From Iphinoe sp. HA4291-MV1 (GTDB lineage: Bacteria > Cyanobacteriota > Cyanobacteriia > Cyanobacteriales > Nostocaceae), in contig JAHHHH010000025.1 in assembly GCA_019359415.1 (NCBI GenBank), forward strand, positions 17,441 to 81,440: a stretch of DNA of 64,000 nucleotides, written 5' to 3'. Below the pieces are notes generated by a model. That model did no database searches. It was not told where the DNA came from and worked only from the letters and a program-made list of their open reading frames with translations. Positions within the stretch are counted from its first letter, which is position 1; the number at the start of each line of letters is the position of its first letter. Position numbers and translations under genes: made by a program. Positions 1-64,000 of the stretch are shown piece after piece.

Positions 1-151
1 CGCCTCTTGTGCCGATTAGCTTCACGCTACTTGCAGATTCGCCGTCCACGCTTAAGGCGACACTAGCCATTCGTGAAAGCTTAAGATACTGAATTTTGCC
101 TTCTGACTCCTTGTGATCTTAACCTGTCAGCTATGGGTTGATTTGTCTTGC

Positions 152-1510
152 TCATGGTTTTAAATGGAAAACATGCAAAGCCGTAGAAATCAGCGTCAAG
201 AAAATCATGAAACCAACGGCATCTAGCATCGTTGTCACCAATGGTCCACTTACTAAGGCTGGGTCGAGTTTTAGTCGCTTTAAACCCATTGGTAGTAAAG
301 TTCCTAGGGTGACAGCCACAAGAGTATTCATTGCCATTACTGTTCCTGCAACTAACGACACCCAGCGTTCTTGAGGTGGTGCCCAAATCAAGGAAAGTAT
401 AATCATAGTCAGACCTAGTGCTACCGCTGTACCCAGTCCTGCTTGAAGTTCCTTACGGAGAATTTTTAAAGTATCCTGGGGTGTGATCTCTCCCACACCA
501 AGTCCGCGGATTGTCACCGTTAAAGCCTGAATACCAACAGTACCACCTGTGTTAGAGAAAAGCGGCATGATGACAGCCAGTACTGGCACCATTGAGATTG
601 TTGATTGAAACGGGGCGATCGCACTTGATGCTCCAATATAGAGTAACATGACTCCAAATAGCCACGGTAAGCGCTTGCGAATGGTTAGCACAGGAGGCGA
701 CAAAGCTTGTTCATCACCGCCACTCACACCTGCTAGTTTTTGAATGTCTTCTGTGGCTTCCTCTTCCAGGATATCGACCACATCATCAATCGTGACAATA
801 CCTACCAGTCTCTCTTCTCGGTCAACCACTGGTACAGCGATTAAGTCATATCGCTTCATAATTTGGGCAACTTCTTCCTGGGGCATTTCTGTTCTTACCT
901 TAATGACGCGATCGCTAGCAATATCTCGGATGAGAACGTCAGGAAAGGTAAACAGTAGCTGTCGCAGCGAAACAACACTCACCAGCTTGCGATTATCGTC
1001 TGTCACGTAGGCGTAGTAAATTGTCTCCTTATCTTCGTCTTGGCGACGAATCTTACTTAAAGCTTCTCCGACAGTCAATCCCTCTCGCAACCGCACGTAT
1101 TCTGTTGTCATCATACGTCCTGCAGTGCCTTCGGAATAGCCGAGAATTGTTGCTGTTGCTTGCCGTTGTTCTGGACTCAGTTCTTGTAAGAGGCGTTTGA
1201 CAACCCCAGCTGGTAACTCATCAAACAATTCTGCGCGTTCATCCGGACTCATCGCCTCAATGATTTGCGCTACCTGAATGTCATGCAGGGAATTTATGAT
1301 TTCTTCCTGCACTTGTTTTGGTAGATATTCAAAGACATCTATCGCTTGGTGTTTATTGAGTAAACGGAATGCGATCGCCCGCTGTTGCTTGGGCAATTGT
1401 GTAATGTATTCCCCCACATCTACGGGTTGCGTACCATTCAAATCCAACTTGAGCTGGTTTAAGTCAGCAATGTCAATAACTGAATCACGAACATCCTGCA
1501 TGAGCATCAT
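152..1510 (-). CDS. mgtE: Magnesium transporter MgtE
   Basis: Homodimeric Mg2+ channel of the inner membrane, gated by its own cytoplasmic domains. The translation shows an N-terminal helical MgtE domain, two CBS domains in the middle (second one around the segment VGIVTIDDVVDILEEE) and a C-terminal pore region with five hydrophobic helices. The open frame reaches 1579, but the upstream Met has no Shine-Dalgarno. AGGAGG-TTTT lies directly before the double ATG at 1510/1507, giving about 452 residues, the normal family length, so I use 1510. It is transcribed alone, and the downstream 151 bases to the window edge show no gene. Family assignment is secure; the start is an inference from the ribosome binding site. 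Confidence 0.93.
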   Translation of the reverse strand: MMLMQDVRDSVIDIADLNQLKLDLNGTQPVDVGEYITQLPKQQRAIAFRLLNKHQAIDVFEYLPKQVQEEIINSLHDIQVAQIIEAMSPDERAELFDELPAGVVKRLLQELSPEQRQATATILGYSEGTAGRMMTTEYVRLREGLTVGEALSKIRRQDEDKETIYYAYVTDDNRKLVSVVSLRQLLFTFPDVLIRDIASDRVIKVRTEMPQEEVAQIMKRYDLIAVPVVDREERLVGIVTIDDVVDILEEEATEDIQKLAGVSGGDEQALSPPVLTIRKRLPWLFGVMLLYIGASSAIAPFQSTISMVPVLAVIMPLFSNTGGTVGIQALTVTIRGLGVGEITPQDTLKILRKELQAGLGTAVALGLTMIILSLIWAPPQERWVSLVAGTVMAMNTLVAVTLGTLLPMGLKRLKLDPALVSGPLVTTMLDAVGFMIFLTLISTALHVFHLKP

Positions 1511-2130
1511 AAAACCTCCTATGGTCTCCCCCGCGCTGGGAGACAAACTCGCCAGTTCAGAGGAGGTTGGTACTGCCATCTTGTGGACTTTTGTCCATAA
1601 AACCTCAAAAACTCAACATCGATTACCATCAATCAATGGCATCGCTAAGTTATAATACTAACCCAGAACAGTGTGATCCGGTAGATATAAAAAATCAGTG
1701 TATGAAAGCCACTGAAAGTCTGCCACCACTCTGATACCTTTTGATTTGAATAAATTCTACTACTGTTGTTGTCTGTGTCAAGCGCACGAATAAATTTAAA
1801 GATAAACTTTATATAGTTAAAATGTTTACTTTATGATAAGTAGCCTTTATTTACGTACAAAGATAGAGGCTATGTAATGATACTTATGGCAGGGGTGTAA
1901 GGAAGGGAAAAAGGTGCTTCTTTTGTCTGCATAGTTTTTGTCTGCAAAGCGTCAGAAGAGTCAATATTTATTTCGCGATCGCTGGATTGACAGACAACGA
2001 ATCCTTCGCAACATGGAGGCTTTCCAAGACCTAATTGTAATTGTTCTGTGCTTTGGTCTCAATACTGCTCGGTTAAGGAAAATAGGAGGTAAAATAAAGA
2101 AAAAAGTGTTCGCGTTTATATTACAAAGTT
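1511..2130. other. Intergenic stretch, no clear gene
   Basis: About 620 bases lie between the mgtE start and the 3' end of the sensor kinase gene. They are AT-rich and contain one HIP1-like GCGATCGC near 1976. A short frame on the plus strand (1938-2138) has no recognisable product and runs into the kinase gene, so I do not call it. The mgtE promoter and leader must lie in the first part. I saw no riboswitch fold I could support by eye. Confidence 0.5.
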
Positions 2131-3540
2131 TTACTTAGATTTACGTAAGCGATGATACAGCCTTTTAAATTGGTGAATAGAATGAACGCCATTAAGCACT
2201 GTGACATCGAGGGGCAATCGAATAGTAAAAGTGCTACCTTTACCTAACTCACTTTGTACAGTCAAACTGCCGTAATGTGCCTTAACAATTGCTTGGGCGA
2301 TCGCCAACCCTAATCCAGAACCGCCAGTGCTACGAGAGCGATCGCTATTCACTCGATAGAAGCGGTCAAAAATCCGAGAAAACTCCTGCTGTGGAATGCC
2401 AATGCCTGTATCTTGAACCTCAATCACAGCATGATGATCACTACGGTCTAAGATAACAGTCACCCTCCCCCCTTGTGGTGTATATTGAATCGCATTGACA
2501 ATTAAGTTAGAAAGCAGACGATAAAGCTGCTCAGAATTGCCCATAATATTCAAAGGTTGATGCACTCGTATTGAAGATGTCAGCTTTACCCGTACTGAAG
2601 ATGCCATCGCTGCAAATTCTTCAATTAAGTCGCTGACAATTTCATTTAAGCAACAAGATTCACGCCGCATTGGCATGGGTTGTCTATCTAGGCGAGATAA
2701 AAGCAGCAAGTCAGTAACCAAAATCGTGAGTCGCAGATTTTGACGCTCTACAGTTTGCAGAATGTCCCGCGCTTCTGTTTCATCCAGTTGCGGCATCATA
2801 AGCGCTGATTCTACCGTTGCGCCTGTTGCAGCCAAAGGTGTCCGTAACTCGTGTGCTACATCCGCTGTAAATTGTTGAATTTGTTTGTAGGATTGATAAA
2901 TCGGTTGCATTGCTAATCCTGCCAACCACCAGCTAGCAACACCAATCAAACCCATTGCTATTGGCAATCCCAACACTAAAATTAATTTTACAGCACTCAG
3001 ATAACTACTGAAGTCTTCGAGACTTCGCCCTATTTGGATATATCCCCAATCCCGATTGTTCTGGGTGTGCAGTACAAAGGAAATTTGATGGTAAAGGTTG
3101 CCTTTGCCATCTTTTAGGGTTTGCCAGAGTTTCTTGTTAAAGACTAGGGACAGTTCCTCTGGATGAAAACCTGCTATGGCAATCAAGCGTCCGGAATTAT
3201 CAAAAAAACGGACATAGTAGTTGCCTTTGTTGATTGCACTTAAAATATGGCGTTTAGAACTTAACTGCTGTTGAATACAGCTAGTACCAACGACACAAAT
3301 ATTTGGTAAAAGTTGCTCTAAAACTGGTTCCAAGCGTCCGGGTTGCTGTAGTTTCAGTTCAATACTGTCATGCAGGGTTCCCGCAACAGATTCTAGTTCT
3401 CGATCTAAGGTTACCCAATGAGCATGAGACACCGCTTTGTAGATGCCAAATCCACACAGACTTAAGATAAGAGCCATGACAATCGCGTACCACAAAGCTA
3501 AACGAATACGAGTTAGCTTAAACAGTTTATTTTGATTCAT
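2131..3540 (-). CDS. rppB: RppB/NrsS-type sensor histidine kinase
   Basis: Membrane histidine kinase of a two-component system. It has a first membrane helix at about residues 13-34, an extracytoplasmic sensor of about 150 residues containing a Cys pair (C82, C88), a second helix near 184-207, then the H-box with phospho-acceptor His230 (DVAHELRTPLA). The N-box (NAIQYTPQGG), DTGIGI and GSGLGLAI follow for ATP binding. Its start overlaps the regulator gene stop by 4 bases, so both are one transcript with the regulator first. It resembles RppB/NrsS kinases, which in Synechocystis respond to nickel and redox state. The signal here is not shown by sequence; the neighbouring RND pump suggests metal stress. 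Symbol by family resemblance. Confidence 0.85.
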   Translation of the reverse strand: MNQNKLFKLTRIRLALWYAIVMALILSLCGFGIYKAVSHAHWVTLDRELESVAGTLHDSIELKLQQPGRLEPVLEQLLPNICVVGTSCIQQQLSSKRHILSAINKGNYYVRFFDNSGRLIAIAGFHPEELSLVFNKKLWQTLKDGKGNLYHQISFVLHTQNNRDWGYIQIGRSLEDFSSYLSAVKLILVLGLPIAMGLIGVASWWLAGLAMQPIYQSYKQIQQFTADVAHELRTPLAATGATVESALMMPQLDETEARDILQTVERQNLRLTILVTDLLLLSRLDRQPMPMRRESCCLNEIVSDLIEEFAAMASSVRVKLTSSIRVHQPLNIMGNSEQLYRLLSNLIVNAIQYTPQGGRVTVILDRSDHHAVIEVQDTGIGIPQQEFSRIFDRFYRVNSDRSRSTGGSGLGLAIAQAIVKAHYGSLTVQSELGKGSTFTIRLPLDVTVLNGVHSIHQFKRLYHRLRKSK

Positions 3541-4232
3541 GACGTGAAATTCAGTCGATATCCCATACCATGCAACGTTTCAATGGGATTAGAGCAGCCA
3601 CTCGACGCCAATTTGCGCCGCAGCAAACGTATTTGAGCCGCTACTACATTACTAATAGGTTCTGCACTGACTTCCCAAATCTGATTGCGAATTTGTTCAG
3701 TAGTAACAATTTGGTTTGGATGCTTCATGAAATACTCCAGCAGCTGGAATTCTTTATGAGTTAAAGGAATCACCTGTTTTTCTCCCGCAGCATCTTGACT
3801 TACAATTGTACTACTGCCGTAATCTAAAGTCAGGTTACCAACAGTTAATTCCATTGGTTGGAAGTGAGGCGATCGTCTCTGTAATGCCCGTAACCGCGCC
3901 AGCAATTCTGCCATGCCAAATGGCTTTACTAAGTAGTCATCTGCACCTGCATCCAACCCAGTCACTTTATCTTCCATTGTGTCTTTAGCTGTTAGTATCA
4001 ACACAGGCAGAGGATTTTTTTTATTACGTAGCCGTTGGCACAACTCCAAACCTGACATTCCTGGCAACATCCAATCAATAATAGCCAGCGTATATTGCGT
4101 CCAGCTATTTTCTAGATATGCCCATGCCTCATTACCATCCATAACCCAGTCAACGAGATACTTTTGCTGATTCAAAGTTCGCTTAATAGCAGCGCCCAAA
4201 TCTGGCTCATCTTCAACTAGCAACACCCTCAT
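3537..4232 (-). CDS. rppA: RppA/NrsR-type OmpR-family response regulator
   Basis: DNA-binding partner of the overlapping histidine kinase. The receiver domain has the acidic pocket VEDEPD, phospho-acceptor Asp53 (IIDWMLPG) and the Lys of LVKPFG; a winged-helix OmpR/PhoB domain fills the C-terminal half. Length 231 residues is standard. Its own promoter carries the 11-bp-spaced direct repeat found before six other genes of this island, which suggests autoregulation and a local regulon. OmpR-family proteins bind such tandem half-sites as dimers (family knowledge). That this regulator owns the repeats is inference from position and repeat geometry. Confidence 0.87.
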   Translation of the reverse strand: MRVLLVEDEPDLGAAIKRTLNQQKYLVDWVMDGNEAWAYLENSWTQYTLAIIDWMLPGMSGLELCQRLRNKKNPLPVLILTAKDTMEDKVTGLDAGADDYLVKPFGMAELLARLRALQRRSPHFQPMELTVGNLTLDYGSSTIVSQDAAGEKQVIPLTHKEFQLLEYFMKHPNQIVTTEQIRNQIWEVSAEPISNVVAAQIRLLRRKLASSGCSNPIETLHGMGYRLNFTS

Positions 4233-4308
4233 AAAAAATTAAGCTGTCAACGGTTGGTTTAGATTTTCTGAGATAAGCATACATAAATGATGACAGGATT
4301 TAGCCCTA

Positions 4309-4347
4309 AAAATAGATTGACAGAAATTTATGAAATCAGGATGAAAT
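4309..4347 (-). promoter_or_regulatory. Direct-repeat promoter of rppAB
   Basis: Read on the minus strand: ATTTCAT-CCTG-ATTTCAT (4347 down to 4330), then 15 bases including CTGTCA, then a -10-like TATTTT (4314-4309). The two 7-mers have an 11-bp period. The site is 77 bases upstream of the regulator start codon. Confidence 0.7.
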
Positions 4348-4672
4348 GGCTTCTTCTTAAAGAAGTTTTACATACGAATGACACAAGACCCTACCGTAGG
4401 CTAAGGTCTTGGAAATAAATAACACAAGTTGCTAATTACAAAATGCTAAACAGTGATACCATTTCTCCATGCTCTTATGAAACAAATTTTCACGGGAGAT
4501 TGCTGTATCTTAAAACAGTCTTAGCTAAATTTATAGCGCTTTGCATTTGAGTGTAATACATCAAGAAATAAAGAACTACAGATGTAGACGCCAAAGGCGG
4601 CTTAAGGCAGGGTACAAGAGATAAATCTCTACTTCATTCAAACAAGAAGCGCTATATAACCAGTGACTCTGC
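4348..4672. other. Intergenic stretch upstream of the direct repeat
   Basis: This stretch separates the rppA promoter from the 3' end of the first DUF2808 gene. It is AT-rich with no credible frame. Near 4390-4411 a short inverted pair (ACCCTACCGTAGG) is visible. No terminator with a T-run was seen. Confidence 0.4.
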
Positions 4673-5179
4673 CTAAATAGGGTAGGTCTGAATTCGAGCT
4701 ACACCAAGTGAAATTTCTCCTTGAGATCCAACATTCTTAGCATAGACCCGGTATATCCAAGGTAGGCTATATCCTGCTTCGCTATTTCCTATAGTATTAA
4801 CTCCATTCATCAAAATTGATAGCTTTGTCTCAAGCTCTACTGGTTGTGAGAAAGCTACCGTAGCTTTTCTGTCATTAATAGAAACTGTTGCTGGGATTTT
4901 TTGACCAGATTGATTTTTCACCTCAATTCCTCTATTAACTCTTAACCCCTCTGGTAAATCAATTACTAGTTCTGCCAGAGATTTTCCTTGGACGTGAACT
5001 TCAATTTTATGAGTAGCATCTGCGGCAACAGTATTGTTAGGATAAGCAGCACTTTTGACCAGATGAGAACCATTGGAATCGCCTGGTTTACCACTTGCCC
5101 AGACAGCAGGAATTGAAGATGTAAGTGCCAGCGTAAATGCAGCAATATAAATCATTTTTCTCATTTTTGTTATCCTCAA
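4673..5179 (-). CDS. DUF2808 exported protein (copy A)
   Basis: Small exported protein of unknown function, 168 residues. An N-terminal signal peptide (charged start, hydrophobic core, ...VWASG) is followed by one DUF2808-like beta-rich domain. Typical stretches are IEVHVQGKSLAELVIDLP, NQSGQKIPATVSIN and the terminal VGSQGEISLGVARI. It is the most divergent of three tandem paralogues (the others at 5275 and 6015), and each has its own copy of the direct-repeat promoter. DUF2808 proteins are almost confined to cyanobacteria and have no assigned biochemical role. The context (two-component system, RND pump) suggests an envelope or metal stress role, which is inference. Confidence 0.8.
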   Translation of the reverse strand: MRITKMRKMIYIAAFTLALTSSIPAVWASGKPGDSNGSHLVKSAAYPNNTVAADATHKIEVHVQGKSLAELVIDLPEGLRVNRGIEVKNQSGQKIPATVSINDRKATVAFSQPVELETKLSILMNGVNTIGNSEAGYSLPWIYRVYAKNVGSQGEISLGVARIQTYPI

Positions 5180-5203
5180 GAATTGACTTATTTTCTTCTC
5201 TAT

Positions 5204-5242
5204 TTATTAGCTTGGCAGTCATTGATGAAATCAAAATGAAAT
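5204..5242 (-). promoter_or_regulatory. Direct-repeat promoter of DUF2808 copy A
   Basis: Minus strand: ATTTCAT-TTTG-ATTTCAT (5242 to 5225), then 15 bases containing CTGCCA, then -10-like TAATAA (5209-5204). The start codon is about 25 bases further on. Same geometry as the site before rppA. Confidence 0.7.
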
Positions 5243-5274
5243 GTTAGCGAGCACTGTTGAAATCTATCTAGACA

Positions 5275-5760
5275 TTAATAGATGCGAAACCGAGCTACAC
5301 CTATAGGAATTTCCGCATCACTGCCAACAAATTTCTCATAAAAGCTGTAGACAGGACCATTACCAAGAGTTGGTCGTTTTACATTTTTTATGTCAATTTC
5401 TAGCTGAGTGTTAGGAGCAACTGGTTCAGAAAAAGCTAGTACTATAGTTCTGTCACTAACAAAAATATTAGTGTTAATTTTCTGACCCTTATCATCTGCA
5501 ACATTAATATCATTGATATCGTTACTCCAAGTGACAGTGGTTGGGACATCAATACTTAACTGGGAAACAGCCTTACTATTTTTAGGAACGTGTACCCGGA
5601 AAGTATGTCTAACAAGCCGCCAGCGCGTAGGAGGGAATTGTACATTCCCATCAATATGGGTAACACTACCATCATTTTGCTTGGCACTTGCATACTGAGT
5701 AGGAATTGAGACTACAATAGCCAGAGCAAATGTAGCAACATATAGAAGTGGTTTCTTCAT
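5275..5760 (-). CDS. DUF2808 exported protein (copy B)
   Basis: 161-residue paralogue of the genes on either side. Signal peptide over residues 1-26 (hydrophobic FALAIVVSIPTQ, cleavage near YASA-K), then a DUF2808 domain: HTFRVHVPKNSKAVSQL, DVPTTV, DDKGQKI, and the C-terminal motif VGSDAEIPIGVARF. It is closer to copy C (6015) than to copy A, so the cluster probably grew by tandem duplication. The promoter sits 215 bases upstream, immediately after the stop of copy C, so it is transcribed from its own start although in line with its neighbours. Molecular function unknown. Confidence 0.8.
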   Translation of the reverse strand: MKKPLLYVATFALAIVVSIPTQYASAKQNDGSVTHIDGNVQFPPTRWRLVRHTFRVHVPKNSKAVSQLSIDVPTTVTWSNDINDINVADDKGQKINTNIFVSDRTIVLAFSEPVAPNTQLEIDIKNVKRPTLGNGPVYSFYEKFVGSDAEIPIGVARFRIY

Positions 5761-5974
5761 ATTTTATTTCCCAGAAATCGATTATGTCAGCTAAAATTTT
5801 GGTTCATTATCAAGAATGAAGTTTTTCTTAATGGATACTCCATATTTGTGTAAAGCCAAGGTCAACTATCCCCTAAATTTATCTATTAATAGAGAGGAAG
5901 TTAGACAAATTACTTTTCCTCGACAAGTTGAACTTGCCGATGATGTTTTTACCAAAGAGGTACACTTCCTCTAT

Positions 5975-6013
5975 TTACTAGAATGACAGGTCAAGATGAA
6001 ATCAAGATGAAAT
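5975..6013 (-). promoter_or_regulatory. Direct-repeat promoter of DUF2808 copy B
   Basis: Minus strand: ATTTCAT-CTTG-ATTTCAT (6013 to 5996), 15 bases containing CTGTCA, then TAGTAA (5980-5975). It lies directly behind the stop codon of copy C, leaving a 215-base leader before copy B. The flank ACCTGTCA is shared with the promoter at 6577-6615, so this block was probably duplicated with the gene. Confidence 0.7.
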
Positions 6014-6014
6014 T

Positions 6015-6509
6015 TTAATGCTTGTCCTCGGAATCTATAGATGTAGGAAACCGAGCGACACCTACAGGAATTTCTACGTCACTGCCAACGACTTTAACCG
6101 AAAGACTGTAAACAGAAGCAGAACCAAGAATTGGTTGTTTTACTTTGTTAAATTCAATGAGGAGTTTGGTTTTAGAAATAATTGGTTCCGGAAAATCTAT
6201 TGTAATTCTTCTACCATTTACAGAAACATTAATGTTAATTTTTTGACCCTTCTCATCCAACACATCAATGTCATTACTCACAGCTACAGTTGATGGAACG
6301 TCAATAACTAACTCGGAAAGAGCATTGTTATTCTGGGGAACGTGTAATTGAAAAGTATGTTTAACAATCCGCCATGAAGTAGAAGGAAATACCACATTCT
6401 TATTAACATTGGGAACCCTATCATCTGTCTTGGCATTTGCATAGCCAGTAAAAATTGAAGCTGCGGTAGCAACACTACATACAGCAGTAGAAATCAGTGT
6501 TCTCTTCAT
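6015..6509 (-). CDS. DUF2808 exported protein (copy C)
   Basis: 164-residue paralogue of copies A and B. The signal peptide ends near residue 26 (TGYANA-K). The DUF2808 domain shows HTFQLHVPQNNNALSEL, DVPSTVAV, DEKGQKI and VGSDVEIPVGVARF. It has a short extra C-terminal tail (PTSIDSEDKH) that copy B lacks. The first gene of the tandem set in the direction of transcription; its promoter is 68-106 bases upstream. No catalytic residues recognised, and function unknown. Confidence 0.8.
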   Translation of the reverse strand: MKRTLISTAVCSVATAASIFTGYANAKTDDRVPNVNKNVVFPSTSWRIVKHTFQLHVPQNNNALSELVIDVPSTVAVSNDIDVLDEKGQKININVSVNGRRITIDFPEPIISKTKLLIEFNKVKQPILGSASVYSLSVKVVGSDVEIPVGVARFPTSIDSEDKH

Positions 6510-6576
6510 TTGGCTGTTAAATTAACAAACTATGTCACTTAGATTGCAGATTTCTTTTTAGTGCATGAACCTTACA

Positions 6577-6615
6577 AAACCAGTTTGACAGGTCACTATG
6601 AAATCAAGATGAAAT
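6577..6615 (-). promoter_or_regulatory. Direct-repeat promoter of DUF2808 copy C
   Basis: Minus strand: ATTTCAT-CTTG-ATTTCAT (6615 to 6598), 15 bases with ACCTGTCA, then TGGTTT (6582-6577), the weakest -10 of the set. It sits 9 bases past the stop of the broken gene at 6625. Confidence 0.65.
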
Positions 6616-6624
6616 TTGAGATAA

Positions 6625-7158
6625 CTATTGCACGTCTATCCAAAAATCAGCAGTGATGATTTTGCCATTACGATTAAACTGACCCCACATTTTATATTTT
6701 CCTGCTTGAGGAAAACTGGTGATAAAATTAACTTCTCCTGCTGGAGTGTTTTTCAATGCATGAGCATGAATGTAGTCTACTTCTGTCAATGGTGATGACT
6801 GTTTGAGGATGACTAAATGTCCTCTTTCTCCTAAATAAGGTTTCAAATCTTTCAGTGGTTGGTTGTTAGCAGCATCTTGTAAGTTGAAGATTAAGTGGAC
6901 TTCCTTAGCAGCTTTAAGAGTTGGTTGAGAAAACTTCAAATTAGCTTTAGTACTACGAAAAGTTTTAGTGGTAATTAGGTCAGTTTTTGTTGACGCAGAT
7001 GGACTGTTACCCGGAACTTGTGCTTTTAATACTGAGACTTGTTCTGCTTTCCCAGCAGGTTTGTAATCACTGAAGAGTGTGTAACTACCTGGTTGAGGGA
7101 AATTAGCTTGAACTTCAAAACGTCCATTCCCCTTATAAGTGGGATGAAGGTAGCCATT
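6625..7158 (-). pseudogene. 5'-truncated periplasmic protein of the efflux cluster
   Basis: Open frame of about 178 codons without a start. It begins after an in-frame TGA at 7159-7161 and no ATG precedes the conserved part. The remaining protein reads as two similar beta domains: one with HPTYKGNGRFEVQANFPQPG and LFSDYKPAGKAE, another with LVILKQ, YIHAHAL and NFITSFPQAGKYKMW. The paired IHPT/IHAH segments and FPQPGxY motifs suggest a repeated domain whose first half is cut. The only available start is TTG at 6939, which would remove the first domain. A hairpin resembling an IS200/IS605 end lies just upstream (7173-7192). It follows the lipoprotein gene in the same direction, so it was probably the last gene of the czcA transcript. 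Confidence 0.65.
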
Positions 7159-7281
7159 TCAATCAGATAATCCCCCTAACTCAAGTTAGGGGATTTAAAC
7201 AAGGAAATAATTTGTTAATCTCCACGAATTAATATGGAGGTACTTTTCATGGTAGAAGTTTGAAAGTCCCACTAGGCGTAA
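7159..7281. repeat. Hairpin relic between truncated gene and lipoprotein
   Basis: Contains the inverted repeat CCCCTAAC-TCAA-GTTAGGGG (7173-7192) flanked by GGATTTAAAC. This resembles the terminal hairpins of IS200/IS605 elements (inference). A related hairpin with the same core words lies at 45497-45527. The truncated frame stops exactly at its edge. Confidence 0.45.
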
Positions 7282-7782
7282 TTAGCGGTTAAAACTAAAA
7301 CGCCCGTTTACCTTCTCACCTTTAACATCTCCAGTAATTTTTACCTGATATTGACCAGTTGCGTTGTCTGATAGTAAGCCTGTGTAGTGTTTGTCTTTTG
7401 CATCATAGGTTAAAGGAACTGTCTTTTGTTTCCCATCAGGTAACTGAACTTGAGCGGTTACTTTAGCATTAGGTACTGTTTCGTGATTATCCCCCTTTAA
7501 CAGATATAAATCCATGTGAGTTCTATTTGCTTCCTTTTCAGGAACAAACTCTAAATGATAAGCTCCTGTCTCCACAACTTGACCTCCATGAGATTCACCA
7601 TGCTGTCCTTCTGTTTTAGCAACAGGAGAAGCTGAGGGTTGGGTACTTGCGGTTGAAGTCGCTGGGCTGTTCTCAGTGTTAGCTGCTTGATTGCTGTTAC
7701 TACAAGCTCCTAAGAAAAGCAGCGCTGCACTTCCTAAAACAATCAAACCTGATTTCAATAAATTCATTGATGGACTCCTCAT
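7282..7782 (-). CDS. Predicted lipoprotein of the RND efflux cluster
   Basis: 166-residue secreted lipoprotein. Signal peptide with lipobox LGAC (Cys27), then a low-complexity Ser/Thr/Ala linker, a His-rich segment (GQHGESHGGQ) and a beta-rich domain ending KITGDVKGEKVNGRFSF. The His-rich part could bind metal, but that is only suggested by composition. It begins 38 bases after the stop of czcA and must be co-transcribed with it. Comparable small proteins follow czcA in other cyanobacteria, where they are unnamed or annotated as FixH-like; I would not assign a function. Confidence 0.75.
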   Translation of the reverse strand: MRSPSMNLLKSGLIVLGSAALLFLGACSNSNQAANTENSPATSTASTQPSASPVAKTEGQHGESHGGQVVETGAYHLEFVPEKEANRTHMDLYLLKGDNHETVPNAKVTAQVQLPDGKQKTVPLTYDAKDKHYTGLLSDNATGQYQVKITGDVKGEKVNGRFSFNR

Positions 7783-7820
7783 TAATTGTTAATAATCGAG
7801 AAAATTGTAGTAAAACAAAC

Positions 7821-10800
7821 TCATGATATCGCCTTTGTAGCTACTTCAACGTTTTGCATCTGTTGAGTCGGCTTTCTCGAAATCAAAAACTTTCCAAACA
7901 GAGAATACAAAGCTGGAATAACTAACAAGGTTAATGCTGTAGAAGTAAACAATCCCCCTAAAACAACTACCGCTAACGGCTGCAAAATTTCCTTGCCAGC
8001 ACCAGTGCCAATGACCAGTGGCACCATCCCTAAAGCTGATGAAAAAGCGGTCATCAAAATAGCAACCAATCGCTCCATAGAACCTTCAACTAAAACTTCA
8101 CGTAAAGGGATACCACTTGCTAACTTGTTGTTGTAATTATCAACTAATAACAAGCCGTTGCGAGTTGCTACACCGAACAGGGTAATAAATCCCACCATTG
8201 AAGCAACAGAAATAATTCCCCCAGCCAAAGCGACAGAAATCACACCCCCAACTAATGCCAAGGGCAAATTAATCATAATCATCACAGTGGCAGGAATTGA
8301 CTTGACAGCAAAATAAATGAGTACCGTGATGGCGAGAAATGCCAAAATGCCTGCCCAAATTAAAGTTTGCGTCGCTTGTTCTTGCGCTTGAAATTGACCT
8401 CCGTATTGAATGTAATACCCAGAAGGCAACTGTACTTGTTGCTTAACTTTGTTGCGAATATCATTGATAACAGAACCTAAATCTCGACCTTTGACATTAG
8501 CAGAGACAACAATTAAACGAGAAACGTTTTCCCGGTTAATGGTATTAGGACCAGTACCATAGTCAACTTTGGCAACTTGAGAGAGAGGAATTTTCTGCCC
8601 ACTGGGAACATCTATGAGCAAATTACTGATAGTTTCTAAATTGTTACGAGCGCTTTCTTTTAACCAAACAACAAGGTCAAACACTTGTTGCTGTTCTAAA
8701 ACTTGAGAGACGACTTGTCCATTGAGAGCAGTTTCAATAATTTGAGCTAAATCTCCCACAGCCAAACCATAACGAGAAGCAGCTCTTCGGTCAAACTTAA
8801 TTTGTACCTGTTTGATGGGTACTTGGGGTTCTAGTTGTAAATCGACAACGCCAGGAATGTTGTTTATGGCTGATTCTACTTGTTTGCCAATAGTGCGGAG
8901 TTGTTTTAAGTCAGAACCGAAGATTTTAACTGCGATCGCACTCCTTACCCCTGATAAAACTTCATCCATGCGGTGGGAAATAAACCCACCAATATTAGCT
9001 GCGACTCCTGGTAATTTGGCAAATTCTTGACGTAGCGTTTCGATACTTCCTTCCCGGTTTTTTATCCCCGAATCACTCAATTCAACATCCAATTCTCCAA
9101 AGTTGACACCACCAACATCGCTATCTCCAGGAGCGCGTCCTGAACGTAACTGTAAGGCTGCAAATCTTTTATCATTTTTAAGAGCATCTTGAATCGCTAA
9201 GTCAGCTGTATTGGTTGCTTCCAGGGATTCTCCAGGATAAAGAGAAGTGGCGATAACGAGTGACCTTTCTTGAAACTCTGGCAAAAATACACGCCCCAAT
9301 GATGGCAGAATCATTATTGAAGCCACAAAGCTAGCTACAGCCCAAATCAAGATAATCTGGGGGCGACGAATAGAAAACGTCAAAGCCGGACGATATACCT
9401 TATGGGAAAAACGTGCTACCCAGGTTTCATCATGTGGTAAACGACGATTCACCAGCAACAGCGCACAGAGTGCTGGGGTTAGCGTCAGCGCTACTAGCGT
9501 TGAAGCCACAATTGAAAGTAAATAGGACACACCCATCGGTGTAAAGATGCGACCTTCCACACCCGAAAGGGCGAAAATTGGTGCAAAGACAACAGCTATA
9601 ATGACTGTGGAAAATAGTACACTGACACGGACTTCAACCGAACCATTAAACACAACTTGCAATGGGTTGATTGGTGTTCCTGCTTGCTGGTTCTCCCGTA
9701 GACGACGGTAAACATTTTCCATGTCTACAATCGCATCATCCACCACTGAACCAATAGCAACAGCCAATCCTCCCAAAGTCATCGTATTAATGCCTTGCCC
9801 AGTCCAATTTAAAATCATCATTCCCAACAGCAAGGACAAAGGAAGGGCGCTTAAACTAATAATGACCGTCCGCCAATTCATCAGAAATAAAATCAGGACG
9901 GCAGAAACGATGATGATACCATCACGCAAAGCGTCCTCAACATTCTTGAGCGAAGCTTCGATAAAATTTTCTTGACGGAAAGTAGCAATCACTTTGACAT
10001 CTTTAGGCAAGCTGGCTTTAATTTCTTCCATCGCTGCTTCTATTGCGCGAGTCACAGTTGGTGTATCCGCTTGCGGCTGTTTGTTAACTACCACAACAAT
10101 CGCCTTCTTGCCGTTTAAAGTCGCGTCACCACGTTTGAGTTGAGCACCGATTTTGACATCCGCAACTTGACCCAATAATATGGGTGTGCCATTTCTAGCA
10201 GTAATTGCTGATTCCTTGAGTTCGTCGATAGACTCAATTCGCCCGACTTCCCGAACTAATAACTCTTGGTCTGGATTAATTAAAAATCCACCAGGAGCAT
10301 TGACATTGGCTTTTTGAGTGGCTTCTGTGACTTCCTTCAAAGAAACATTAAATGCTCTTAGTTTCGCTGGATCGACCAGCACTTGATACTGACGTACATC
10401 CCCTCCAAATACTACAATCTGAGTCACGCCAGGAACAGCCAAAAGGCGATTTTTCACTTGCCAATCAACAATACGCCGTACTTCCATCAAGGGAGTGGTT
10501 TCAGAGGTAAAAGCATATTTGATGACAGCTCCCAAAGGAGAACTGACAGGAGATATTTGTGGTGGTTCTACTCCTTGCGGTAGCTGACTTTGAGCTTGTT
10601 GTAATCGTTCTGTGACTAGCTGGCGAGCACGATAAATTTCTGTATCCCAGTTAAAAATTACTTTCACAACAGATATGCCTACCGCAGAAGAAGAACGTAC
10701 TGTTTCCACTCCGGGAGTACCGTTAATGGCACTTTCTATCGGTCGAGTCACAAGCGATTCAACTTCCTCTGGTGCTAGTCCTGGTGCTTCGGTTTGGATT

Positions 10801-10943
10801 TCCACTTGCGGGGGTGCAAATGCGGGAAAAACGTCCAGTGGCATTTGTGTCAAGACGCGAAATCCCCACAGACTAATGATGATGGAGGCGATGACGACTA
10901 GCCACCGCTGAGCAATCGACCACTTGACGATGGAATTGAGCAT
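7821..10943 (-). CDS. CzcA/NrsA-family RND heavy-metal efflux pump
   Basis: Proton-driven inner-membrane pump that, with an adaptor and outer-membrane channel, exports divalent metal. The 1040-residue length, N-terminal helix (WLVVIASIIISLWGF), two periplasmic loops and two sets of membrane helices fit the family. Helix 4 near residues 395-410 reads AIGSVVDDAIVDMEN. The acid-rich DDAIVD form resembles the NrsA (nickel) group rather than the CusA (copper/silver) group; this is inference, so no symbol is given. First gene of a transcript with the lipoprotein. Its promoter has three tandem half-sites instead of two. Its adaptor is not adjacent but 6.9 kb away at 17811. Confidence 0.92.
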   Translation of the reverse strand: MLNSIVKWSIAQRWLVVIASIIISLWGFRVLTQMPLDVFPAFAPPQVEIQTEAPGLAPEEVESLVTRPIESAINGTPGVETVRSSSAVGISVVKVIFNWDTEIYRARQLVTERLQQAQSQLPQGVEPPQISPVSSPLGAVIKYAFTSETTPLMEVRRIVDWQVKNRLLAVPGVTQIVVFGGDVRQYQVLVDPAKLRAFNVSLKEVTEATQKANVNAPGGFLINPDQELLVREVGRIESIDELKESAITARNGTPILLGQVADVKIGAQLKRGDATLNGKKAIVVVVNKQPQADTPTVTRAIEAAMEEIKASLPKDVKVIATFRQENFIEASLKNVEDALRDGIIIVSAVLILFLMNWRTVIISLSALPLSLLLGMMILNWTGQGINTMTLGGLAVAIGSVVDDAIVDMENVYRRLRENQQAGTPINPLQVVFNGSVEVRVSVLFSTVIIAVVFAPIFALSGVEGRIFTPMGVSYLLSIVASTLVALTLTPALCALLLVNRRLPHDETWVARFSHKVYRPALTFSIRRPQIILIWAVASFVASIMILPSLGRVFLPEFQERSLVIATSLYPGESLEATNTADLAIQDALKNDKRFAALQLRSGRAPGDSDVGGVNFGELDVELSDSGIKNREGSIETLRQEFAKLPGVAANIGGFISHRMDEVLSGVRSAIAVKIFGSDLKQLRTIGKQVESAINNIPGVVDLQLEPQVPIKQVQIKFDRRAASRYGLAVGDLAQIIETALNGQVVSQVLEQQQVFDLVVWLKESARNNLETISNLLIDVPSGQKIPLSQVAKVDYGTGPNTINRENVSRLIVVSANVKGRDLGSVINDIRNKVKQQVQLPSGYYIQYGGQFQAQEQATQTLIWAGILAFLAITVLIYFAVKSIPATVMIMINLPLALVGGVISVALAGGIISVASMVGFITLFGVATRNGLLLVDNYNNKLASGIPLREVLVEGSMERLVAILMTAFSSALGMVPLVIGTGAGKEILQPLAVVVLGGLFTSTALTLLVIPALYSLFGKFLISRKPTQQMQNVEVATKAIS

Positions 10944-11027
10944 TTTTTAGACCCCTGGCTGGGATATTTGCTTTCCAATGCTGCTCAGCCAGTTGGGATG
11001 AGTAGCGATGTTAAAGGTTCGGCACTG

Positions 11028-11066
11028 TACTTACTTTCTCAAATCAAGATGAAATCAGGATGAAAT
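11028..11066 (-). promoter_or_regulatory. Direct-repeat promoter of czcA, with a third half-site
   Basis: Minus strand: ATTTCAT-CCTG-ATTTCAT (11066 to 11049), then CTTG and a third, degenerate half-site ATTTGAG (11044-11038) still in the 11-bp register, AAAG, then -10-like TAAGTA (11033-11028). The start codon is 84 bases beyond the -10. Confidence 0.72.
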
Positions 11067-11214
11067 CTAAATTGAAAGCAGATTTATTTAAATTGGGGAG
11101 TAAGTAGCGAGCGTGATATGAGCCGCCATGCAACGTCTGAAACTGTTGCTACGAAAGGGTTACAAAAATATCCCTTTGACATTCTTGATATATACTCCTT
11201 TTTCTTTCGCTGCA

Positions 11215-11922
11215 TTAGCTTTTTAAATTAACAGAGTGTCCCTGCCTTAATCTCTGTAGTTTCAGCATCGTGATACATATCATCAACCACAAAAATCCAA
11301 CACCATAACCTGCAATTACATCAGTCGGCCAATGTACTCCTAAATACAGCCGACTGATGCCAATTGCCACAATTAAAATAACTGCTAAAGTGTAGATAAT
11401 CTGTGAAAATTTAGGATAATGAGTAGCTAGTATATAAGCAATAAAACCGTACAGTACCATAGAACCTAGTGCATGACCACTGGGAAAACTAAAAGACTTC
11501 TCAGAAATCAAAAGAGTCCAAAGTTGCGGACGAGGTTTAGAGAAAAATAACTTTAACCCTCTATTTAAAATTAACCCTCCTAAACAGGTAAGCACAAAAA
11601 TATATGTTTCGACTCGGTAATGTCGCCACCAAAGTGTTCCTAAAGTCAATGCTGCGACGACTACTACTGTCGTTGGATTACCAAGATTCGTTATAGCCAG
11701 CATGAAATTATCTAGACTCGGATTAGCAAACTGATGCAACCATAAAAGAAAAGATGTATCAAATGCAAAAGCTTCTTTCTCTAAAACTTCTTCAGCAAGC
11801 TTGGCGACAACAAACAGAATCAGCAGACAACCAGTAAGTCCAACAATACCAATTGTGGCGATTAAGGAAATCAAACGAGGATGTATATAACGCAACCAAA
11901 AGATAGAAATGTTTCGTATCAT
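11215..11922 (-). CDS. PAP2-family membrane phosphatase
   Basis: 235-residue integral membrane phosphatase with about six hydrophobic helices. The three catalytic motifs of the PAP2/PgpB superfamily are present: KLFFSKPRPQ (K-x6-RP type), PSGHA, and SRLYLGVHWPTDV with the catalytic His. Such enzymes remove phosphate from lipid substrates such as phosphatidate, phosphatidylglycerophosphate or undecaprenyl pyrophosphate; the substrate cannot be told from sequence. It stands alone, 56 bases downstream of the cut MFS gene, and has no copy of the island's direct-repeat promoter. Confidence 0.88.
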   Translation of the reverse strand: MIRNISIFWLRYIHPRLISLIATIGIVGLTGCLLILFVVAKLAEEVLEKEAFAFDTSFLLWLHQFANPSLDNFMLAITNLGNPTTVVVVAALTLGTLWWRHYRVETYIFVLTCLGGLILNRGLKLFFSKPRPQLWTLLISEKSFSFPSGHALGSMVLYGFIAYILATHYPKFSQIIYTLAVILIVAIGISRLYLGVHWPTDVIAGYGVGFLWLMICITMLKLQRLRQGHSVNLKS

Positions 11923-11978
11923 ATGTTACACTTTGCACTCACAAAAGATATGGCTGGGAATGAAAACCTTACCCTCTG

Positions 11979-12383
11979 CTAACATGACTTCCGTCTTCCC
12001 CCTTCAAGTACCAGCAGTAATATAATTGCACTCAAAGCAAAAACACTACCAGTAATGAAAGTTGCTTTTGGACTGATTGCTTCCCATAAACTACCTGCCA
12101 ACAAACTGGCTGGTAAAAGTGCTGCACCAGTAGCCAAATTAATTAACCCAAAAGCAGTACCACGCAGATGAGACGGTACTCTATCTGCTACTAGTGCCAA
12201 TAACACACCCTGACTCATTCCTTGATGTAGTCCATACAATGCAAACAGCCCCCACACTTGCCAAGGAGCATCAACAAATGCAAAGCCGAGGTATATTAAA
12301 GCATACACAGAAAATCCACCCACTAGCAGCCCTAAACGTCCAATGTGGTCAGATAATAATCCTATCGGATAAGCACTGTCTGT
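11979..12383 (-). pseudogene. 3' fragment of an MFS transporter gene
   Basis: About 134 codons encode the C-terminal third of a major facilitator transporter. They start after an in-frame TAA (12384-12386) with YPIGLLSDHIGR, the conserved loop between helices 8 and 9, and continue through four hydrophobic helices (FGLINLATGAALLPASLLAG and others). The first two thirds are absent. The cut lies only 10 bases from the stop codon of the COG4705 gene, so insertion of that gene or a deletion joining the two is likely. The other half was not found in the window. Confidence 0.75.
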
Positions 12384-12392
12384 TTAAACGCA

Positions 12393-13142
12393 TCACTCAA
12401 TTGGGTGACGCACTTTTTTCTCCTTTCGCACTGAAAAGAATAGGACAACTGCCAGCAGGATAAAAGCGATCGCCGAAGCATATTCCCTTGGCAGTGATAG
12501 ACCGCCATCTTTGACTGGCTTAGTAAGAAAATCTCCGAAGGTGGCTCCAAAGGGGCGCGTGAAGATGAACGCGAGCCAGAATAGGAAAATATCGCTCAAC
12601 TTTGTCATGTAGTGAAGGGCGATGACAACACCGATGACGCTGGCTGTCACCAATGCGCCCTGAATATAGCTCAGTCCCAAGTTGCTGGTTAGAAAGTCAC
12701 CAAAGGCCGTTCCCAAACTATTGGAGAACACAACAGCAAGCCAATAGGTGGTCTCTGCGTCTTTCCTGATGATAGGATAAACGCTCAGATCTCGATCCCG
12801 GTAGTACCAAATGGCAAGAACACTCAAGAGACTGGCTACTAAGATAAGCGATCCCGCTGCGTAGCCCAGCCCAAAAGATCGATCCATCAAGTCTGAAACT
12901 TCGGTTCCGGCTGTAGTTGTGGCAATGATGGCCACCCAGTAAAGGGCTGGACGATATCTGTCAGATTGAATTTGAAAAAACAAGAGAATAGCCAGGATGG
13001 CGAACGTTACGGCAAAGCCTACGTAATACCCCAATCCAAGGGTCATTGAGATGAAGTCACCTGCCGTCTCGCCGAGTGTCGTGGCGATAATCTTCATGAT
13101 CCAGAAGAAAATTGTGACTTTTGCAACTTTATTTTTATTCAT
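12393..13142 (-). CDS. COG4705 multi-span membrane protein (copy 1)
   Basis: 249-residue polytopic membrane protein of the uncharacterised COG4705 family, with about eight helices. It is built from four copies of one unit: a helix carrying T-x-G-x-x-x-[AG]-D-F (TLGETAGDFIS, TAGTEVSDLMD, SLGTAFGDFLT, PFGATFGDFLT) followed by a Gly-rich GLGY turn and a second helix. Buried Thr/Glu/Asp in every unit suggest an ion or metal path, which is inference. By eye the gene is more GC-rich than its neighbours, including its own paralogue at 13377, and it abuts a truncated MFS gene. That is compatible with recent transfer. No function is known for the family. Confidence 0.78.
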   Translation of the reverse strand: MNKNKVAKVTIFFWIMKIIATTLGETAGDFISMTLGLGYYVGFAVTFAILAILLFFQIQSDRYRPALYWVAIIATTTAGTEVSDLMDRSFGLGYAAGSLILVASLLSVLAIWYYRDRDLSVYPIIRKDAETTYWLAVVFSNSLGTAFGDFLTSNLGLSYIQGALVTASVIGVVIALHYMTKLSDIFLFWLAFIFTRPFGATFGDFLTKPVKDGGLSLPREYASAIAFILLAVVLFFSVRKEKKVRHPIE

Positions 13143-13376
13143 TTCTTTTTCACAAGAAAAAATAGTAAGTCATCATGAATCCATTCAGATTAGTGCAGTC
13201 TGATAGAAACAACTAAATGATACGCTTGAAAAGTTCTAAGTTATGTGGAATAAGCACTACGTATAGCTTTAAAAGCTATTGAACAGTGAAGGGATGGGTC
13301 AGGCGAGCGCAAATTGCCAACCAAATCGCCTCTTCACAAACAGAAAAATGCCCAAGTTCGATAAGGCGATCAATTA

Positions 13377-14162
13377 TCAATCTTCTTGGTCAATCGGCAG
13401 TAAGCCTGGTTTCTTCCGCTTAAGGCTTAAGTAAATCACTAGGCTGATGATTATAGAGAGAAAAAGCACACTGGTTCCAACCGTACCATAGCCAAAACCA
13501 CCATTTTTAGTTGGTTGGGATAGTAAATCACCTATCGATGCTCCAAACGGACGAGTCAAGATGTAAGCTAACCAAAATGCCAAAACTGCATTCATTCGGA
13601 AGTAATAATAACCAGTCGCTATCATTGCAATTGAAGCGCCAAATACTAATGCTGATTGTGCATAACCCAACCCCGAAGCCTCTGCTAAGAGGTCTCCTGT
13701 TGAAGTACCCAAGGCAAACGTAAGTAAAATAGCCACCCAGTAGAAAAGCTCTCTTTTAGCTGTGTTGATGGAGTGCATGGCTAATGTCTTTTCGCTTAAA
13801 TACCAAAACACAAAAACTGCCAACAAGACAAAACTAAAAACTATGGTAGTTGTCACCAAACTAACTCCAAAATCGTCTACCAATCTATCAGTAATTAACG
13901 TACCAACGATACTTATCAAAACGACCACAAGCCAGTAACTCAGTGGGATATACTGCTTAAGCCTAAACTGATTTAAAAGCGCAATCAGCAACAAGCCGCT
14001 CATAATATATGATGTAACGCTTAAACCAAGGTTCAGCGTTCCTGATAGAAAATCTGCCGCAGTTTCACCTACTGTGGTTGCCAGAACCTTAATAATCCAG
14101 AAGTAAATTGTAACCTCTGGAACCCTGTTCAACATTGCTCCTACTTGCTGAGGTTTTTTCAT
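13377..14162 (-). CDS. COG4705 multi-span membrane protein (copy 2)
   Basis: 261-residue paralogue of the preceding gene with the same fourfold plan: TVGETAADFLS, IVGTLITDRLV, ALGTSTGDLLA and PFGASIGDLLS, each followed by a Gly-containing turn and a helix. The two copies are moderately similar but differ in base composition, so they probably did not arise from a recent local duplication. An internal ATG (14135) preceded by AGGAG is a possible alternative start. The divergent PepSY gene shares its upstream region, where a direct repeat GTCAAGA-AATA-GTCAAGA lies. Function unknown; a transporter or channel is plausible. Confidence 0.77.
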   Translation of the reverse strand: MKKPQQVGAMLNRVPEVTIYFWIIKVLATTVGETAADFLSGTLNLGLSVTSYIMSGLLLIALLNQFRLKQYIPLSYWLVVVLISIVGTLITDRLVDDFGVSLVTTTIVFSFVLLAVFVFWYLSEKTLAMHSINTAKRELFYWVAILLTFALGTSTGDLLAEASGLGYAQSALVFGASIAMIATGYYYFRMNAVLAFWLAYILTRPFGASIGDLLSQPTKNGGFGYGTVGTSVLFLSIIISLVIYLSLKRKKPGLLPIDQED

Positions 14163-14204
14163 AACTTGAATTGGTGCAGAGTGATTGCACTCTACACACC
14201 AAAG

Positions 14205-14222
14205 GTCAAGAAATAGTCAAGA
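14205..14222 (+). promoter_or_regulatory. Second direct-repeat motif GTCAAGA-AATA-GTCAAGA
   Basis: Two perfect 7-mers with an 11-bp period, 43 bases upstream of the COG4705 copy 2 start. The geometry is OmpR-like but the word differs from the ATTTCAT sites. The 13-mer AATAGTCAAGATT found here recurs inverted at 14331-14343, in front of the divergent PepSY gene. Confidence 0.5.
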
Positions 14223-14330
14223 TTTGATTGAAAGCGGAATTTACTCGATATAGATGAACATAAAATCGCTGAAATCTCTAATTATCAGGCTTATTTCACG
14301 ATTTGATCTTGAATTTTGTCAACTCTAACC

Positions 14331-14343
14331 AATCTTGACTATT
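14331..14343 (-). promoter_or_regulatory. Inverted copy of the AATAGTCAAGATT word
   Basis: The minus strand reads AATAGTCAAGATT, identical to the word overlapping the direct repeat at 14205-14222. It lies 61 bases before the PepSY start codon. A shared regulator for both divergent genes is an inference. Confidence 0.4.
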
Positions 14344-14403
14344 CCTGGACTTTTATTACCTACGGTGAAAATACAAATCCAAATTTCCGGAGATTTTACA
14401 AGC

Positions 14404-14898
14404 ATGAAAACTTCAACAAAAATCGTTTTGGCAGCAGCTTTTGTTGGTACTTTAGGAATTTCTGGATTGGCACGAGTTGTCGGAACAAAACAACCACAAT
14501 CTCCAGTAGCAATTGTGCGTCAGCATCACAGCACTACTCAAGTTGCTGAAGCCAGTGATGGCGACGGTGAAACTAACGACGATGCACAAGAACAGCAAGA
14601 AGCAAATAAACTGCAAACTCTAGCTAAAATTACAGCACAACAAGCACAGCAAGCAGCTGAAACATCTGTAGGAGGTAAGGCTAGCCGCGTCAAACTCGAA
14701 AATGAAAATGGCAACTTAGTTTATGCTGTAGAAATTGGTCAGCAAGATGTTAAGGTCGATGCTGGTAATGACAAGGTTCTCTACACTGAGAATACCAATC
14801 AACAAAACGAAAACATTGAAGCCACTCGCCCCAAGAGTAGCATTCAAGTTCAAGAAGCCAGTGATGGTGATGGTGAAACCAATGATGATGGTCATTAG
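14404..14898 (+). CDS. Exported PepSY-domain protein with duplicated acidic motif
   Basis: 164 residues from the ATG at 14404, which has GGAG at 14389-14392; the longer frame from 14335 lacks a ribosome site. The signal peptide (KIVLAAAFVGTLGISGLA) is followed by an acidic linker, a PepSY domain (QAAETSVGGKASRVKLE, LVYAVEIGQ, VKVDAGNDKVLY) and a C-terminal tail. The sequence EASDGDGETNDD occurs twice, once before the PepSY domain and again at the extreme C-terminus. DGDGE-type loops often bind Ca2+ or Mn2+, so a metal-responsive role is possible. It is followed by the DUF2127 gene in the same direction. Confidence 0.8.
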   Translation: MKTSTKIVLAAAFVGTLGISGLARVVGTKQPQSPVAIVRQHHSTTQVAEASDGDGETNDDAQEQQEANKLQTLAKITAQQAQQAAETSVGGKASRVKLENENGNLVYAVEIGQQDVKVDAGNDKVLYTENTNQQNENIEATRPKSSIQVQEASDGDGETNDDGH

Positions 14899-15080
14899 GT
14901 AACTTAAAACCTATGCTATCTCAGTTGCAAGCATCAGGAGTTAAGTAAAACACTTCTGTAGCAGACATTAACTAAACATCAACTACATAGGGATTGTTGA
15001 AGATCAACTTCATCAATCTCTTATTTTTAAATTCTGGATAATCAGAATAAAGTAGACATGAAATAATTTGAAGAGGTTAT

Positions 15081-15530
15081 GTGAAAAATAAGCGTCCACC
15101 TGGTTTATTAGCAATTATAATTTATAAAGCCTTTGTTGCTTCACTCTTAGCTATTACTTCTGTCGCCTTGCTATTAGCACTAAGACATCACCAAAGCTTA
15201 GCTGCATTTTCGGAATCTTATATTTTAGAAACAAAACTCAAAATGATTGAATGGCTAATAGATAATTTTTTGAATATTAGTCCCCAAAAATTATATTTTA
15301 GCGGTATAGCTATTGGAGTTTATGCTATTGTAACGGCAATAGAAGTAGTTGGTTTATGGTATGATAAGTCTTGGGCAACACTGTTAGTGCTTGGACTAGT
15401 TGGCATTAGCATACCTCCAGAAATATTTGAGTTAATTAAAGGGATAACAATACTAAAGTTCATCGTATTTTTAGTGAATATAGCTGTATTTTGGTATTTG
15501 CTACGTCATTTTCCTAAGCATAAAAGGTAA
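15081..15530 (+). CDS. DUF2127 membrane protein
   Basis: 149-residue integral membrane protein with four predicted helices (LAIIIYKAFVASLLAI, GIAIGVYAIVTAIEVVGLWY, ATLLVLGLVGISIPPE, FIVFLVNIAVFWYLL). These match the DUF2127 family, whose function is unknown. The start is GTG at 15081 behind GAAGAGG. It lies 182 bases after the PepSY gene on the same strand and faces the second sensor kinase gene. A palindrome, TCTTGA-TAT-TCAAGA at 15542-15556, sits in the convergent gap but has no T-run, so I do not call it a terminator. Confidence 0.75.
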   Translation: MKNKRPPGLLAIIIYKAFVASLLAITSVALLLALRHHQSLAAFSESYILETKLKMIEWLIDNFLNISPQKLYFSGIAIGVYAIVTAIEVVGLWYDKSWATLLVLGLVGISIPPEIFELIKGITILKFIVFLVNIAVFWYLLRHFPKHKR

Positions 15531-15611
15531 TGTTAATCAAGTCTTGATATTCAAGAAGCTGGTAAACACATTTTATTGTATTAGTTTCGTCTGTCTAGGA
15601 CACAAAAAATA

Positions 15612-16886
15612 CTAAGAGGAAACCGACGGTAAGCGCACGGTAAAACAACTACCAGCCTCTAATTGACTTGTGACACTAATTAATCCACCGTGGTTTTGGG
15701 CAATAGCTTGTGCGATCGCTAACCCCAAACCAGAACCACCCTCCCAATAAGAACGAGACCGATCCGCCCGCCAAAAGCGCTCAAAAACTTTATCGATATG
15801 CTCTGGTGCAATTCCCACACCTGTATCTTGCACATTCACATAAACCTGAGAACCAATACGACTAGTTTTAATTTCAACTACGCCTCCTGATGGTGTATAG
15901 TAGAGTGCATTTTCAATTAAATTAGTAAACAGTCGCGTCAATTGAACGGAATCACCCGTCAGGTAAAGATTCCCTGCTAATTGAGATATTAAGTTAATTT
16001 GCTTAACTTCAGCTTGAGGTTTATAAAGTAGCACCAAGTTCTCCAAGATCAACGTTAAATTGAGAGTATTCCAATTATGATTGGGAACTTTATCTGTGCG
16101 TGCTAAAAACAATAAATCTTCTGTGAGGCGAGTCATCTGGTTAGTAGCGCTAGCGATCGCCTGAAATTTTTCTGCATCTTTTGGTCCTATTTCTTCTGGG
16201 TATAAGAGTGCCAAATCAGCATTAATTTTGATTGCCATTAATGGACTGCGTAGTTCGTGGGAAGCATCAGCAGTAAACTGTTTGAGCCTTTGAAAACTAT
16301 CCTCGATTGGCTGCATCGCTTGACGAGTTAGTAAAATTCCGCCAATTCCACTAAGAACCAAAGTCATAATAATTCCACCGCCTAATCCCCAGTCCAGTTT
16401 TTGAAGAGTTTCATCAAATTCTTCTAGGGATTGACTCACCCTCACATACCCAACCAGGTGATTATTATCGCTAGCTATTATTGGTACAGTCACTCCTTGG
16501 ATACGAACTTTGTCTACGTGACGCAGACCGTCTAGGGCGCTGGACTCACCACCTTGAACTTGTACCATTTTACTTGGCAACAAGGGCAAAGTTAAGACAG
16601 TTTGTCCTTGTTGGGCAATCAAATGTCCTTGGGTATCAAACCACTGTAATGCTTGATGAGCAGCAATTAAGTTTTGTGGGCGAAAGTCAGTTTCAATCGT
16701 AAGGCGATTTGCTTCAAACTCTGCATTTGCAGCCGCACCTTGTCCGATGGCTATGAGTCTATCTGTTGTTTGTTGAGTCAGACTGCGGGTGAAAGCAACT
16801 CGGACTGCTAGAGCAAATATTCCCAGCAGCGATGCGAACACTACCAAGTAAGAAAACAATAACCGATAACGAATTTTCTTAAACAC
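15612..16886 (-). CDS. Sensor histidine kinase of the second two-component system
   Basis: 424-residue membrane kinase. Helix 1 lies at about residues 11-31, an extracytoplasmic domain at 32-165, and helix 2 near 168-187. The H-box FTADASHELRSPL carries His210, and N (NALYYTPSGG), G1 (DTGVGI) and G2 (GSGLGLAI) boxes follow. Architecture is close to the RppB-type kinase at 2131, including the spacing of QPIEDSF...FTAD, but the sensor domains differ, so the two probably answer different signals. It follows its response regulator gene with a 90-base gap. The stimulus is unknown; nearby metal-efflux genes make metal sensing plausible. Confidence 0.85.
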   Translation of the reverse strand: MFKKIRYRLLFSYLVVFASLLGIFALAVRVAFTRSLTQQTTDRLIAIGQGAAANAEFEANRLTIETDFRPQNLIAAHQALQWFDTQGHLIAQQGQTVLTLPLLPSKMVQVQGGESSALDGLRHVDKVRIQGVTVPIIASDNNHLVGYVRVSQSLEEFDETLQKLDWGLGGGIIMTLVLSGIGGILLTRQAMQPIEDSFQRLKQFTADASHELRSPLMAIKINADLALLYPEEIGPKDAEKFQAIASATNQMTRLTEDLLFLARTDKVPNHNWNTLNLTLILENLVLLYKPQAEVKQINLISQLAGNLYLTGDSVQLTRLFTNLIENALYYTPSGGVVEIKTSRIGSQVYVNVQDTGVGIAPEHIDKVFERFWRADRSRSYWEGGSGLGLAIAQAIAQNHGGLISVTSQLEAGSCFTVRLPSVSS

Positions 16887-16976
16887 ATTCTTGTGACTGT
16901 AAAATTATCAGTTATTAACTAAGATTTATCCCGTGACCACTGCTGCAAAGCAGCCAATTATTTATAGTAAAATATT

Positions 16977-17651
16977 TCACTTGTTACTAAGACGATAACC
17001 AATGCCGTAAATATTTTCAAGAAAGTCTTCTGAACTTCCAGTTGCTCTGAGTTTATTCCGCAAATTGGTAATATGAGTTTTGATACTTCCTTCCCCAGAA
17101 GATTTATCAATTTCCCACAGTTTGTCAAGGATTACCGAACGACTCACAACTTGATTTGGGTTTCTCAAAAAATATTCTAATATCATATATTCTTTAGGAG
17201 TTAACGACAAAAGATTCCCTGCATAAGTAATCTGGTTGGTAGCTGGGTCTAGTTGTAAATCACCGCAGATTAAAATCGGTGGGCGAGTTTCTGGACTTCT
17301 TCGAGCCAAAGCTCTAATACGTGCTGCTAACTCTTTGAGGTCAAAGGGCTTGACTAAATAATCATCAGCACCAGCATCGAGTCCAATAATTTTATCTGTC
17401 GTTGTATCTCGTGCTGTCAGCATTAAGATAAGAGCGTTGGATGAAGCAGCACGTAAACGCTGACATAGAGTGATTCCATCTAATTTAGGAAGCATTAAAT
17501 CTAATAAAATTAGTTCGTATAATCCTGATTGAGACCATTCCCATCCCTCAATTCCATCAATTGTTATATCTACAATATGGTGTTGGCGTCTTAAATACTC
17601 AGCTAATGGCTTGGCAATGCGATCATCATCTTCAACTATTAAAATTCTCAT
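16977..17651 (-). CDS. OmpR-family response regulator of the second system
   Basis: 224 residues. The receiver domain has the acidic cluster EDDD, phospho-acceptor Asp51 (LLDLMLPKLDG) and Lys in LVKPFD. The C-terminal winged helix ends with the usual GIGYRLS. It is a candidate owner of the GTCAAGA direct repeats near 14.2 kb, or a second reader of the ATTTCAT sites. No direct-repeat site is visible in its own 159-base upstream region. Transcribed ahead of the kinase gene at 15612. Confidence 0.87.
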   Translation of the reverse strand: MRILIVEDDDRIAKPLAEYLRRQHHIVDITIDGIEGWEWSQSGLYELILLDLMLPKLDGITLCQRLRAASSNALILMLTARDTTTDKIIGLDAGADDYLVKPFDLKELAARIRALARRSPETRPPILICGDLQLDPATNQITYAGNLLSLTPKEYMILEYFLRNPNQVVSRSVILDKLWEIDKSSGEGSIKTHITNLRNKLRATGSSEDFLENIYGIGYRLSNK

Positions 17652-17810
17652 ATCGCTTTAGCAGTCTCGGATATTGTTACAATTCCTTTGGCAGCATTGA
17701 TGAATTGAAAATACACCTTTTAGGACGAAAGACTCACGTTCGTTCTCAAAAACTTGGTGTGTAGTTGTGCAAGAAGTACACATATATGCACTGCAACGAT
17801 TCTATGTTTA

Positions 17811-19484
17811 TTATAAGTATTTATCTGAACTTGATATCACTTTTGATTCCTGATCAGTAACGCGGTGGTTGTCATCCCATGCTGGCGATTCTGTGGAAGA
17901 TTCTTCAGATGAATAGGCAAATTCTGCTGATGGTTGAGATTTTGTGCGACGACCAGACCAGAAAGCACCAGCCATAAATGCGACAGTAGCCAGCGCAGTT
18001 CCTCCTCCTGTTGCAATCAACCACAGGGGTACTGGCAAGTTAGGTGTTTTGGCTTCAGTTGGCTGTGAGGGAGCGAGTGTGTGTTCGTCTTCTTTTGGCT
18101 GGCTACCCCCTCGTAAAGACTGAGCATAAAGTTGAGGAGCACGCTGAGTAACAATTGAATCCCCCTCGAATAAACCAGTCTTGACCTCAACTATGTCCCC
18201 AGAGGTTTGACCTAAAGTGACTTCAGTTGCTTGAAAAGCATTACCATTTTGCACATAAACTTGTTTCTTTCCATTCGCCTCCACTATAGCCGAACTAGGA
18301 ATAGTCAAGGTAGCAGTCAATGTTTGGTCTGTCAAAACTTCTAGTTCTGCAAACATCCCTGGCTTGAGAACTCCACCGGGGTTATCTATTTCAGCTTTCA
18401 CAGGAACAACCCGTGTTTCGCCTTCCACAACTGACCCAACCACGGCAATTCGTCCAGTAAATGTGCGATTAGGCACAGAAGCAACCTTCAAGCTTACTCG
18501 TTGACCCGTCTTTACCTTTCCCAAATCTTTTTCATATATATTTGCAGTAGCATAAACTCGACTGTCATTCACAATCGTCATCAGTTTGCCACCTGCATCC
18601 TCGAATGATTGACCAAGAGTAACTTCTCTGTCAGCAACCCTGCCAGAAATGGGAGCCGTCACCGTTACCAGTCCCTTAGCATTGGCGCTGTTTCCCAGTT
18701 GTTGCAACCGAGTCTCATAATTAGTATTACTCAGTTGAATACGTTTTTTTGCTACCTCAACTGCTGATTTCGCACGTTTGAGTTTATTTTCTGCATCAAT
18801 CACGTCCCGGCGGCTTGAAGCTTTGGTGAGTTCGGCTTTAGCTTGTGCTAGCTGGGTTTGGGATTCCAAGGCATCACGTCGTGGCAAAGCACCAGAATCT
18901 GCTAACTGCCTGTCCTTGTCAGACTTCTCTTGAGCGAATGCCACTTGGCTTTGTGCTTCGGCTATTTCAGCTGCGGCTATTTGCTGATATTTTTCGTAAT
19001 TTTGTTGAGCCAGCCGTAAATCAGCTTCCGCTTGCTGCAAATCAGCCTGACTTTGGGCAAGTTTTTCTTGAGAGTTCACCCGCAGTTCCACCAAGTCAGG
19101 ACTGGTTACAACAGCAACTGGTTGACCTTTTTTCACGACTGCACCAGGCTCTACCAACAACTCAACCACTTTCGCCTTGGAAATTGGGGTATTGACTTCC
19201 ACTTTTTGACTAGGCAAGGTTTCAATCTGTCCAGTGGTTTTAATACCAACAGCTAATTGCTGACGTTTCACTGGCTCAATTTTAATTCCTAAACGTTTTG
19301 CGGTTTGGGCATCAACTTGAATAGAGCCACTATTTTGAGAGGCTTCACTTGCTCCTTGAAATTCATTTCCGTGTCCGCCATGAGCTAAAACAGTTGAGGG
19401 ATTAGCTAATAACAGCAGGCTTACGAGTGAACCAGAAACACAACGAATTGCTGTGAGTTGTTGGGAACGCAGAGAATTTAGCAT
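17811..19484 (-). CDS. RND efflux periplasmic adaptor (CzcB/HlyD family)
   Basis: Membrane-fusion protein that links an RND pump to an outer-membrane channel. Order: signal/anchor helix, a His-rich HGGHGNEF segment, barrel-sandwich halves (VEPGAVVKKGQPVAVV), a long alpha-hairpin coiled coil (about residues 135-260), beta-barrel domains, and a C-terminal membrane helix (LWLIATGGGTALATVAFMAG), which is unusual for the family. The frame is open to 19562, but the promoter's -10 sits at 19572-19567, which puts the transcript start near 19560. The internal ATG at 19484 is therefore chosen (558 residues). Its probable partner is CzcA at 7821. Confidence 0.85.
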   Translation of the reverse strand: MLNSLRSQQLTAIRCVSGSLVSLLLLANPSTVLAHGGHGNEFQGASEASQNSGSIQVDAQTAKRLGIKIEPVKRQQLAVGIKTTGQIETLPSQKVEVNTPISKAKVVELLVEPGAVVKKGQPVAVVTSPDLVELRVNSQEKLAQSQADLQQAEADLRLAQQNYEKYQQIAAAEIAEAQSQVAFAQEKSDKDRQLADSGALPRRDALESQTQLAQAKAELTKASSRRDVIDAENKLKRAKSAVEVAKKRIQLSNTNYETRLQQLGNSANAKGLVTVTAPISGRVADREVTLGQSFEDAGGKLMTIVNDSRVYATANIYEKDLGKVKTGQRVSLKVASVPNRTFTGRIAVVGSVVEGETRVVPVKAEIDNPGGVLKPGMFAELEVLTDQTLTATLTIPSSAIVEANGKKQVYVQNGNAFQATEVTLGQTSGDIVEVKTGLFEGDSIVTQRAPQLYAQSLRGGSQPKEDEHTLAPSQPTEAKTPNLPVPLWLIATGGGTALATVAFMAGAFWSGRRTKSQPSAEFAYSSEESSTESPAWDDNHRVTDQESKVISSSDKYL

Positions 19485-19566
19485 CGCGCTTAAAAAGTCC
19501 TTGAGTACTGGAGGAAAGGAGTTGCGATAGCGTATTTGTGTTAGTGGGCGCTCTTGATGCACACAT

Positions 19567-19605
19567 CTTTTAGTTTTGCAGCAAGAAATGAAATTAGGAT
19601 GAAAT
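19567..19605 (-). promoter_or_regulatory. Direct-repeat promoter of the czcB-type gene
   Basis: Minus strand: ATTTCAT-CCTA-ATTTCAT (19605 to 19588), 15 bases including CTGCAA, then TAAAAG (19572-19567). It lies in the 57-base gap after the DUF305 gene, so czcB has its own start even though DUF305 is directly upstream. Confidence 0.7.
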
Positions 19606-19619
19606 CGTGCTTGCTCTTG

Positions 19620-20333
19620 TTACTGGTTGTACCAAGCTTGTCGCCATTGCTTCATTTGGTCAATTTCTTTCTGTTGAGAGGTGATGATATTTTGAGCCAG
19701 TTTCTTGATTTCAGGGCGCTTGGACTTACTCAATGCATCTTGCGCCATTGTTATTGCCCCTTCATGGTGCGGAATCATTGCATTGATGAAACGTAGGTCA
19801 AACTCGGCATCAGCAGCCCCCAAATCCTTATCCATTCGCATAGCTTTAGATTGTTCAGGAGACATTGCTATTGTCTGATTCTGCTGGGCATTCCAAGCCG
19901 TTGCCGTGCTTGGTGCTTTGGGATACCATGCTGTGCGCCACTGTTTCAACTCAGCAATTTCTTTGTTTTGAGCTTTGATGATTTCGCCTGCCAGCTTTTT
20001 GATTTCGGGACGTTTTGATTTCTGTTGGGCTTCTTTTGCCATCTGGGTAGCACCTTGATGGTGTGGAATCATCGCATCAATGAACCGCAAATCGTAGTTG
20101 GCATCCGCTGGACCATTATCCATTGCCGTGCTATGATGCATACCACTGCCGTGGTCCATCTGTTGCTTGTCGCTAGCCTCAGTTGCGGTAGAATTTGGAG
20201 CTTGGGTTTCGTTTTGGGAAGTAGTTGTAGAACAAGCTGTAAGCACGCCGCTTGTTAAGGAAGCGAGTGTTATGAAAGTCATTGCAAAAAAACCACTTTT
20301 CCAAGAAATACGTTGCATAGACTTGAAATTCAT
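19620..20333 (-). CDS. Double DUF305 lipoprotein
   Basis: 237-residue secreted protein with two DUF305 domains. The signal peptide ends in a lipobox-like VLTACS. Each repeat has the hallmark DLRFIxAMIPHHxGA, then SKRPEIKKLA, IIxxQxxEI and MKQWRxAWY. DUF305 is a four-helix fold whose HH pairs have been proposed to bind copper or other metals (family knowledge, not shown here). A Met/His-rich linker (KQQMDHGSGMHHSTAMD) precedes the first repeat and supports metal binding. Its own direct-repeat promoter lies 115-153 bases upstream, placing it in the same regulon as the efflux genes. Confidence 0.87.
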   Translation of the reverse strand: MNFKSMQRISWKSGFFAMTFITLASLTSGVLTACSTTTSQNETQAPNSTATEASDKQQMDHGSGMHHSTAMDNGPADANYDLRFIDAMIPHHQGATQMAKEAQQKSKRPEIKKLAGEIIKAQNKEIAELKQWRTAWYPKAPSTATAWNAQQNQTIAMSPEQSKAMRMDKDLGAADAEFDLRFINAMIPHHEGAITMAQDALSKSKRPEIKKLAQNIITSQQKEIDQMKQWRQAWYNQ

Positions 20334-20447
20334 TACTTACTATAGTTTCTTCTATTTTGAAATCTCCAGTTAGCTGGAGTGTCAAGTGCTATTTTCCAAC
20401 GGGGTACAATAGCCAGTTTGTTATGGGAGCAATACAGCTGCACTAAT

Positions 20448-20486
20448 TGTTTAGTATTGCAAAGGCAAATGAAATTAGGATGAAAT
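20448..20486 (-). promoter_or_regulatory. Direct-repeat promoter of the DUF305 gene
   Basis: Minus strand: ATTTCAT-CCTA-ATTTCAT (20486 to 20469), 15 bases including TTGCAA, then TAAACA (20453-20448). The 18-bp core is identical to that of the czcB promoter. Confidence 0.7.
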
Positions 20487-20721
20487 GCTTGTACCTGATA
20501 GAGCAATACGGTTCAGTTAAGACATTTATTCGTTGTTCCCAGTCTTGTCGCCAAATGTCAATGGCAAAGGCGTAGAAAAAAATGAGCGATACCTTTGGTA
20601 AGCTCCGCTAACGCATCTACCTATTTCTTGTGGGGTGGGTATCTTACCCGCCCAATACAAGTGCGATCGCCTACCCATAACCAATTTTAGTTGGTTATCT
20701 CATCCGCTGCATCAACTCCCT

Positions 20722-21605
20722 ATGCCAAAATCAGCTGACATCAGCACCAAAAAATTAATCAGCCTTGCACCCAATAACTGGGTAAAATGGGTAACACCCT
20801 TCGGGTTCGCCACTTGCTACAACGGGGGGAACCCCCGCAACGCAGTGGCTCACAAATTCCCGACATTACAGCCGAAGAAGTTCTCAACTCAGAATTCCAA
20901 TGGATTAGCCGCGAGAGTGACGTATTAATCCGCGCCGAAAGTCCTCAGTACGGAGAATTTCTCGTACTCAAAGAGTTACAATTGCGCTATAAGCCAAAGA
21001 TGCCTAAACGAATGCGGGCTTACGCTGCACTGGCAGAAGAGAAATTCGATTTACCTACCTATCCGGTACTTATCAATATCCTCAGAGATAGAGAAGATGA
21101 TATCAAAATTCCCACTCGCTATCAATCAGAGTTTGCAGGTTTACAAGCGCGTCAAGACTACCGTGTGATTAACCTTTGGGAAGTCGATGTGGAAATAGCT
21201 TTTCAACAACCTGTCCCATCTTTGCTCCCCTTTGTACCAATTCTCAAGGATGGCGCAGAGGAATCCACAATACAACAAGCGTTGCAAATTCTTCGCGCAG
21301 ACGAGCAACTAAATCAGTTAGAAACCGTCCTAGCATTTTTTGCTAGCTTCGTATTAGACAGTGCTTTAGTTCAGCAAATTATGAGGTGGGATATGGCAGT
21401 CTTAAGAGAATCTCCCTGGTATCAGCAAATTTTGAGAGAGGAGAGACTCTCGAGTATCGAAATGGGTTTGGAACTAAAATTTGGCAACGAAGGATTACAA
21501 CTGATGCCACAAATTTCTCAAATTTCCGATTTAGAGCGATTAAAGGCAATTCAAAGGGGGATCTTGACAGTAAATACTTTAGATGAATTACGACAACTCA
21601 TTTGA
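20722..21605 (+). pseudogene. Rpn-like nuclease-family gene broken by a 56-bp insertion
   Basis: The natural start is MPKSADIS at 20722, leading into LISLAPNNWVKWVT. The frame is then shifted by a 56-base GC-rich insert (20797-20852). After it the original frame resumes as IPDITAEEVLNSEFQWIS and runs to 21605 (DELRQLI). Joining the two sides at WVT-QIPDI restores a continuous family-like sequence. The segment VLIRAES...LVLKELQLR resembles the D...ExQ active site of the Rpn/PD-(D/E)XK superfamily, and such genes are numerous in cyanobacteria. The downstream part could still be read from GTG or ATG codons inside the insert, but without its own N-terminus. Confidence 0.65.
20797..20852. repeat. 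56-bp palindromic insertion element
   Basis: GC-rich insert with an imperfect inverted core: GCCACT... at the left, ...CGCAGTGGC at the right, and a GGGGGG-AA-CCCCC centre. Its length is 2 modulo 3, so it shifts the host frame. Related GC-rich palindromic pieces occur near 46 kb, 57.1 kb and 57.85 kb, so this looks like a dispersed small repeat family. Confidence 0.55.
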
Positions 21606-21670
21606 AGTACCAGAGCTGGCTTGAGTTCAGCAAATTATTTTTGAATTTTGAATGAGCAAATTTTGAATTG

Positions 21671-21996
21671 TTAAGAGGTGGGATATGGCAGTCTTAAGCG
21701 AATCTCCCTGGTATCAGCAAATTTTGAGAGAGGGTGAGCGACGAGAGATAATGTCGGGTATTGAACTAGTAGTCTACCAAAGCAACTTTGCAGGCTGAAC
21801 GCTCTCACAGAAACCGGGTTTCTCTACCAGGCGAAGTTCCTGTGGTGAAACACTAGGATTAGAGTTAAAATTCGGCAGTGAGGGATTACAATTAATGTCA
21901 GAAATCTCTCAAATCTCTAATTTAGAGCGATTAAAGGCAATTCAGCAAGCAATTAAAACTGTGAATAGTGTGGATGAATTGAGGCAAATTATCTAA
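21671..21996 (+). pseudogene. Decayed duplicate of the 3' end of the preceding gene
   Basis: A second copy of the C-terminal region. RWDMAVLSESPWYQQILREG repeats the words of the upstream gene near 21383, then the frame breaks at a TGA. After about 90 foreign bases it resumes as LGLELKFGSEGLQLMSEIS and ends VDELRQII. The foreign part contains the palindrome AGAAACCGGGTTTCT, a word common in cyanobacterial repeats. It has no start and overlaps the 3' end of the convergent nucleotidyltransferase gene by 8 bases. Confidence 0.6.
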
Positions 21997-22798
21997 GCTC
22001 GCTTTCTCCATCAGCCAAAACAGCAAAATACCGCACAGCTCGCACTAAATCATCTGGTGTACCAACATCAAGGTAAGTACCATCGGAAAATGTTTCTGCT
22101 TCTACATGAAAACCTTTGTTGATAGCAGCTTGAATGACATCGCCAATGGGTATTTCTGGTAGCTGCGATAAGTTACTATTTGCCTTAACAGTCGTAAGAT
22201 ACTCGTGCAGAAACTGTGTGAAAGCAGGTGTCCAAACTGCAATACCCCACATATAACGCAAATCTGAGTGGCGAGGTTTTTCGATTATCAATCGTACTCT
22301 ACCTTCATCGTCAAAGTCAACCATACCTGCTTTCTGAGGTTTATCAGTAGGAAATAATCCTAAGACGACATCGGCATTACTAACATCAAGGCGTGTCAGT
22401 ATTCGTACATAAGCATCTTCAGGCTGGAACAAAATATCAGGAAAACCCAAGGCTACAACAGCATCTTGCACAAAAGGAAAAGCCTGATCCAAAGTGAAAG
22501 GGACACCATAAGGCAAACCCATAATGAGATATCCCAAGCTCATGGAAAGCATTGTGCCATCTCCAAAATATGCTGGTATATCCCACTTACCAGAACGAAG
22601 TATAAAATACGCTTCATTAATACCTGCTAGTTGCATCTTTTCTAGCAGATAATGAGACACAACCTTCGGTCGCCAGTTACATTTGTCACCAAAATCTTGA
22701 AAGCCAAGCGGATACAACTCTTTGCTAAGTGGTAGAGGAGAAATCCGGGTTGCCTGTCCACCAGCAGGTAGCAGTCCGATGATTTGGCGCTTAGTCAT
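21989..22798 (-). CDS. Sugar-phosphate nucleotidyltransferase family protein
   Basis: 269 residues with the Rossmann-like nucleotidyltransferase fold. The N-terminal signature is LLPAGGQATRISPLPLSKEL, a variant of GxGTRLxPLTxxxPK. It also shows MSLGYLIMGLPYG, a substrate segment AGMVDFDDEGRVRLIIEKP, and a C-terminal GTYLDVGTPDDLVRA. These match glucose-1-phosphate thymidylyl/uridylyl-type enzymes that make NDP-sugars for polysaccharide or cell-wall synthesis. The exact nucleotide and sugar are not decidable by eye. It stands alone with no glycosyl gene cluster beside it, and ends against the degenerate repeat of the nuclease gene. Confidence 0.82.
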   Translation of the reverse strand: MTKRQIIGLLPAGGQATRISPLPLSKELYPLGFQDFGDKCNWRPKVVSHYLLEKMQLAGINEAYFILRSGKWDIPAYFGDGTMLSMSLGYLIMGLPYGVPFTLDQAFPFVQDAVVALGFPDILFQPEDAYVRILTRLDVSNADVVLGLFPTDKPQKAGMVDFDDEGRVRLIIEKPRHSDLRYMWGIAVWTPAFTQFLHEYLTTVKANSNLSQLPEIPIGDVIQAAINKGFHVEAETFSDGTYLDVGTPDDLVRAVRYFAVLADGESELR

Positions 22799-22915
22799 AG
22801 GTAATGAAAAATAAATAGTTCAAAATTGTCCATCCTCTGTTTGGTAGATATTTTAACTACTTAGAAGCTCCAGTCTATAATGACTGATGACCAAGGACTA
22901 ATAACTAAAAAAATA

Positions 22916-22999
22916 TCCTCCTTCTAAAAAGTGCATTTGTCAGCAATCAGAAATAAGGAGGAGGTTACTATGTTTTATAGTATTACAAATACTACTTGA
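22916..22999 (+). other. Hairpin sequestering a strong ribosome site, with a 9-codon frame
   Basis: TCCTCCTT (22916-22923) can pair with AAGGAGGA (22955-22962). The second arm is an almost perfect Shine-Dalgarno, 8 bases before ATG at 22970. That ATG opens only nine codons (MFYSITNTT) ending at 22999, inside the 3' end of the convergent DUF1232 gene. A small inverted repeat AGTATT-ACA-AATACT (22979-22993) lies within it. It may be a terminator region, a leader peptide or a chance arrangement. Confidence 0.35.
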
Positions 23000-23306
23000 C
23001 AGAAACGGCGTCAATATCGATTGTATTTGCGCTAGAGGTAGAATCTTCTGTAGTACTAGGGGCTTTAGCGTCAACATTACCTTTACGCGCTTTGAAGCCT
23101 TCAATTAAGATCTGAGACATCTCGGAAACCAGCAGCGTCAATAGCATGATATCGTCAACTTCTCCTACAATCGGGAAGAAGTCTGGAACAAGATCAATTG
23201 GGCTGACAAAATAAAGCAGTGTTCCTAAAATGATCCACCAGCGGTACTTAGGGTTACGCAGTAAGTTACGGTACCAAGTATAAAGTGATTGGATTGAAAA
23301 TTTCAT
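22992..23306 (-). CDS. DUF1232 (YkvA-like) membrane protein
   Basis: Small membrane protein, 104 residues from the ATG at 23306. That codon follows CTGGAGG by a proper distance; the frame extends to 23333 but without a ribosome site. The DUF1232 core is visible as KYRWWIILGTLLYFVSPIDLVPDFFPIVGEVDDIMLL, with the characteristic SPIDLxPDxxPxxGxxDD. The tail after residue 75 is polar. The family is widespread and of unknown function. It lies upstream of, and divergent from, the ExbB gene. Confidence 0.82.
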   Translation of the reverse strand: MKFSIQSLYTWYRNLLRNPKYRWWIILGTLLYFVSPIDLVPDFFPIVGEVDDIMLLTLLVSEMSQILIEGFKARKGNVDAKAPSTTEDSTSSANTIDIDAVSVK

Positions 23307-23527
23307 AGATTTTAACCTCCAGTTGCCTTTCATTTTGACAAATTATGACCTACACTTCCTGTGGGAATAACCGCCCTAGTTGGTCTGGAAGATGCTACTC
23401 GCTAGTCCTATGCGAAATCGCAACCCTTGTTGAATGTGAAACGATTATGAAAGTTGTGCTTTAATTTTTAAAATTGAAGTGCTTTAGGACAGTTGCACTA
23501 CTAATAGACAGAGGAGGCTTACAAAGC

Positions 23528-24313
23528 GTGGATATTGTAGATTTGTTTAAGAAGGGCGGACCAGCAATGTGGCCATTGCTTGCCCTATCAATTTTATCTT
23601 TAAGTGTCATTTTTGAGCGTTTGTGGTTCTGGTTACGAGTGTTAAACCAGGAGAAGGAAATAGTTGATCGCGTTGTAGACACCGCCCGTACAGATTGGAT
23701 CATAGCGGCTAACATTGCTAGACAGGCAACAAACCAACCCATTGGACGGTTTCTCTATGCACCCCTAAGCCTACCCAAAAGCGATGCAGAAACCTTCCGA
23801 TTGGCACTGGAAGCAACAGCAGAAGACGAATTGGCTGGAATGCGACGGGGTGAAAAACTCCTGGAAGCTGTGATTGCTCTTGCACCCTTGTTGGGATTGT
23901 TAGGTACGGTTTTAGGCTTGATCCACTCTTTACGAGCAATTCGTATTGGCGATTTAGGAACCGAATCTACCGCTGGGGTAACCACTGGTATCGGGGAAGC
24001 GCTGATTGCCACAGCAACAGGACTAATTGTTGCCATTATCAGTTTAGCTTTCTACCGCCTATTTCAAGGTCTTGTTGTTAACCAAGTTAAAATTTTTCGT
24101 AGAGCAGGGAATGACATGGAGTTGCTGTATCGGCAGTCTCCACCTGACTACACAAAGATGACACCTGAGAACATTGTACCACCTGTAACAATCATAGGGG
24201 ACTCTCCACAAGATAACTTGAATTCTCCTCGAAAAAAAGGCAAATCCAGATTTTCTGAAACACCTGAACCCTCCCCAGAGTCTGATTTTTCAGAACCAAA
24301 AGATATTGAATAA
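23528..24313 (+). CDS. ExbB/TolQ-type proton channel
   Basis: Inner-membrane motor subunit that couples the proton gradient to energy transfer through an ExbD/TolR partner. GTG at 23528 is chosen because GAGGAGG lies 10 bases upstream; a TTG 54 bases earlier is the only alternative. Three helices: near residues 11-31 ([22 protein letters not shown]), about 117-137 ([18 protein letters not shown]) and about 150-175 ([21 protein letters not shown]). The MotA/TolQ/ExbB signature GLLGTVxG is present. The C-terminal tail is charged and extended. The ExbD gene follows after 33 bases, so both form one transcript. Confidence 0.88.
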
Positions 24314-24346
24314 AAAAGCCCCTAACCCAGGTATGAGAGCAAGAAA

Positions 24347-24997
24347 ATGAAAGTTAACCTGCACACTCCAGTAGAAGAAGTCCAAATTCAAATCATTCCC
24401 TTAATAGATGTTATTTTTTGTATACTGACATTTTTTCTTTTGGCAGCTTTGCAATTTACTCGCCAAGAGGAAATTAGTATTAATTTACCTAAATCAACTA
24501 CTGGTACACCATCTACCACTGCTGGAGCTAACGCACAAGCTCAACGGCAAATATTAACTTTGACTATCGATGCTATTGGTCAGACTTACGTAGAGAATGA
24601 TCCAGTAAAACGGGAACAGCTCAAAGAAGCTTTTAAGAGATATCTCCAACAAACTCCCAATGCTATTTTGGCTTTGAAAGTCAGTCAAACAGCAACATAT
24701 AATGATGTGATAGGAATGATAGACATGTGGCGACAAGAGGGAGGCGATCGCATATCTTTTGTGACGACACCATCTTTCTCTAATCAATCTACATCTGGTT
24801 CTGAGTCAGAAACATCACCTCTACCTAACACCTCACCTATCACTCCCATCAATCCACAAACTAACCCTAACTTCAATCTCCCCCCAGCACCCAATCCACT
24901 TCAAAATAACCAAGGTGTAACCCCAGTAGATCCAGGAACTTCTCCTGTATTGCCCAAAGCACCCTCCGGACAAACCAATCCTACTCCCAGGAGGTAA
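24347..24997 (+). CDS. ExbD/TolR-type partner of the proton channel
   Basis: 216 residues. A short cytoplasmic start, one membrane helix (QIIPLIDVIFCILTFFLLAALQF) carrying the conserved proton-accepting Asp of PLIDVIF, then a periplasmic ExbD domain with LTIDAIGQTYVENDPV. The C-terminal 70 residues are rich in Pro, Asn, Ser and Thr and probably disordered or wall-spanning; they are longer than in the E. coli protein. No TonB or TolA gene is adjacent. In cyanobacteria such pairs may drive TonB-dependent uptake or other envelope processes. Confidence 0.87.
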   Translation: MKVNLHTPVEEVQIQIIPLIDVIFCILTFFLLAALQFTRQEEISINLPKSTTGTPSTTAGANAQAQRQILTLTIDAIGQTYVENDPVKREQLKEAFKRYLQQTPNAILALKVSQTATYNDVIGMIDMWRQEGGDRISFVTTPSFSNQSTSGSESETSPLPNTSPITPINPQTNPNFNLPPAPNPLQNNQGVTPVDPGTSPVLPKAPSGQTNPTPRR

Positions 24998-25271
24998 GCT
25001 GTTACGCATCTAATTTGCACATTTAGACAGCAGAGGGGCGGAGGAGCTTCAGGAGCAGGGGAGAAGGATTGACCGGAGGCGGAGCGTCTCCGGCTCCGCG
25101 CTTTTTCTCCAAAATTAACAATATGCAAGTTAAATGTGTTTTAGCTTAATGCTACGCTTGCCAAGCAAATTTCTCGCGAGCTTTGGCGTTATTAAATTAA
25201 ATACAATAAAGACAGCTTTACGCCAATTTGCTATTTTAATAAGATAAACAAAAAGATTCGCAGAATTATAA

Positions 25272-26957
25272 ATGGACTGGATTACCCTACTGCGATCGCT
25301 ACAGTCTGATTTCATCAAAAGGTTAACATCTGGTTGTCTGCTGCATTGTGAAACAGAAGGGCAATATAGTGAATTAACGCTCATATCGGGAGAGAGGTTA
25401 AAAGCACTACGGGAGTTTTGCTGGCAAATGGCTGAGAAATATAAGCGCACTTCACCAGTCCGTGATGTTTTTATCAGTAATTTGAAAGGCAAATTAGGTG
25501 AAGAAGTTGTCAAAGAACGTTTGGCTGCTTTTGTGACTGAAGTAGATTATGAAAAACGATTCGGCATTGGCGATGGCAAAGTTGATTTTACGCTGACTTT
25601 TGATCCATCAGTTGGTATTGCGGTGAAATCACGTCATGGTAGTCTTGATAAAGTCAGATGGTCAATGAATTCAGAAGAAGTTCAAAAAAATGCCGTCGTA
25701 GTTTGCATTTGGATTCAAGAAGAAGTGAATGAGGCACAACCAGAATATCACCTTTTCTTCGCTGGTTTTCTCCCTACCCAAATGATTAAGCTGAGAACTG
25801 GAAAAATTTCATTTGGGATAGAACAATTACTGTATGGTGGTGGTTTGCGGTGTTATTTAGAACAGTTAGAATCCTTAACGCCTCTTAACTCTCATAACCA
25901 AAAACCTCAAATTGAAAAATCTAATCCTAAGCAAGAACCCAGCTATCAGCCACAGAAGCAACAGTTTTTAAAAACCAACTTGTCTGCTGAGCAACAAGAA
26001 CCCAGTTATCAGCAAAACAAGCCACAGCCTATCAAAACCAACTTTTCTGGTGAGCAAAATGACTATTTCCGTTTCCATAATGGAGATATGAATCTGCTCT
26101 ATGTAAAACTAGGTGATGAATGTTTTGAGAAAGAACAGTATAACACTGCAATTGAGAACTACAATCAAGCTTTAAAACTAAACTCTAAAGATTCCGAGAG
26201 TTATTACAAACGTGGTTTAGCTCGATATCGCTTAGGAGATTGCGAAGGAGCGATCGCAGATTACATTCAGGCAATACAGATTAATCCTTATTACGGCAAA
26301 GTTTACAACAAAATTGGTTTGGCTCGATATCAGCTAGGAGATTACGAAGGAGCAATTGCAGATTATACTCAAGCAATTAAAATGAATCCTAATGATGCAG
26401 TCGCTTACAGAAACCGTGCTGATATTCGCTATCATCTGGGTGATTATGAGGGAGCGATTGAGGATTATAATCAGGCAATAAAGATTAATCCAAATAGTTC
26501 TAACTTGGGAGATTCAAAGAAAGCAATTGAGCTTTTTAGTCAGTCTCTTGAAATGAATCCTAATGACGTTGTTGGTTACAAAAACCGTGGTAACTCTCGT
26601 TTTGATTTAGGAGATTATCAAGGAGCAATTGAGGACTATACTCAAGTCATTCAGATGAATCCTAATGATATCGATGCATATTACAACCGTGGTCATGCTC
26701 GTTATGAATTAGGCGATTATGAGGGAGCGATTGAGGATTACACTCAGGTTATCACGATAAATCCCAACGATGCTGATGCATATTACAATCGTGGTCAGGC
26801 TCGTTATAACCTTGGAGATAAGCAAGGCGTCATTGATGATTTTCAGCAAAGCGCAGACTTTTATCGAAAAGAAGGTAAGCTAGAGGAGCATAAAAATGCA
26901 CGGGAAAGAATTTTAGATTTAGAAATAGAAGAATCGTTAGATATTTTAAATTTTTAG
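25272..26957 (+). CDS. Possible nuclease-fold domain fused to TPR repeats
   Basis: 561 residues in three parts. Residues 1-200 form an unnamed globular domain with GKLGEEVVKERL (E77/E78), GDGKVDFTL (D105) and GIAVKSRHG (K119). The order fits the PD-(D/E)XK nuclease fold, but the usual acidic residue two before Lys is Ala117. Residues 201-265 are a Gln/Pro-rich linker with two imperfect copies of QEPSYQ-x-KTN-SxEQ. From about 270 on there are seven full TPRs and one shortened unit (NLGDSKKAIELFSQ). The gene stands alone, next to a toxin-antitoxin pair and a CRISPR array. A defence or regulatory role is inference. Confidence 0.7.
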   Translation: MDWITLLRSLQSDFIKRLTSGCLLHCETEGQYSELTLISGERLKALREFCWQMAEKYKRTSPVRDVFISNLKGKLGEEVVKERLAAFVTEVDYEKRFGIGDGKVDFTLTFDPSVGIAVKSRHGSLDKVRWSMNSEEVQKNAVVVCIWIQEEVNEAQPEYHLFFAGFLPTQMIKLRTGKISFGIEQLLYGGGLRCYLEQLESLTPLNSHNQKPQIEKSNPKQEPSYQPQKQQFLKTNLSAEQQEPSYQQNKPQPIKTNFSGEQNDYFRFHNGDMNLLYVKLGDECFEKEQYNTAIENYNQALKLNSKDSESYYKRGLARYRLGDCEGAIADYIQAIQINPYYGKVYNKIGLARYQLGDYEGAIADYTQAIKMNPNDAVAYRNRADIRYHLGDYEGAIEDYNQAIKINPNSSNLGDSKKAIELFSQSLEMNPNDVVGYKNRGNSRFDLGDYQGAIEDYTQVIQMNPNDIDAYYNRGHARYELGDYEGAIEDYTQVITINPNDADAYYNRGQARYNLGDKQGVIDDFQQSADFYRKEGKLEEHKNARERILDLEIEESLDILNF

Positions 26958-27001
26958 CAGATTAAGTTCAGGAGTGAAGAGAATTAAAGAACCACCAAAA
27001 T

Positions 27002-27019
27002 GTCAAGGACGTCCTTGAC
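27002..27019. repeat. Perfect 18-bp palindrome
   Basis: GTCAAGGAC-GTCCTTGAC, self-complementary with no loop, 45 bases after the TPR gene stop. A dimeric protein site or part of a terminator are both possible; there is no T-run. Confidence 0.55.
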
Positions 27020-27068
27020 GTCAAGAGAAACAAAAGAATATTTCCAACTCTGTTAAGAAAATCAAACT

Positions 27069-27154
27069 GTAGGGTGCGTTATCGCTTTAGTGTAACGCAC
27101 CATCAATCGTTTAAGGTGCGTTAGCCTTCGGCATAATACACCCTACTATAGATA
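27069..27154. repeat. GGTGCGTTA/TAACGCACC dispersed repeat
   Basis: AGGGTGCGTTA (27071-27081) pairs with TAACGCACC (27093-27101), followed by another GGTGCGTTAGCC and CACCCTA. This is the common intergenic repeat word of filamentous cyanobacteria. It occupies most of the space before the antitoxin gene. Confidence 0.6.
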
Positions 27155-27213
27155 ATTTGCAAGATAATAAATACTGTTTTATAATACATATACAAGAAAG
27201 TGTACATGTACTA

Positions 27214-27519
27214 ATGTTTTCTTACAAAATAACATCCCCAACTGATGCAAGAAATGACTTCTTTAAGTTGTTAGACCTGGTAGTAGAAAATCATCAGGTG
27301 TATATCATTAACCGTCGTGATGATGAAAATGTAGCTTTGATTGCTGAGTCAGATTTGGTAAGTTTGGTTGAAACAGTTTATCTTTTGCGCTCAGGAGCTA
27401 ATGCGCGTCGGTTATTAGATGCAATGGAGGAGTCGAAAACCGGAAAAATTCAACCTCAAACTATCGTAGAACTTCAGCAGGAGTTGGGGATTGAGCAAGA
27501 AGAAGAAAAAGAAATCTGA
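27214..27519 (+). CDS. YefM/Phd-family antitoxin
   Basis: 101 residues from ATG at 27214 (MFSYKITSPTDARNDFFKLL). The frame is open from 27157 but those codons precede the conserved start. The N-terminal Phd/YefM fold shows VYIINRRDDENVALIAESDL, which would bind the operator as a dimer. The acidic C-terminal tail (ELQQELGIEQEEEKEI) would wrap the toxin. Stop at 27517-27519 overlaps the toxin gene by 29 bases, usual for co-translated pairs. Antitoxins of this type repress their own promoter. Confidence 0.85.
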   Translation: MFSYKITSPTDARNDFFKLLDLVVENHQVYIINRRDDENVALIAESDLVSLVETVYLLRSGANARRLLDAMEESKTGKIQPQTIVELQQELGIEQEEEKEI

Positions 27520-27808
27520 ATCTGATGAAATAAAACCTGTTATAGTTAATCGCATTCCCGGTTTTAGTTCTCAATTCAAAGAAGATTTAGCTTGGTGGTT
27601 TAAGCAAGATTCTCATAAAGCATCGAAAATTTTGGATTTGGTGACAGCCGTCATGCAAAATCCTTTTGAGGGTATTGGTAAACCAGAACCATTGAAGTAT
27701 CTGGATGCAGATATCTGGTCACGGCGAATCGATTTAGAACATCGGCTTATCTATCGGGTAGGAAATAGCCAGATTGATTTTTTAGCTTGTCGGTATCACT
27801 ACGAGTGA
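27491..27808 (+). CDS. YoeB/Txe-family RNase toxin
   Basis: About 105 residues of the ribosome-dependent mRNA interferase family. The core has PFEGIGKPEPLKYL, WSRRIDLEHRLIYRV and the terminal ACRYHYE. The Arg, His and Tyr of these motifs are the catalytic set of YoeB. The only in-frame start before the conserved region is TTG at 27491, inside the antitoxin gene. The resulting N-terminus MSKKKKKKSES is very basic because it uses the GAAGAAG run that encodes the antitoxin's acidic tail in another frame. The CRISPR array begins one base after its stop codon. Confidence 0.85.
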   Translation: MSKKKKKKSESDEIKPVIVNRIPGFSSQFKEDLAWWFKQDSHKASKILDLVTAVMQNPFEGIGKPEPLKYLDADIWSRRIDLEHRLIYRVGNSQIDFLACRYHYE

Positions 27809-27809
27809 T

Positions 27810-28769
27810 GCTTCAATCCCTAATAGGGAGTAAGAGAAATTTCAACCCGCATGCCGCATATCAGAAGCACTTCAGCTCGAGTTTCAATCCCTAATAGGGA
27901 GTAAGAGAAATTTCAACCTTAACATGAACGAGTGCAAGGGCTTTTGTTTAACTTGTTTCAATCCCTAATAGGGAGTAAGAGAAATTTCAACGCTACGTAC
28001 TCGCCAATCTGTCTAAGATAGCTTGGCGTTTCAATCCCTAATAGGGAGTAAGAGAAATTTCAACGCCGGAGTTGGCGCAGTTGCGTGAGCAGTTGAAGTT
28101 TCAATCCCTAATAGGGAGTAAGAGAAATTTCAACATTTTTCCCTGCCCATTTCCGCGTATCTTCATGTAGAGTTTCAATCCCTAATAGGGAGTAAGAGAA
28201 ATTTCAACCCAAAAGTGCAGTGCCACGAGAAATAATGCCGTTTCAATCCCTAATAGGGAGTAAGAGAAATTTCAACCCAAAAGTGCAGTGCCACGAGAAA
28301 TAATGCCGTTTCAATCCCTAATAGGGAGTAAGAGAAATTTCAACGAGGAGAAATTCTTGCAGAGGTGAGTTATTTAAGTTTCAATCCCTAATAGGGAGTA
28401 AGAGAAATTTCAACAGTTGCCATCAATCTGCATCATATGCAGGTCGTTTCAATCCCTAATAGGGAGTAAGAGAAATTTCAACGGTTACAAGTTCTAGAGG
28501 ATGTCCTAGAACTTACAAGTTTCAATCCCTAATAGGGAGTAAGAGAAATTTCAACATCAAGAAGCTATATGGTTTTACCGATTCCCCTCGTTTCAATCCC
28601 TAATAGGGAGTAAGAGAAATTTCAACCGCGCTCAGGATTACTGGGATATTAAGAAGGTGGCGTTTCAATCCCTAATAGGGAGTAAGAGAAATTTCAACCC
28701 GCTAACCGTGTGGTTATTGCCGCCAACGCGACGTTTCAATCCCTAATAGGGAGTAAGAGAAATTTCAAC
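27810..28769 (-). CRISPR. CRISPR array, 14 repeats and 13 spacers
   Basis: Fourteen 37-base repeats (GTTTCAATCCCTAATAGGGA then GTAAGAGAAATTTCAAC on the plus strand). They start at 27810, 27881, 27955, 28028, 28098, 28172, 28240, 28308, 28378, 28446, 28519, 28590, 28662 and 28733. Spacers are 31-37 bases. The complement ends in ATTGAAAC, the usual 3' end and crRNA 5' handle, with a CCCTA-TTAGGG stem, so transcription should run on the minus strand. The repeat at 27810 has C for T at position 2, as expected at the old, leader-distal end. Spacers 28209-28239 and 28277-28307 are identical. No cas genes lie in the window. Confidence 0.97.
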
Positions 28770-29041
28770 TGCGGCATCCTGAGAAGTACTCTGTATAAGG
28801 TTTTCAAGGTTCTTTAGCGCGGATGTCCTAATCATAGCATAAAAAACCTGGGTTGATGCAAAGACAAATCGCTGAAATCCAGTCTGGACAAGGAGCGCGG
28901 ATGGGTAACGAGCGATTTTTCCCGTAAAGCCTTGTGCTGTGAGAGGTTTAGCCATTTTTTTCACAACCTCTTTTCTAACACCTACCCATCCGCGCATTCG
29001 CAAAGCATTCCCAGGCTCACGCCTGGGAACAAGGATTTTTA
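28770..29041 (-). promoter_or_regulatory. Probable CRISPR leader
   Basis: Faces the repeat end expected to be leader-proximal. It contains GCGCGGATGGGTA (28895-28907) and its exact complement TACCCATCCGCGC (28983-28995), a 13-bp inverted repeat with a 75-base spacer. A third GCGCGGATG lies at 28817-28825. On the minus strand TATGAT (28836-28831) could be a -10. A hairpin TTCCCAGGC-TCAC-GCCTGGGAA (29008-29029) separates it from the PRC-barrel gene. The open frame through this region (28743-29003) is not credible because it ends inside a repeat. Confidence 0.6.
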
Positions 29042-30037
29042 TTAATATCCACCCTCTTCTTCGTACTCTGGCTGTCTCTCTTTGACTTTCTTGGGAATAT
29101 TTACTGGCTTTGGCGGCTCATCATCAGCCCAGGCATCGCGGGCTAAATCGTCGTCATAATCGTCGTATTGCTCGGCGTATGGCTTATTATTGTAGGAACC
29201 GGAGTCATACTTTGGTTGTGCTTGATATTTGTCTTTACCTGTTGCCTCACTCCAGTTGTCTTCTTCCTCGTCTTCGTACTGAACAGGCTCATACTGCTGC
29301 GCTTTCATGACTTGACGCCCAGGACGTTCTTCTTCGTAGTAGTCCTCATCCCATTCTTGCACTACAGGTTCAGGTGTGCGAATGATTTTTGGCTTAGGTT
29401 GCTCTAATGGCACTCCGCTTGGCAGTTGCTTGTCTGGTGTTACTGTACGAGGGGTGTAGGTGGAGTATTCTTCATCAACATCGCGTTCCCACGGCGCTTT
29501 ACCAATACCTAAGCGCTCTAGTAAACCAACGGTTAATTGGGTAACCCGCTCTTCGGCTCCTTCAAAAACAATCAATCTGTTGGGACCTGTGCTGACGATT
29601 TCGTCTACTGAAAACTCGTAGGTACTCAAAAATTGGTCGGGAATTTGTGGTAGTCCGAAAGAGGCGATGACAATTGAGTCAAGCTTTCCTGTTTCCCCAT
29701 GAAATTTGAAGCCCCGCACTTTGCCTAGGACTTCACCAGTTTCTGTAATGACCTCCCAGTTTATCAGGTTGCTGTAGGCTTCAACCTCAACATCGTCAAT
29801 AACATCCTCGTTATCCACAAGGATGACATCACCTATTTGGTTGATGCTGTTGAGGTACATATAGCGTGGCACTCCAGAAATAGAGATCAGGCTGTCTCGC
29901 AAGCCAAGAGCCACAACCTCTCGCTGATCTACATCAACCCAAACCTGACTCACGATTCCTAATCGCTTGCCGTTGTCGCGAGTGATTACCTGGGTGTTTA
30001 AAATATCGGAACGTCTAATACTTTGTTCAGAGGTCAT
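29042..30037 (-). CDS. PRC-barrel domain protein
   Basis: 331 residues. Two PRC-barrel units lie in the first half: DILNTQVITRDNGKRLGIVSQVWVD, and LINWEVITETGEVLGKVRGF. These beta-barrels are found in RimM and photosynthetic reaction-centre H subunits, and generally mediate protein or RNA contacts. From about residue 185 the protein becomes acidic and rich in Tyr, Asp, Glu and Pro (DEDYYEEERPG, YDDYDDD) and is likely disordered. This form is conserved in cyanobacteria without a known role. It starts 61 bases downstream of the smc gene stop and may share its transcript. Confidence 0.82.
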   Translation of the reverse strand: MTSEQSIRRSDILNTQVITRDNGKRLGIVSQVWVDVDQREVVALGLRDSLISISGVPRYMYLNSINQIGDVILVDNEDVIDDVEVEAYSNLINWEVITETGEVLGKVRGFKFHGETGKLDSIVIASFGLPQIPDQFLSTYEFSVDEIVSTGPNRLIVFEGAEERVTQLTVGLLERLGIGKAPWERDVDEEYSTYTPRTVTPDKQLPSGVPLEQPKPKIIRTPEPVVQEWDEDYYEEERPGRQVMKAQQYEPVQYEDEEEDNWSEATGKDKYQAQPKYDSGSYNNKPYAEQYDDYDDDLARDAWADDEPPKPVNIPKKVKERQPEYEEEGGY

Positions 30038-30098
30038 TCTGTACCGAGTCCTGATCTCGAATCCGGTTTATTATCTATACACTATTATTAACAAAAAC

Positions 30099-33000
30099 TC
30101 AAGCAGTCGTTTGATCAGATTGTAGTCTGATACCCAAAACTTGGGTGTGAGCTCCTCTTGCTTGAGTGACGCCTATTGTGCGTTCGGCTGATTCTATCAT
30201 TGGGCGACGCAAACTGACAACAATAAATTGTGCTTGTTGCGCCTGTTGTTTAATCATTTTAGCTAATCGTTCTACGTTTGCTCCATCCAAAAACATATCT
30301 ACTTCATCAAATGCATAAAATGGGGATGGACGGTAGCGTTGTAAAGCAAAAATAAAGCTCAATGCAGTCAGAGATTTTTCTCCTCCGGACATAGAAGCAA
30401 GTCGCAGTATAGGTTTACCTTTGGGATGTGCAACTAAATTCAATCCGCTGTTGAAGGGATCTTCTGGATTGTCGAGTTGCAGGTAGCCATCGCCTTCAGA
30501 AAGGATGGCGAAAATTGATTGAAAGTTTTCATTGACGGCGTCGAAGGCTTCTCTAAATGCGCGTTGACGTAAGGTGGTAAAGTTCTCGATTCTTAACAGT
30601 AATTCGGTACGCTCTGCTTCTAATGTTTGCAACTTTTGACTGAGTTCTTCAAGGCGTTTTTGCGTGCGCTCATGTTGTTCCAATGCCAGCATATTCACAG
30701 GTTCCATTGCTTGCAGGCGTTTGGCAAGAGAGCGCAATTCTTTTTGCAATTCTTCTAGATTTACTTTATCTGGCACTTCTGGTAGAGGATTAGGTAATTC
30801 CGCCGCCATAGTTTGCAATTGGGTTTGCAATGCAGCGAGTTCCTCCCTCCGCGTCTGCTGGGTTTCTTGCAGTTTTTGCAGTTCCCATTCCAATTGTTGC
30901 TGACGGGTGGTGTGCGATCGCAATTCTTGTTCTGTTGCGTCGCGTTTTTGTTTTTCTTCTCCCAAATTCTGTTCCATCTGACTCAAAGCAGCACGAATCT
31001 CAGCAATCGCAGTGCTGAGTGCTGAGTGTTGAGTGCTGAGCGCTATACGTTGATTTTGCTGATTTATTTGCTCTTGATGATATTCTTCAATACGCTGCTC
31101 ACCAACAGTAATTTTTTCTTGCAACCGCTGCTGCTGATTTTCCAAATCTTTTAATCTTTGCTCTGCGTCCCTTAACGCTGATTCCCGTTGTTGCAATTGT
31201 TGCTCTTGAATTTTTATCGTTGCTTGGATTTGTTGCCATTCTTGGGGAGTTTGAGACTGTTCCAACTCAGTCAAAGCTTGTCGCAGTTGTTGCAATTGCT
31301 GTTCTTGAGGTGGTAATTCCCGATCCAATATTTCTAAGCGAGATTGGACAGTGGCTAATTTTTCTCTGTTTTGCGAAAGCTGCGATCGCGTTGTTTCCAA
31401 TTGCGCTGTCAAAGTTTTCATCTCTTTGTGCAACTGTTCCAAGCGCAGTTGTTGTTCTCGTCGCGCCTGTCGTGCTTCCGTCACTTCTTGTGTCAGTTGT
31501 TTTGTCTTGGTAGAGAGAGTATTGATTGCCGAGCTACAACGCTCTAAAATTCGCTCTATATCAGTTAACCGACTTTTCAAAGCAGAAACTTCTTCAGATT
31601 CCGCAGCTTCCACCGTACCAAACCGTAACGACGAACGCTGGGTGATACTACCACCAGTCATTGCACCACTAGTTTCCAACAATTCTCCATCTAAGGTGAC
31701 AATGCGATACAATCCCATATGCTGACGCGCTTGACTGAGATTTGCAAACACTACCGTGTTACCAAAAACGTAGTTGAACACATCCCGATAGCGGCGATCG
31801 CACTCAATCAAATTCACAGCATAATTGACAAAGCCGTTGGCAAAACGCAATGTAAAATCTTGGGTAAATTTGGGGGCGTGAATTTTATTCAGCGGTAAAA
31901 AAGTCGCCCTACCTGCACGTTTTTGTTTCAGCAGTTCAATTCCTGCGGCGGCGATGCTGTCATCTTCCACAACAATATGCCCTAGACGTGCTCCAGCAGA
32001 AATTTCTAAAGCCAGCTGATAGCGGGGTTCCACACGTCCCAACTGCACGACTAATCCACATACTCCGGGCATTCCTGATTGTAGGATGACTTTGCTCGCT
32101 TGTGTTCCTTGGACTTCCTGCTGTGCTGCTTGTTGCGCTTCTAGTTTATCCAAGAAGCGTTGTTTCTCCCGTTGTTCCTGCAAGAGGCGCTTTTGGGTTT
32201 CCTGTTGGATGTGCAGTTCTTGTTCTGTAGCTGATAAGGTTTCGGCTAAGTTTTGAATAGGTTCACCAGAAGTGTTAAATTCTGTTTCAACTTGTGTACA
32301 TTCAGCTTGTTTTTCTGCTAGTTGAGATTCTAAATTTTGAGCGATCTCAGTTTGTTCTTGAATTTGCTGCTGGAGTTGGTTATTACGTTCTCTCAGTTGC
32401 GCTTGCTCCGTACGTTGAGGTTCAACGGTTTGCAGCAAAGTTTCAATTTGGCGGTTCAGCGCTGTTTGTTGTTGTACCCAAGCTTCTGAAGCGGAAGCAA
32501 TTTGGGCTGCTGCTTCGCGGGAGTTTTCTAATTCTTGTCGCGTTTCATCTCGTTCTGCGACTCGTGAGGCGATGAATTGCGTCTGTTCAATTTGTTGTTG
32601 TGCGAGTTGTTCTAAAGAATGCTGATGCTGTTGAATTTCCTGTTGAGTTTGTTGCTGGCGCTTTACGGTTTCTTGGGAAGCTGTTTCGAGTTCTGTTTGC
32701 TGACGCTGAAGCTGCTTGCGTTCTGCTTCTTGGGTAGCAAGGGTAGATTGTACTGCTAAAAGTTCTTCTTCTCCTAATGCTTTCACATGGGCGTTGAGCT
32801 GTTCAAGTTCGGCAGTTTTTTGAGCGATTTCTGAATTGAGGGTGGTGAGTTGATTTGTGAGTTCAGCTGAGGTGCGATCGCCACTTTGAATTTGCGTCGC
32901 CAACTTTTCTTGTTGTGCTTGTAGAGAACGCCATGATAAAACCGCTTCCCACTGTTGTTTGTCTTGAAATTCAGTGCGGAGTTTTTGGTATTTTTCAGCT

Positions 33001-33749
33001 TTGGCGCGATCTTGGGAGAGGCGATCGCGCTGTGCGATTAATTCTGTTTCAACAATGCGACAGCTGTCTTCCTTATCCTTAACTTCATCTAAAGTTTCTT
33101 TTGCTTGATTAATCTTACGGTCAAACGCCGCTACTCCTGCCAATTCATCAATAATTTCCCGTCTTTCGCGGGTGTTCATTGAGATAATGCTGGTGACATC
33201 CCCTTGCAACACGACGTTGTAGCCTTCGGGATAAACCCGCAGCTTCTCTAGTTCCTCGTGTAATTCCGTGAGTGTGCAGGAGACACCGTTAATGTAATAA
33301 TTCGATGTGTAAGTCCCTTGGCTAGTAACTCTGAGTCTCCTGGTGACACTCCACTCGCTACCTAATTGTGGGCGGATTTTTGCTATACGATTTTTGTCCT
33401 CTTCGTTTTCTTCCTCCCCTACGTTCTCTTCTTCATCCGTTACATCCGTTACATCATCCGTTGGCACATCTATAACCAAGTCTGACAAATCAAACGTTAC
33501 CGTAACGCTAGCTTCGATCGCGGAACGTCCCCTAGCAGTTTGAGTGTTGTTTACCAAGTCGGGGAGGCGATCAGCACGCATTCCCTTAGAACTAGCAAGC
33601 CCCAGGCAAAACAACAGCGAGTCTAGAATATTCGATTTACCAGAACCATTAGGTCCAGAAATGACGGTAAACTCCGGCAGTAAAGGGACAGATGTTGTAC
33701 CGCCGAAGGATTTGAAATTAGTGAGTTCTACGCGCTTTATATGAACCAT
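30099..33749 (-). CDS. smc: Chromosome segregation ATPase SMC
   Basis: 1216-residue SMC protein that loops and compacts DNA. Walker A GPNGSGKS lies near residue 33, followed by a long coiled coil, a hinge domain around residues 530-680 (QSGMPGVCGLV...GGSITQRSS) and a second coiled coil. The C-terminal signature SGGEKSLTALSF and Walker B YAFDEVDMFLDGAN complete the ATPase head. Two oddities: an acidic insertion after about residue 95 (DVTDEEENVGEEENEEDK) in the head, and ALSTQHSALSTA in the second coil, encoded by a short tandem DNA repeat (31012-31041). Upstream the toxin gene is divergent. Confidence 0.95.
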   Translation of the reverse strand: MVHIKRVELTNFKSFGGTTSVPLLPEFTVISGPNGSGKSNILDSLLFCLGLASSKGMRADRLPDLVNNTQTARGRSAIEASVTVTFDLSDLVIDVPTDDVTDVTDEEENVGEEENEEDKNRIAKIRPQLGSEWSVTRRLRVTSQGTYTSNYYINGVSCTLTELHEELEKLRVYPEGYNVVLQGDVTSIISMNTRERREIIDELAGVAAFDRKINQAKETLDEVKDKEDSCRIVETELIAQRDRLSQDRAKAEKYQKLRTEFQDKQQWEAVLSWRSLQAQQEKLATQIQSGDRTSAELTNQLTTLNSEIAQKTAELEQLNAHVKALGEEELLAVQSTLATQEAERKQLQRQQTELETASQETVKRQQQTQQEIQQHQHSLEQLAQQQIEQTQFIASRVAERDETRQELENSREAAAQIASASEAWVQQQTALNRQIETLLQTVEPQRTEQAQLRERNNQLQQQIQEQTEIAQNLESQLAEKQAECTQVETEFNTSGEPIQNLAETLSATEQELHIQQETQKRLLQEQREKQRFLDKLEAQQAAQQEVQGTQASKVILQSGMPGVCGLVVQLGRVEPRYQLALEISAGARLGHIVVEDDSIAAAGIELLKQKRAGRATFLPLNKIHAPKFTQDFTLRFANGFVNYAVNLIECDRRYRDVFNYVFGNTVVFANLSQARQHMGLYRIVTLDGELLETSGAMTGGSITQRSSLRFGTVEAAESEEVSALKSRLTDIERILERCSSAINTLSTKTKQLTQEVTEARQARREQQLRLEQLHKEMKTLTAQLETTRSQLSQNREKLATVQSRLEILDRELPPQEQQLQQLRQALTELEQSQTPQEWQQIQATIKIQEQQLQQRESALRDAEQRLKDLENQQQRLQEKITVGEQRIEEYHQEQINQQNQRIALSTQHSALSTAIAEIRAALSQMEQNLGEEKQKRDATEQELRSHTTRQQQLEWELQKLQETQQTRREELAALQTQLQTMAAELPNPLPEVPDKVNLEELQKELRSLAKRLQAMEPVNMLALEQHERTQKRLEELSQKLQTLEAERTELLLRIENFTTLRQRAFREAFDAVNENFQSIFAILSEGDGYLQLDNPEDPFNSGLNLVAHPKGKPILRLASMSGGEKSLTALSFIFALQRYRPSPFYAFDEVDMFLDGANVERLAKMIKQQAQQAQFIVVSLRRPMIESAERTIGVTQARGAHTQVLGIRLQSDQTTA

Positions 33750-33883
33750 CGCGCTATTTAACTGGGCATATGACGTTCAAGTGTACCAACAAAGCTCTCA
33801 ATCAAGTTAGCATAGCCGGTCTTTTAGGGACGATTATATAAAGAAGTATAGGAGGTGATAGTGAGTGTGAGGAAATTTGTTCG

Positions 33884-34228
33884 GTGACAGAGGGATTTGG
33901 TAAAGCGGCTGAACAACCAGGTGAACAGTATGAGCGGGATATTCAAGAATTCACAGGTGGAACTTCACAAATTATAGAAGGGAGAGAAATTGATAGTGTT
34001 ACTGATGAGATTTTTATTCAAGCAAAAGATTCTCAGACAGCAATTACCAAACCGCATAACTTTTTGAACAAGAAAACACGCTCTCAAATCAAGGAAACCA
34101 TTAGGCTAGCCAAAGAACTAGGGAAACGTGCTGAATTCTGGTTTAAACAAGAACCTCATTCTGATGTCCGTCAATATATTGAGGATAAAGAAGGAATCGT
34201 TATAGTGTGGAATAAGGAAACTGAGTAA
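33884..34228 (+). CDS. Restriction-endonuclease-fold toxin domain protein
   Basis: 114 residues from GTG at 33884. The frame is open upstream to 33842 without ATG, so the start is uncertain or the gene is the tail of a longer one. The core GREIDSVTDEIFIQAKDS has the D...QxK arrangement of PD-(D/E)XK nucleases, followed by KKTRSQIKETIRLAKELGKRAEFWF. This is the pattern of restriction-fold toxin modules found at the ends of polymorphic toxins. No delivery region is attached. The next gene begins 1 base after its stop and is a candidate immunity gene. DNA cleavage is inferred from the fold only. Confidence 0.7.
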   Translation: MTEGFGKAAEQPGEQYERDIQEFTGGTSQIIEGREIDSVTDEIFIQAKDSQTAITKPHNFLNKKTRSQIKETIRLAKELGKRAEFWFKQEPHSDVRQYIEDKEGIVIVWNKETE

Positions 34229-34229
34229 A

Positions 34230-34598
34230 ATGGCATACTTTTATTCTATTCGTGGTTGGTTGGAAGTTGAGCCAGAGAACTTTGCTAGTGCTATTGATGT
34301 CGTCAAATCTCTACAAGAGAGTTATCCAAAGGATACGCAAACAGGTTTATATTTACAAGGCTGGTGCTGGAAGGAACAACCAATTAATTGGACGCACTAT
34401 TTATTTTATGGTGCAGATGTCACTGAGGATGGCTTGGAATTTTTTGAGAATACGCTAAATAAATTAATAGCAAAGAAATTGAATTTATCTGGTTATTTTC
34501 ATGCTCAAGGCGAGGATGGTGAGAGAAATTTCATTTACAAGGTGACTGACGACAATTTGTGGGTGGAAATGGGCAGTATTTTGGTAGTAGTGACTTAA
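34230..34598 (+). CDS. Candidate immunity protein for the nuclease toxin
   Basis: 122 residues, no recognised domain. It is acidic overall, without a signal peptide or membrane helix, and contains LEVEPENFASAIDVVKSL, GWCWKEQPINWTHYLFYGADV and a beta-strand-rich end (NLWVEMGSILVVV). The start ATG is one base past the toxin stop (TGAGTAAA-ATG context), so translation is coupled. Immunity proteins are usually small, acidic and directly downstream of the toxin; this is the only reason for the label. It could also be an unrelated conserved protein. Confidence 0.5.
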   Translation: MAYFYSIRGWLEVEPENFASAIDVVKSLQESYPKDTQTGLYLQGWCWKEQPINWTHYLFYGADVTEDGLEFFENTLNKLIAKKLNLSGYFHAQGEDGERNFIYKVTDDNLWVEMGSILVVVT

Positions 34599-34874
34599 GG
34601 AGAATTTAGAGATGTTGGTCATAACAATTGTAGTAGAATAGGGAATAATATTTTTTAATAAACTTTTCATTGACTTCCTATTTTCTCGCAACAATGACCC
34701 AATCTTAACAAAAGCAACAAGTTTCAATGGCTGGAATTGTCAAAGATGCTGGATTAACTATCGAGGAATTCCAGCAGCTTTTGTAAAAATTGGAGGATTG
34801 CCCCATAAAATTTACCACAGGGCTTAGCGACCAAAGTGGTAACTTGTGTAAGTCATTTTTTAATGAGGTAAATC

Positions 34875-35213
34875 ATGCAACTAGAAGATTACTTCGACTT
34901 TCAGCGTCCCGATGATATTCGAGTCAAAGGTACAAGGGTAGGAATTGAAACTATCCTTTACGAGTACATTCATCGCGCTCGAACTCCTGAGGAGATTGCA
35001 AACATTTACACATCATTAACTCTAGAACAAGTTTATGCAACAATTCTTTACTACCTGCATAACAAAGAAGCTGTAAGCGCTTATATAGCTGATTGGTTGG
35101 AGTGGAGTCACAGGATGCAGGAAGAACAGCGACGTAATCCTCCACCAGTTGTCGTCAAATTGATGAAGTTAAAAGCGCAAAGAGAAGCAATGAGAAAAGC
35201 AAATGACTCTTAA
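34875..35213 (+). CDS. DUF433-family antitoxin
   Basis: 112 residues. It starts MQLEDYFDFQRPDDIRVKGTRVGIETILYEY, the DUF433 winged-helix signature with the G-T-R-V-G-I-E-T turn, then TPEEIANIYTSLTLEQVYATILYYL. Proteins of this family act as DNA-binding antitoxins for PIN-like DUF5615 toxins. A longer-than-usual basic C-terminus (KLMKLKAQREAMRK) would contact the toxin. Its stop overlaps the start of the next gene by 11 bases. Confidence 0.82.
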   Translation: MQLEDYFDFQRPDDIRVKGTRVGIETILYEYIHRARTPEEIANIYTSLTLEQVYATILYYLHNKEAVSAYIADWLEWSHRMQEEQRRNPPPVVVKLMKLKAQREAMRKANDS

Positions 35214-35568
35214 ATATCTGCTGGATGAAAATGTTGCTCCTCTTTATCAAGCTCAACTTCGACGACAAAAGCCTGATTTAGTTGTCTGGGTAGTTGGAGA
35301 ACCTGGTACTCCTCCTAAAAGCACCCTAGACCCAGAGATATTATGCTGGTGTGAGGAGCATGACTTCCTGCTGGTTACAAATAACCGTAGATCTATGCCA
35401 GTACATTTGGTTGAACATATTAACCAAAGTCGTCATGTACCAGGTATTTTGATTCTGAATGATAAATTGACTATTGGGCAGAACATTAATGAGTTAATTT
35501 TAATTGCTGAAGTGTCTTTTGATGGTGAATATCAAAACCAAATTGTTCACCTACCACTACCGCAATAG
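35203..35568 (+). CDS. DUF5615 PIN-like toxin
   Basis: 121 residues of the PIN-like (Mut7-C/VapC-related) family. Acidic residues that would hold a divalent metal are visible in LLDENVAPL (D and E), WCEEHDFLLVTNN, and NDKLTIG. Members of this family pair with DUF433 proteins as toxin and antitoxin and are presumed RNases. The overlapping gene arrangement supports that here. Activity is inferred from family only. Confidence 0.8.
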   Translation: MTLKYLLDENVAPLYQAQLRRQKPDLVVWVVGEPGTPPKSTLDPEILCWCEEHDFLLVTNNRRSMPVHLVEHINQSRHVPGILILNDKLTIGQNINELILIAEVSFDGEYQNQIVHLPLPQ

Positions 35569-35621
35569 CAATATTTTTTGTTATTTCAGTTACTTTTTCC
35601 ACAGCTAATGACTACTGACAG

Positions 35622-36890
35622 CTAGAATACTGTACCGTCGCTTTCTATTTGTATGGGGGGTGCGCCATTTTTTCTACGTTCAGCAGCAATTTTTCGCCCA
35701 GCTGTCCAAGTTCCACCTTGCAGAATTTTCACTAGTGGTAGTTCTTCGGCGCTCATGCCCAACTTATCACGTACTGTAGCGGCGATGCGATCCAAGAGAA
35801 TCACAGTGAGAGCACGCCATTCAACGATAATCTCTGATGCAACTGAATGAGACTGTAGCAAAATTTCTGAGCGTTTAGGGCTAATAAGTCCCAAATCAAG
35901 GCATAATCCCCCATTGCGGTATTCTGCTAATCCAGTGAGAGCATCCAAACCAGTTATTTCCAAACCAAGTTCCTGTAGAGGTTCAAGTAGAGAATAGGTA
36001 AGCCACTGGGACAGTTTGTGAAATGGCACTAAGCCATCATCAGCAACACTTGGATGAAACCAAACATCCCCCAGATTCATTCCAGCAACCTCAATTCGTC
36101 CAGACCAAATATTACTAAGTCCTTCCAGAACTACAGTCAACACAGTTGCAGCGGCGAGTTGTTTGTTGCAAGATTTTTCTATGAGATAGTTTACCAGATT
36201 GCCCGGACGGGGATTTTGTTTCCCAAATAAATGAGGTGAAGAAAGTAGGGACTGACCCAATTTTTGCAACAATTTTAACCGTCCAGCAATACCCACTAAG
36301 GGATTTTCTGCATTGACACCAAACCCATCTGCCAACTCTTTTTCTGTTAAGGCTTGCAGTCTTTGAGCATCAACTTGCAAAGGTGCTGTCTGCTTGTCAC
36401 TAGAAAAAGTTCCATCACAAAACATCTGAAAACTAGCAACTGCTAAACCTTCGGAACGTCTAAAATCTAGCTGAGTCTCTCGCTCGTGATAGTACCAATT
36501 TTCCCCCGCACCCGCATCTAGTAAAACACTGATAATCGCCAAATCAAACTTAGCAGCAGCTTTTTCTAGAGGCGTGAGTCCCGCTAACCTCTCATCCAAC
36601 AGAAAGAGACGCTGCACATCCCCAGCCTCAAAATGTCGCCAGCGGCTGTGAAAAGGAATCTGCAAATCTGGGTATTGTTCCCGCATAACCTCAATAACAT
36701 ACTCCGCCACTTTTGGCAAGTGTGTCAAATCGCAACTAAAGTAATGCAACTTACCTTCAATAGCCAACTCAAACAATTGCCCACAACGTTCCCGAATTGC
36801 ACTAGGCGATCGCAAATAAGCAACCAACTCCTTGCCCTCTGTTCTTGGCGTTTTTGGTGTTTTGGCGGTTCCCATATCCATTCTGCTCAC
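35622..36890 (-). CDS. URC4/urg3-family protein (DUF1688)
   Basis: 422-residue protein of the URC4/Urg3 family. The family was defined genetically in the fungal uracil-catabolism (URC) pathway, where uracil is degraded by a route that needs a GTP-cyclohydrolase-like enzyme, a phosphoribosyltransferase and this protein. Family words seen: YLRSPSAIRERCGQLFELA, HSRWRHFEAGD, LDERLAGLTPLEKA, AGAGENWYYHE, SEGLAVASFQMF, VWFHPSV and LDALTGLAEYRNGG. The catalytic step is not settled, and Asp/Glu/His clusters suggest an enzyme. The URC1-like gene lies 131 bases upstream on the same strand, supporting a joint pathway. The first 15 residues are low complexity. Confidence 0.85.
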   Translation of the reverse strand: MSRMDMGTAKTPKTPRTEGKELVAYLRSPSAIRERCGQLFELAIEGKLHYFSCDLTHLPKVAEYVIEVMREQYPDLQIPFHSRWRHFEAGDVQRLFLLDERLAGLTPLEKAAAKFDLAIISVLLDAGAGENWYYHERETQLDFRRSEGLAVASFQMFCDGTFSSDKQTAPLQVDAQRLQALTEKELADGFGVNAENPLVGIAGRLKLLQKLGQSLLSSPHLFGKQNPRPGNLVNYLIEKSCNKQLAAATVLTVVLEGLSNIWSGRIEVAGMNLGDVWFHPSVADDGLVPFHKLSQWLTYSLLEPLQELGLEITGLDALTGLAEYRNGGLCLDLGLISPKRSEILLQSHSVASEIIVEWRALTVILLDRIAATVRDKLGMSAEELPLVKILQGGTWTAGRKIAAERRKNGAPPIQIESDGTVF

Positions 36891-36976
36891 TCCTCCTGTA
36901 TTGCTACACCCTAGAAGAGGAGGGGGAGATGGGGAAGCAAGGAGCAGAAAGAGTTAATGGACAATTATTTCTTTGC

Positions 36977-37004
36977 CCATTGCCCATTGCCCATTGCCCA
37001 TTTT
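36977..37004 (+). repeat. TTGCCCA heptamer repeat
   Basis: Four tandem copies of the 7-mer TTGCCCA in the gap between the two URC genes. The same unit recurs at about 42705-42745 and in complement at 48986-49005 and 49142-49160. It is a typical short tandemly repeated repetitive sequence of filamentous cyanobacteria. Confidence 0.75.
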
Positions 37005-37021
37005 CCCTTGTCCTCTTAAAC

Positions 37022-38281
37022 TCAATCAGCTAAGGAACGTCCCTTAACAGTAGCTAAACCGTCAGTATCCAATACCTCTGTTGTCGTGTAGTAACCGGCT
37101 GCCTTTTTCGCCTCTATCTCCACCCGCGCGTCTTGGGGAATCAACTCTTCTGGAAGTGGTATTCGTTCCACAATCTCAATTCCTGATTGAGTAATGGCGT
37201 TGTACTTCATATTACTCATTGATATCATACGGTCGATACGGGTAATACCCAGCCAGTGCAACACATCGGGCATCAATTCTTGGAATCGCATATCTTGCAC
37301 GCCAGCTACACACTCAGTGCGGTTAAAATAGGCATCAGCGCGATCGCCACCCTCTTGACGCTTGCGGGCGTTGTAAACCAGGAATTTCGTCACCTCTCCC
37401 AAAGCACGTCCCTCCTTACGAGAGTACACAACGATACCAGCACCACCCTCTTGCGCTGTTTGTACGCAAACCTCAATACCGTGTACCAGATAGGGGCGAC
37501 AGGTGCAAATGTCCGACCCAAAGACATCGGAACCGTTACATTCATCATGTATCCGCACTGCTACAGGCTTATCAGGGTCAGTAATAGCTGCTACATCCCC
37601 AACGATATAGACAGTCACCCCGCCAATTGGTGGCAAAAACACCTCCAAATCAGGTCGCGTCACTAATTCTGGGAACATTCCTCCAGTTTGTTCAAATAGG
37701 GCGCGGCGTAACTCCCCTTCTGTGATATTGAATCGCTTGGCAATTCCTGGTAAGTACCAAACTGGTTCAATTGCGGCTTTTGTGACCACTAAATCGCCAC
37801 CAGGTTTCATAACCTTGCCATCAATATGCAAGCGTCCTTTGACCACCGCTTCTTGTAATTCGAGTATGTTGATATGCGCCTTTGTGATGGCGATCGTGGG
37901 ACGAATGTCATATCCCTGCGCGTAGTATGATGCAAAAACCTCACCAACAATCCCTCCAAACGGATCAAGCGAAACAATTTTCTCTGGATCAGCCCAGCTG
38001 GGGTATGGTCCAATATATTCTATTGGAGATGTGTTGGTAAGATCCGCCCTGTGATCTGACTGAAGGACTCCGCTAGCCACCGCTAATGCCCGATAAATCG
38101 CATAACCACCAGAGTGAGTACCAATCACATTGCGGTGTGCCTGCTTGGTCAGCGTGGCAATTACTGGTCCGCGTTGCATCGGATCGGCTGCTCCCCATTG
38201 GATGGAAATTGGTTTGGGACCAAAGCGACTGGGATGCGAAGTGAGAACAATATGCCCGGAAACGCTTTTTTGCTTTGGCAT
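37022..38281 (-). CDS. GTP cyclohydrolase II-like protein, URC1 type
   Basis: 419 residues. The C-terminal half has the GTP cyclohydrolase II core: HDECNGSDVFGSDICTC with zinc-binding Cys residues, then YSRKEGRALGEVTKFLVYNARKRQ. The N-terminal half (about 200 residues: SHPSRFGPKPISIQWG, GTHSGGYAIYRALA) replaces the DHBP-synthase domain of RibA proteins. This long form is the URC1 type, associated with uracil degradation rather than riboflavin synthesis, and the neighbouring URC4 gene agrees with that. A uracil phosphoribosyltransferase, the third conserved partner, is encoded at 56323. Pathway role is inferred from the pairing. Confidence 0.85.
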   Translation of the reverse strand: MPKQKSVSGHIVLTSHPSRFGPKPISIQWGAADPMQRGPVIATLTKQAHRNVIGTHSGGYAIYRALAVASGVLQSDHRADLTNTSPIEYIGPYPSWADPEKIVSLDPFGGIVGEVFASYYAQGYDIRPTIAITKAHINILELQEAVVKGRLHIDGKVMKPGGDLVVTKAAIEPVWYLPGIAKRFNITEGELRRALFEQTGGMFPELVTRPDLEVFLPPIGGVTVYIVGDVAAITDPDKPVAVRIHDECNGSDVFGSDICTCRPYLVHGIEVCVQTAQEGGAGIVVYSRKEGRALGEVTKFLVYNARKRQEGGDRADAYFNRTECVAGVQDMRFQELMPDVLHWLGITRIDRMISMSNMKYNAITQSGIEIVERIPLPEELIPQDARVEIEAKKAAGYYTTTEVLDTDGLATVKGRSLAD

Positions 38282-38620
38282 AGTCGTTTCTTTTTCTCTT
38301 ACTTTTTATAATTCTTAGTCATTAACGATTTCTGTACAACTATCACTGGAGTCATGACTTGTAAAAGTATGACATATTAATGACTAATCACTAATGACTC
38401 TAAATATCGAACCAAGGATTAATCGTATTGCAGACTACATAAAATAGCAAATTAATTGCTAATTTTTAATTCGAAAGTTCTGAGTTTTGAGCAATGAGTG
38501 CTGAGTATTTTTTATTTCATTTTTGAAATTTTACTTAGCAATCTGCACTTTTTAGTAACTAATTAGATAATAAGAATGTGCGAAATTTGATCCAAAGCAA
38601 CTATCAACGACCTCGAATTC
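38282..38620. other. Intergenic stretch between divergent genes
   Basis: About 340 AT-rich bases between the URC1-type gene and the TPR gene, which point away from each other; both promoters must lie here. GAGTGCTGAGTA (near 38489) is a fragment of the repeat word that is also found inside smc. I saw no clear operator or hairpin. Confidence 0.45.
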
Positions 38621-39091
38621 ATGGATTCTTTATTTATCAATTCCTTACTTGAAGACTTGAAAAATCCCGATGAAACAGTCCGCGATCAAGCGACCAGGAA
38701 AATCTGGCGCATTTGGTTTCAGCAAAAGGGAGTTCATGGACTGGAAGTAATTGAACGCAGTCAAAAGTTAATGGATTCTGGAAAAATTACTGAAGCCGAA
38801 GCTGTGCTAACAGAACTTATTAACGACCAACCAGATTTTGCCGAAGCTTGGAATCGCCGTGCTTTTCTTTACTATACTAACGGCAAGTATCAAAAGTCTC
38901 TAGCGGACTGTCAAAAGGTTGTTCAACTCAATCCAATACATTTCGGCGCACTTCACGGTATGGGCTTGTGTTTTGCCGCTATGGGAGAGTATGTTGAAGC
39001 TATCAGAGTATTTCACCGTGCTTTGGAAATTCAACCGTATTCTCAAGTGAATCAAAAATTGATTTTGGAATGCACTCTCCGATTAAACTAA
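38621..39091 (+). CDS. TPR-repeat protein
   Basis: 156 residues, soluble. An N-terminal helical segment (LLEDLKNPDETVRDQATRKIWRIWF) is followed by about three tetratricopeptide repeats, the clearest being FAEAWNRRAFLYYTNGKYQKSLADCQKVVQLNP and FGALHGMGLCFAAMGEYVEAIRVFHRALEIQP. TPR arrays act as protein-binding scaffolds. Similar small TPR proteins are common in cyanobacteria and plants without a defined partner. It stands alone, 97 bases before the rtcA relic. Confidence 0.8.
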   Translation: MDSLFINSLLEDLKNPDETVRDQATRKIWRIWFQQKGVHGLEVIERSQKLMDSGKITEAEAVLTELINDQPDFAEAWNRRAFLYYTNGKYQKSLADCQKVVQLNPIHFGALHGMGLCFAAMGEYVEAIRVFHRALEIQPYSQVNQKLILECTLRLN

Positions 39092-39188
39092 GACTATTAG
39101 GGTCTTTATTGAAACCGCAGATGCACGCAGATAAACAAGAGATGAGATTAAACTATTATCTGCGTCTGTCTGCGGTTCAAAGTTGCCC

Positions 39189-39245
39189 ATGATTCACATT
39201 GACGATTCCTATGGAGAGGGAGGCGGGCAAATTCTCCGTACCTCA
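39189..39245 (+). pseudogene. rtcA: 5' relic of rtcA (RNA 3'-phosphate cyclase)
   Basis: The first 19 codons read MIHIDDSYGEGGGQILRTS, which is the conserved N-terminus of RNA 3'-terminal phosphate cyclase. After this the frame loses all resemblance and runs antisense into the glutathione S-transferase gene, whose stop lies 25 bases on. The rest of rtcA is absent from the window. A deletion, or the arrival of the GST gene, cut the gene at this point. Confidence 0.72.
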
Positions 39246-39269
39246 CCGAGTAGCTGCTTTATCAATTGT

Positions 39270-39899
39270 TCACGAGAAGTCGTATTTGCCTCCACGCTCA
39301 AGCGCTCGTTTGTAAGCAGGTCGCGCATGAATCCGAGCAAGAAATTCCTTGAGTTTTGGTCGGCTCTCGACCTCTTCGGGTCGCATGGCGATCATTTCGA
39401 GAGGAAAGCTCATTTGGATATCGGCTGCGGTGAATTCGGAACCCGCGAACCACGTACTCTTACGAAATTCGCCTTCGATGTAGTCAAAGTGAAGCTTAAT
39501 TTGGGGCGCGATGAATGCGTCCATCGCCTTACTGTCTCCTATTCCAAAATGCTCGAAGATGAGCCTAAGAAGCAGCGGCGGCATTGCAGAGCCTTCAGCG
39601 TAGTGTAGCCAATACGTGTAACGCAGACGCTCGGGTGTACCGGGTGCTGGGACTAACCTACCGTTACCGTAGTGATCCACTAGGTATTCGATGATAGCAC
39701 CTGACTCGGCAATCGTGAGATCTGCATCTGTGATGACTGGTGACTTGCCGAGCGGATGAACTTGGCGCAGCGACTCTGGTGCTAGCATTGTCTGAGGATC
39801 GCGTTCGTAGAACTTGATGTCGTATTCGATACCTAATTCTTCAAGCAGCCAGAGGACTCGCTGCGATCGCGAATTGTTGAGATGATGGACAATAATCAT
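39270..39899 (-). CDS. Glutathione S-transferase
   Basis: 209 residues. The N-terminal thioredoxin-like domain begins MIIVHHLNNSRSQRVLWLLEELG, with Ser10 in the position usual for the catalytic Ser/Tyr, followed by HPLGKSPVI and the glutathione-binding ESGAIIEYL. The C-terminal helical domain contains STWFAGSEFTAADIQMSFPL, the N-capping box. The enzyme would conjugate or reduce electrophiles with glutathione. By eye the gene is clearly more GC-rich than its surroundings and it sits against the cut end of rtcA. That suggests horizontal acquisition, possibly from a proteobacterium. Confidence 0.9.
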   Translation of the reverse strand: MIIVHHLNNSRSQRVLWLLEELGIEYDIKFYERDPQTMLAPESLRQVHPLGKSPVITDADLTIAESGAIIEYLVDHYGNGRLVPAPGTPERLRYTYWLHYAEGSAMPPLLLRLIFEHFGIGDSKAMDAFIAPQIKLHFDYIEGEFRKSTWFAGSEFTAADIQMSFPLEMIAMRPEEVESRPKLKEFLARIHARPAYKRALERGGKYDFS

Positions 39900-40028
39900 A
39901 AAATATTCCTCGTAGTACTCGTTACTATCCGACGAGGCTAATTTTTAACTAATTTCACTTACATCCCATCTCTCTATAGGCTGGGATGTAATTCTTTTCA
40001 AATACAACTACGAATGACGAGTGATGAA

Positions 40029-41321
40029 TTACCCCTCATCAACAGAATGGGGCTTTTTGCCATCCAGTAAAGCACTCACAGTCATATCTCCCATAACATT
40101 GATGACAGTACGGCAGCGATCCAAAAACCAATCCACTGTGATCAATAAGGCAATATACTGTGTGGGTAAGCCAACGGAAGTGAACACCAGTGTCATCGTG
40201 ACTAACCCAGCTTCTGGGATACCTGCTGCACCTACTGATGCAAAAATCGATGTCAGAATGACAACAAACTGCTGCCCAAGATTCAGATGTAACCCAAGCA
40301 CTTGGGAGATAAACAACGCAGATGTTGCCTCATAAAGCGCAGTACCATCATTGTTGAAATTTGAGCCAACTAACGCCCCCAAAGAAGCAGAGGATTCTCG
40401 TAAGCCAATTTTGTTTTGCAAAGCCTCAAAAGTAATAGGCATCGTCGCTACTGAGGAATCAGTTGAGAAAGCTGTTAAAAAGGCATCAGAACCGCCACGC
40501 AGAAAGTTTAGAGGGTTCACCCAAGAACCAAATTTCACCCTAGTCAGGTAGTAGCAAGTTTGTAACGCCAATCCCACCAATACTGCTATGACGAATGCGC
40601 CTAGCGATTTAAACGGCTCAAAGCCTTTTTCAGCAACAGTTTTACCCACAATTCCAAAAACTGCCAATGGCACCAGGGCAATAACCCAGTGGAGGATACG
40701 GACGATAGATTCAAACAGAATGCTGATGATGTTTTCTATGGGTTGGTATCCTATTTTACCTTGAGCAAGTTGCTCTGATTTTATTGCCCGCAGGACGATC
40801 GCAAAAGAAAGAGCAATAACGATAAGCTGAATGACATTGTTATCAACTAAAGGCTGAAGGACGGCTTGTGGTACAGCGTCTTTCAATAATCCCCAAGGGT
40901 CAAAACTTTTACTGGCTGTTTCTCCACCCTCTGCAGCAGTCAAACTTCCCCACGTACCAGGACGCAGGACATTTGCCACGAAAAGTCCTATTATAATAGC
41001 GACTGTCGTGTTAGTAAACAGCAGCACCGCTAAACGCCTTCCTGCTGTACCAGGGATGTTGGTTGTCATAAAAGTATGCAATACTGCCATCAAAATCAGC
41101 GGCGTTGCAAGGGCGCGGAGAGCCTTGAGCACTAATTCAGCGGGAATTGCTAAAGTCTCTATGAAGTTTTTATTTGCTGGACTGGGGTTTCCTGCACCTA
41201 ATGCAACGCCCAATGCAACTGCGAGAATGAGCGCGATGACAATTTGTAAAGTGAGAGGAATACGTTGCCACCAGTGGCGAGGTTTGGCTTCAAGGTTGTC
41301 GGTGCTGTCTGTTTCGTTCAT
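40029..41321 (-). CDS. Dicarboxylate/amino acid:cation symporter
   Basis: 430-residue secondary transporter of the DAACS (GltP/DctA) family. About eight helices and two re-entrant loops are indicated. The Ser-rich hairpin is present as TAFSTDSSVATMPITFEAL, and the substrate and cation site as GSNFNNDGTALYEATSALF with ASVGAAGIPEAGLVTM. It takes up dicarboxylates or acidic amino acids with Na+ or H+; substrate not decidable by eye. It stands alone and reads toward the GST gene, with 129 bases between. Confidence 0.9.
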   Translation of the reverse strand: MNETDSTDNLEAKPRHWWQRIPLTLQIVIALILAVALGVALGAGNPSPANKNFIETLAIPAELVLKALRALATPLILMAVLHTFMTTNIPGTAGRRLAVLLFTNTTVAIIIGLFVANVLRPGTWGSLTAAEGGETASKSFDPWGLLKDAVPQAVLQPLVDNNVIQLIVIALSFAIVLRAIKSEQLAQGKIGYQPIENIISILFESIVRILHWVIALVPLAVFGIVGKTVAEKGFEPFKSLGAFVIAVLVGLALQTCYYLTRVKFGSWVNPLNFLRGGSDAFLTAFSTDSSVATMPITFEALQNKIGLRESSASLGALVGSNFNNDGTALYEATSALFISQVLGLHLNLGQQFVVILTSIFASVGAAGIPEAGLVTMTLVFTSVGLPTQYIALLITVDWFLDRCRTVINVMGDMTVSALLDGKKPHSVDEG

Positions 41322-41444
41322 GCAGGACGCTCAGTTAGCAATGTCACTATTAAAGCATCACTTTGGATATTAGACCTCTTGCAAAAATCAAGGAGAATCT
41401 TATTAATAACTACAGCAGAATTGTTTATATACCACCTTGAAATC

Positions 41445-42236
41445 TCAGTATATACTTCTCACAAGACCTCCATCAACCTGAATTGTCGTCCCAGTGATAT
41501 ATCCTGCTTGTTCCGACGCCAGAAATGCAACGAGTGCTGCTAATTCCTCTGGTTTGCCAACTCGATGCAAAGGGATAGTTTTTGCAGTGTCATTAAGCGC
41601 CTCTTCCTCACTCATTCCTTGAGCTAGCTTTTCTTTCAGGACTACTGAACGTACTCTCTCAGTGAGGATGATCCCAGGAGCGACGTTATTCACAGTGATG
41701 TTGTAAGGACCTAGTTCATCAGATAGCAGTTTCGCAAGCCCTACAACTCCCATGCGAAAACTCGTGGAGAGGACTGAATCTTCTAGTAAGGTTTTCACCG
41801 ACACGCTAACAATATTGATAATGCGACCACTTCCCGTCTGACGCATATACGGTAGAACCAGTCGGCTAAACCGCACGGTACTCAGAAGGTTCAGTTCAAA
41901 TGCAGCTTGCCAATGCCTGTCATCAAATGTATCAAACTTCCCAAAAGGAGGTCCTCCTGCGTTATTGACGAGAATATCGATACGACCAAACTCCTGTACC
42001 GTTGCAGCAACAATCGCTTCGACCTCTTCGATTTTGGTGACATCGACAGGAACAGCCAAAACGCGGCTTCCACTGTGATGCTGAATCTCCTGTGCTGTCT
42101 TTTCCAATTGCTGCTGATTCCGCGCACCGATGATAACATTTGCACCCTCTGCTGCAAGTGCGGTGGCACTCGCTCGTCCCAACCCTTTACTGGCTGCTAG
42201 GACAAGTGCAACTTTCTCCTTAAGCCCTAAATCCAT
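41445..42236 (-). CDS. SDR-family protein with altered catalytic residues
   Basis: 263-residue Rossmann-fold protein of the short-chain dehydrogenase/reductase family. The cofactor loop reads AASKGLGRASA instead of the usual TGGxxGxG, and NNAGGPPF and the C-terminal GTTIQVDGG are standard. Aligning NIVSVS...VLSTSFRMGVVGLAK with classical members puts Ser where the catalytic Tyr belongs and Arg where the Lys belongs. A subgroup of SDRs shares this, so it is probably natural and not a mutation, but redox activity cannot be assumed. Usual neighbours are absent. Confidence 0.85.
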   Translation of the reverse strand: MDLGLKEKVALVLAASKGLGRASATALAAEGANVIIGARNQQQLEKTAQEIQHHSGSRVLAVPVDVTKIEEVEAIVAATVQEFGRIDILVNNAGGPPFGKFDTFDDRHWQAAFELNLLSTVRFSRLVLPYMRQTGSGRIINIVSVSVKTLLEDSVLSTSFRMGVVGLAKLLSDELGPYNITVNNVAPGIILTERVRSVVLKEKLAQGMSEEEALNDTAKTIPLHRVGKPEELAALVAFLASEQAGYITGTTIQVDGGLVRSIY

Positions 42237-42830
42237 GATACGGATCCTTATCCTCTACAAAACGGTGTCACCGCTGCTTTCTTCAAAGTCTACCATTGCA
42301 AAAATGTAGATGATTTCTGTAAACAATGGGAACGTACAAAAGGGAGCATCCCAAATGTGTAAATTTCTTTTATTTTGTAGTGCGGGCTAGAAGCCCGCTT
42401 CTGTAATGAAAGTAGGGAGCAAGATGCTCCCACTACCGTTTTTTTTACAAAATTGGGATGCTCCCCGTACAAAACCTATTTCGGCACAGGTCAACTTGGC
42501 GGATGCCAACCTGCTTGAACCCAGTTTTTACGCACAGTAATAGGCGCAGCCTCTGGGACAGGAGAAGGACTCAGCACTCAGCCGTGCCGCCTACGTGGAC
42601 TGATTCTAGCCTGCGGAGGCAGGCTTTGTTTGTGAGCCAGTGACTTCCAGTCTGGGGGATAATTTACACATTTGGGATGCTCCGGTAGAAGAGAAGAATA
42701 ATTTTTGCCCATTGCCCATTGCCCATTGCCCATTGCCCATTGCCCAATTCCCAATTCCCATTTTCATTGCCTACAAACTGCGTTACCCTAATATACGCTT
42801 GGTGTTTTTAACTGCTGGCTGGAAACGCAT
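42237..42830. other. Repeat-rich intergenic stretch
   Basis: About 590 bases without a credible gene. It contains two hairpins, GCGGGCT-AGA-AGCCCGC (42384-42400) and GGGAGCA-AGA-TGCTCCC (42415-42431), three copies of the word GGGATGCTCC or its complement, and a run of six TTGCCCA-type heptamers (about 42705-42747). The dnaE promoter should lie in the last 80 bases. Confidence 0.55.
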
Positions 42831-45461
42831 ATGTCCTTTGTACCTCTGCACATTCATAGTGATTACAGTCTGCTTGATGGAGCAAGTCAACTGCCAGATT
42901 TAGCCGATCGCGCCATCGAACTAGGGATCAAGGCAATAGCCCTCACAGATCATGGTGTCATGTATGGTGCGATCGAACTCATTAAAATCTGCCGCAATAA
43001 AAATATCAAGCCAATTATCGGCAACGAAATGTATATTATTAACGGCGATATTACAAAACAAGAACGCCGTCCCCGCTATCATCAAGTTGTTTTAGCCAAA
43101 AATACAAAAGGATACAAAAATTTAGTTAAAATTACAACTCTTTCCCATCTCAAAGGTGTACAGGGTAAAGGAATTTTTTCCCGTCCTTGTATCAATAAAG
43201 AATTATTAAAAGAATACCATGAAGGCTTAATTGTCACGAGTGCTTGTTTGGGTGGCGAAGTTCCCCAAGCCATTCTGAGCGGGAAATTAGAGGCTGCACG
43301 AAAAGTTGCTCGGTGGTACAAAGAAGTCTTTGGTGAAGATTATTATTTAGAAATTCAAGACCACGGTTCCCAAGAAGACCGGATTGTGAATGTAGAAATT
43401 GTGAAAATTGCGCGGGAGCTAGATATAAAAATTATCGCAACTAACGATTCACATTTTATTTCTTGTTATGACGTTGAAGCGCACGATGCTTTGCTGTGCA
43501 TTCAAACCGGCAAATTGATTGCTGAAGATAATCGCATGCGTTATAGCGGTACAGAATATCTCAAATCTGCAGAGGAAATGAAGCTGCTATTTCGTGACCA
43601 TTTGCCAGATGATGTCATTGAGGAAGCTGTAACAACCACAGTCGAAGTTGCAGATAAAGTCGAACCCTACCAAATTCTGGATACGCCTCGTCTTCCCAAT
43701 TATCCCATTCCATCAGGTTACACTGCTGACACATTTGTTGAAAAAGTTGCTTGGGAAGGACTCTTACAAAAACTAAATCGCAAATCTAGAAATGAAGTTG
43801 ACCAAGTTTATAAAGATAGGCTGGAATATGAACTCAAAATGATTCAGAAGATGGGTTTTTCCACCTACTTTTTAGTTGTGTGGGACTACATCAAATTTGC
43901 TAGAGATAATAATATTCCTGTTGGACCTGGAAGAGGTTCTGCAGCGGGGTCATTAGTCGCTTATACTATGGGAATTACTAACATTGACCCTGTGCATCAC
44001 GGGCTTCTATTTGAAAGATTTCTCAACCCAGATCGGAAATCCATGCCTGATATTGATACAGATTTCTGTATCGAACAACGGGATAAAGTGATTGATTATG
44101 TCACAGAAAAGTATGGTAAAGAAAGAGTTGCCCAAATCATTACCTTTAACCGCTTGACTTCTAAAGCGGTTTTAAAAGATGTTGCCAGAGTGTTAAATAT
44201 TCCCTATGGGGAATCAGACAAAATGGCAAAGTTAATTCCTGTTTCGCGAGGAAAACCTACTAAACTCAAAGTGATGATTTCCGATGCAACACCAGAACCA
44301 CAGTTTAAAGAAAAATATGATAACGATCCGATAGTACAGCACTGGGTGGACATGGCAATTCGGATTGAAGGAACAAATAAAACATTTGGTGTCCATGCAG
44401 CCGGTGTTGTAATTTCTGCTGAACCATTAGATGAAATTGTTCCACTCCAAAAAAATAACGATGGTTCTGTGATTACCCAGTATTTCATGGAAGATTTGGA
44501 ATCACTGGGATTGTTAAAGATGGATTTTCTGGGTTTAAAAAACCTAACAATGATTCAGAGAACCATTGATTTGATTGAGCAAAGTAAAGGATTTAGAATT
44601 GACCCGTACGACATCACGACTCAAGAGAGAAAAGCTCAGAGAATATTAGCAAAAGGCGAGTATAAAACCTTGCCAAACGACGTTAGGAAAACTTACGAAC
44701 TTTTAGAAGCAGGTGAATTAGAAGGCATCTTTCAATTAGAATCTTCTGGAATGCGTCAAATAGTACGCGATTTAAAGCCTTCTAATATAGAAGACATTTC
44801 CTCAATTTTAGCACTCTATCGACCGGGACCATTAGATGCGGGACTGATTCCCAAGTTTATTAACCGTAAGCATGGTCGAGAGAAGATAGAATATGAAACA
44901 CAAATTTTAGAACCAATATTAGATGAAACCTATGGAATTATGGTCTATCAAGAGCAAATTATGAAAATTGCTCAAGATATGGCTGGATATTCTTTAGGAC
45001 AGGCAGATTTGCTGCGCCGTGCGATGGGGAAAAAGAAAGTTGATGAGATGATGAAGCAGCGAGAGAAATTTGTGGATGGCGCAGCAAAAAATGGAGTGAA
45101 AAAACAGATTGCGGAAGAATTATTCGAGCAAATGTTGAAGTTTGCTGAATATTGTTTAAGCTATGATACGGAAGTGTTGACGGTAGAGTATGGATTTTTG
45201 CCGATTGGGGAGATTGTCGAAAAAAGAATTGAATGCAGTGTGTATACAGTTGATAATCAGGGAAATATCTATACGCAACCTATCGCCCAGTGGCATAATC
45301 GTGGACAGCAAGAAGTTTTTGAATATTGTCTCGAAGATGATTCTGTGATTCGCGCAACGAAAGACCATAAGTTTATGACGACTGATGGGCAAATGTTGCC
45401 AATTGATGAGATATTTGAGCGGGGATTAGATTTGATGAGAGTTGAGGGATTACCGGATTAA
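42831..45461 (+). CDS. dnaE: DNA polymerase III alpha, N-terminal part with split intein
   Basis: 876 residues. Residues 1-774 are the N-terminal extein of the replicative polymerase: a PHP domain ([16 protein letters not shown]), then the polymerase palm with [14 protein letters not shown] and the PDIDTDF catalytic aspartates. At residue 775 the protein switches to the N-half of the DnaE split intein, [14 protein letters not shown] (Cys codon 45153-45155), and ends after 102 residues. The C-half intein plus the rest of DnaE must be encoded elsewhere, and the two parts are joined by trans-splicing. Block A and block B ([11 protein letters not shown]) residues are intact, so splicing should work. 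Confidence 0.97.
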
Positions 45462-45496
45462 CAATTCAAAATTCACGCATTCAAAATTAAAGACAG

Positions 45497-45527
45497 TTTG
45501 AGTTGGGGATTTAAACCCCAACTCAAA
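45497..45527. terminator. Hairpin between convergent dnaE and VOC genes
   Basis: TTTGAGTTGGGG-ATTTAAA-CCCCAACTCAAA: a perfect 12-bp stem with a 7-base loop, 36 bases after the dnaE stop. It could stop transcription from both sides, though no T-run follows. The same words occur in the hairpin at 7173-7192, so it may instead be a dispersed repeat. Confidence 0.5.
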
Positions 45528-45552
45528 TCGCAATCCCCAGGCATCGCTCATC

Positions 45553-45945
45553 TTATTTCTGACTTTCATAAATCTCCAAAGGCAAATTATCTGGATCTTT
45601 AAAAAAAGTAAATTTCTTATCAGTCAGTTCATCAATCCTAATATCTTCCACCTCTACACCCTTCGATTTTAAATAACTAATCGTTTGCTCAACATCATCA
45701 ACTTCAAAAGCCAGATGTCTTAAACCACAAGCCTCTGGATGACTCACTCTTTGAGGAGGATTGGGAAAAGAAAATAACTCAATTTGGTGATTTTCTCCTA
45801 CTCGTAAATCTAACTTATAAGAATTTCGCTGAGTACGAAAAGTCTCATTAATAATAGAAAAACCTAAAACTTCTGTATAAAACTTCTTTGAGCGCTCGTA
45901 ATTAGAACAAATAATCGCTACATGGTGAATCCCAGTAATTCTCAT
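45553..45945 (-). CDS. VOC-family (glyoxalase-like) metalloprotein
   Basis: 130 residues, one vicinal-oxygen-chelate domain made of two beta-alpha-beta3 units. It begins MRITGIHHVAIICSNYERSKKFYTEVLGF and contains EACGLRHLAFEVDDVE and DPDNLPLEIYE. Metal ligands are expected at His8 of the first unit, His in RHLAFEV and the final Glu (LEIYE). It resembles the YaeR/SMU1112c subgroup, whose substrate is unknown. It faces dnaE across a hairpin. Confidence 0.85.
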   Translation of the reverse strand: MRITGIHHVAIICSNYERSKKFYTEVLGFSIINETFRTQRNSYKLDLRVGENHQIELFSFPNPPQRVSHPEACGLRHLAFEVDDVEQTISYLKSKGVEVEDIRIDELTDKKFTFFKDPDNLPLEIYESQK

Positions 45946-46115
45946 TCTCTTTCTTGGCGTCCTTTGCGTCTAAAGCCCTTTGGGCATGCGCCTTTCCTGC
46001 GGAACGCTGCTTTGTAAGTCCTGCGGACAGGCTTGCGCCAACGCCTCTGGCGTCGCCCCTTGGGCGAAGGGCGGTTCGTTTCTTTTAAGGGCAGGCAAAA
46101 AACCTGCCCCACAAA
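45946..46115. repeat. GC-rich palindromic repeats and hairpin
   Basis: Contains nested words such as GCCAACGCCTCTGGCGTCGC and CGCCCCTTGGGCGAAGGGCG, which recur at 57061-57100. Next to the vWA gene stop is GGGCAGG-CAAAAAA-CCTGCCC (46090-46110), a 7-bp stem that could act as terminator for that gene. Confidence 0.5.
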
Positions 46116-47363
46116 CTAAGAATCCTGTAAAATAGTTTTGGACACAATTCTGGTTTTCTTGCGATCGCCCTCCGATAACTCTTCGCCAGCTTGTAAGCGA
46201 GTGGCAGAAGTTTGCAACACTGTTGCTGCACTTTTATCTCCCATTTGCAGCGCGGTTTTGGCAGCAGTTTGCAACATCGTTGCTGCACCCGCGCGATCGC
46301 CCTGTTGCAATTTTGCTTCTGCTAGTTGCGTTTGCCGATATTTGGCTAGTGCCAAAATATGTTGCTGTACTTGAGGATTACCAGAAGGTTGGTAGACTCG
46401 TACCACATTCGCCTCAATAGGGATGTTTTCTGAAAGTAACCCTGTTTTGTTTTGCGCCGGATCATCATAGCGGACTTGCAACCTCGCGATAGTCTGTCTA
46501 CCTTCTGGCAACTGTCCCAAGTAGATATTTGCCAAAATAACCCGTTCCACATCTTTCATCAAATCTCCCAAGCGCACAGCAAAACGTGCATCAGCTTCTA
46601 GTTGCACTGGTAATTCTATTGTGTCTGGGGCAACTTGGGCAATAGGTTTGAGTTCTGCAAACCGTACACTAGGTACTAAGGAAAATAGTAGATAAGCATT
46701 CGTCAATCCTACTGTTTGAATGCGGTTGAAAAGACGACTAAACTCATCTACTACCTGTTCTGGTTGTTGAATGTAGGACAAAGTGCCACCACCAGCATCT
46801 GCAAGTTTTTCCAGAACATCTTGGTTCCAAGTGTCTCCAAATCCTAAAGTGTTTAAAGTTAAATTATAGCCAGTTGCCAACTGGGCAAATTTCAAACAAC
46901 GGTTATTGTCACCGTGTTCATTTTCACCATCAGTTAAGAGAAAGGCTTGGGAAACAGTTTCTTTTTTTCCTTTCGCTAGTTCCTCAATACCCAAGCGCAA
47001 ACCTTCATCTACAGCCGTTCCACCATCAGCAGAAAGGCGATTAATTTGCTGTTTAATTCGCTCAGGATTTTCGATAATTTGATTGGGGACTAAAACCTTT
47101 GCACGGTGGTCAAAAACAACAATACTCAGGCGATCCCCTGGCTTAAGTTTGTCAACAAGACGAGTCGCTGCTTTTTTGACAGTTTCTAAAGAGCGCCCAC
47201 TCATCGAACCACTATGGTCGAGAATTAGGCATAAATTCAGTGGGACGTTGCGGTCCAGATTTTCTGCGATCGCAGAAATGGAAATTGCCAACTGACGTTG
47301 ACTGTTCGATTGATTGGCATCTAAGTTGCCATCATTGAGAGCAGGCTGTAAGCTAACCTTCAT
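46116..47363 (-). CDS. von Willebrand factor A domain protein
   Basis: 415 residues, no signal peptide or membrane helix. The vWA domain begins near residue 40 and has a complete MIDAS metal site: DHSGSMSG, then the Thr of DGGTAVDEG and the Asp of LLTDGENEHG. A beta-rich domain follows (about residues 215-320). A C-terminal helical part is full of Ala, Gln and Leu (LAEAKLQQGDRAGAATMLQTAAKTALQ). Similar single-domain proteins are common in cyanobacteria, where they are thought to mediate protein-protein contacts. No chaperone ATPase is adjacent, so the partner is unknown. Confidence 0.85.
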   Translation of the reverse strand: MKVSLQPALNDGNLDANQSNSQRQLAISISAIAENLDRNVPLNLCLILDHSGSMSGRSLETVKKAATRLVDKLKPGDRLSIVVFDHRAKVLVPNQIIENPERIKQQINRLSADGGTAVDEGLRLGIEELAKGKKETVSQAFLLTDGENEHGDNNRCLKFAQLATGYNLTLNTLGFGDTWNQDVLEKLADAGGGTLSYIQQPEQVVDEFSRLFNRIQTVGLTNAYLLFSLVPSVRFAELKPIAQVAPDTIELPVQLEADARFAVRLGDLMKDVERVILANIYLGQLPEGRQTIARLQVRYDDPAQNKTGLLSENIPIEANVVRVYQPSGNPQVQQHILALAKYRQTQLAEAKLQQGDRAGAATMLQTAAKTALQMGDKSAATVLQTSATRLQAGEELSEGDRKKTRIVSKTILQDS

Positions 47364-47651
47364 AACCCCCCAGGATTCCTACACAGGCTATACATATTTA
47401 TAAATAACTTCAAAGTACAGTATCAGCACTTCGGAAAAGTTGTCTGACAATAACTTTAAATAATATTCCTACTAATATAAGGATGTCAGAAAATAGGGGA
47501 ATAGGGAAATGGGAAATATTTTTTTGTCTTTACCCTATACTCTGACTTCTTTACACTTCTACACCTTAGAGAGAAATCCACACCTCCAAGCAAGTAAACA
47601 TCGCGCTAGGATGTACTACAGTTAACGGCATGAATTTAGGCAACAGTTGCT
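47364..47651. other. Intergenic stretch between divergent vWA and clpR genes
   Basis: About 290 AT-rich bases upstream of both genes. It includes a GGGGAATAGGGAAATGGG-like purine run near 47495-47512. The clpR promoter must be here. I saw no operator. Confidence 0.4.
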
Positions 47652-48359
47652 ATGGAAAATTCCATCATTAAGGCCGTGCAAGCGCCTTACTACGGCGACA
47701 GCTTCTACCGAACACCGCCGCCTGATTTACCTTCTCTATTGTTAAAAGAGCGTATTATATATCTGGGCTTGCCCTTAGTTTCACCAGATGAGTATAAACA
47801 GCAACTGGGAGTAGACGTAACAGAACTCATTATTGCTCAACTTCTGTACCTGCAATACGAAGATCCAGAAAAGCCCATTTCTATCTACATCAACTCCACA
47901 GGCACTTCTTGGTACACTGGTGATGCCATAGGTTCTGAAACAGAAGCTTTTGCCATTTGTGACACCATTAAATACATCAAGCCGCCAGTCAATACCATCT
48001 GTCTTGGTTACGCTATGGGTACAGCGGCAATGATTCTCTCTTCTGGAACGAAGGGACACCGTGCCAGTTTACCGAATGCGACGATTGTTCTCCACCAAGC
48101 AAAACGTGGTACTGGCTACGCTCAAGCAACAGACATTCAAATTCAAGCACAAGAAGTGCTGAAAAACAAGCAAATGATTCTAGATATTCTCTCACGGAAT
48201 ACAGGACAGCCTGTGGAGAGAATCGCCAAAGATATAGATCGCAAGTTCTACATGACACCCCAAGAAGCCAAAGAATATGGAGAACATGGCTTGATTGACC
48301 GGGTTTTAGAAAGTACCAAAGAACTTCCTCTAGCATTGGCTGCTGCTATTCCTAGTTAG
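47652..48359 (+). CDS. clpR: ClpR, catalytically altered Clp protease subunit
   Basis: 235 residues of the ClpP fold. The catalytic Ser motif GMAASMG is replaced by GYAMGTAAM, so the nucleophile position is Gly. The His (IVLHQA) and Asp (DIDRKFYM) are kept. An N-terminal extension of about 20 residues and the insertion TSWYTGDAIGSETEAF are typical for cyanobacterial ClpR. It assembles with ClpP3 into a mixed core that works with ClpC (established in Synechococcus). The active subunit gene follows after 36 bases, forming the usual operon. Confidence 0.93.
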   Translation: MENSIIKAVQAPYYGDSFYRTPPPDLPSLLLKERIIYLGLPLVSPDEYKQQLGVDVTELIIAQLLYLQYEDPEKPISIYINSTGTSWYTGDAIGSETEAFAICDTIKYIKPPVNTICLGYAMGTAAMILSSGTKGHRASLPNATIVLHQAKRGTGYAQATDIQIQAQEVLKNKQMILDILSRNTGQPVERIAKDIDRKFYMTPQEAKEYGEHGLIDRVLESTKELPLALAAAIPS

Positions 48360-48395
48360 TTAAATCTTATTTTTCGCTAAAAACAAGAGAATCTT

Positions 48396-48986
48396 ATGCC
48401 GATTGGTATTCCTAGAGTCCCTTTTCGCTTTCCTGGGGAACCTTATACCCAGTGGATTAATATTTACGAACGCCTTGCTTTGGAACGCATCATTTTCCTA
48501 AGTGGAGAAGTGAGCGACGGCATGGCTAATGCTATCATTGCCAGACTGCTCTACATGGATTCCGAAGATCCAAGCAAGGATATCAGTATCTACATCAACT
48601 CCCCTGGAGGTTCGGTGACAGCAGGTCTTGCCATTTATGACACCATGCAGCACATCAAAGCAAATGTGGTTACAATCTGTGTGGGGATGGCAGCTTCCAT
48701 GGGTTCGTTCCTGCTAGCAGCTGGCACTAAGGGCAAACGTCTTGCCTTGCCTAATTCCCGAATTCTCATTCACCAACCTCTTGGCGGTGCTCAAGGTCAA
48801 GCGACCGATATTGAGATTGAAGCTAAGCAGATTCTGAAGATGCGGCAGCAACTTAATGAAATGTTAGCTGCTTGCACGGGTCAGCCTTTAGAAAAAATTC
48901 AAAAAGACACAGACCGTGATTACTGGATGTCAGCTCAAGAGGCAAAGGAATATGGTTTGATTGACCGTGTGATTGAAGAACGTTAA
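48396..48986 (+). CDS. clpP: ATP-dependent Clp protease proteolytic subunit
   Basis: 196 residues with the full catalytic triad: Ser in GMAASMGSF, His in LIHQPLGG, Asp in DTDRDYWM. N-terminal [15 protein letters not shown] and the substrate-entry residues match the ClpP3 group of cyanobacteria that partners with ClpR. It degrades unfolded or tagged proteins fed by a Clp ATPase. Co-transcribed with clpR; the gene order is the conserved one. Confidence 0.94.
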
Positions 48987-49297
48987 TGGGCAATGGGCAA
49001 AACAAGTCAAAAGAACCAAGTAAAAAGTGAGCCAGTGCGGTGGACGGGTTCCCCGGCATAAAGCAACTGGCGAATCCGTAAGGATAAAAAGAAAGAATTT
49101 TTCTTTTGCCTTTTGACTTTTAACTTTTAACTTAATTCGGGGGCAATGGGCAATGGGCAAAAATTATTCTTCTCCCCTGCTCCCCTGCTCCCCTGCTCCT
49201 CTGCTCCCCTACTCCCTGCTCCCCCGTTTTTACAAGAGTTTTAGGACGAACTGTGAAAAGTCAGGGGAGATAATGTCTAGACACTTTGTATACAGTA
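48987..49297. other. Intergenic repeats after clpP
   Basis: About 310 bases containing AATGGGCA repeats next to the clpP stop, a TTTTGACTTTTAACTTTTAACTT run near 49112-49134, and a pyrimidine tract of CCCCTGCT-type octamers (about 49175-49225). These are short tandem repeats of filamentous cyanobacteria. No gene is seen. Confidence 0.6.
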
Positions 49298-49945
49298 TTA
49301 ATTCTTACGTAAAATTGTAGATAATGGAGTGTGTTTGCGTATATCTAACAGATTCGCCAGAGATTCTTTACCCTGACTCTGCGAGACGCTTTGCTCTGGT
49401 GGTAAAACTGTGATGACAGGTTCTATTTGACTTGGCATCACTACAACGGGCGTCCTTGCTTGTGATGGTACGAAAACTGGCAAATTTTTCTTGGCACGAG
49501 GTTCTAATCCTGGGTGACGTTGTGCTAGGCGCTTCTGATAGCGGTTAATATGATTTTTGACTTTTTGACGCTGTGCTGGACGGTTTAGTAGTAGGAATAA
49601 TATCAAGCTACCACTGGCACAACTTAGAGCAATAGCAGCCACCATCCATAAGGGTGTAGGATTGGTTGTCTTAGAGGGTGCTTTGATTAGTTTGACAATT
49701 TCAGCTTCTGCTACTTCTGGTTCTTCCTGTTCCATACGCCCTACATAACCTAAGCTGTACAGGGCAAGAGCACTAGTACCTAGAAAAATTAATAACAACC
49801 CAGTCGGCAATAGCCAAGGATGATGCACAAGCAGATGTATCAGAGAATTATTGCTCCCTGTTCGTCCTGAGATTTTCTTCTCCGACTCGAGTATAGGTGC
49901 TTCCGATTGGGATGACTGCTGCTGTACACTTTGGCTGTTTTCCAT
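49298..49945 (-). CDS. Hypothetical protein with two membrane helices
   Basis: 215 residues. A polar Gln/Ser-rich N-terminus, helix 1 at about 43-66 (WLLPTGLLLIFLGTSALALYSLGYV), an acidic loop (QEEPEVAEAEIV), helix 2 near 99-121 (LWMVAAIALSCASGSLILFLLL), then a basic cytoplasmic tail (QRQKVKNHINRYQKRLAQRH) and a Pro/Ser-rich end. I do not recognise the family. The basic-acidic pattern suggests both ends are cytoplasmic. It is transcribed alone, ahead of ddl in genome order but on the same strand with a 181-base gap. Confidence 0.65.
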   Translation of the reverse strand: MENSQSVQQQSSQSEAPILESEKKISGRTGSNNSLIHLLVHHPWLLPTGLLLIFLGTSALALYSLGYVGRMEQEEPEVAEAEIVKLIKAPSKTTNPTPLWMVAAIALSCASGSLILFLLLNRPAQRQKVKNHINRYQKRLAQRHPGLEPRAKKNLPVFVPSQARTPVVVMPSQIEPVITVLPPEQSVSQSQGKESLANLLDIRKHTPLSTILRKN

Positions 49946-50126
49946 GATTGCTTTGCGAATCTTTGTACCCTCCAGTTCTTGATTGTACTGAAGGGTTAAC
50001 TATGATGTATCCGTAGAAAATTACCAGATGTAAGTAACTTTTATCTGAAATACAGGTTGCTCAATCCGATGTTTTCTACTAGAAAATTTGTATTTTTTAT
50101 GACTTGTAACTATGAACGACTGGAAA

Positions 50127-51239
50127 TCATTTCACCTCTTCCCTTGTTGAGAAAGTAGAATGTCTTTCGAGAGCAAATTGGATTAAGGAGTCAACTAATT
50201 CAGGAAAAGAGATACCGCTATGCGCCCAGAGTAGAGGGTACATACTTGTTGCTGTAAAACCTGGTAAAGTGTTGATTTCGTTAATGAAAACTTCTCCTGT
50301 GGCTTCTAGGTAGAAAAAATCTACCCTTGCTAATCCAGCAGCATCAACGGCAGTAAAGGCTTGCAACGCCATTTCCTGAATTTGACGAGTGACAGCTTCT
50401 GAAACAGGTGCAGGAATCAGTAAATCTGCCTTACCTTCCGTATATTTAGTTTCATAATTATAAAATTCACTTGCGTAAGTAATCTCACCAATAACTGAAG
50501 CTTTAGGACTATCATTTCCTAAAACGGCGCACTCTAATTCTCGTGCGACAACTCCAGCTTCAACAATGATCCTTCGGTCATAGCTGGCGGCGTTATCTAA
50601 TGCTGCTTCTAATTCTTTTGTTGATCGCACTTTGGCAATGCCTACCGATGAACCTAAATTAGCAGGTTTGACAAAGCACGGATAACCCAAAGTTGCCTCA
50701 ATTTCATCACATACTTTCGAGAAAACACAAGGATTTGACCAAATTTGCGTTCGATTTAACGCCTTGTATTTTACCTGTGGCAATCCCGCTTGGGCAAAGG
50801 CTGTTTTCATGGCAACTTTATCCATTCCCACCGCAGAACCCAATACTCCAGAACCAACAAAGGGGACTTGCATTAAGGTGAGTAACCCTTGTATTGTGCC
50901 ATCTTCGCCGTTGGGACCGTGGAGAATGGGAAACCAAACATCCACTTCTGCGACTTGGGAAGGAGATTGCCAACGGTTGAGAGCTTGAGTTTTGGCAACT
51001 GATAATTGATGATCAGATGTAGTTGGCAATTGCTGTGGTGTTCCTGATTCCAAGACTTGTTGCGGTACATCCCCTGCTAGCCAACGTCCATCTTTGTGAA
51101 TGTAGAAAGGCAAGATTTCGTACTTATCAGTATTTTGCTCTGCATTCAAGGCTCTAGCGATCGCTCGTGCTGAACTTATAGAAACTTCATGTTCTCCCGA
51201 ACGACCACCAAAGAGCAACCCTACTCGCAGCTTTGTCAT
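50127..51239 (-). CDS. ddl: D-alanine--D-alanine ligase
   Basis: ATP-grasp enzyme that joins two D-alanines for peptidoglycan. Motifs: [11 protein letters not shown] at the N-terminus, [17 protein letters not shown], a Gly-rich loop [11 protein letters not shown], and the metal-binding end [22 protein letters not shown]. The frame extends 34 codons upstream to 51341, but that part is unrelated to the family, while ATG at 51239 is preceded by AGAGG and begins [12 protein letters not shown], the true N-terminus. Length 370 is normal. A decayed copy of the 5' end and leader lies at 51645-51804. Confidence 0.93.
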
Positions 51240-51341
51240 CTGAAGTACCTCTACACACGTCAAATTCAGATAGCGTAGCACATCTGAGCGAAGTTGCTGT
51301 ATTTTTTCATTAAGAAGTTCTTTGCGATCGCCCACCAGCAC

Positions 51342-51527
51342 TCAGGTAAATTGCATCTTAGAATCAGTGTCTGTGCTGACACCCCAGATTTCCTGCTCAG
51401 AAAAACCAAGCTCGTGAAAGTCATTCTCTCGCAGTTCTGCTTCGTTAGCACAAAAGAACTCATCGAGCTGTGGAGGTTTTATTGGTGTTCCTGCAATACT
51501 CAGAAAGTGATGTGAAATAGACGCCAT
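51342..51527 (-). CDS. Possible small protein upstream of ddl
   Basis: A 61-codon frame (MASISHHFLSIAGTPIKPP ... SKMQFT) ending about 100 bases before the ddl start. It is acidic in the middle (CANEAELRENDF), has no recognised domain, no membrane helix and no strong ribosome site. It lies in the leader region between ddl and the duplicated copy of its 5' end. It may be real or chance. Confidence 0.25.
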   Translation of the reverse strand: MASISHHFLSIAGTPIKPPQLDEFFCANEAELRENDFHELGFSEQEIWGVSTDTDSKMQFT

Positions 51528-51644
51528 ACACAATTTCAATTTTGTTGTGTCATATAAGAAACGTAGCAATGCTACGTCGTCTTATACAAAACCTGATCCT
51601 AAAAGAGGAATTTCTGCGGCTTGATAAGGGTAATTCCTTAAGAT

Positions 51645-51804
51645 GTTAGCAATCACCCCTACTGAACTTATAAAAACTTCATGTTTTCCCGAACAATCAT
51701 CAAAGAGTTACCTACCCGCAGCTTTGTCATCTGAAATACCTCTTTTACATATCAAACTCAGATAACGTAGGACACTTAAGCAAAGTTGTTGTCTTTTTCT
51801 ATGT
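51645..51804 (-). pseudogene. Decayed duplicate of the ddl 5' end and leader
   Basis: About 150 bases match 51157-51311 with scattered changes. Shared words are GAACTTATA, AACTTCATGTT, CCCGAAC, CGCAGCTTTGTCATCTGAA and TACCTCT. The duplicated start MTKLRVG is followed at once by a stop codon, so nothing is encoded. This is a relic of a tandem duplication or a rearranged ddl region. Confidence 0.7.
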
Positions 51805-51982
51805 AGAGATTTTTTATGTAGTTATACGCCGCCGAGATTATGAAAATCATACCAATCGCCGAAAGTATTGTCAAATCGTCACTTCTTGACGCTATTCTCA
51901 ACAAATAGAAGAACTTTACAATTTTGATAAAGATTTGTAATTGCAAATTTCAAAAGCAAATTACATGTTGAATGAGTTCTCT

Positions 51983-53353
51983 TTATATAAGACTGTGCAC
52001 CACTTGGCGCACTTCCACGGGTTCACCAGTCAAACTAAAAGCGCGAACTTCGGTAATTCTTACCTTCACCAATTTGCCCTTGAGTTCATTGATATCACCA
52101 GTGAAGAATGTCAGACGATTACCCTGCGTGCGTCCCATCACTTGGGTTTTGTCTTTGGGGTTTTGGTCTTCCACTAGCACTTCCTCAACACGTCCCATGT
52201 AACGCCCTGATCGCTCGGTTGCTTTTATCGCAACGAGATGATTAAGCCGTTGCAGGCGATCGCTTTTGGTTTCTTCACTCAATTGCTCATCCCAAATTGC
52301 AGCTGGTGTTCCTGGACGTGGAGAATACGCCGCTGTATTCAACTGGTCAAAGCCAATCTCTTCTACTAGTTTGAGAGTATTTTCAAATTGCTCTTCTGTC
52401 TCGCCTGGAAAACCCACAATAGCATCAGCACTAATCGACGCATCTGGCATATACTGTCGAATCGTATCGATTATCCGGCGATATTTCTCGTGCGTGTAAC
52501 CTCGACTCATGCGTTTGAGGACTTCGTTATCCCCAGATTGGAAGGGAATGTGGAAGTGTTCACACACCTTGGGTAATTCCGCACAAGCTTTGATGAGCCT
52601 TTGTGTGAAATAGCGGGGATGAGAAGTCGCAAAACGAATCCTATCAATTCCCGGTACATCATGAACATAGTAAAGTAAATCAGTTAAAGTGTGCAGATGG
52701 CGACCTTCCGGCGTCACTCCTGGTAAATCTCGCCCGTAAGCGTCGATATTTTGACCGAGTAGGGTAACTTCTTTGAAACCAAGCCGCCCCAGTTGTTCCA
52801 TTTCTGCCCGAATTGCTTGGGGTGTACGGGACTGTTCGACACCGCGCACATTGGGAACCACACAGTAAGTGCAGCGTTCGTTACAACCGTAAATCACATT
52901 AACCCAAGCACTTACAGTACTATCTCGTCGCGGCTTGGTGATATCTTCGATAATGTGAACTGGCTCGGTCGCCACAACTTGGTTACCGTCAAACACTTGT
53001 TGTAGCAAATCTTTCAAGCGGTTAGCGTGTTGAGGTCCCATCACCATGTCTAATTCTGGCACACGCCGCAACAGTGCTTCGCCTTCCTGCTGAGCAACGC
53101 AACCTGCAACAATTATAGTTAAGTCTGGTTGCTCATGCTTGCGCTTTGCTTGTCTACCGAGATAAGAATAGACTTTTTGCTCAGCGTTATCTCGGATAGA
53201 GCAGGTATTGTAGAGAATTAAATCTGCATGATTTGGGTCTTCTGACCACTCAAAGCCCATATCTTCCAAAATGCCAGCCATACGTTCAGAGTCGGCTTTG
53301 TTCATTTGGCAACCGAAAGTAGTGATGTGATAGCGACGGGATAAAGTGGTCAT
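51983..53353 (-). CDS. miaB: tRNA methylthiotransferase MiaB
   Basis: 456-residue radical-SAM enzyme that adds the methylthio group to N6-isopentenyladenosine-37 of tRNA. The N-terminal UPF0004 domain holds Cys15, Cys51 and Cys85 for an auxiliary 4Fe-4S cluster. The radical-SAM motif GCNERCTYC (Cys157, 161, 164) binds the second cluster. A C-terminal TRAM domain ([13 protein letters not shown] to the end) binds tRNA. All six Cys are present. Single gene with ordinary length. Confidence 0.95.
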
Positions 53354-53716
53354 GGTAACTACAAAAGGAATGCGATAGCGAATTGCACTACTGAAAATAG
53401 TGATATTTTCTCGCGCCTACTGGAGAAGGGAGAACCGACCCAATATATTATAGCCACGCATTACCGCTAAATACTTACTCCTTTCCCGCCCGTACTCCGT
53501 AGGAGAACCCGTAGGGTAGATCACCGTTTAAGCAGCAGAGGAGCAGAGGAGAAGAAATTACATCGGTAATCTAAGGTAATCTTACACCGGCAAGGGAGTA
53601 TGATTGCATATTGACGATTCCCACAAAAGAGTCTGAAGCTAATATGCCCTCTGCCTCACGAGGGTCTTATACGTAAAAGATTGCCAGCCTTATAACTGAA
53701 TAAAGAGCTATCTGAA
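53354..53716. other. Intergenic stretch with short repeats
   Basis: About 360 bases upstream of miaB and downstream of the AllA-like gene. It contains the inverted words TCCGTAGGA and CCCGTAGGG near 53496-53516 and a short GCAGAGGAGCAGAGGAG run (53532-53548). The miaB promoter must lie near its right side. No gene seen. Confidence 0.5.
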
Positions 53717-54223
53717 TTACAAAATCTCAAACTCAAACTCCAAATTTTGACTGTTGAGAAAATTGTGAGTAAAATGATCTACCACATTCGTATCACTCAA
53801 TTCTAAATTGTAAAAATCTACAACTTCATACTCAAAATAAGGTCCAGCGTGCCAAGTTCCTACCTCTAACTTGATAAAGCAATTTCCTGGAATTCGGAAA
53901 GCCGCGATGTCTTCGTAAGATGGTTTATCTATATTATTATTAGGAGGACAAACCGCAATTAGCCAGTCCTTCCCTTCCAATGAACCTAAGCACTGAGTGC
54001 ATTGTACATGACGAGTGATGGTGTGAAATCTGCGTCCTCTGCGGTGCAGCCTCATGATGTAAAAGCGGGGAGTACCTTTGTCAAGTACTAATTGAGCATC
54101 TTCTACATCAAAGGATTTGCCGTCTAACTTAGAAAAAATCACTTGTCCATATCGACGAAAATTTTCTGGGGTTATCCATTTAGCCTGTAGTTGTTGCACC
54201 GTTTTTGATGTCGTCATATCCAA
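53717..54223 (-). CDS. Ureidoglycolate lyase (AllA)-family protein
   Basis: 168 residues, cupin fold. It starts with AKWITPENFRRYGQVI and has RFYIMRLHRRGRRFHTITRHVQCTQ, LIAVCPPNN, AFRIPGNCFIKLEVGTWHAGPYFE, the pattern of the ureidoglycolate lyase/hydrolase family, where LxxGTWHxGP is the signature. That enzyme ends allantoin catabolism by releasing urea and glyoxylate. No other allantoin genes are adjacent, so another cupin role is possible. The DoxX gene lies 79 bases upstream on the same strand and may be co-transcribed. Confidence 0.75.
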   Translation of the reverse strand: MDMTTSKTVQQLQAKWITPENFRRYGQVIFSKLDGKSFDVEDAQLVLDKGTPRFYIMRLHRRGRRFHTITRHVQCTQCLGSLEGKDWLIAVCPPNNNIDKPSYEDIAAFRIPGNCFIKLEVGTWHAGPYFEYEVVDFYNLELSDTNVVDHFTHNFLNSQNLEFEFEIL

Positions 54224-54302
54224 TCCGCTTGCACCCTCATTATTTTAACTTTGTTCCCTCTCTTGATTAAGAGAGGGCAAGACAGAGGTCTGTAAAAAGG
54301 AT

Positions 54303-54743
54303 TTACTCCAATTTCTGTAGTTTTTTGGGAATGAGTGACTTGGAAATGATAGAGGCTTGTTTGTCTAAATCTGAAGGTTGCGTGTACCACCAAGCCCAAG
54401 CAATTAAAACCGCCTGAAAAGGAAGTCTTATCACCTGTAACCAAGGTGAATTAGGTATATTGTCAATCGGAATATTATTAACCGCCATGTTGATATTTGC
54501 CGGAAAAACAGCAATAAAAAGAGCAATAAGCCCCCAAGCAGTAGCTTGACTGACAGGCGGGACTAATAACCCGATACCTCCCAAGATTTCATAAAAGCCA
54601 CTGAGATAAACTATTTGCAGAGGGTAGGGGAGTTGCGGCGGCACGATTCTGACATATTGGTCAGCAGATGTAAAGTGCGTTACTCCGGCTACAATTATAG
54701 ATACGGCAAGGATGACACGAAAGATTTCCTTGATATTGTTCAT
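54303..54743 (-). CDS. DoxX-family membrane protein
   Basis: 146-residue membrane protein with four helices (FRVILAVSIIVAGVTHFT, IVYLSGFYEILGGIGLLVP, TAWGLIALFIAVFPANINMAV, PFQAVLIAWAWWY). The segments THFTSADQYVRIVPPQLPYP and SGFYEILGGIGLL are typical of the DoxX/DUF4870-like subfamily common in bacteria. Function unclear; DoxX relatives are linked to quinone or thiosulfate redox chemistry. Located directly before the AllA-like gene. Confidence 0.8.
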   Translation of the reverse strand: MNNIKEIFRVILAVSIIVAGVTHFTSADQYVRIVPPQLPYPLQIVYLSGFYEILGGIGLLVPPVSQATAWGLIALFIAVFPANINMAVNNIPIDNIPNSPWLQVIRLPFQAVLIAWAWWYTQPSDLDKQASIISKSLIPKKLQKLE

Positions 54744-55323
54744 CTGTTACCTTTGACTGTATAATTACGTCCACTCCTTCAGTGTCTTTGCCTGGTATCA
54801 TTCCGTCCTCAGTCAACGGTGAGAAAAATGAACAGGTTATGGCAATGAGCGATCGCATTGGCGTTATACCATTTCACGAAATTGCTGATACAAATGGGAA
54901 TTGGGAACCCAGAACTGGGAACAAGGAACTCGGAAATCGAGCATTACCCATTGCGCATTGCCCATTTGTATCAACCTTAAAGTGAAACGGTATGTTTGCT
55001 CTTGTTGGATTAGCTGTTGACAGCAAAGAAAACCGAGAGCAAGATGAACCAAAGTTAAAGTTTTTCTATTTGCACTTGACTAAATCTATATATCACGTGA
55101 ATATATTTGCTTGATGTTGCACTAGCTCATCGTGTTCTTTCCTGGATATTAGCGAAGACACCTTGCCTGGTGAGTTACAGACGAGTCGATCTATCTCAAG
55201 CTGCAGCCCAGCTGCCTGAAAGAAACCTCGTACATCTTGCTGACGTGATGACCTCCCTAAAAACGAGTTTTTAGTGAAGAGAGTTCTGATGTATGGTCCT
55301 TCTATAAAGGCGACGAGTTATCT
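54744..55323. other. Intergenic stretch holding a MITE-like element
   Basis: About 580 bases without a credible gene. The main structure is the inverted-repeat element at 54866-54993 described separately. The segment from 55100 to 55320 looks like unassigned leader sequence, with AGAGAGTTC near 55278 and no clear frame. Confidence 0.5.
54866..54993. mobile_element. MITE-like element with 33-bp terminal inverted repeats
   Basis: Left end ATACCATTTCAC... (54866-54898) and right end, in complement, ATACCGTTTCAC... (54961-54993) agree at about 26 of 33 positions, both finishing GATACAAATGGG. The 62-base centre has AATTGGGAACCC words and no frame. GTT flanks both ends and might be a target duplication. 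Confidence 0.6.
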
Positions 55324-55713
55324 ATGTGTAGACAGCCATTGGTTTTAGTTGTAGAACAAGATCCATCCTATTTAGAACTTCTTAATTCCTACTTTAAGTT
55401 ACTAAATGTGTCGTGTATTTGTGCCAAGCAAGGAATTAGGGCTTTAATTTTAGCACAAACACATCAACCAGATTTAATCCTGCTAGATATTTCAATATCT
55501 GATTTAAGTGGTCTACAGGTTATTCATTATTTGAGGCGTAACCCAGAAACGAGAATGATTCCGATTATTGGAGTGACGACTTTAACAAAGGAACAAGATG
55601 GTAATTCCATTCTTCTAGCAGGGGCTGATGACTGCATTACCAAACCCTATCATCATCATCAATTAAAAGCTGCTATCCACTGCCATCTCAATCAGGTACA
55701 CTCTTACAGTTAG
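55324..55713 (+). CDS. Single-domain response regulator (CheY-like)
   Basis: 129 residues, receiver domain only. The acid pocket is VVEQDPSY (one acid replaced by Gln compared with DD), the phospho-acceptor is Asp58 (LLDISISDLSG), and the conserved Thr and Lys are in GVTTLTK and ITKPYHHH. The His run after KPY is unusual. Without an output domain it probably acts by protein contact or phosphotransfer. It overlaps the convergent DUF2294 gene by 26 bases at the 3' ends. No kinase is adjacent. Confidence 0.85.
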   Translation: MCRQPLVLVVEQDPSYLELLNSYFKLLNVSCICAKQGIRALILAQTHQPDLILLDISISDLSGLQVIHYLRRNPETRMIPIIGVTTLTKEQDGNSILLAGADDCITKPYHHHQLKAAIHCHLNQVHSYS

Positions 55714-56092
55714 CCTTAGGAATAATTTCCCGATTACGAACCTCTGGCAACGCTTCTAAGAAAACAATGATACCCGTACGACCAGTTGTTAAACTTGTAT
55801 TGCTCAACAAGTCTACTACTGGTTTTTGAACAATCTCCTCAATCAAATCCTTGATTTGTAGAGTCATGATTTTGTTCAAATCTAATCTCACTTGTTCAGC
55901 TAAAATATCATATCCCGAACTCAGAAGAGTTTGTTCCAGGAGAGTCACAGAATCTTCTATAGAGATTGCCAATTCTACATCGAAAAATTGGCAGATAATT
56001 TTACCAGGACGGTGCCCAAGCTGTTTACTGTATAGAGAGCGGATACGATTTGCGATTTCTCTTTCTAGTTGTCCAATAGTCGGTTTAGACAT
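55688..56092 (-). CDS. DUF2294 protein
   Basis: 134 residues from the ATG at 56092 (MSKPTIGQLEREIANRIRSLYSKQLGHRPGKI). The frame reaches 56206 but the upstream part is hydrophobic and unrelated. The DUF2294 family is widely conserved in cyanobacteria and Bacilli, with the segments GRTGIIVFLEALPEVR and SVTLLEQTLLSSG. It is thought to be involved in Na+-linked or transport stress, but is not characterised. It ends convergently within the 3' end of the regulator gene. Confidence 0.8.
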   Translation of the reverse strand: MSKPTIGQLEREIANRIRSLYSKQLGHRPGKIICQFFDVELAISIEDSVTLLEQTLLSSGYDILAEQVRLDLNKIMTLQIKDLIEEIVQKPVVDLLSNTSLTTGRTGIIVFLEALPEVRNREIIPKANCKSVPD

Positions 56093-56322
56093 TTCTGCTA
56101 ATGGTGTAAAAATAGTTAATCGTATGAGAATATAAATGATTGACTCATAAAACATGAATTTACTGGTGTGACGATAACTACACGCAAAGATGAAGAAATA
56201 TTTCATATCTTCTCGTTTGATCTAGTTTGATACGGATGCTCTTATACTCATATCCACTACCGGACTTTCACCGAACAATCTCGCGATCGCGAGATTGTTG
56301 TGGCAGTTAGGGAATAAGTAAA

Positions 56323-56958
56323 TTACGTTGTCCCAAATAATCTATCTCCTGCATCTCCCAATCCTGGAATAATGTAACCGTTTTCATCTAAATGATCGTC
56401 AATAGCTGTAGTGTAAAGAGGTACATCTGGATGGACTTCGGTGAAATGCTCAATACCTTCTGGTGCAGCGAGTACGCAAATAAACTTAATAGACATTGGA
56501 TTCGCTGATTTCAGCTGTTCAACTGCTGCTACAGCTGAGTTACCAGTCGCTAGCATCGGATCAACCACTAGCACATCTCGCTTATCTATATCCTGAGGCA
56601 CCTTAAAATAATACTCAACAGGAATGAGGGTTTTGGGATCACGGTACAATCCAATGTGTCCTACTCTTGCAGATGGTATGAGTTCCAGCATCCCATCCAA
56701 AATCCCTTGTCCTGCGCGTTGGATGGAAACAATGACCAACTTTTTATTTGAAGCAAGCACTGGGGCGTTCATTGGCGCAAGAGGAGTTTTAATCTGTTCA
56801 TATTTCACAGGCAAATCTCGCGTGACTTCATAAGCTAACAGCTGGCTAATCTCTTTGAGGAGAACTCGAAATGTCGCCGTGCTAGTTTCGGCTTTACGCA
56901 TCAGCGTTAGTTTGTGTTGAATCAATGGATGCTCGATTACTATAACTTGACTGTGCAT
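56323..56958 (-). CDS. upp: Uracil phosphoribosyltransferase
   Basis: Transfers phosphoribosyl from PRPP to uracil, giving UMP. 211 residues from the ATG at 56958 ([21 protein letters not shown]); the frame extends 15 codons upstream without need. The PRPP-binding loop is [11 protein letters not shown], and the uracil-binding end is [20 protein letters not shown]. It is also the third partner of the URC pathway whose other two genes lie at 35622-38281. Salvage is its normal role, so the link is only suggestive. Confidence 0.94.
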
Positions 56959-58058
56959 ATGTCTTATACGTTTTATTATGCGAATTAAAAAGGACTTGAC
57001 CAAAACTAGGGTGTAGGGGGGTAAGAAAAAATGTATGCTTTGTACAATGCCACATCCTTCTCCCTTCGCCCAAGGGGCGACGCCAAGGGCGAACGCGCAG
57101 CGTCTGGGCTACTGAGAAGGGGAGACGCAATCATGCGAACAAGTCGGCAGAGCGTTTCCCTTCGGAGTGGCTCCCCTTCTCGGAACCAAAGGGTTCAAGC
57201 CCCCACTAAGTTCTTTTTACTTGAGTTGGGGATTCTCTTTTTACTTTTTACTTTTTACTTGTTAAAAGCAAGATACCCCCCTTGGAGAGGAATTCAAAAT
57301 TAGAAATTATGTAAAATAAGCTCTGCCTCCACTGAATGGTCTATACTGAAAACAAAACGTGTCTAATACTGAAATTTTCTGTTAAAATCGCTGAAATAAT
57401 TATCAGGCAAGGGATTTACAGATTATCAATAAAAGTGTACTTAGTATCAATAACTGCGCCTAAGGCTGATAGCAAGACTGGGTATGCTTTTGAGGCTTTT
57501 AAACATTTTTTCTTGAGGGAACTTCAGTTTAAGGTCGGTACTGTCCAAACGACACTGGTTTATTCTCCGTAAGCCTGTTTCATCGTTCGGTTCAGAGTTC
57601 AGGACTAGCAAGCATCCTGAAGTGGGTTAATAACACTGTTTGTCTTACTAAAGTTATAATTCTTAAAGTTATAATTCTTAACATTACGTAATGAATTAAT
57701 ATAATAGGTAATACATTATTCTCAAGGCAGTCCCGATGAAAAAATTTCACCCTCCGGGTATGTCCTTGTGCTTCTCCTATCGGAGAAGCATTCACCCGTT
57801 TGCGTCCCTTGCACGTGTCCGGAGGACTCAGCGTCTCGGTTAGGAGAAAGGGGGTTCCCCCCGTTGTTCGCGAAGCGTCTCCGACAGGAGAAGGAACTGG
57901 CGTGGAAACCCCCTCTTCGCGACTGCCGACGCTCCTACGTCGCTAACGCTGCGCTAACACCGCCAAGCATGAAAATCTGGCTTTCCCCTACACCCACTTT
58001 CAAGGCAGGTCAAAACTTAATCTTCCCAATCAGGCTTACAGTAAAAGAGGTACCAGGC
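56959..58058. other. Repeat-rich region without a recognised gene
   Basis: About 1.1 kb. From 57055 to 57200 it is a GC-rich block with CGCCCAAGGGGCGACGCC-type palindromic words and CTTTTTACTTTTTACTTTTTAC repeats near 57236-57259. From 57336 on it is AT-rich with no frame I trust. A perfect 9-bp hairpin TGCTTCTCC-TATC-GGAGAAGCA sits at 57769-57790, followed by another GC-rich block (57837-57950). The frame from 57768 into the ferredoxin gene is an extension without a ribosome site. Confidence 0.5.
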
Positions 58059-58355
58059 ATGGGTAACATCACATTCGTTAAAGAAAACCAAGAAGTCATA
58101 GCGGCAGATGGTGCAAATCTACGCCAGAAAGCCCTGCAAAACAACATAGATATATATAAAGTGTTTGGTAAGATGATGAATTGTGGAGGCTACGGTCAGT
58201 GTGGCTGTTGTGTTGTCGAAGTCGTCGAAGGAATGGAAAATCTCTCATCCCGCACAGATGCGGAAAATCGATTATTGAAGAAAAAGCCTGAAAACTGCCG
58301 TCTTGCTTGTCAAACCTTAGTTAATGGTCCAGTTAGTGTGGTAACAAAGCCTTAA
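58059..58355 (+). CDS. 2Fe-2S plant-type ferredoxin
   Basis: 98 residues from ATG at 58059, which follows AGAGG at a good distance. The cluster ligands form Cys42-x5-Cys48-x2-Cys51 and Cys84 ([11 protein letters not shown] and RLACQT). Sequence and spacing are of the adrenodoxin/plant-type ferredoxin fold, but it differs from the main photosynthetic PetF proteins (no CRAGACSxC). It probably carries electrons in a special reaction. An upstream extension in the same frame is not convincing. psbM follows 142 bases downstream. Confidence 0.83.
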
Positions 58356-58497
58356 CGGTAAATTATTAGGAGTTGAAAGTCAAGGGTCAAAAAAGATATT
58401 GAACTTGGATTTTGAACCTGTAATACATAACTCGTTGAAGCCGGGATAATGGTATCCTAAGATTGTTTACTGGACATCATTGAGAGGCTTTCTTTCC

Positions 58498-58602
58498 ATG
58501 GAAGTTAATGATCTGGGATTCGTGGCGAGCATTTTGTTCGTTTTAGTTCCCGCTGTTTTTTTAATCATTCTTTACATTCAAACAGCTAGCCGCGAAGGGT
58601 AA
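58498..58602 (+). CDS. psbM: Photosystem II protein M
   Basis: 34-residue one-helix subunit at the photosystem II dimer interface. The sequence begins [18 protein letters not shown] and ends [10 protein letters not shown], matching PsbM closely over the helix. GAGAGGC lies 10-16 bases before the ATG. The gene is too short for most automated callers. A strong terminator hairpin follows at 58637. Confidence 0.93.
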
Positions 58603-58636
58603 AAAGATAGTTAAGACCTATTTTGTTAATGTAATG

Positions 58637-58667
58637 AAAACCCCTACATGATAAGTGTAGGGGTTTT
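58637..58667 (+). terminator. Rho-independent terminator of psbM
   Basis: AAAACCCCTACA-TGATAAG-TGTAGGGGTTTT: a 12-bp perfect stem with a 7-base loop, with the T-run in the stem and continuing GTTTAT. It starts 34 bases after the psbM stop. It can also serve the convergent universal stress gene. Confidence 0.85.
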
Positions 58668-58687
58668 GTTTATCAACCGCAGTGACT

Positions 58688-59545
58688 TTAATCTACCGTC
58701 CGCGCTAACAATACTGGACAAGTTGCATTAACTCGAACATAGTCAGATAAAGAAGCTCCCAAAAGTCGGTCTATATCGACAAAATCCTTAGCAATTGAAG
58801 GACGCCGATCTGGGGAACCGAGCAATAATAAATCTATCTTCCACTCATCTACCAAACGACAAATTTCTTCACCTGGTTTACCACTACTAGTCACACAACG
58901 AGCTTGTACGCCATATTTTTTAGCCTCTGCATAAGCTTTAGCTAAAACCGAATTATGTTCTGGACTAATTTCACTTATTACAGATTCCTTACCGCGTAAA
59001 TCTGTATTAATATTAGCCAGAATCAATTCTCCTCTGTTGATATCTCGTAGGAGGAATAACGCCAAACTCAAGCAATGTTTTGCGGCATCAGAGTTATCCA
59101 TTGCCACCATAATGCGGTTAACTTTTTTGACATATATGTCATCTTTTACCAGCAACATGGGGCGAGAAGATAATTGGAAAACGTACTGACTAACTGAGTT
59201 CGCTAAAATAGATTGCAACCTTTTGAGTCCGCGTGAACCCATAATAATCAAGTCAGCATCGATTTCGTCCGCTACTTCACAAACAACACGTTTAGGATCA
59301 CCTTGCCGCAAAATCGAAGAAACTTTGCTGGGATCTAAGTTCAAATACTGGATTGCATTAGCTAAAATTTTGCCGCCTTCTTCCCATTTAGCTGTCATGG
59401 CTTCAGCAGAAAATCGGTCGGGAACAACGTGCAAAACTGTAACTTTTGACCGTTGGATTGAGGGTACATCTGCCAAAGTTTTGAGCATTTCTTCTGCATG
59501 CCCCAATCCAGAGACAGCTAGCAAAATCTTTTCTATCATCATCAC
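58688..59545 (-). CDS. Double universal stress protein
   Basis: 285 residues with two UspA domains. Domain 1 (about residues 3-135) contains the ATP-binding motif GSRGLKRLQSILANSVS. Domain 2 (about 143-285) starts RIMVAMDNSDAAKH and contains LLGSPDRRPSIAK in place of the strict G-2x-G-9x-GS motif. Tandem Usp proteins act in stress resistance by nucleotide binding. Stands alone between psbM and the peptidase gene, facing psbM. Confidence 0.88.
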   Translation of the reverse strand: MMMIEKILLAVSGLGHAEEMLKTLADVPSIQRSKVTVLHVVPDRFSAEAMTAKWEEGGKILANAIQYLNLDPSKVSSILRQGDPKRVVCEVADEIDADLIIMGSRGLKRLQSILANSVSQYVFQLSSRPMLLVKDDIYVKKVNRIMVAMDNSDAAKHCLSLALFLLRDINRGELILANINTDLRGKESVISEISPEHNSVLAKAYAEAKKYGVQARCVTSSGKPGEEICRLVDEWKIDLLLLGSPDRRPSIAKDFVDIDRLLGASLSDYVRVNATCPVLLARTVD

Positions 59546-59995
59546 GTCTCGTTGTTCAGGTTGCTTTGGGAATTAGCCATTGGTCATTAGTCAAGAGTTA
59601 TTAGCACACTGATGAAAAAAACGACAAATGACAAATGACGTTGAAGTTTATTTATGCCTAGTTGAAACTTTAGGTAGCTAGGCTTCATTGATTTCAGCTT
59701 ACTCTCGATTTTGACCGATAAATTTAACGAATGATTATTAAATTTATTAGTTGTAATCTATGTTTACTGTTTTTAATTAGAACTAGGTTAAGTCTTGCAA
59801 AGAAGGACTGAACATAGCAGATAAATTTACTTTTCTATTTTAAAAAAACTTTAAGTTTTGTGCAGGGTGGACATTGCTAGCCTTGTCACCGAAGGGGACA
59901 AGGGGATAGGGGGACAAGGGGAAGAAAGAGTTAATAGACAATTATTTCTTTTCCCTCCATCTCCCCATCTCCCCTGCTCCCCCTCATCTGCTCAG
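59546..59995. other. Intergenic stretch between Usp and peptidase genes
   Basis: About 450 bases, AT-rich with a run of GGGGACAAGGGGA-type units (59890-59925) and a CCCCATCTCCCCTGCTCC tract near 59962-59979. These are short tandem repeats. No frame, no tRNA. It holds the Usp promoter and the end of the peptidase transcript. Confidence 0.5.
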
Positions 59996-62101
59996 TTACG
60001 CCGCAACTGCTAACCCATTATGCCTGAGCAAAGGTTCAGTACTGGGTTCGCGACCCCGGAACAATTGAAACACTTCCATTGGATGCTTGCTACCACCAAG
60101 AGCCAGTACTGTATCACGATAACGTTTTCCTGTAGCTTTTATAGCCTGTTCATCATCTAAGCCAGCTTCTTCAAAAGCGGCAAACGTGTCAGCACTCAAA
60201 ACTTCAGCCCATTTATAACTGTAGTAACCTGCCGCATATCCACCAGAAAAAATGTGCCCAAAAGCACATAAATAGGAATCCTCTGGTAGTGGCGGCAAAA
60301 CAGTTGTAGTCTTGGCAATGCGCGATCGCACATCCTTGGGAGTTTCATTGCCGCCTGGACGATAGCGGTGGTGCAATTCTATGTCAAGGCTGCTAAAGTC
60401 GATTTGTCGCAGCATGGCACTGCCACTCATGTAATTTTTTGCTGCCAGTAGCTTCTGGTAATAATGCTCCGGTAGAGGTTCACCAGTTTCGTAGTGCTTC
60501 GCCATACCGAACAAAGTTGGTCTGTCGTAGCACCAGTTTTCCATGAACTGGCTGGGCAATTCCACCGCATCCCACTCAACATTGTTGATACCTGCTGCAC
60601 TTGTATAGTCTACCTTGGTCAGCATATGATGCAAGCCATGACCAAACTCGTGGAACAAAGTCTCTACTTCATAGAAAGTCATGAGGCTAGGTTTGCCATC
60701 TATTGGGGGAGTTTGGTTACATACTAGATACGCCACAGGTAAGCGAGTAGTCGTGACTCCATTTTCTGTGACTTTGCCACGGTTAATACAGATGTCCATC
60801 CAAGCACCGCCACGCTTTTCTTCTGGACGGCTGTAGGGATCAAGGTAAAAGTAGGCAATTGGGTTACCTGTTTCGTCAGCAATTTGGAAGTAACGCACAT
60901 CCTCATGCCAAACCGGGGCTTGTCCATCATTCGGGTTGATAGTGACGCCAAACAGCCGCTGTGCCAACCCAAATAAGCCATCCAACACCTGAGGAAGTGG
61001 GAAATAAGGGCGTAATTCTTCAGCAGTGAAGGCAAATTTTTCTTCTCGTTGACGTTCTGCCCAAAAACTGATGTCCCAGTGCTGCAAATCGTTTGCTTCT
61101 GGTGCATTCTTAGATGCAGCAAAGGCTTTAAGTTCTTGCAATTCCTTCACAGCAGCATCATAACTGCGGGAGCGTAGTTCTTCCAACAAGGACTCTACTG
61201 CTTGCACATTAGGAGCCATTTTACTGGCTAAGCTCAATTCAGCATATGTTTTAAAGCCAAGTAATTCTGCTAGTTCTTGACGCAACTCCAAAATGCGTTC
61301 AATTAACGGGTTGTTATCCAACTCACCCGAAGAAGCACGACTGACAAAGGCTTTGTATAGTTTTTCTCGCAAATCCCGTCGGGTGCTATGCTGCCTGAAG
61401 GGACTGTAACTAGGGAAATCTAAAGTGATGCGCCAAGGACCATTTTCTGGTGTCGCATTTTCTTCTCCCGCAGTTCGTGCCGCTTGTGCTGCTAAACTCA
61501 GTAAGCTGGAAGGTAAACCGTCGATTTCTTCTTGAGTTGTCAATGTCATGCTAAAGGCTTTGGTTGCATCTAGCAGATGGTTGGAAAACTTGGTAGACAG
61601 TTCTGCCAACTCCATCACAATGGCATTAAAACGTTCCTTTGCTTCAAAGAGCAAGCCAACACCAGAAAGTTCCGCATCTCGGATAGCTGCTTCTACAATG
61701 CGCTGTTGAGCCGAGTCTAATTTTGCCCAAGTCTCACTAGCACGGAGTGCTTTGAAAGCATGATAAATTGGTTGGCTTTGGCTGAGCTTGTTAGAGAATT
61801 GTACCACTTGTGGCTGTATGGTTTCGTATGCTTCGCGAAGTTCGGAGCTATTTTTCACACCCATCAGATGGTTTACAATCGCCCAACTCCAATTTAGGCG
61901 TTCTGTTAGCTTTTCCAGAGGTTCTACTAAACCGCTCCAAGTCGGCTCTACATTAGCTTCTAAAGTAGCAAGTTCTTGATCTAGTTCTGTCAGGAGTTGG
62001 TTGAATGCTGGTACCACATTCTCTGCTTTAATCTCCTTAAAGGGAGGCAAACCAGAGCCTTTGAGTAAGGGATTATCTGAAATAATAGCATTTGTACTCA
62101 T
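59996..62101 (-). CDS. prlC: M3-family oligopeptidase A
   Basis: 701-residue zinc metallopeptidase that degrades short peptides in the cytoplasm. The zinc motif HEFGHGLHHML is intact, and the downstream Glu ligand is expected in NVEWDAVELPSQFMENW. The N-terminal half is the helical channel part of the M3 fold. Length and the absence of a signal peptide fit the OpdA/PrlC subgroup. Single transcript; upstream lies a 24-bp perfect hairpin. Confidence 0.92.
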   Translation of the reverse strand: MSTNAIISDNPLLKGSGLPPFKEIKAENVVPAFNQLLTELDQELATLEANVEPTWSGLVEPLEKLTERLNWSWAIVNHLMGVKNSSELREAYETIQPQVVQFSNKLSQSQPIYHAFKALRASETWAKLDSAQQRIVEAAIRDAELSGVGLLFEAKERFNAIVMELAELSTKFSNHLLDATKAFSMTLTTQEEIDGLPSSLLSLAAQAARTAGEENATPENGPWRITLDFPSYSPFRQHSTRRDLREKLYKAFVSRASSGELDNNPLIERILELRQELAELLGFKTYAELSLASKMAPNVQAVESLLEELRSRSYDAAVKELQELKAFAASKNAPEANDLQHWDISFWAERQREEKFAFTAEELRPYFPLPQVLDGLFGLAQRLFGVTINPNDGQAPVWHEDVRYFQIADETGNPIAYFYLDPYSRPEEKRGGAWMDICINRGKVTENGVTTTRLPVAYLVCNQTPPIDGKPSLMTFYEVETLFHEFGHGLHHMLTKVDYTSAAGINNVEWDAVELPSQFMENWCYDRPTLFGMAKHYETGEPLPEHYYQKLLAAKNYMSGSAMLRQIDFSSLDIELHHRYRPGGNETPKDVRSRIAKTTTVLPPLPEDSYLCAFGHIFSGGYAAGYYSYKWAEVLSADTFAAFEEAGLDDEQAIKATGKRYRDTVLALGGSKHPMEVFQLFRGREPSTEPLLRHNGLAVAA

Positions 62102-62184
62102 AGGTTTCGTGTGAGTAGCGCATCAATACGCAGTAAAAAGCGATTTCTCTTCATCTATCATCTAATGTAGCGATCGCTTCGCCT

Positions 62185-62237
62185 GCCCGTATATGCCCGG
62201 AGGGTTTCTGAAGGAAACCCTCCGGGCATATACGGGC
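62185..62237. repeat. 24-bp perfect stem hairpin
   Basis: GCCCGTATATGCCCGGAGGG-TTTC, loop TGAAG, then the exact complement. No mismatches and no T-run on either side, flanked by GCGATCGCTTCGCCT and ATCGC. It lies between the peptidase start and the end of the 80-residue gene. It could be a transcription terminator with an unusual tail or a mobile hairpin repeat. Confidence 0.7.
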
Positions 62238-62267
62238 ATCGCTTTCTCTATTGCGGATTTTCGCAAG

Positions 62268-62510
62268 TTAAAGGTGGTAACAACCGCACTCAAATAATAG
62301 ATCTCTTGCATAAATGCCTTGAACTAACCCGCACCAATTCGCTTCAGCTTTCGTGTTGCAGTTCTTTCCATCAGGAATTAGCCGTTCCAGCAAACGAGCG
62401 ATCCACGGAATAAACCAGATTACCACCAACACACCCAGTACATTAGATAATTTCTGTGAAACACGTTTTACTTGCTCTAAACTTTCTTTTGAAGGGTAAA
62501 TGATTTGCAT
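62268..62510 (-). CDS. Small hypothetical membrane protein
   Basis: 80 codons (MQIIYPSKESLEQVKRVSQKL...), with one hydrophobic segment near residues 24-40 (VLGVLVVIWFIPWIARLLE) and four Cys in the C-terminal half. No family is recognised. Its ATG (62510) lies only 2 bases from the ATG of the divergent hydrolase gene, which leaves no space for separate promoters outside the two genes. It is plausible but not secure. Confidence 0.45.
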   Translation of the reverse strand: MQIIYPSKESLEQVKRVSQKLSNVLGVLVVIWFIPWIARLLERLIPDGKNCNTKAEANWCGLVQGIYARDLLFECGCYHL

Positions 62511-62512
62511 TT

Positions 62513-63301
62513 ATGAAATTACTTTTTTCTGTTATGATGACACCTGTAGTTGTGTTGTTAACTTCAACACACGCATTAGCAGTTATTCAAACTAAGGTAA
62601 TTGAGTATAAACAGGGGAACACAGTTTTAGAAGGCTATCTAGCGTACGACGACGCTATCGGTGGTAGGCGTCCTGGTGTTTTAGTGGTTCACGAATGGAA
62701 CGGGTTGCAGGATTACGTGAAAAAACGTACTCAGCAATTAGCAGAACTTGGGTATGTCGCCTTTGCGGCTGATATCTATGGCAAAGGTATTAGACCTAAG
62801 AACCCAAAAGAATCAGCAGCACAGGCATCAATTTATCGCAAGGATAGACAGTTAATGAGGGCACGTGCGAAAGCTGGGCTGGAAGTCTTACAAAAAAATG
62901 CGCTAACCGATACCAAACGCATTGCTGCTATTGGTTACTGCTTTGGTGGCGGTACAGTATTGGAAGTAGCTCGTAGTGGTGCCAACATTGCAGGTGTTGT
63001 CAGTTTTCACGGTAACCTTGACACTCCAAACCTTAATGATGCCAAAAATATCAAGGCAAAGGTATTAGTGTTGCATGGTGCGAATGATCCCTTAGTTCCC
63101 ACCGAACAAGTTAAAGCTTTTGAAAAAGAAATGCAACAAGCAAATGTAAACTGGCAATTGATCCCTTACCCGGGTGCAGTTCATGGCTTCACCAATCCAG
63201 AAGCAGGCAATGACTCTTCTAAGGGAGTAGCTTACAATGAATCTGCAGATAAGCAGTCCTGGGAAGCAATGAAGCAGTTTTTTGCTAAAATTTTTAAGTA
63301 G
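62513..63301 (+). CDS. Exported dienelactone hydrolase family protein
   Basis: 262 residues. A signal peptide (LLFSVMMTPVVVLLTSTHALA) is followed by an alpha/beta-hydrolase domain of the dienelactone hydrolase type. The nucleophile is Cys in GYCFGGG, Asp is in HGANDPLVP and His in PYPGAVHGFT. EWNGLQDYVKKRTQQLAELGYVAFAADIYGKG is the family signature. The enzyme hydrolyses cyclic esters or lactones; substrate unknown. Its stop codon TAG overlaps the end of an IS element by one base (63301). Confidence 0.86.
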   Translation: MKLLFSVMMTPVVVLLTSTHALAVIQTKVIEYKQGNTVLEGYLAYDDAIGGRRPGVLVVHEWNGLQDYVKKRTQQLAELGYVAFAADIYGKGIRPKNPKESAAQASIYRKDRQLMRARAKAGLEVLQKNALTDTKRIAAIGYCFGGGTVLEVARSGANIAGVVSFHGNLDTPNLNDAKNIKAKVLVLHGANDPLVPTEQVKAFEKEMQQANVNWQLIPYPGAVHGFTNPEAGNDSSKGVAYNESADKQSWEAMKQFFAKIFK

Positions 63302-63908
63302 GGCTTGCTGAAAAAGTCAGAAAAAAGCAAGACAGGAATTAATCAGCTGCTCAACAAGGAGAGAAAATAAATTTATATTATCTGTATATAGACAAACTAT
63401 AATTTTCAATGATAGGAGACTGTAAAAAGGGTGTGGTTTTCAAAAATAAACATAAAAAAGCATAAAATAGACGTGAGATCTGAGTAGAAAGATTCATGAC
63501 TAAAAAAGTAATAGCAATTGCAGTTTCACAAGTATGAGAAAGTTTAGCCATCACTCTACCCAGACTAAATCTTCTTTTAGCTTGTCCGAACTTTCCCTCA
63601 ATACAATTACGAATCCTCTCGGATTCTAAAGCCTGTTTCTTTTTTTCTTTACTTACATCAGCTGGAGGTCTTCCCAAAGGAGGTCCGCTCATGAGAATAC
63701 CTCTTTATTTACACCAAGCTCGGTTCTCTCGTGTGCGATAAATCTTATCAACATGAACGGATTCTGGATAATAACCCGTGTAATTCTTATATGCTTCTAT
63801 TTGTGGTTTTAAGTCTCCTGATTCATTAAAGTTATCCCAGCTAATATGATCCAAAAATACATATCCATCAAAGCAACTAGTACAACACGGCGGAAATAGA
63901 GTTACCAT
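63301..63908 (-). mobile_element. Decayed IS5-type transposase element
   Basis: A transposase reading frame on the minus strand in two pieces in one frame: 63378-63692 (MSGPPLGRPPADVSKEKKK...GQAKRRFSLGRVM) and 63705-63908 (LDHISWDNFNESGDLKPQIEAYKNYTGYYPES...). A TAA at 63705-63707 separates them where the family has Glu (WCKERGI), so a nonsense change inactivates it. The start is missing, since the upstream part is replaced by another transposase fragment. GGGCTTGCTGAAAAAGTC at 63301-63318 resembles the terminal repeat. Confidence 0.72.
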
Positions 63909-64000
63909 TAAGCAGCCAAAACCTTGCCCTTATAAGTCCACTTAAATGGTTTCGCCATAGTGCGATTAAAGTAGTTGATGAAATCTTCGATGCGGGTTTT
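63908..64000 (-). pseudogene. C-terminal end of an IS630-type transposase
   Basis: The last 30 codons of a transposase run off the window edge: KTRIEDFINYFNRTMAKPFK then WTYKGKVLAA and stop at 63908. This is a frequent C-terminus in IS630-family proteins of cyanobacteria. It abuts the older IS5-type relic and may have inserted into it. Whether the gene is intact beyond the edge cannot be seen. Confidence 0.65.

Follow-up and report, generated by a model that had tools for sequence, protein, structure and literature searches.

Seven exact copies of the direct repeat ATTTCAT-N4-ATTTCAT stand upstream of genes for metal handling, DUF2808 proteins and a response regulator in a 64,000-nt stretch of Iphinoe sp. 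HA4291-MV1 contig JAHHHH010000025.1 (the window, to which all coordinates refer). Judged by comparison with relatives, these boxes are very probably binding sites of the RppA/CopR-type regulator RR1 that drive a metal-induced gene cluster. The box itself is known; as far as our literature search went, the novelty lies in the breadth of its use among relatives.

Seven boxes and the genes they precede

All seven repeats were found on the minus strand at the positions given in the initial annotation, compared with 0.01 expected from shuffles. The scores below come from a position matrix of 172 sites, all from organisms other than the host.

Box 1 (ATTTCATCCTGATTTCAT), 4330..4347, minus strand: 37.6 bits; 97 bases upstream of the RppA/CopR-type regulator gene
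Box 2, 5225..5242, minus strand: 38.6 bits; upstream of the DUF2808-like gene 4673-5179, by 45 bases (TTG start) or 60 (ATG at 5164)
Box 3, 5996..6013, minus strand: 47.8 bits; 235 bases upstream of the DUF2808 gene 5275-5760
Box 4, 6598..6615, minus strand: 46.0 bits; 88 bases upstream of the DUF2808 gene 6015-6509
Box 5, 11049..11066, minus strand: 44.4 bits; 105 bases upstream of czcA (copA-like)
Box 6, 19588..19605, minus strand: 39.6 bits; upstream of czcB (copB-like)
Box 7, 20469..20486, minus strand: 38.9 bits; 135 bases upstream of the CopM-family (DUF305) gene

The seven highest matrix scores in the window (37.6-47.8 bits) were exactly these boxes, and no further window position reached 5 bits, including those before the PAP2, DUF347 (COG4705 in the initial annotation) and PepSY genes, which had been placed outside the regulon; ten resampled windows peaked at 3.6 bits. 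Allowing up to three mismatches resulted in 19 matches in the window, which is the chance level (mean 17.35), so the signal resides in the exact matches. The host genome (7.36 Mb in 140 contigs, 95% complete) was then scanned and contains eight exact repeats, seven of them in the window, and none of a reversed-pattern control; the motif is thus not scattered at random. Chance as the origin of the seven boxes was rejected on the shuffles, the genome count and the matrix scan. The eighth exact match stands ahead of a cytochrome oxidase operon, and the shorter form TTTCAT-N5-TTTCAT occurs upstream of a ClC gene on contig C95 (32.1 bits), so the regulon extends beyond the local one that had been proposed. 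With one mismatch, the shorter form is at control level in the host genome (114 matches vs 113).

The genes of the cluster are as follows.

2131..3540, minus strand: HK1, RppB/CopS-type sensor histidine kinase (NCBIfam RppB 758 bits, cut-off 400)
3537..4232, minus strand: RR1, RppA/CopR-type OmpR-family response regulator (NCBIfam RppA 416 bits, cut-off 250)
4673..5179, minus strand: DUF2808-like protein (Pfam 21.7 bits, under the cut-off of 25.3)
5275..5760, minus strand: DUF2808 protein (Pfam 43.2 bits, cut-off 25.3)
6015..6509, minus strand: DUF2808 protein (Pfam 35.2 bits, cut-off 25.3)
7282..7782, minus strand: CopC homologue (53% over 109 aa)
7821..10943, minus strand: czcA, CusA/CzcA-family heavy-metal RND pump (69% to pSYSX CopA)
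15612..17651, minus strand: second two-component system (RR2 16977-17651, HK2 15612-16886)
17811..19562, minus strand: czcB, CusB/CzcB-type adaptor (47% to pSYSX CopB)
19620..20333, minus strand: CopM-family copper-binding protein (NCBIfam CopM 134.8 bits, cut-off 90)

The downstream genes are those named in the initial annotation, except that the protein encoded at 4673-5179 falls under the Pfam cut-off for DUF2808. Its N-terminus, judged by eye, looks like a signal peptide, and the DUF2808 proteins, members of an uncharacterised family, are probably secreted. The other two DUF2808 copies are paralogues of the copy at 5275-5760, with 52% and 33% identity, the latter being that of the copy at 4673-5179. 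The HK1 and RR1 genes overlap by 4 bp, and the position of box 1 makes autoregulation of the regulator gene likely. The CopC homologue, which had gone unnoticed, starts 38 bases past czcA and probably shares an operon with it. The membrane segment AIGSVVDD[AS]IVDMEN of czcA is a signature of Synechocystis CopA, and the CopM-family protein has two DUF305 stretches with 14 Met and 7 His. Since box 6 is just 25 bases from the listed GTG start of czcB (19562), a codon further downstream is more likely to be the true start. Imperfect repeat units in the 11-bp register flank box 5, at 11038 (two mismatches) and 11060 (three mismatches).

Promoter architecture and likeness to the CopRS regulon

A hexamer follows each box after exactly 15 bases, as the initial annotation had stated, and its first base (+16) is T in all seven. 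Overlooked there were a TG at +8/+9 and an A at +12, also present at every box, which give the composite promoter ATTTCAT-N4-ATTTCAT-N7-TG-N2-A-N3-T; we have not seen the TG-N2-A core element described in the literature. If the T at +16 is taken as -12, the repeat would lie at about -45 to -28, and comparison agrees with the proposed placement over the -35 region. The Pho box of the PhoB/OmpR family is likewise a direct repeat of seven-base units that covers the -35 region with a period of 11 bp, but its unit is CTGTCAT rather than ATTTCAT, and RR1 scores 186 bits against the NCBIfam PhoB model, under the cut-off of 296. As a loose check, the 26-nt leader given for Synechocystis copM in the accessible part of PMC4890671 was mapped onto pSYSX; this, the sole start placed, puts the transcript start about 4 bases past the hexamer, compared with the 6-8 bases proposed.

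The suggestion that the regulon had not been described was not supported. The same ATTTCAT repeat lies upstream of copM and copB on Synechocystis pSYSX, and a TTCAT repeat has been published as a putative CopR sequence, written TTCATN4-5TTCAT (PMC4182526). This spacing, as worded in the accessible part of that paper, matches neither the window sites nor those of pSYSX copM and copB, all of which read TTCAT-N6-TTCAT; because it fails the pSYSX sites too, we class the window set as a variant functioning in the manner of the CopRS copper regulon. All 17 core bases of the pSYSX copM site are identical in boxes 1 and 5, and the repeat of pSYSX copM and copB also precedes their window relatives and the regulator gene (boxes 1, 6 and 7). 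A related regulator, kinase, CopM, CopB, CopA and CopC are all encoded in the window. The two systems differ in that the window has seven promoters and Synechocystis two, that the window regulator has its own box whereas the Synechocystis regulator follows copM, that the copA-like and copB-like genes stand apart with one box each, and that three DUF2808 genes are added. CopRS controls copMRS and copBAC, copper induces CopM, and three CopM homologues of Anabaena 7120 are copper-induced (PMC4335983). According to the accessible text of PMC4182526, control by Synechocystis CopR covers copMRS and copBAC only, and other genes with TTCAT repeats (mntC, nrs) were unresponsive. The literature that we could consult on NrsR, promoters and Anabaena copper genes added nothing on the box to the reports cited here.

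The regulator and its signal

The boxes likely belong to RR1, in line with the proposed regulon of a single OmpR-type regulator of the RppA type, for which the support is likewise comparative. RR1 is 64% identical to Synechocystis CopR, and HK1 is 53% identical to CopS. In a regulator tree, 19 rows including RR1 and Synechocystis CopR are split from four including RR2 with a support of 100/100; there are many weak forks within the 19, and nine of the 20 inner branches of the tree are open. The helix that we take to be the DNA recognition helix is nearly identical in RR1 (SNVVAAQIRLLRRKL) and CopR (SNVVAAQVRLLRRKL) and differs in RR2 (GSIKTHITNLRNKL). The name RppA needs caution, as the NCBIfam RppA model also captures CopR (384 bits, cut-off 250) and RppA sll0797 is credited, in the accessible part of PMC13421787, with a motif other than the CopR-type box.

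An RppA paralogue on contig C95, 66% identical to RR1 and with the same helix, might be served by the boxes, either alongside RR1 or in its place, in one two-regulator network. The 32.1-bit box lies past the paralogue's kinase gene, before the ClC gene. RR1, unlike this paralogue, sits in the cluster with a box of its own, and the paralogue forms a long branch of its own in the tree; we regard its participation, which would be compatible with the assignment to RR1, as possible but unlikely.

The initial annotation proposed a metal or envelope stress regulon. Comparison supports metal resistance, and no evidence of its own was found for envelope stress. The metal sensed is most likely copper, judging from the genes and the box: a CopM-family protein above the NCBIfam cut-off is encoded in the cluster, czcA carries the CopA-like signature, a CopC homologue is present, and the box core is identical to that of pSYSX copM. 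These points speak against an NrsRS-like system responding to nickel, cobalt or several metals, which we consider rather improbable; it would fit the same anatomy. RR1 and CopR share the NCBIfam name RppA with NrsRS/RppAB (sll0797-sll0798), TTCAT repeats are reported in the divergent promoters between Synechocystis nrsRS and nrsBACD (PMC4182526), PcopM also responds to Zn, Cd and Ni, less strongly than to copper (PMC4890671), and the metal specificity of HK1 is not readable from its sequence here. NrsRS differs from the window system in being a nickel system (PMC4284471) and in the motif reported for RppA sll0797 (PMC13421787). As to orthology with sll0797/sll0798, four genomes that carry close CopR relatives gave one match each at E 1e-60, and one of the four gave a further match, at 60%.

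The second two-component system, which had gone unnoticed, is OmpR-type and follows czcB within the cluster, where transcription from box 6 may read through into it. Both of its proteins score under the NCBIfam cut-offs (RR2 231 bits, RppA cut-off 250; HK2 265 bits, RppB cut-off 400). None of 30 RR2 homologue loci had a matrix match within 700 bp upstream, and an exact site lay within 1.5 kb of one of 30 RR2 loci, compared with 50 of the 80 best RR1 loci. On these absences, the tree and the helix, RR2 was rejected as the owner, a role we consider extremely improbable.

The box among relatives and its meaning

The named loci of RR1 homologues (the best 80 of 352) were searched for the box. TTTCAT-N5-TTTCAT was found 279 times, compared with 19 times for the 15 other spacers in the range 0-15 and 0-3 times for each of six shuffled control words; the full ATTTCAT unit occurred 259 times at spacer 4 and three times at the 11 other spacers in 0-11. 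At least one TTTCAT-N5-TTTCAT site was present at 75 of these 80 loci and none at the remaining five, and at 42 no exact box lay within 500 bp upstream of the regulator gene. After deduplication, in which 75-base contexts differing at fewer than 20 positions were dropped, the 172 sites of the matrix remained, and in these the spacing, the TG-A element and the T at +16 are still conserved. An ORF of at least 80 aa lies downstream of 148 of them, compared with 45 of the 172 for the mirror direction, and Pfam assigned the 135 distinct downstream ORFs to DUF2808 (27), DUF305 (20), CusB-type adaptors (16), OmpR-type regulators (16) and RND pumps (10), among others. That the boxes are alike merely because promoters were copied with duplicated genes, as the three paralogous DUF2808 genes and the plasmid location of some relatives of the cluster could suggest, or as a mobile repeat, has next to no chance of being right, given the 172 deduplicated sites, on which duplication alone was rejected, their conserved elements, and their position and orientation ahead of genes.

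Among 30 loci chosen by DUF2808 similarity, 27 had a box upstream and three did not; of 99 family genomes, only 34 yielded a DUF2808 relative. Searching the DUF2808 profile against solved structures resulted in seven chains, all homeobox, at E 0.28 or worse, which we take as chance.

In the reading that assigns the boxes to RR1, HK1 would sense a metal, most likely copper, outside the cytoplasm and phosphorylate RR1. Phosphorylated RR1 would bind the repeat head to tail, in place of a -35 element, and recruit RNA polymerase to a promoter made of the TG-N2-A spacer element and the -10 hexamer. The genes switched on would be those for RR1 itself, CopM, the CopB/CopA/CopC efflux parts and the three probably secreted DUF2808 proteins.

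The occurrence of the box before DUF2808 genes in many relatives suggests a copper response wider than described. On balance, we favor the view that the CopR/RppA box, in a composite promoter with the TG-N2-A core element, defines in Nostocales and relatives an extracytoplasmic metal-defence regulon far beyond the two Synechocystis operons. The commonest sampled target class of this regulon is DUF2808, and it would also take in porins and CemA/PxcA-type proteins, together with a copper-containing cytochrome oxidase operon in some genomes. With a promoter signature of such low noise, the CopR-type regulon of a cyanobacterium would be readable from its sequence. The response is of varying size and often resides on plasmids; it may extend to a copper enzyme, cytochrome oxidase, and DUF2808 would gain a testable place in metal defence.

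Architecture and specificity of the repeat

The window carries seven minus-strand direct repeats of the form ATTTCAT-N4-ATTTCAT (boxes 1–7), present as the initial annotation had described them, where 0.01 would be expected. In the organism's own 7.36 Mb genome, eight exact matches and none to the reversed pattern were found, and the sites are thus almost private to the cluster in the window. Without the initial A of both units (TTTCAT-N5-TTTCAT, the shorter form), the pattern gave 11 exact matches in the genome versus three control matches, which makes the seven-base unit the more specific form; permitting one mismatch in the shorter form brought the count to control level (114 versus 113). 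The claimed phasing of the TA-rich hexamer, which starts at +16 counted in bases after the box, is exact at 7/7 sites, and all seven additionally have the dinucleotide TG at +8/+9 together with A at +12, features absent from that annotation. Direct repeats over the −35 region are known from PhoB-like class II activators, and by analogy the positioning of the boxes, whose second unit covers the −35 region, is consistent with such an activator. The composite promoter looks new.

The eighth exact box (contig C68, L008:1501) scores 34.7 bits with a position matrix built from 172 sites of other organisms; it belongs to the minus-strand stretch L228, 1249–5743, with a second site, bearing one mismatch, 77 bp away and a DUF2231-DUF2231-COX2-COX1-COX3 row beginning about 410 bp downstream. 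Within the window, an ORF without a Pfam match (6625–6939) lies directly upstream of box 4 and may be the leftover of a longer gene.

Conservation in relatives and plasmids

Loci around homologues of RR1, the RppA-type response regulator of the window, were examined as the best 80 of 352, and 75 of these 80 contained at least one site. The shorter form occurred 279 times in them, compared with 19 copies across 15 other spacers (0 to 15) and 0 to 3 copies for each of six shuffled control words; the full seven-base unit occurred 259 times at spacer 4 and three times at 11 other spacers (0 to 11). All 11 cyanobacterial plasmid stretches hand-picked from the 30 records listed (L068–L078) contained exact sites, two to nine apiece. 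Stretches L068–L158 provided 348 sites with enough flank, reduced to 172 once similar contexts were removed, and among these T+8 (86%), G+9 (78%), A+12 (86%), and T+16 (87%) were conserved, with all four present in 102 and at least three in 140. Across 60 relatives' genomes, the shorter form was found 434 times versus 189 for the reversed control, exceeding it in 43 genomes and falling below it in 10; many lone matches elsewhere are therefore noise, and the matrix is needed.

The window czcA (7821–10943) shares 90% identity with a copy on a conjugative-typed plasmid of Chroococcidiopsis thermalis PCC 7203. Its identity to the remaining 29 listed records is 78% at most, a pattern suggestive of transfer. 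An SMC-like gene is also present in the window (30099–33749), so the cluster may be chromosomal here.

Regulator and the Synechocystis CopRS system

RR1 is 64% identical to CopR of Synechocystis sp. PCC 6803, and in a tree a 100/100 split separates the two from RR2, the second response regulator of the window. The motif SNVVAAQ[IVM]RL[LIV]R[RH][KQ]L is common to all 19 RppA/CopR rows of the tree and absent from the four others. RR2 was rejected as the owner of the boxes, as the box is missing at the loci of its homologues: in an upstream test requiring a matrix score of at least 25 bits within 700 bp upstream of the gene, in genomes that may partly overlap those training the matrix, 0/30 loci passed. 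A paralogue of RR1 on contig C95 (66% identity, same helix) may, judging from its sequence, be a co-user of the boxes. On that contig (L227, 7596–12541), this second RppA/RppB-type pair is followed by a shorter-form box scoring 32.1 bits and by the gene of a ClC channel that carries CBS and USP domains.

The CopR sequence was reportedly first described by Giner-Lamia in 2012. The cluster in the window encodes CopM-family, CopB-, CopA-, and CopC-type proteins together with the regulator–kinase pair, which falls in the same two NCBIfam models as Synechocystis CopR and CopS. On the Synechocystis plasmid pSYSX, 50 bases separate the end of one site from copM; this site matches boxes 1 and 5 over 17 identical bases, and another lies within the copS–copB gap. 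PMC4182526 gives TTCATN4-5TTCAT as the putative CopR sequence in Synechocystis; this printed spacing and that in the pSYSX sequence disagree by one or two bases.

Targets, signal, and breadth of the regulon

An ORF of at least 80 amino acids starting within 350 bp downstream was found for 148/172 sites (median 244 amino acids) versus 45/172 in the mirror direction (median 118); 24 sites had no downstream ORF by this rule. Pfam matches among 135 distinct downstream ORFs were DUF2808 (27), DUF305 (20), CusB-type adaptor (16), OmpR-type regulator (16), RND pump (10), CemA (5), PALP (5), OprB porin (5), and YtkA (4). RR1 and pump neighbours are over-represented here because the loci were selected for RR1 or the pump, and further loci were therefore taken with similarity to DUF2808 as the sole criterion; of 99 genomes, own genome included, 34 matched, and 30 of these supplied 30 loci. 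The upstream test, with the same possible overlap with matrix training, was passed by 27/30 of these DUF2808 loci and by 7/30 DUF2231 loci, own included, the operon context of the latter coming from the own genome alone.

In a same-genus genome, 73 kb of a single contig held 21 sites of at least 25 bits. They precede genes of the DUF2808, adaptor, pump, regulator, porin, and PALP types, as well as an ORF with no Pfam hit; the Pfam scan covered 10 of 12 distinct downstream ORFs, and 8/21 sites had no ORF by the rule. Three boxes with an exact 113 bp spacing stand ahead of an OprB/SLH porin gene in this genome (L291:3316–3558). In three plasmids (L070:13132, L071:36495, L073:19170), a CemA/PxcA-type gene and then a sigma-factor gene lie downstream of a box, an arrangement by which the regulator may govern a sigma factor.

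Copper is the best guess for the signal metal, based on CopM, the pump signature, and CopC. A Cys pair in the outer part of the kinase, common to 6/7 aligned RppB/CopS rows and missing from one RppB row and from HK2, the kinase partnered with RR2, is a possible metal site. By eye, the three window DUF2808 proteins each have a hydrophobic N-terminus and a His-x4-His stretch, from which a metal-binding role might be guessed. The Anabaena 7120 exoproteome, as given in PMC10957091, includes the DUF2808 protein All7597, which fits secretion. Nothing in the accessible portions of the open-licence literature on the repeat, on CopR/RppA and copper, or on DUF2808 was found to name DUF2808 as a target of CopR; papers outside open licences may differ.

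The pattern noted in the initial annotation is real and strong, and a known regulator largely accounts for it; its supposed undescribed status was not supported, and what looks new is the breadth of the regulon.
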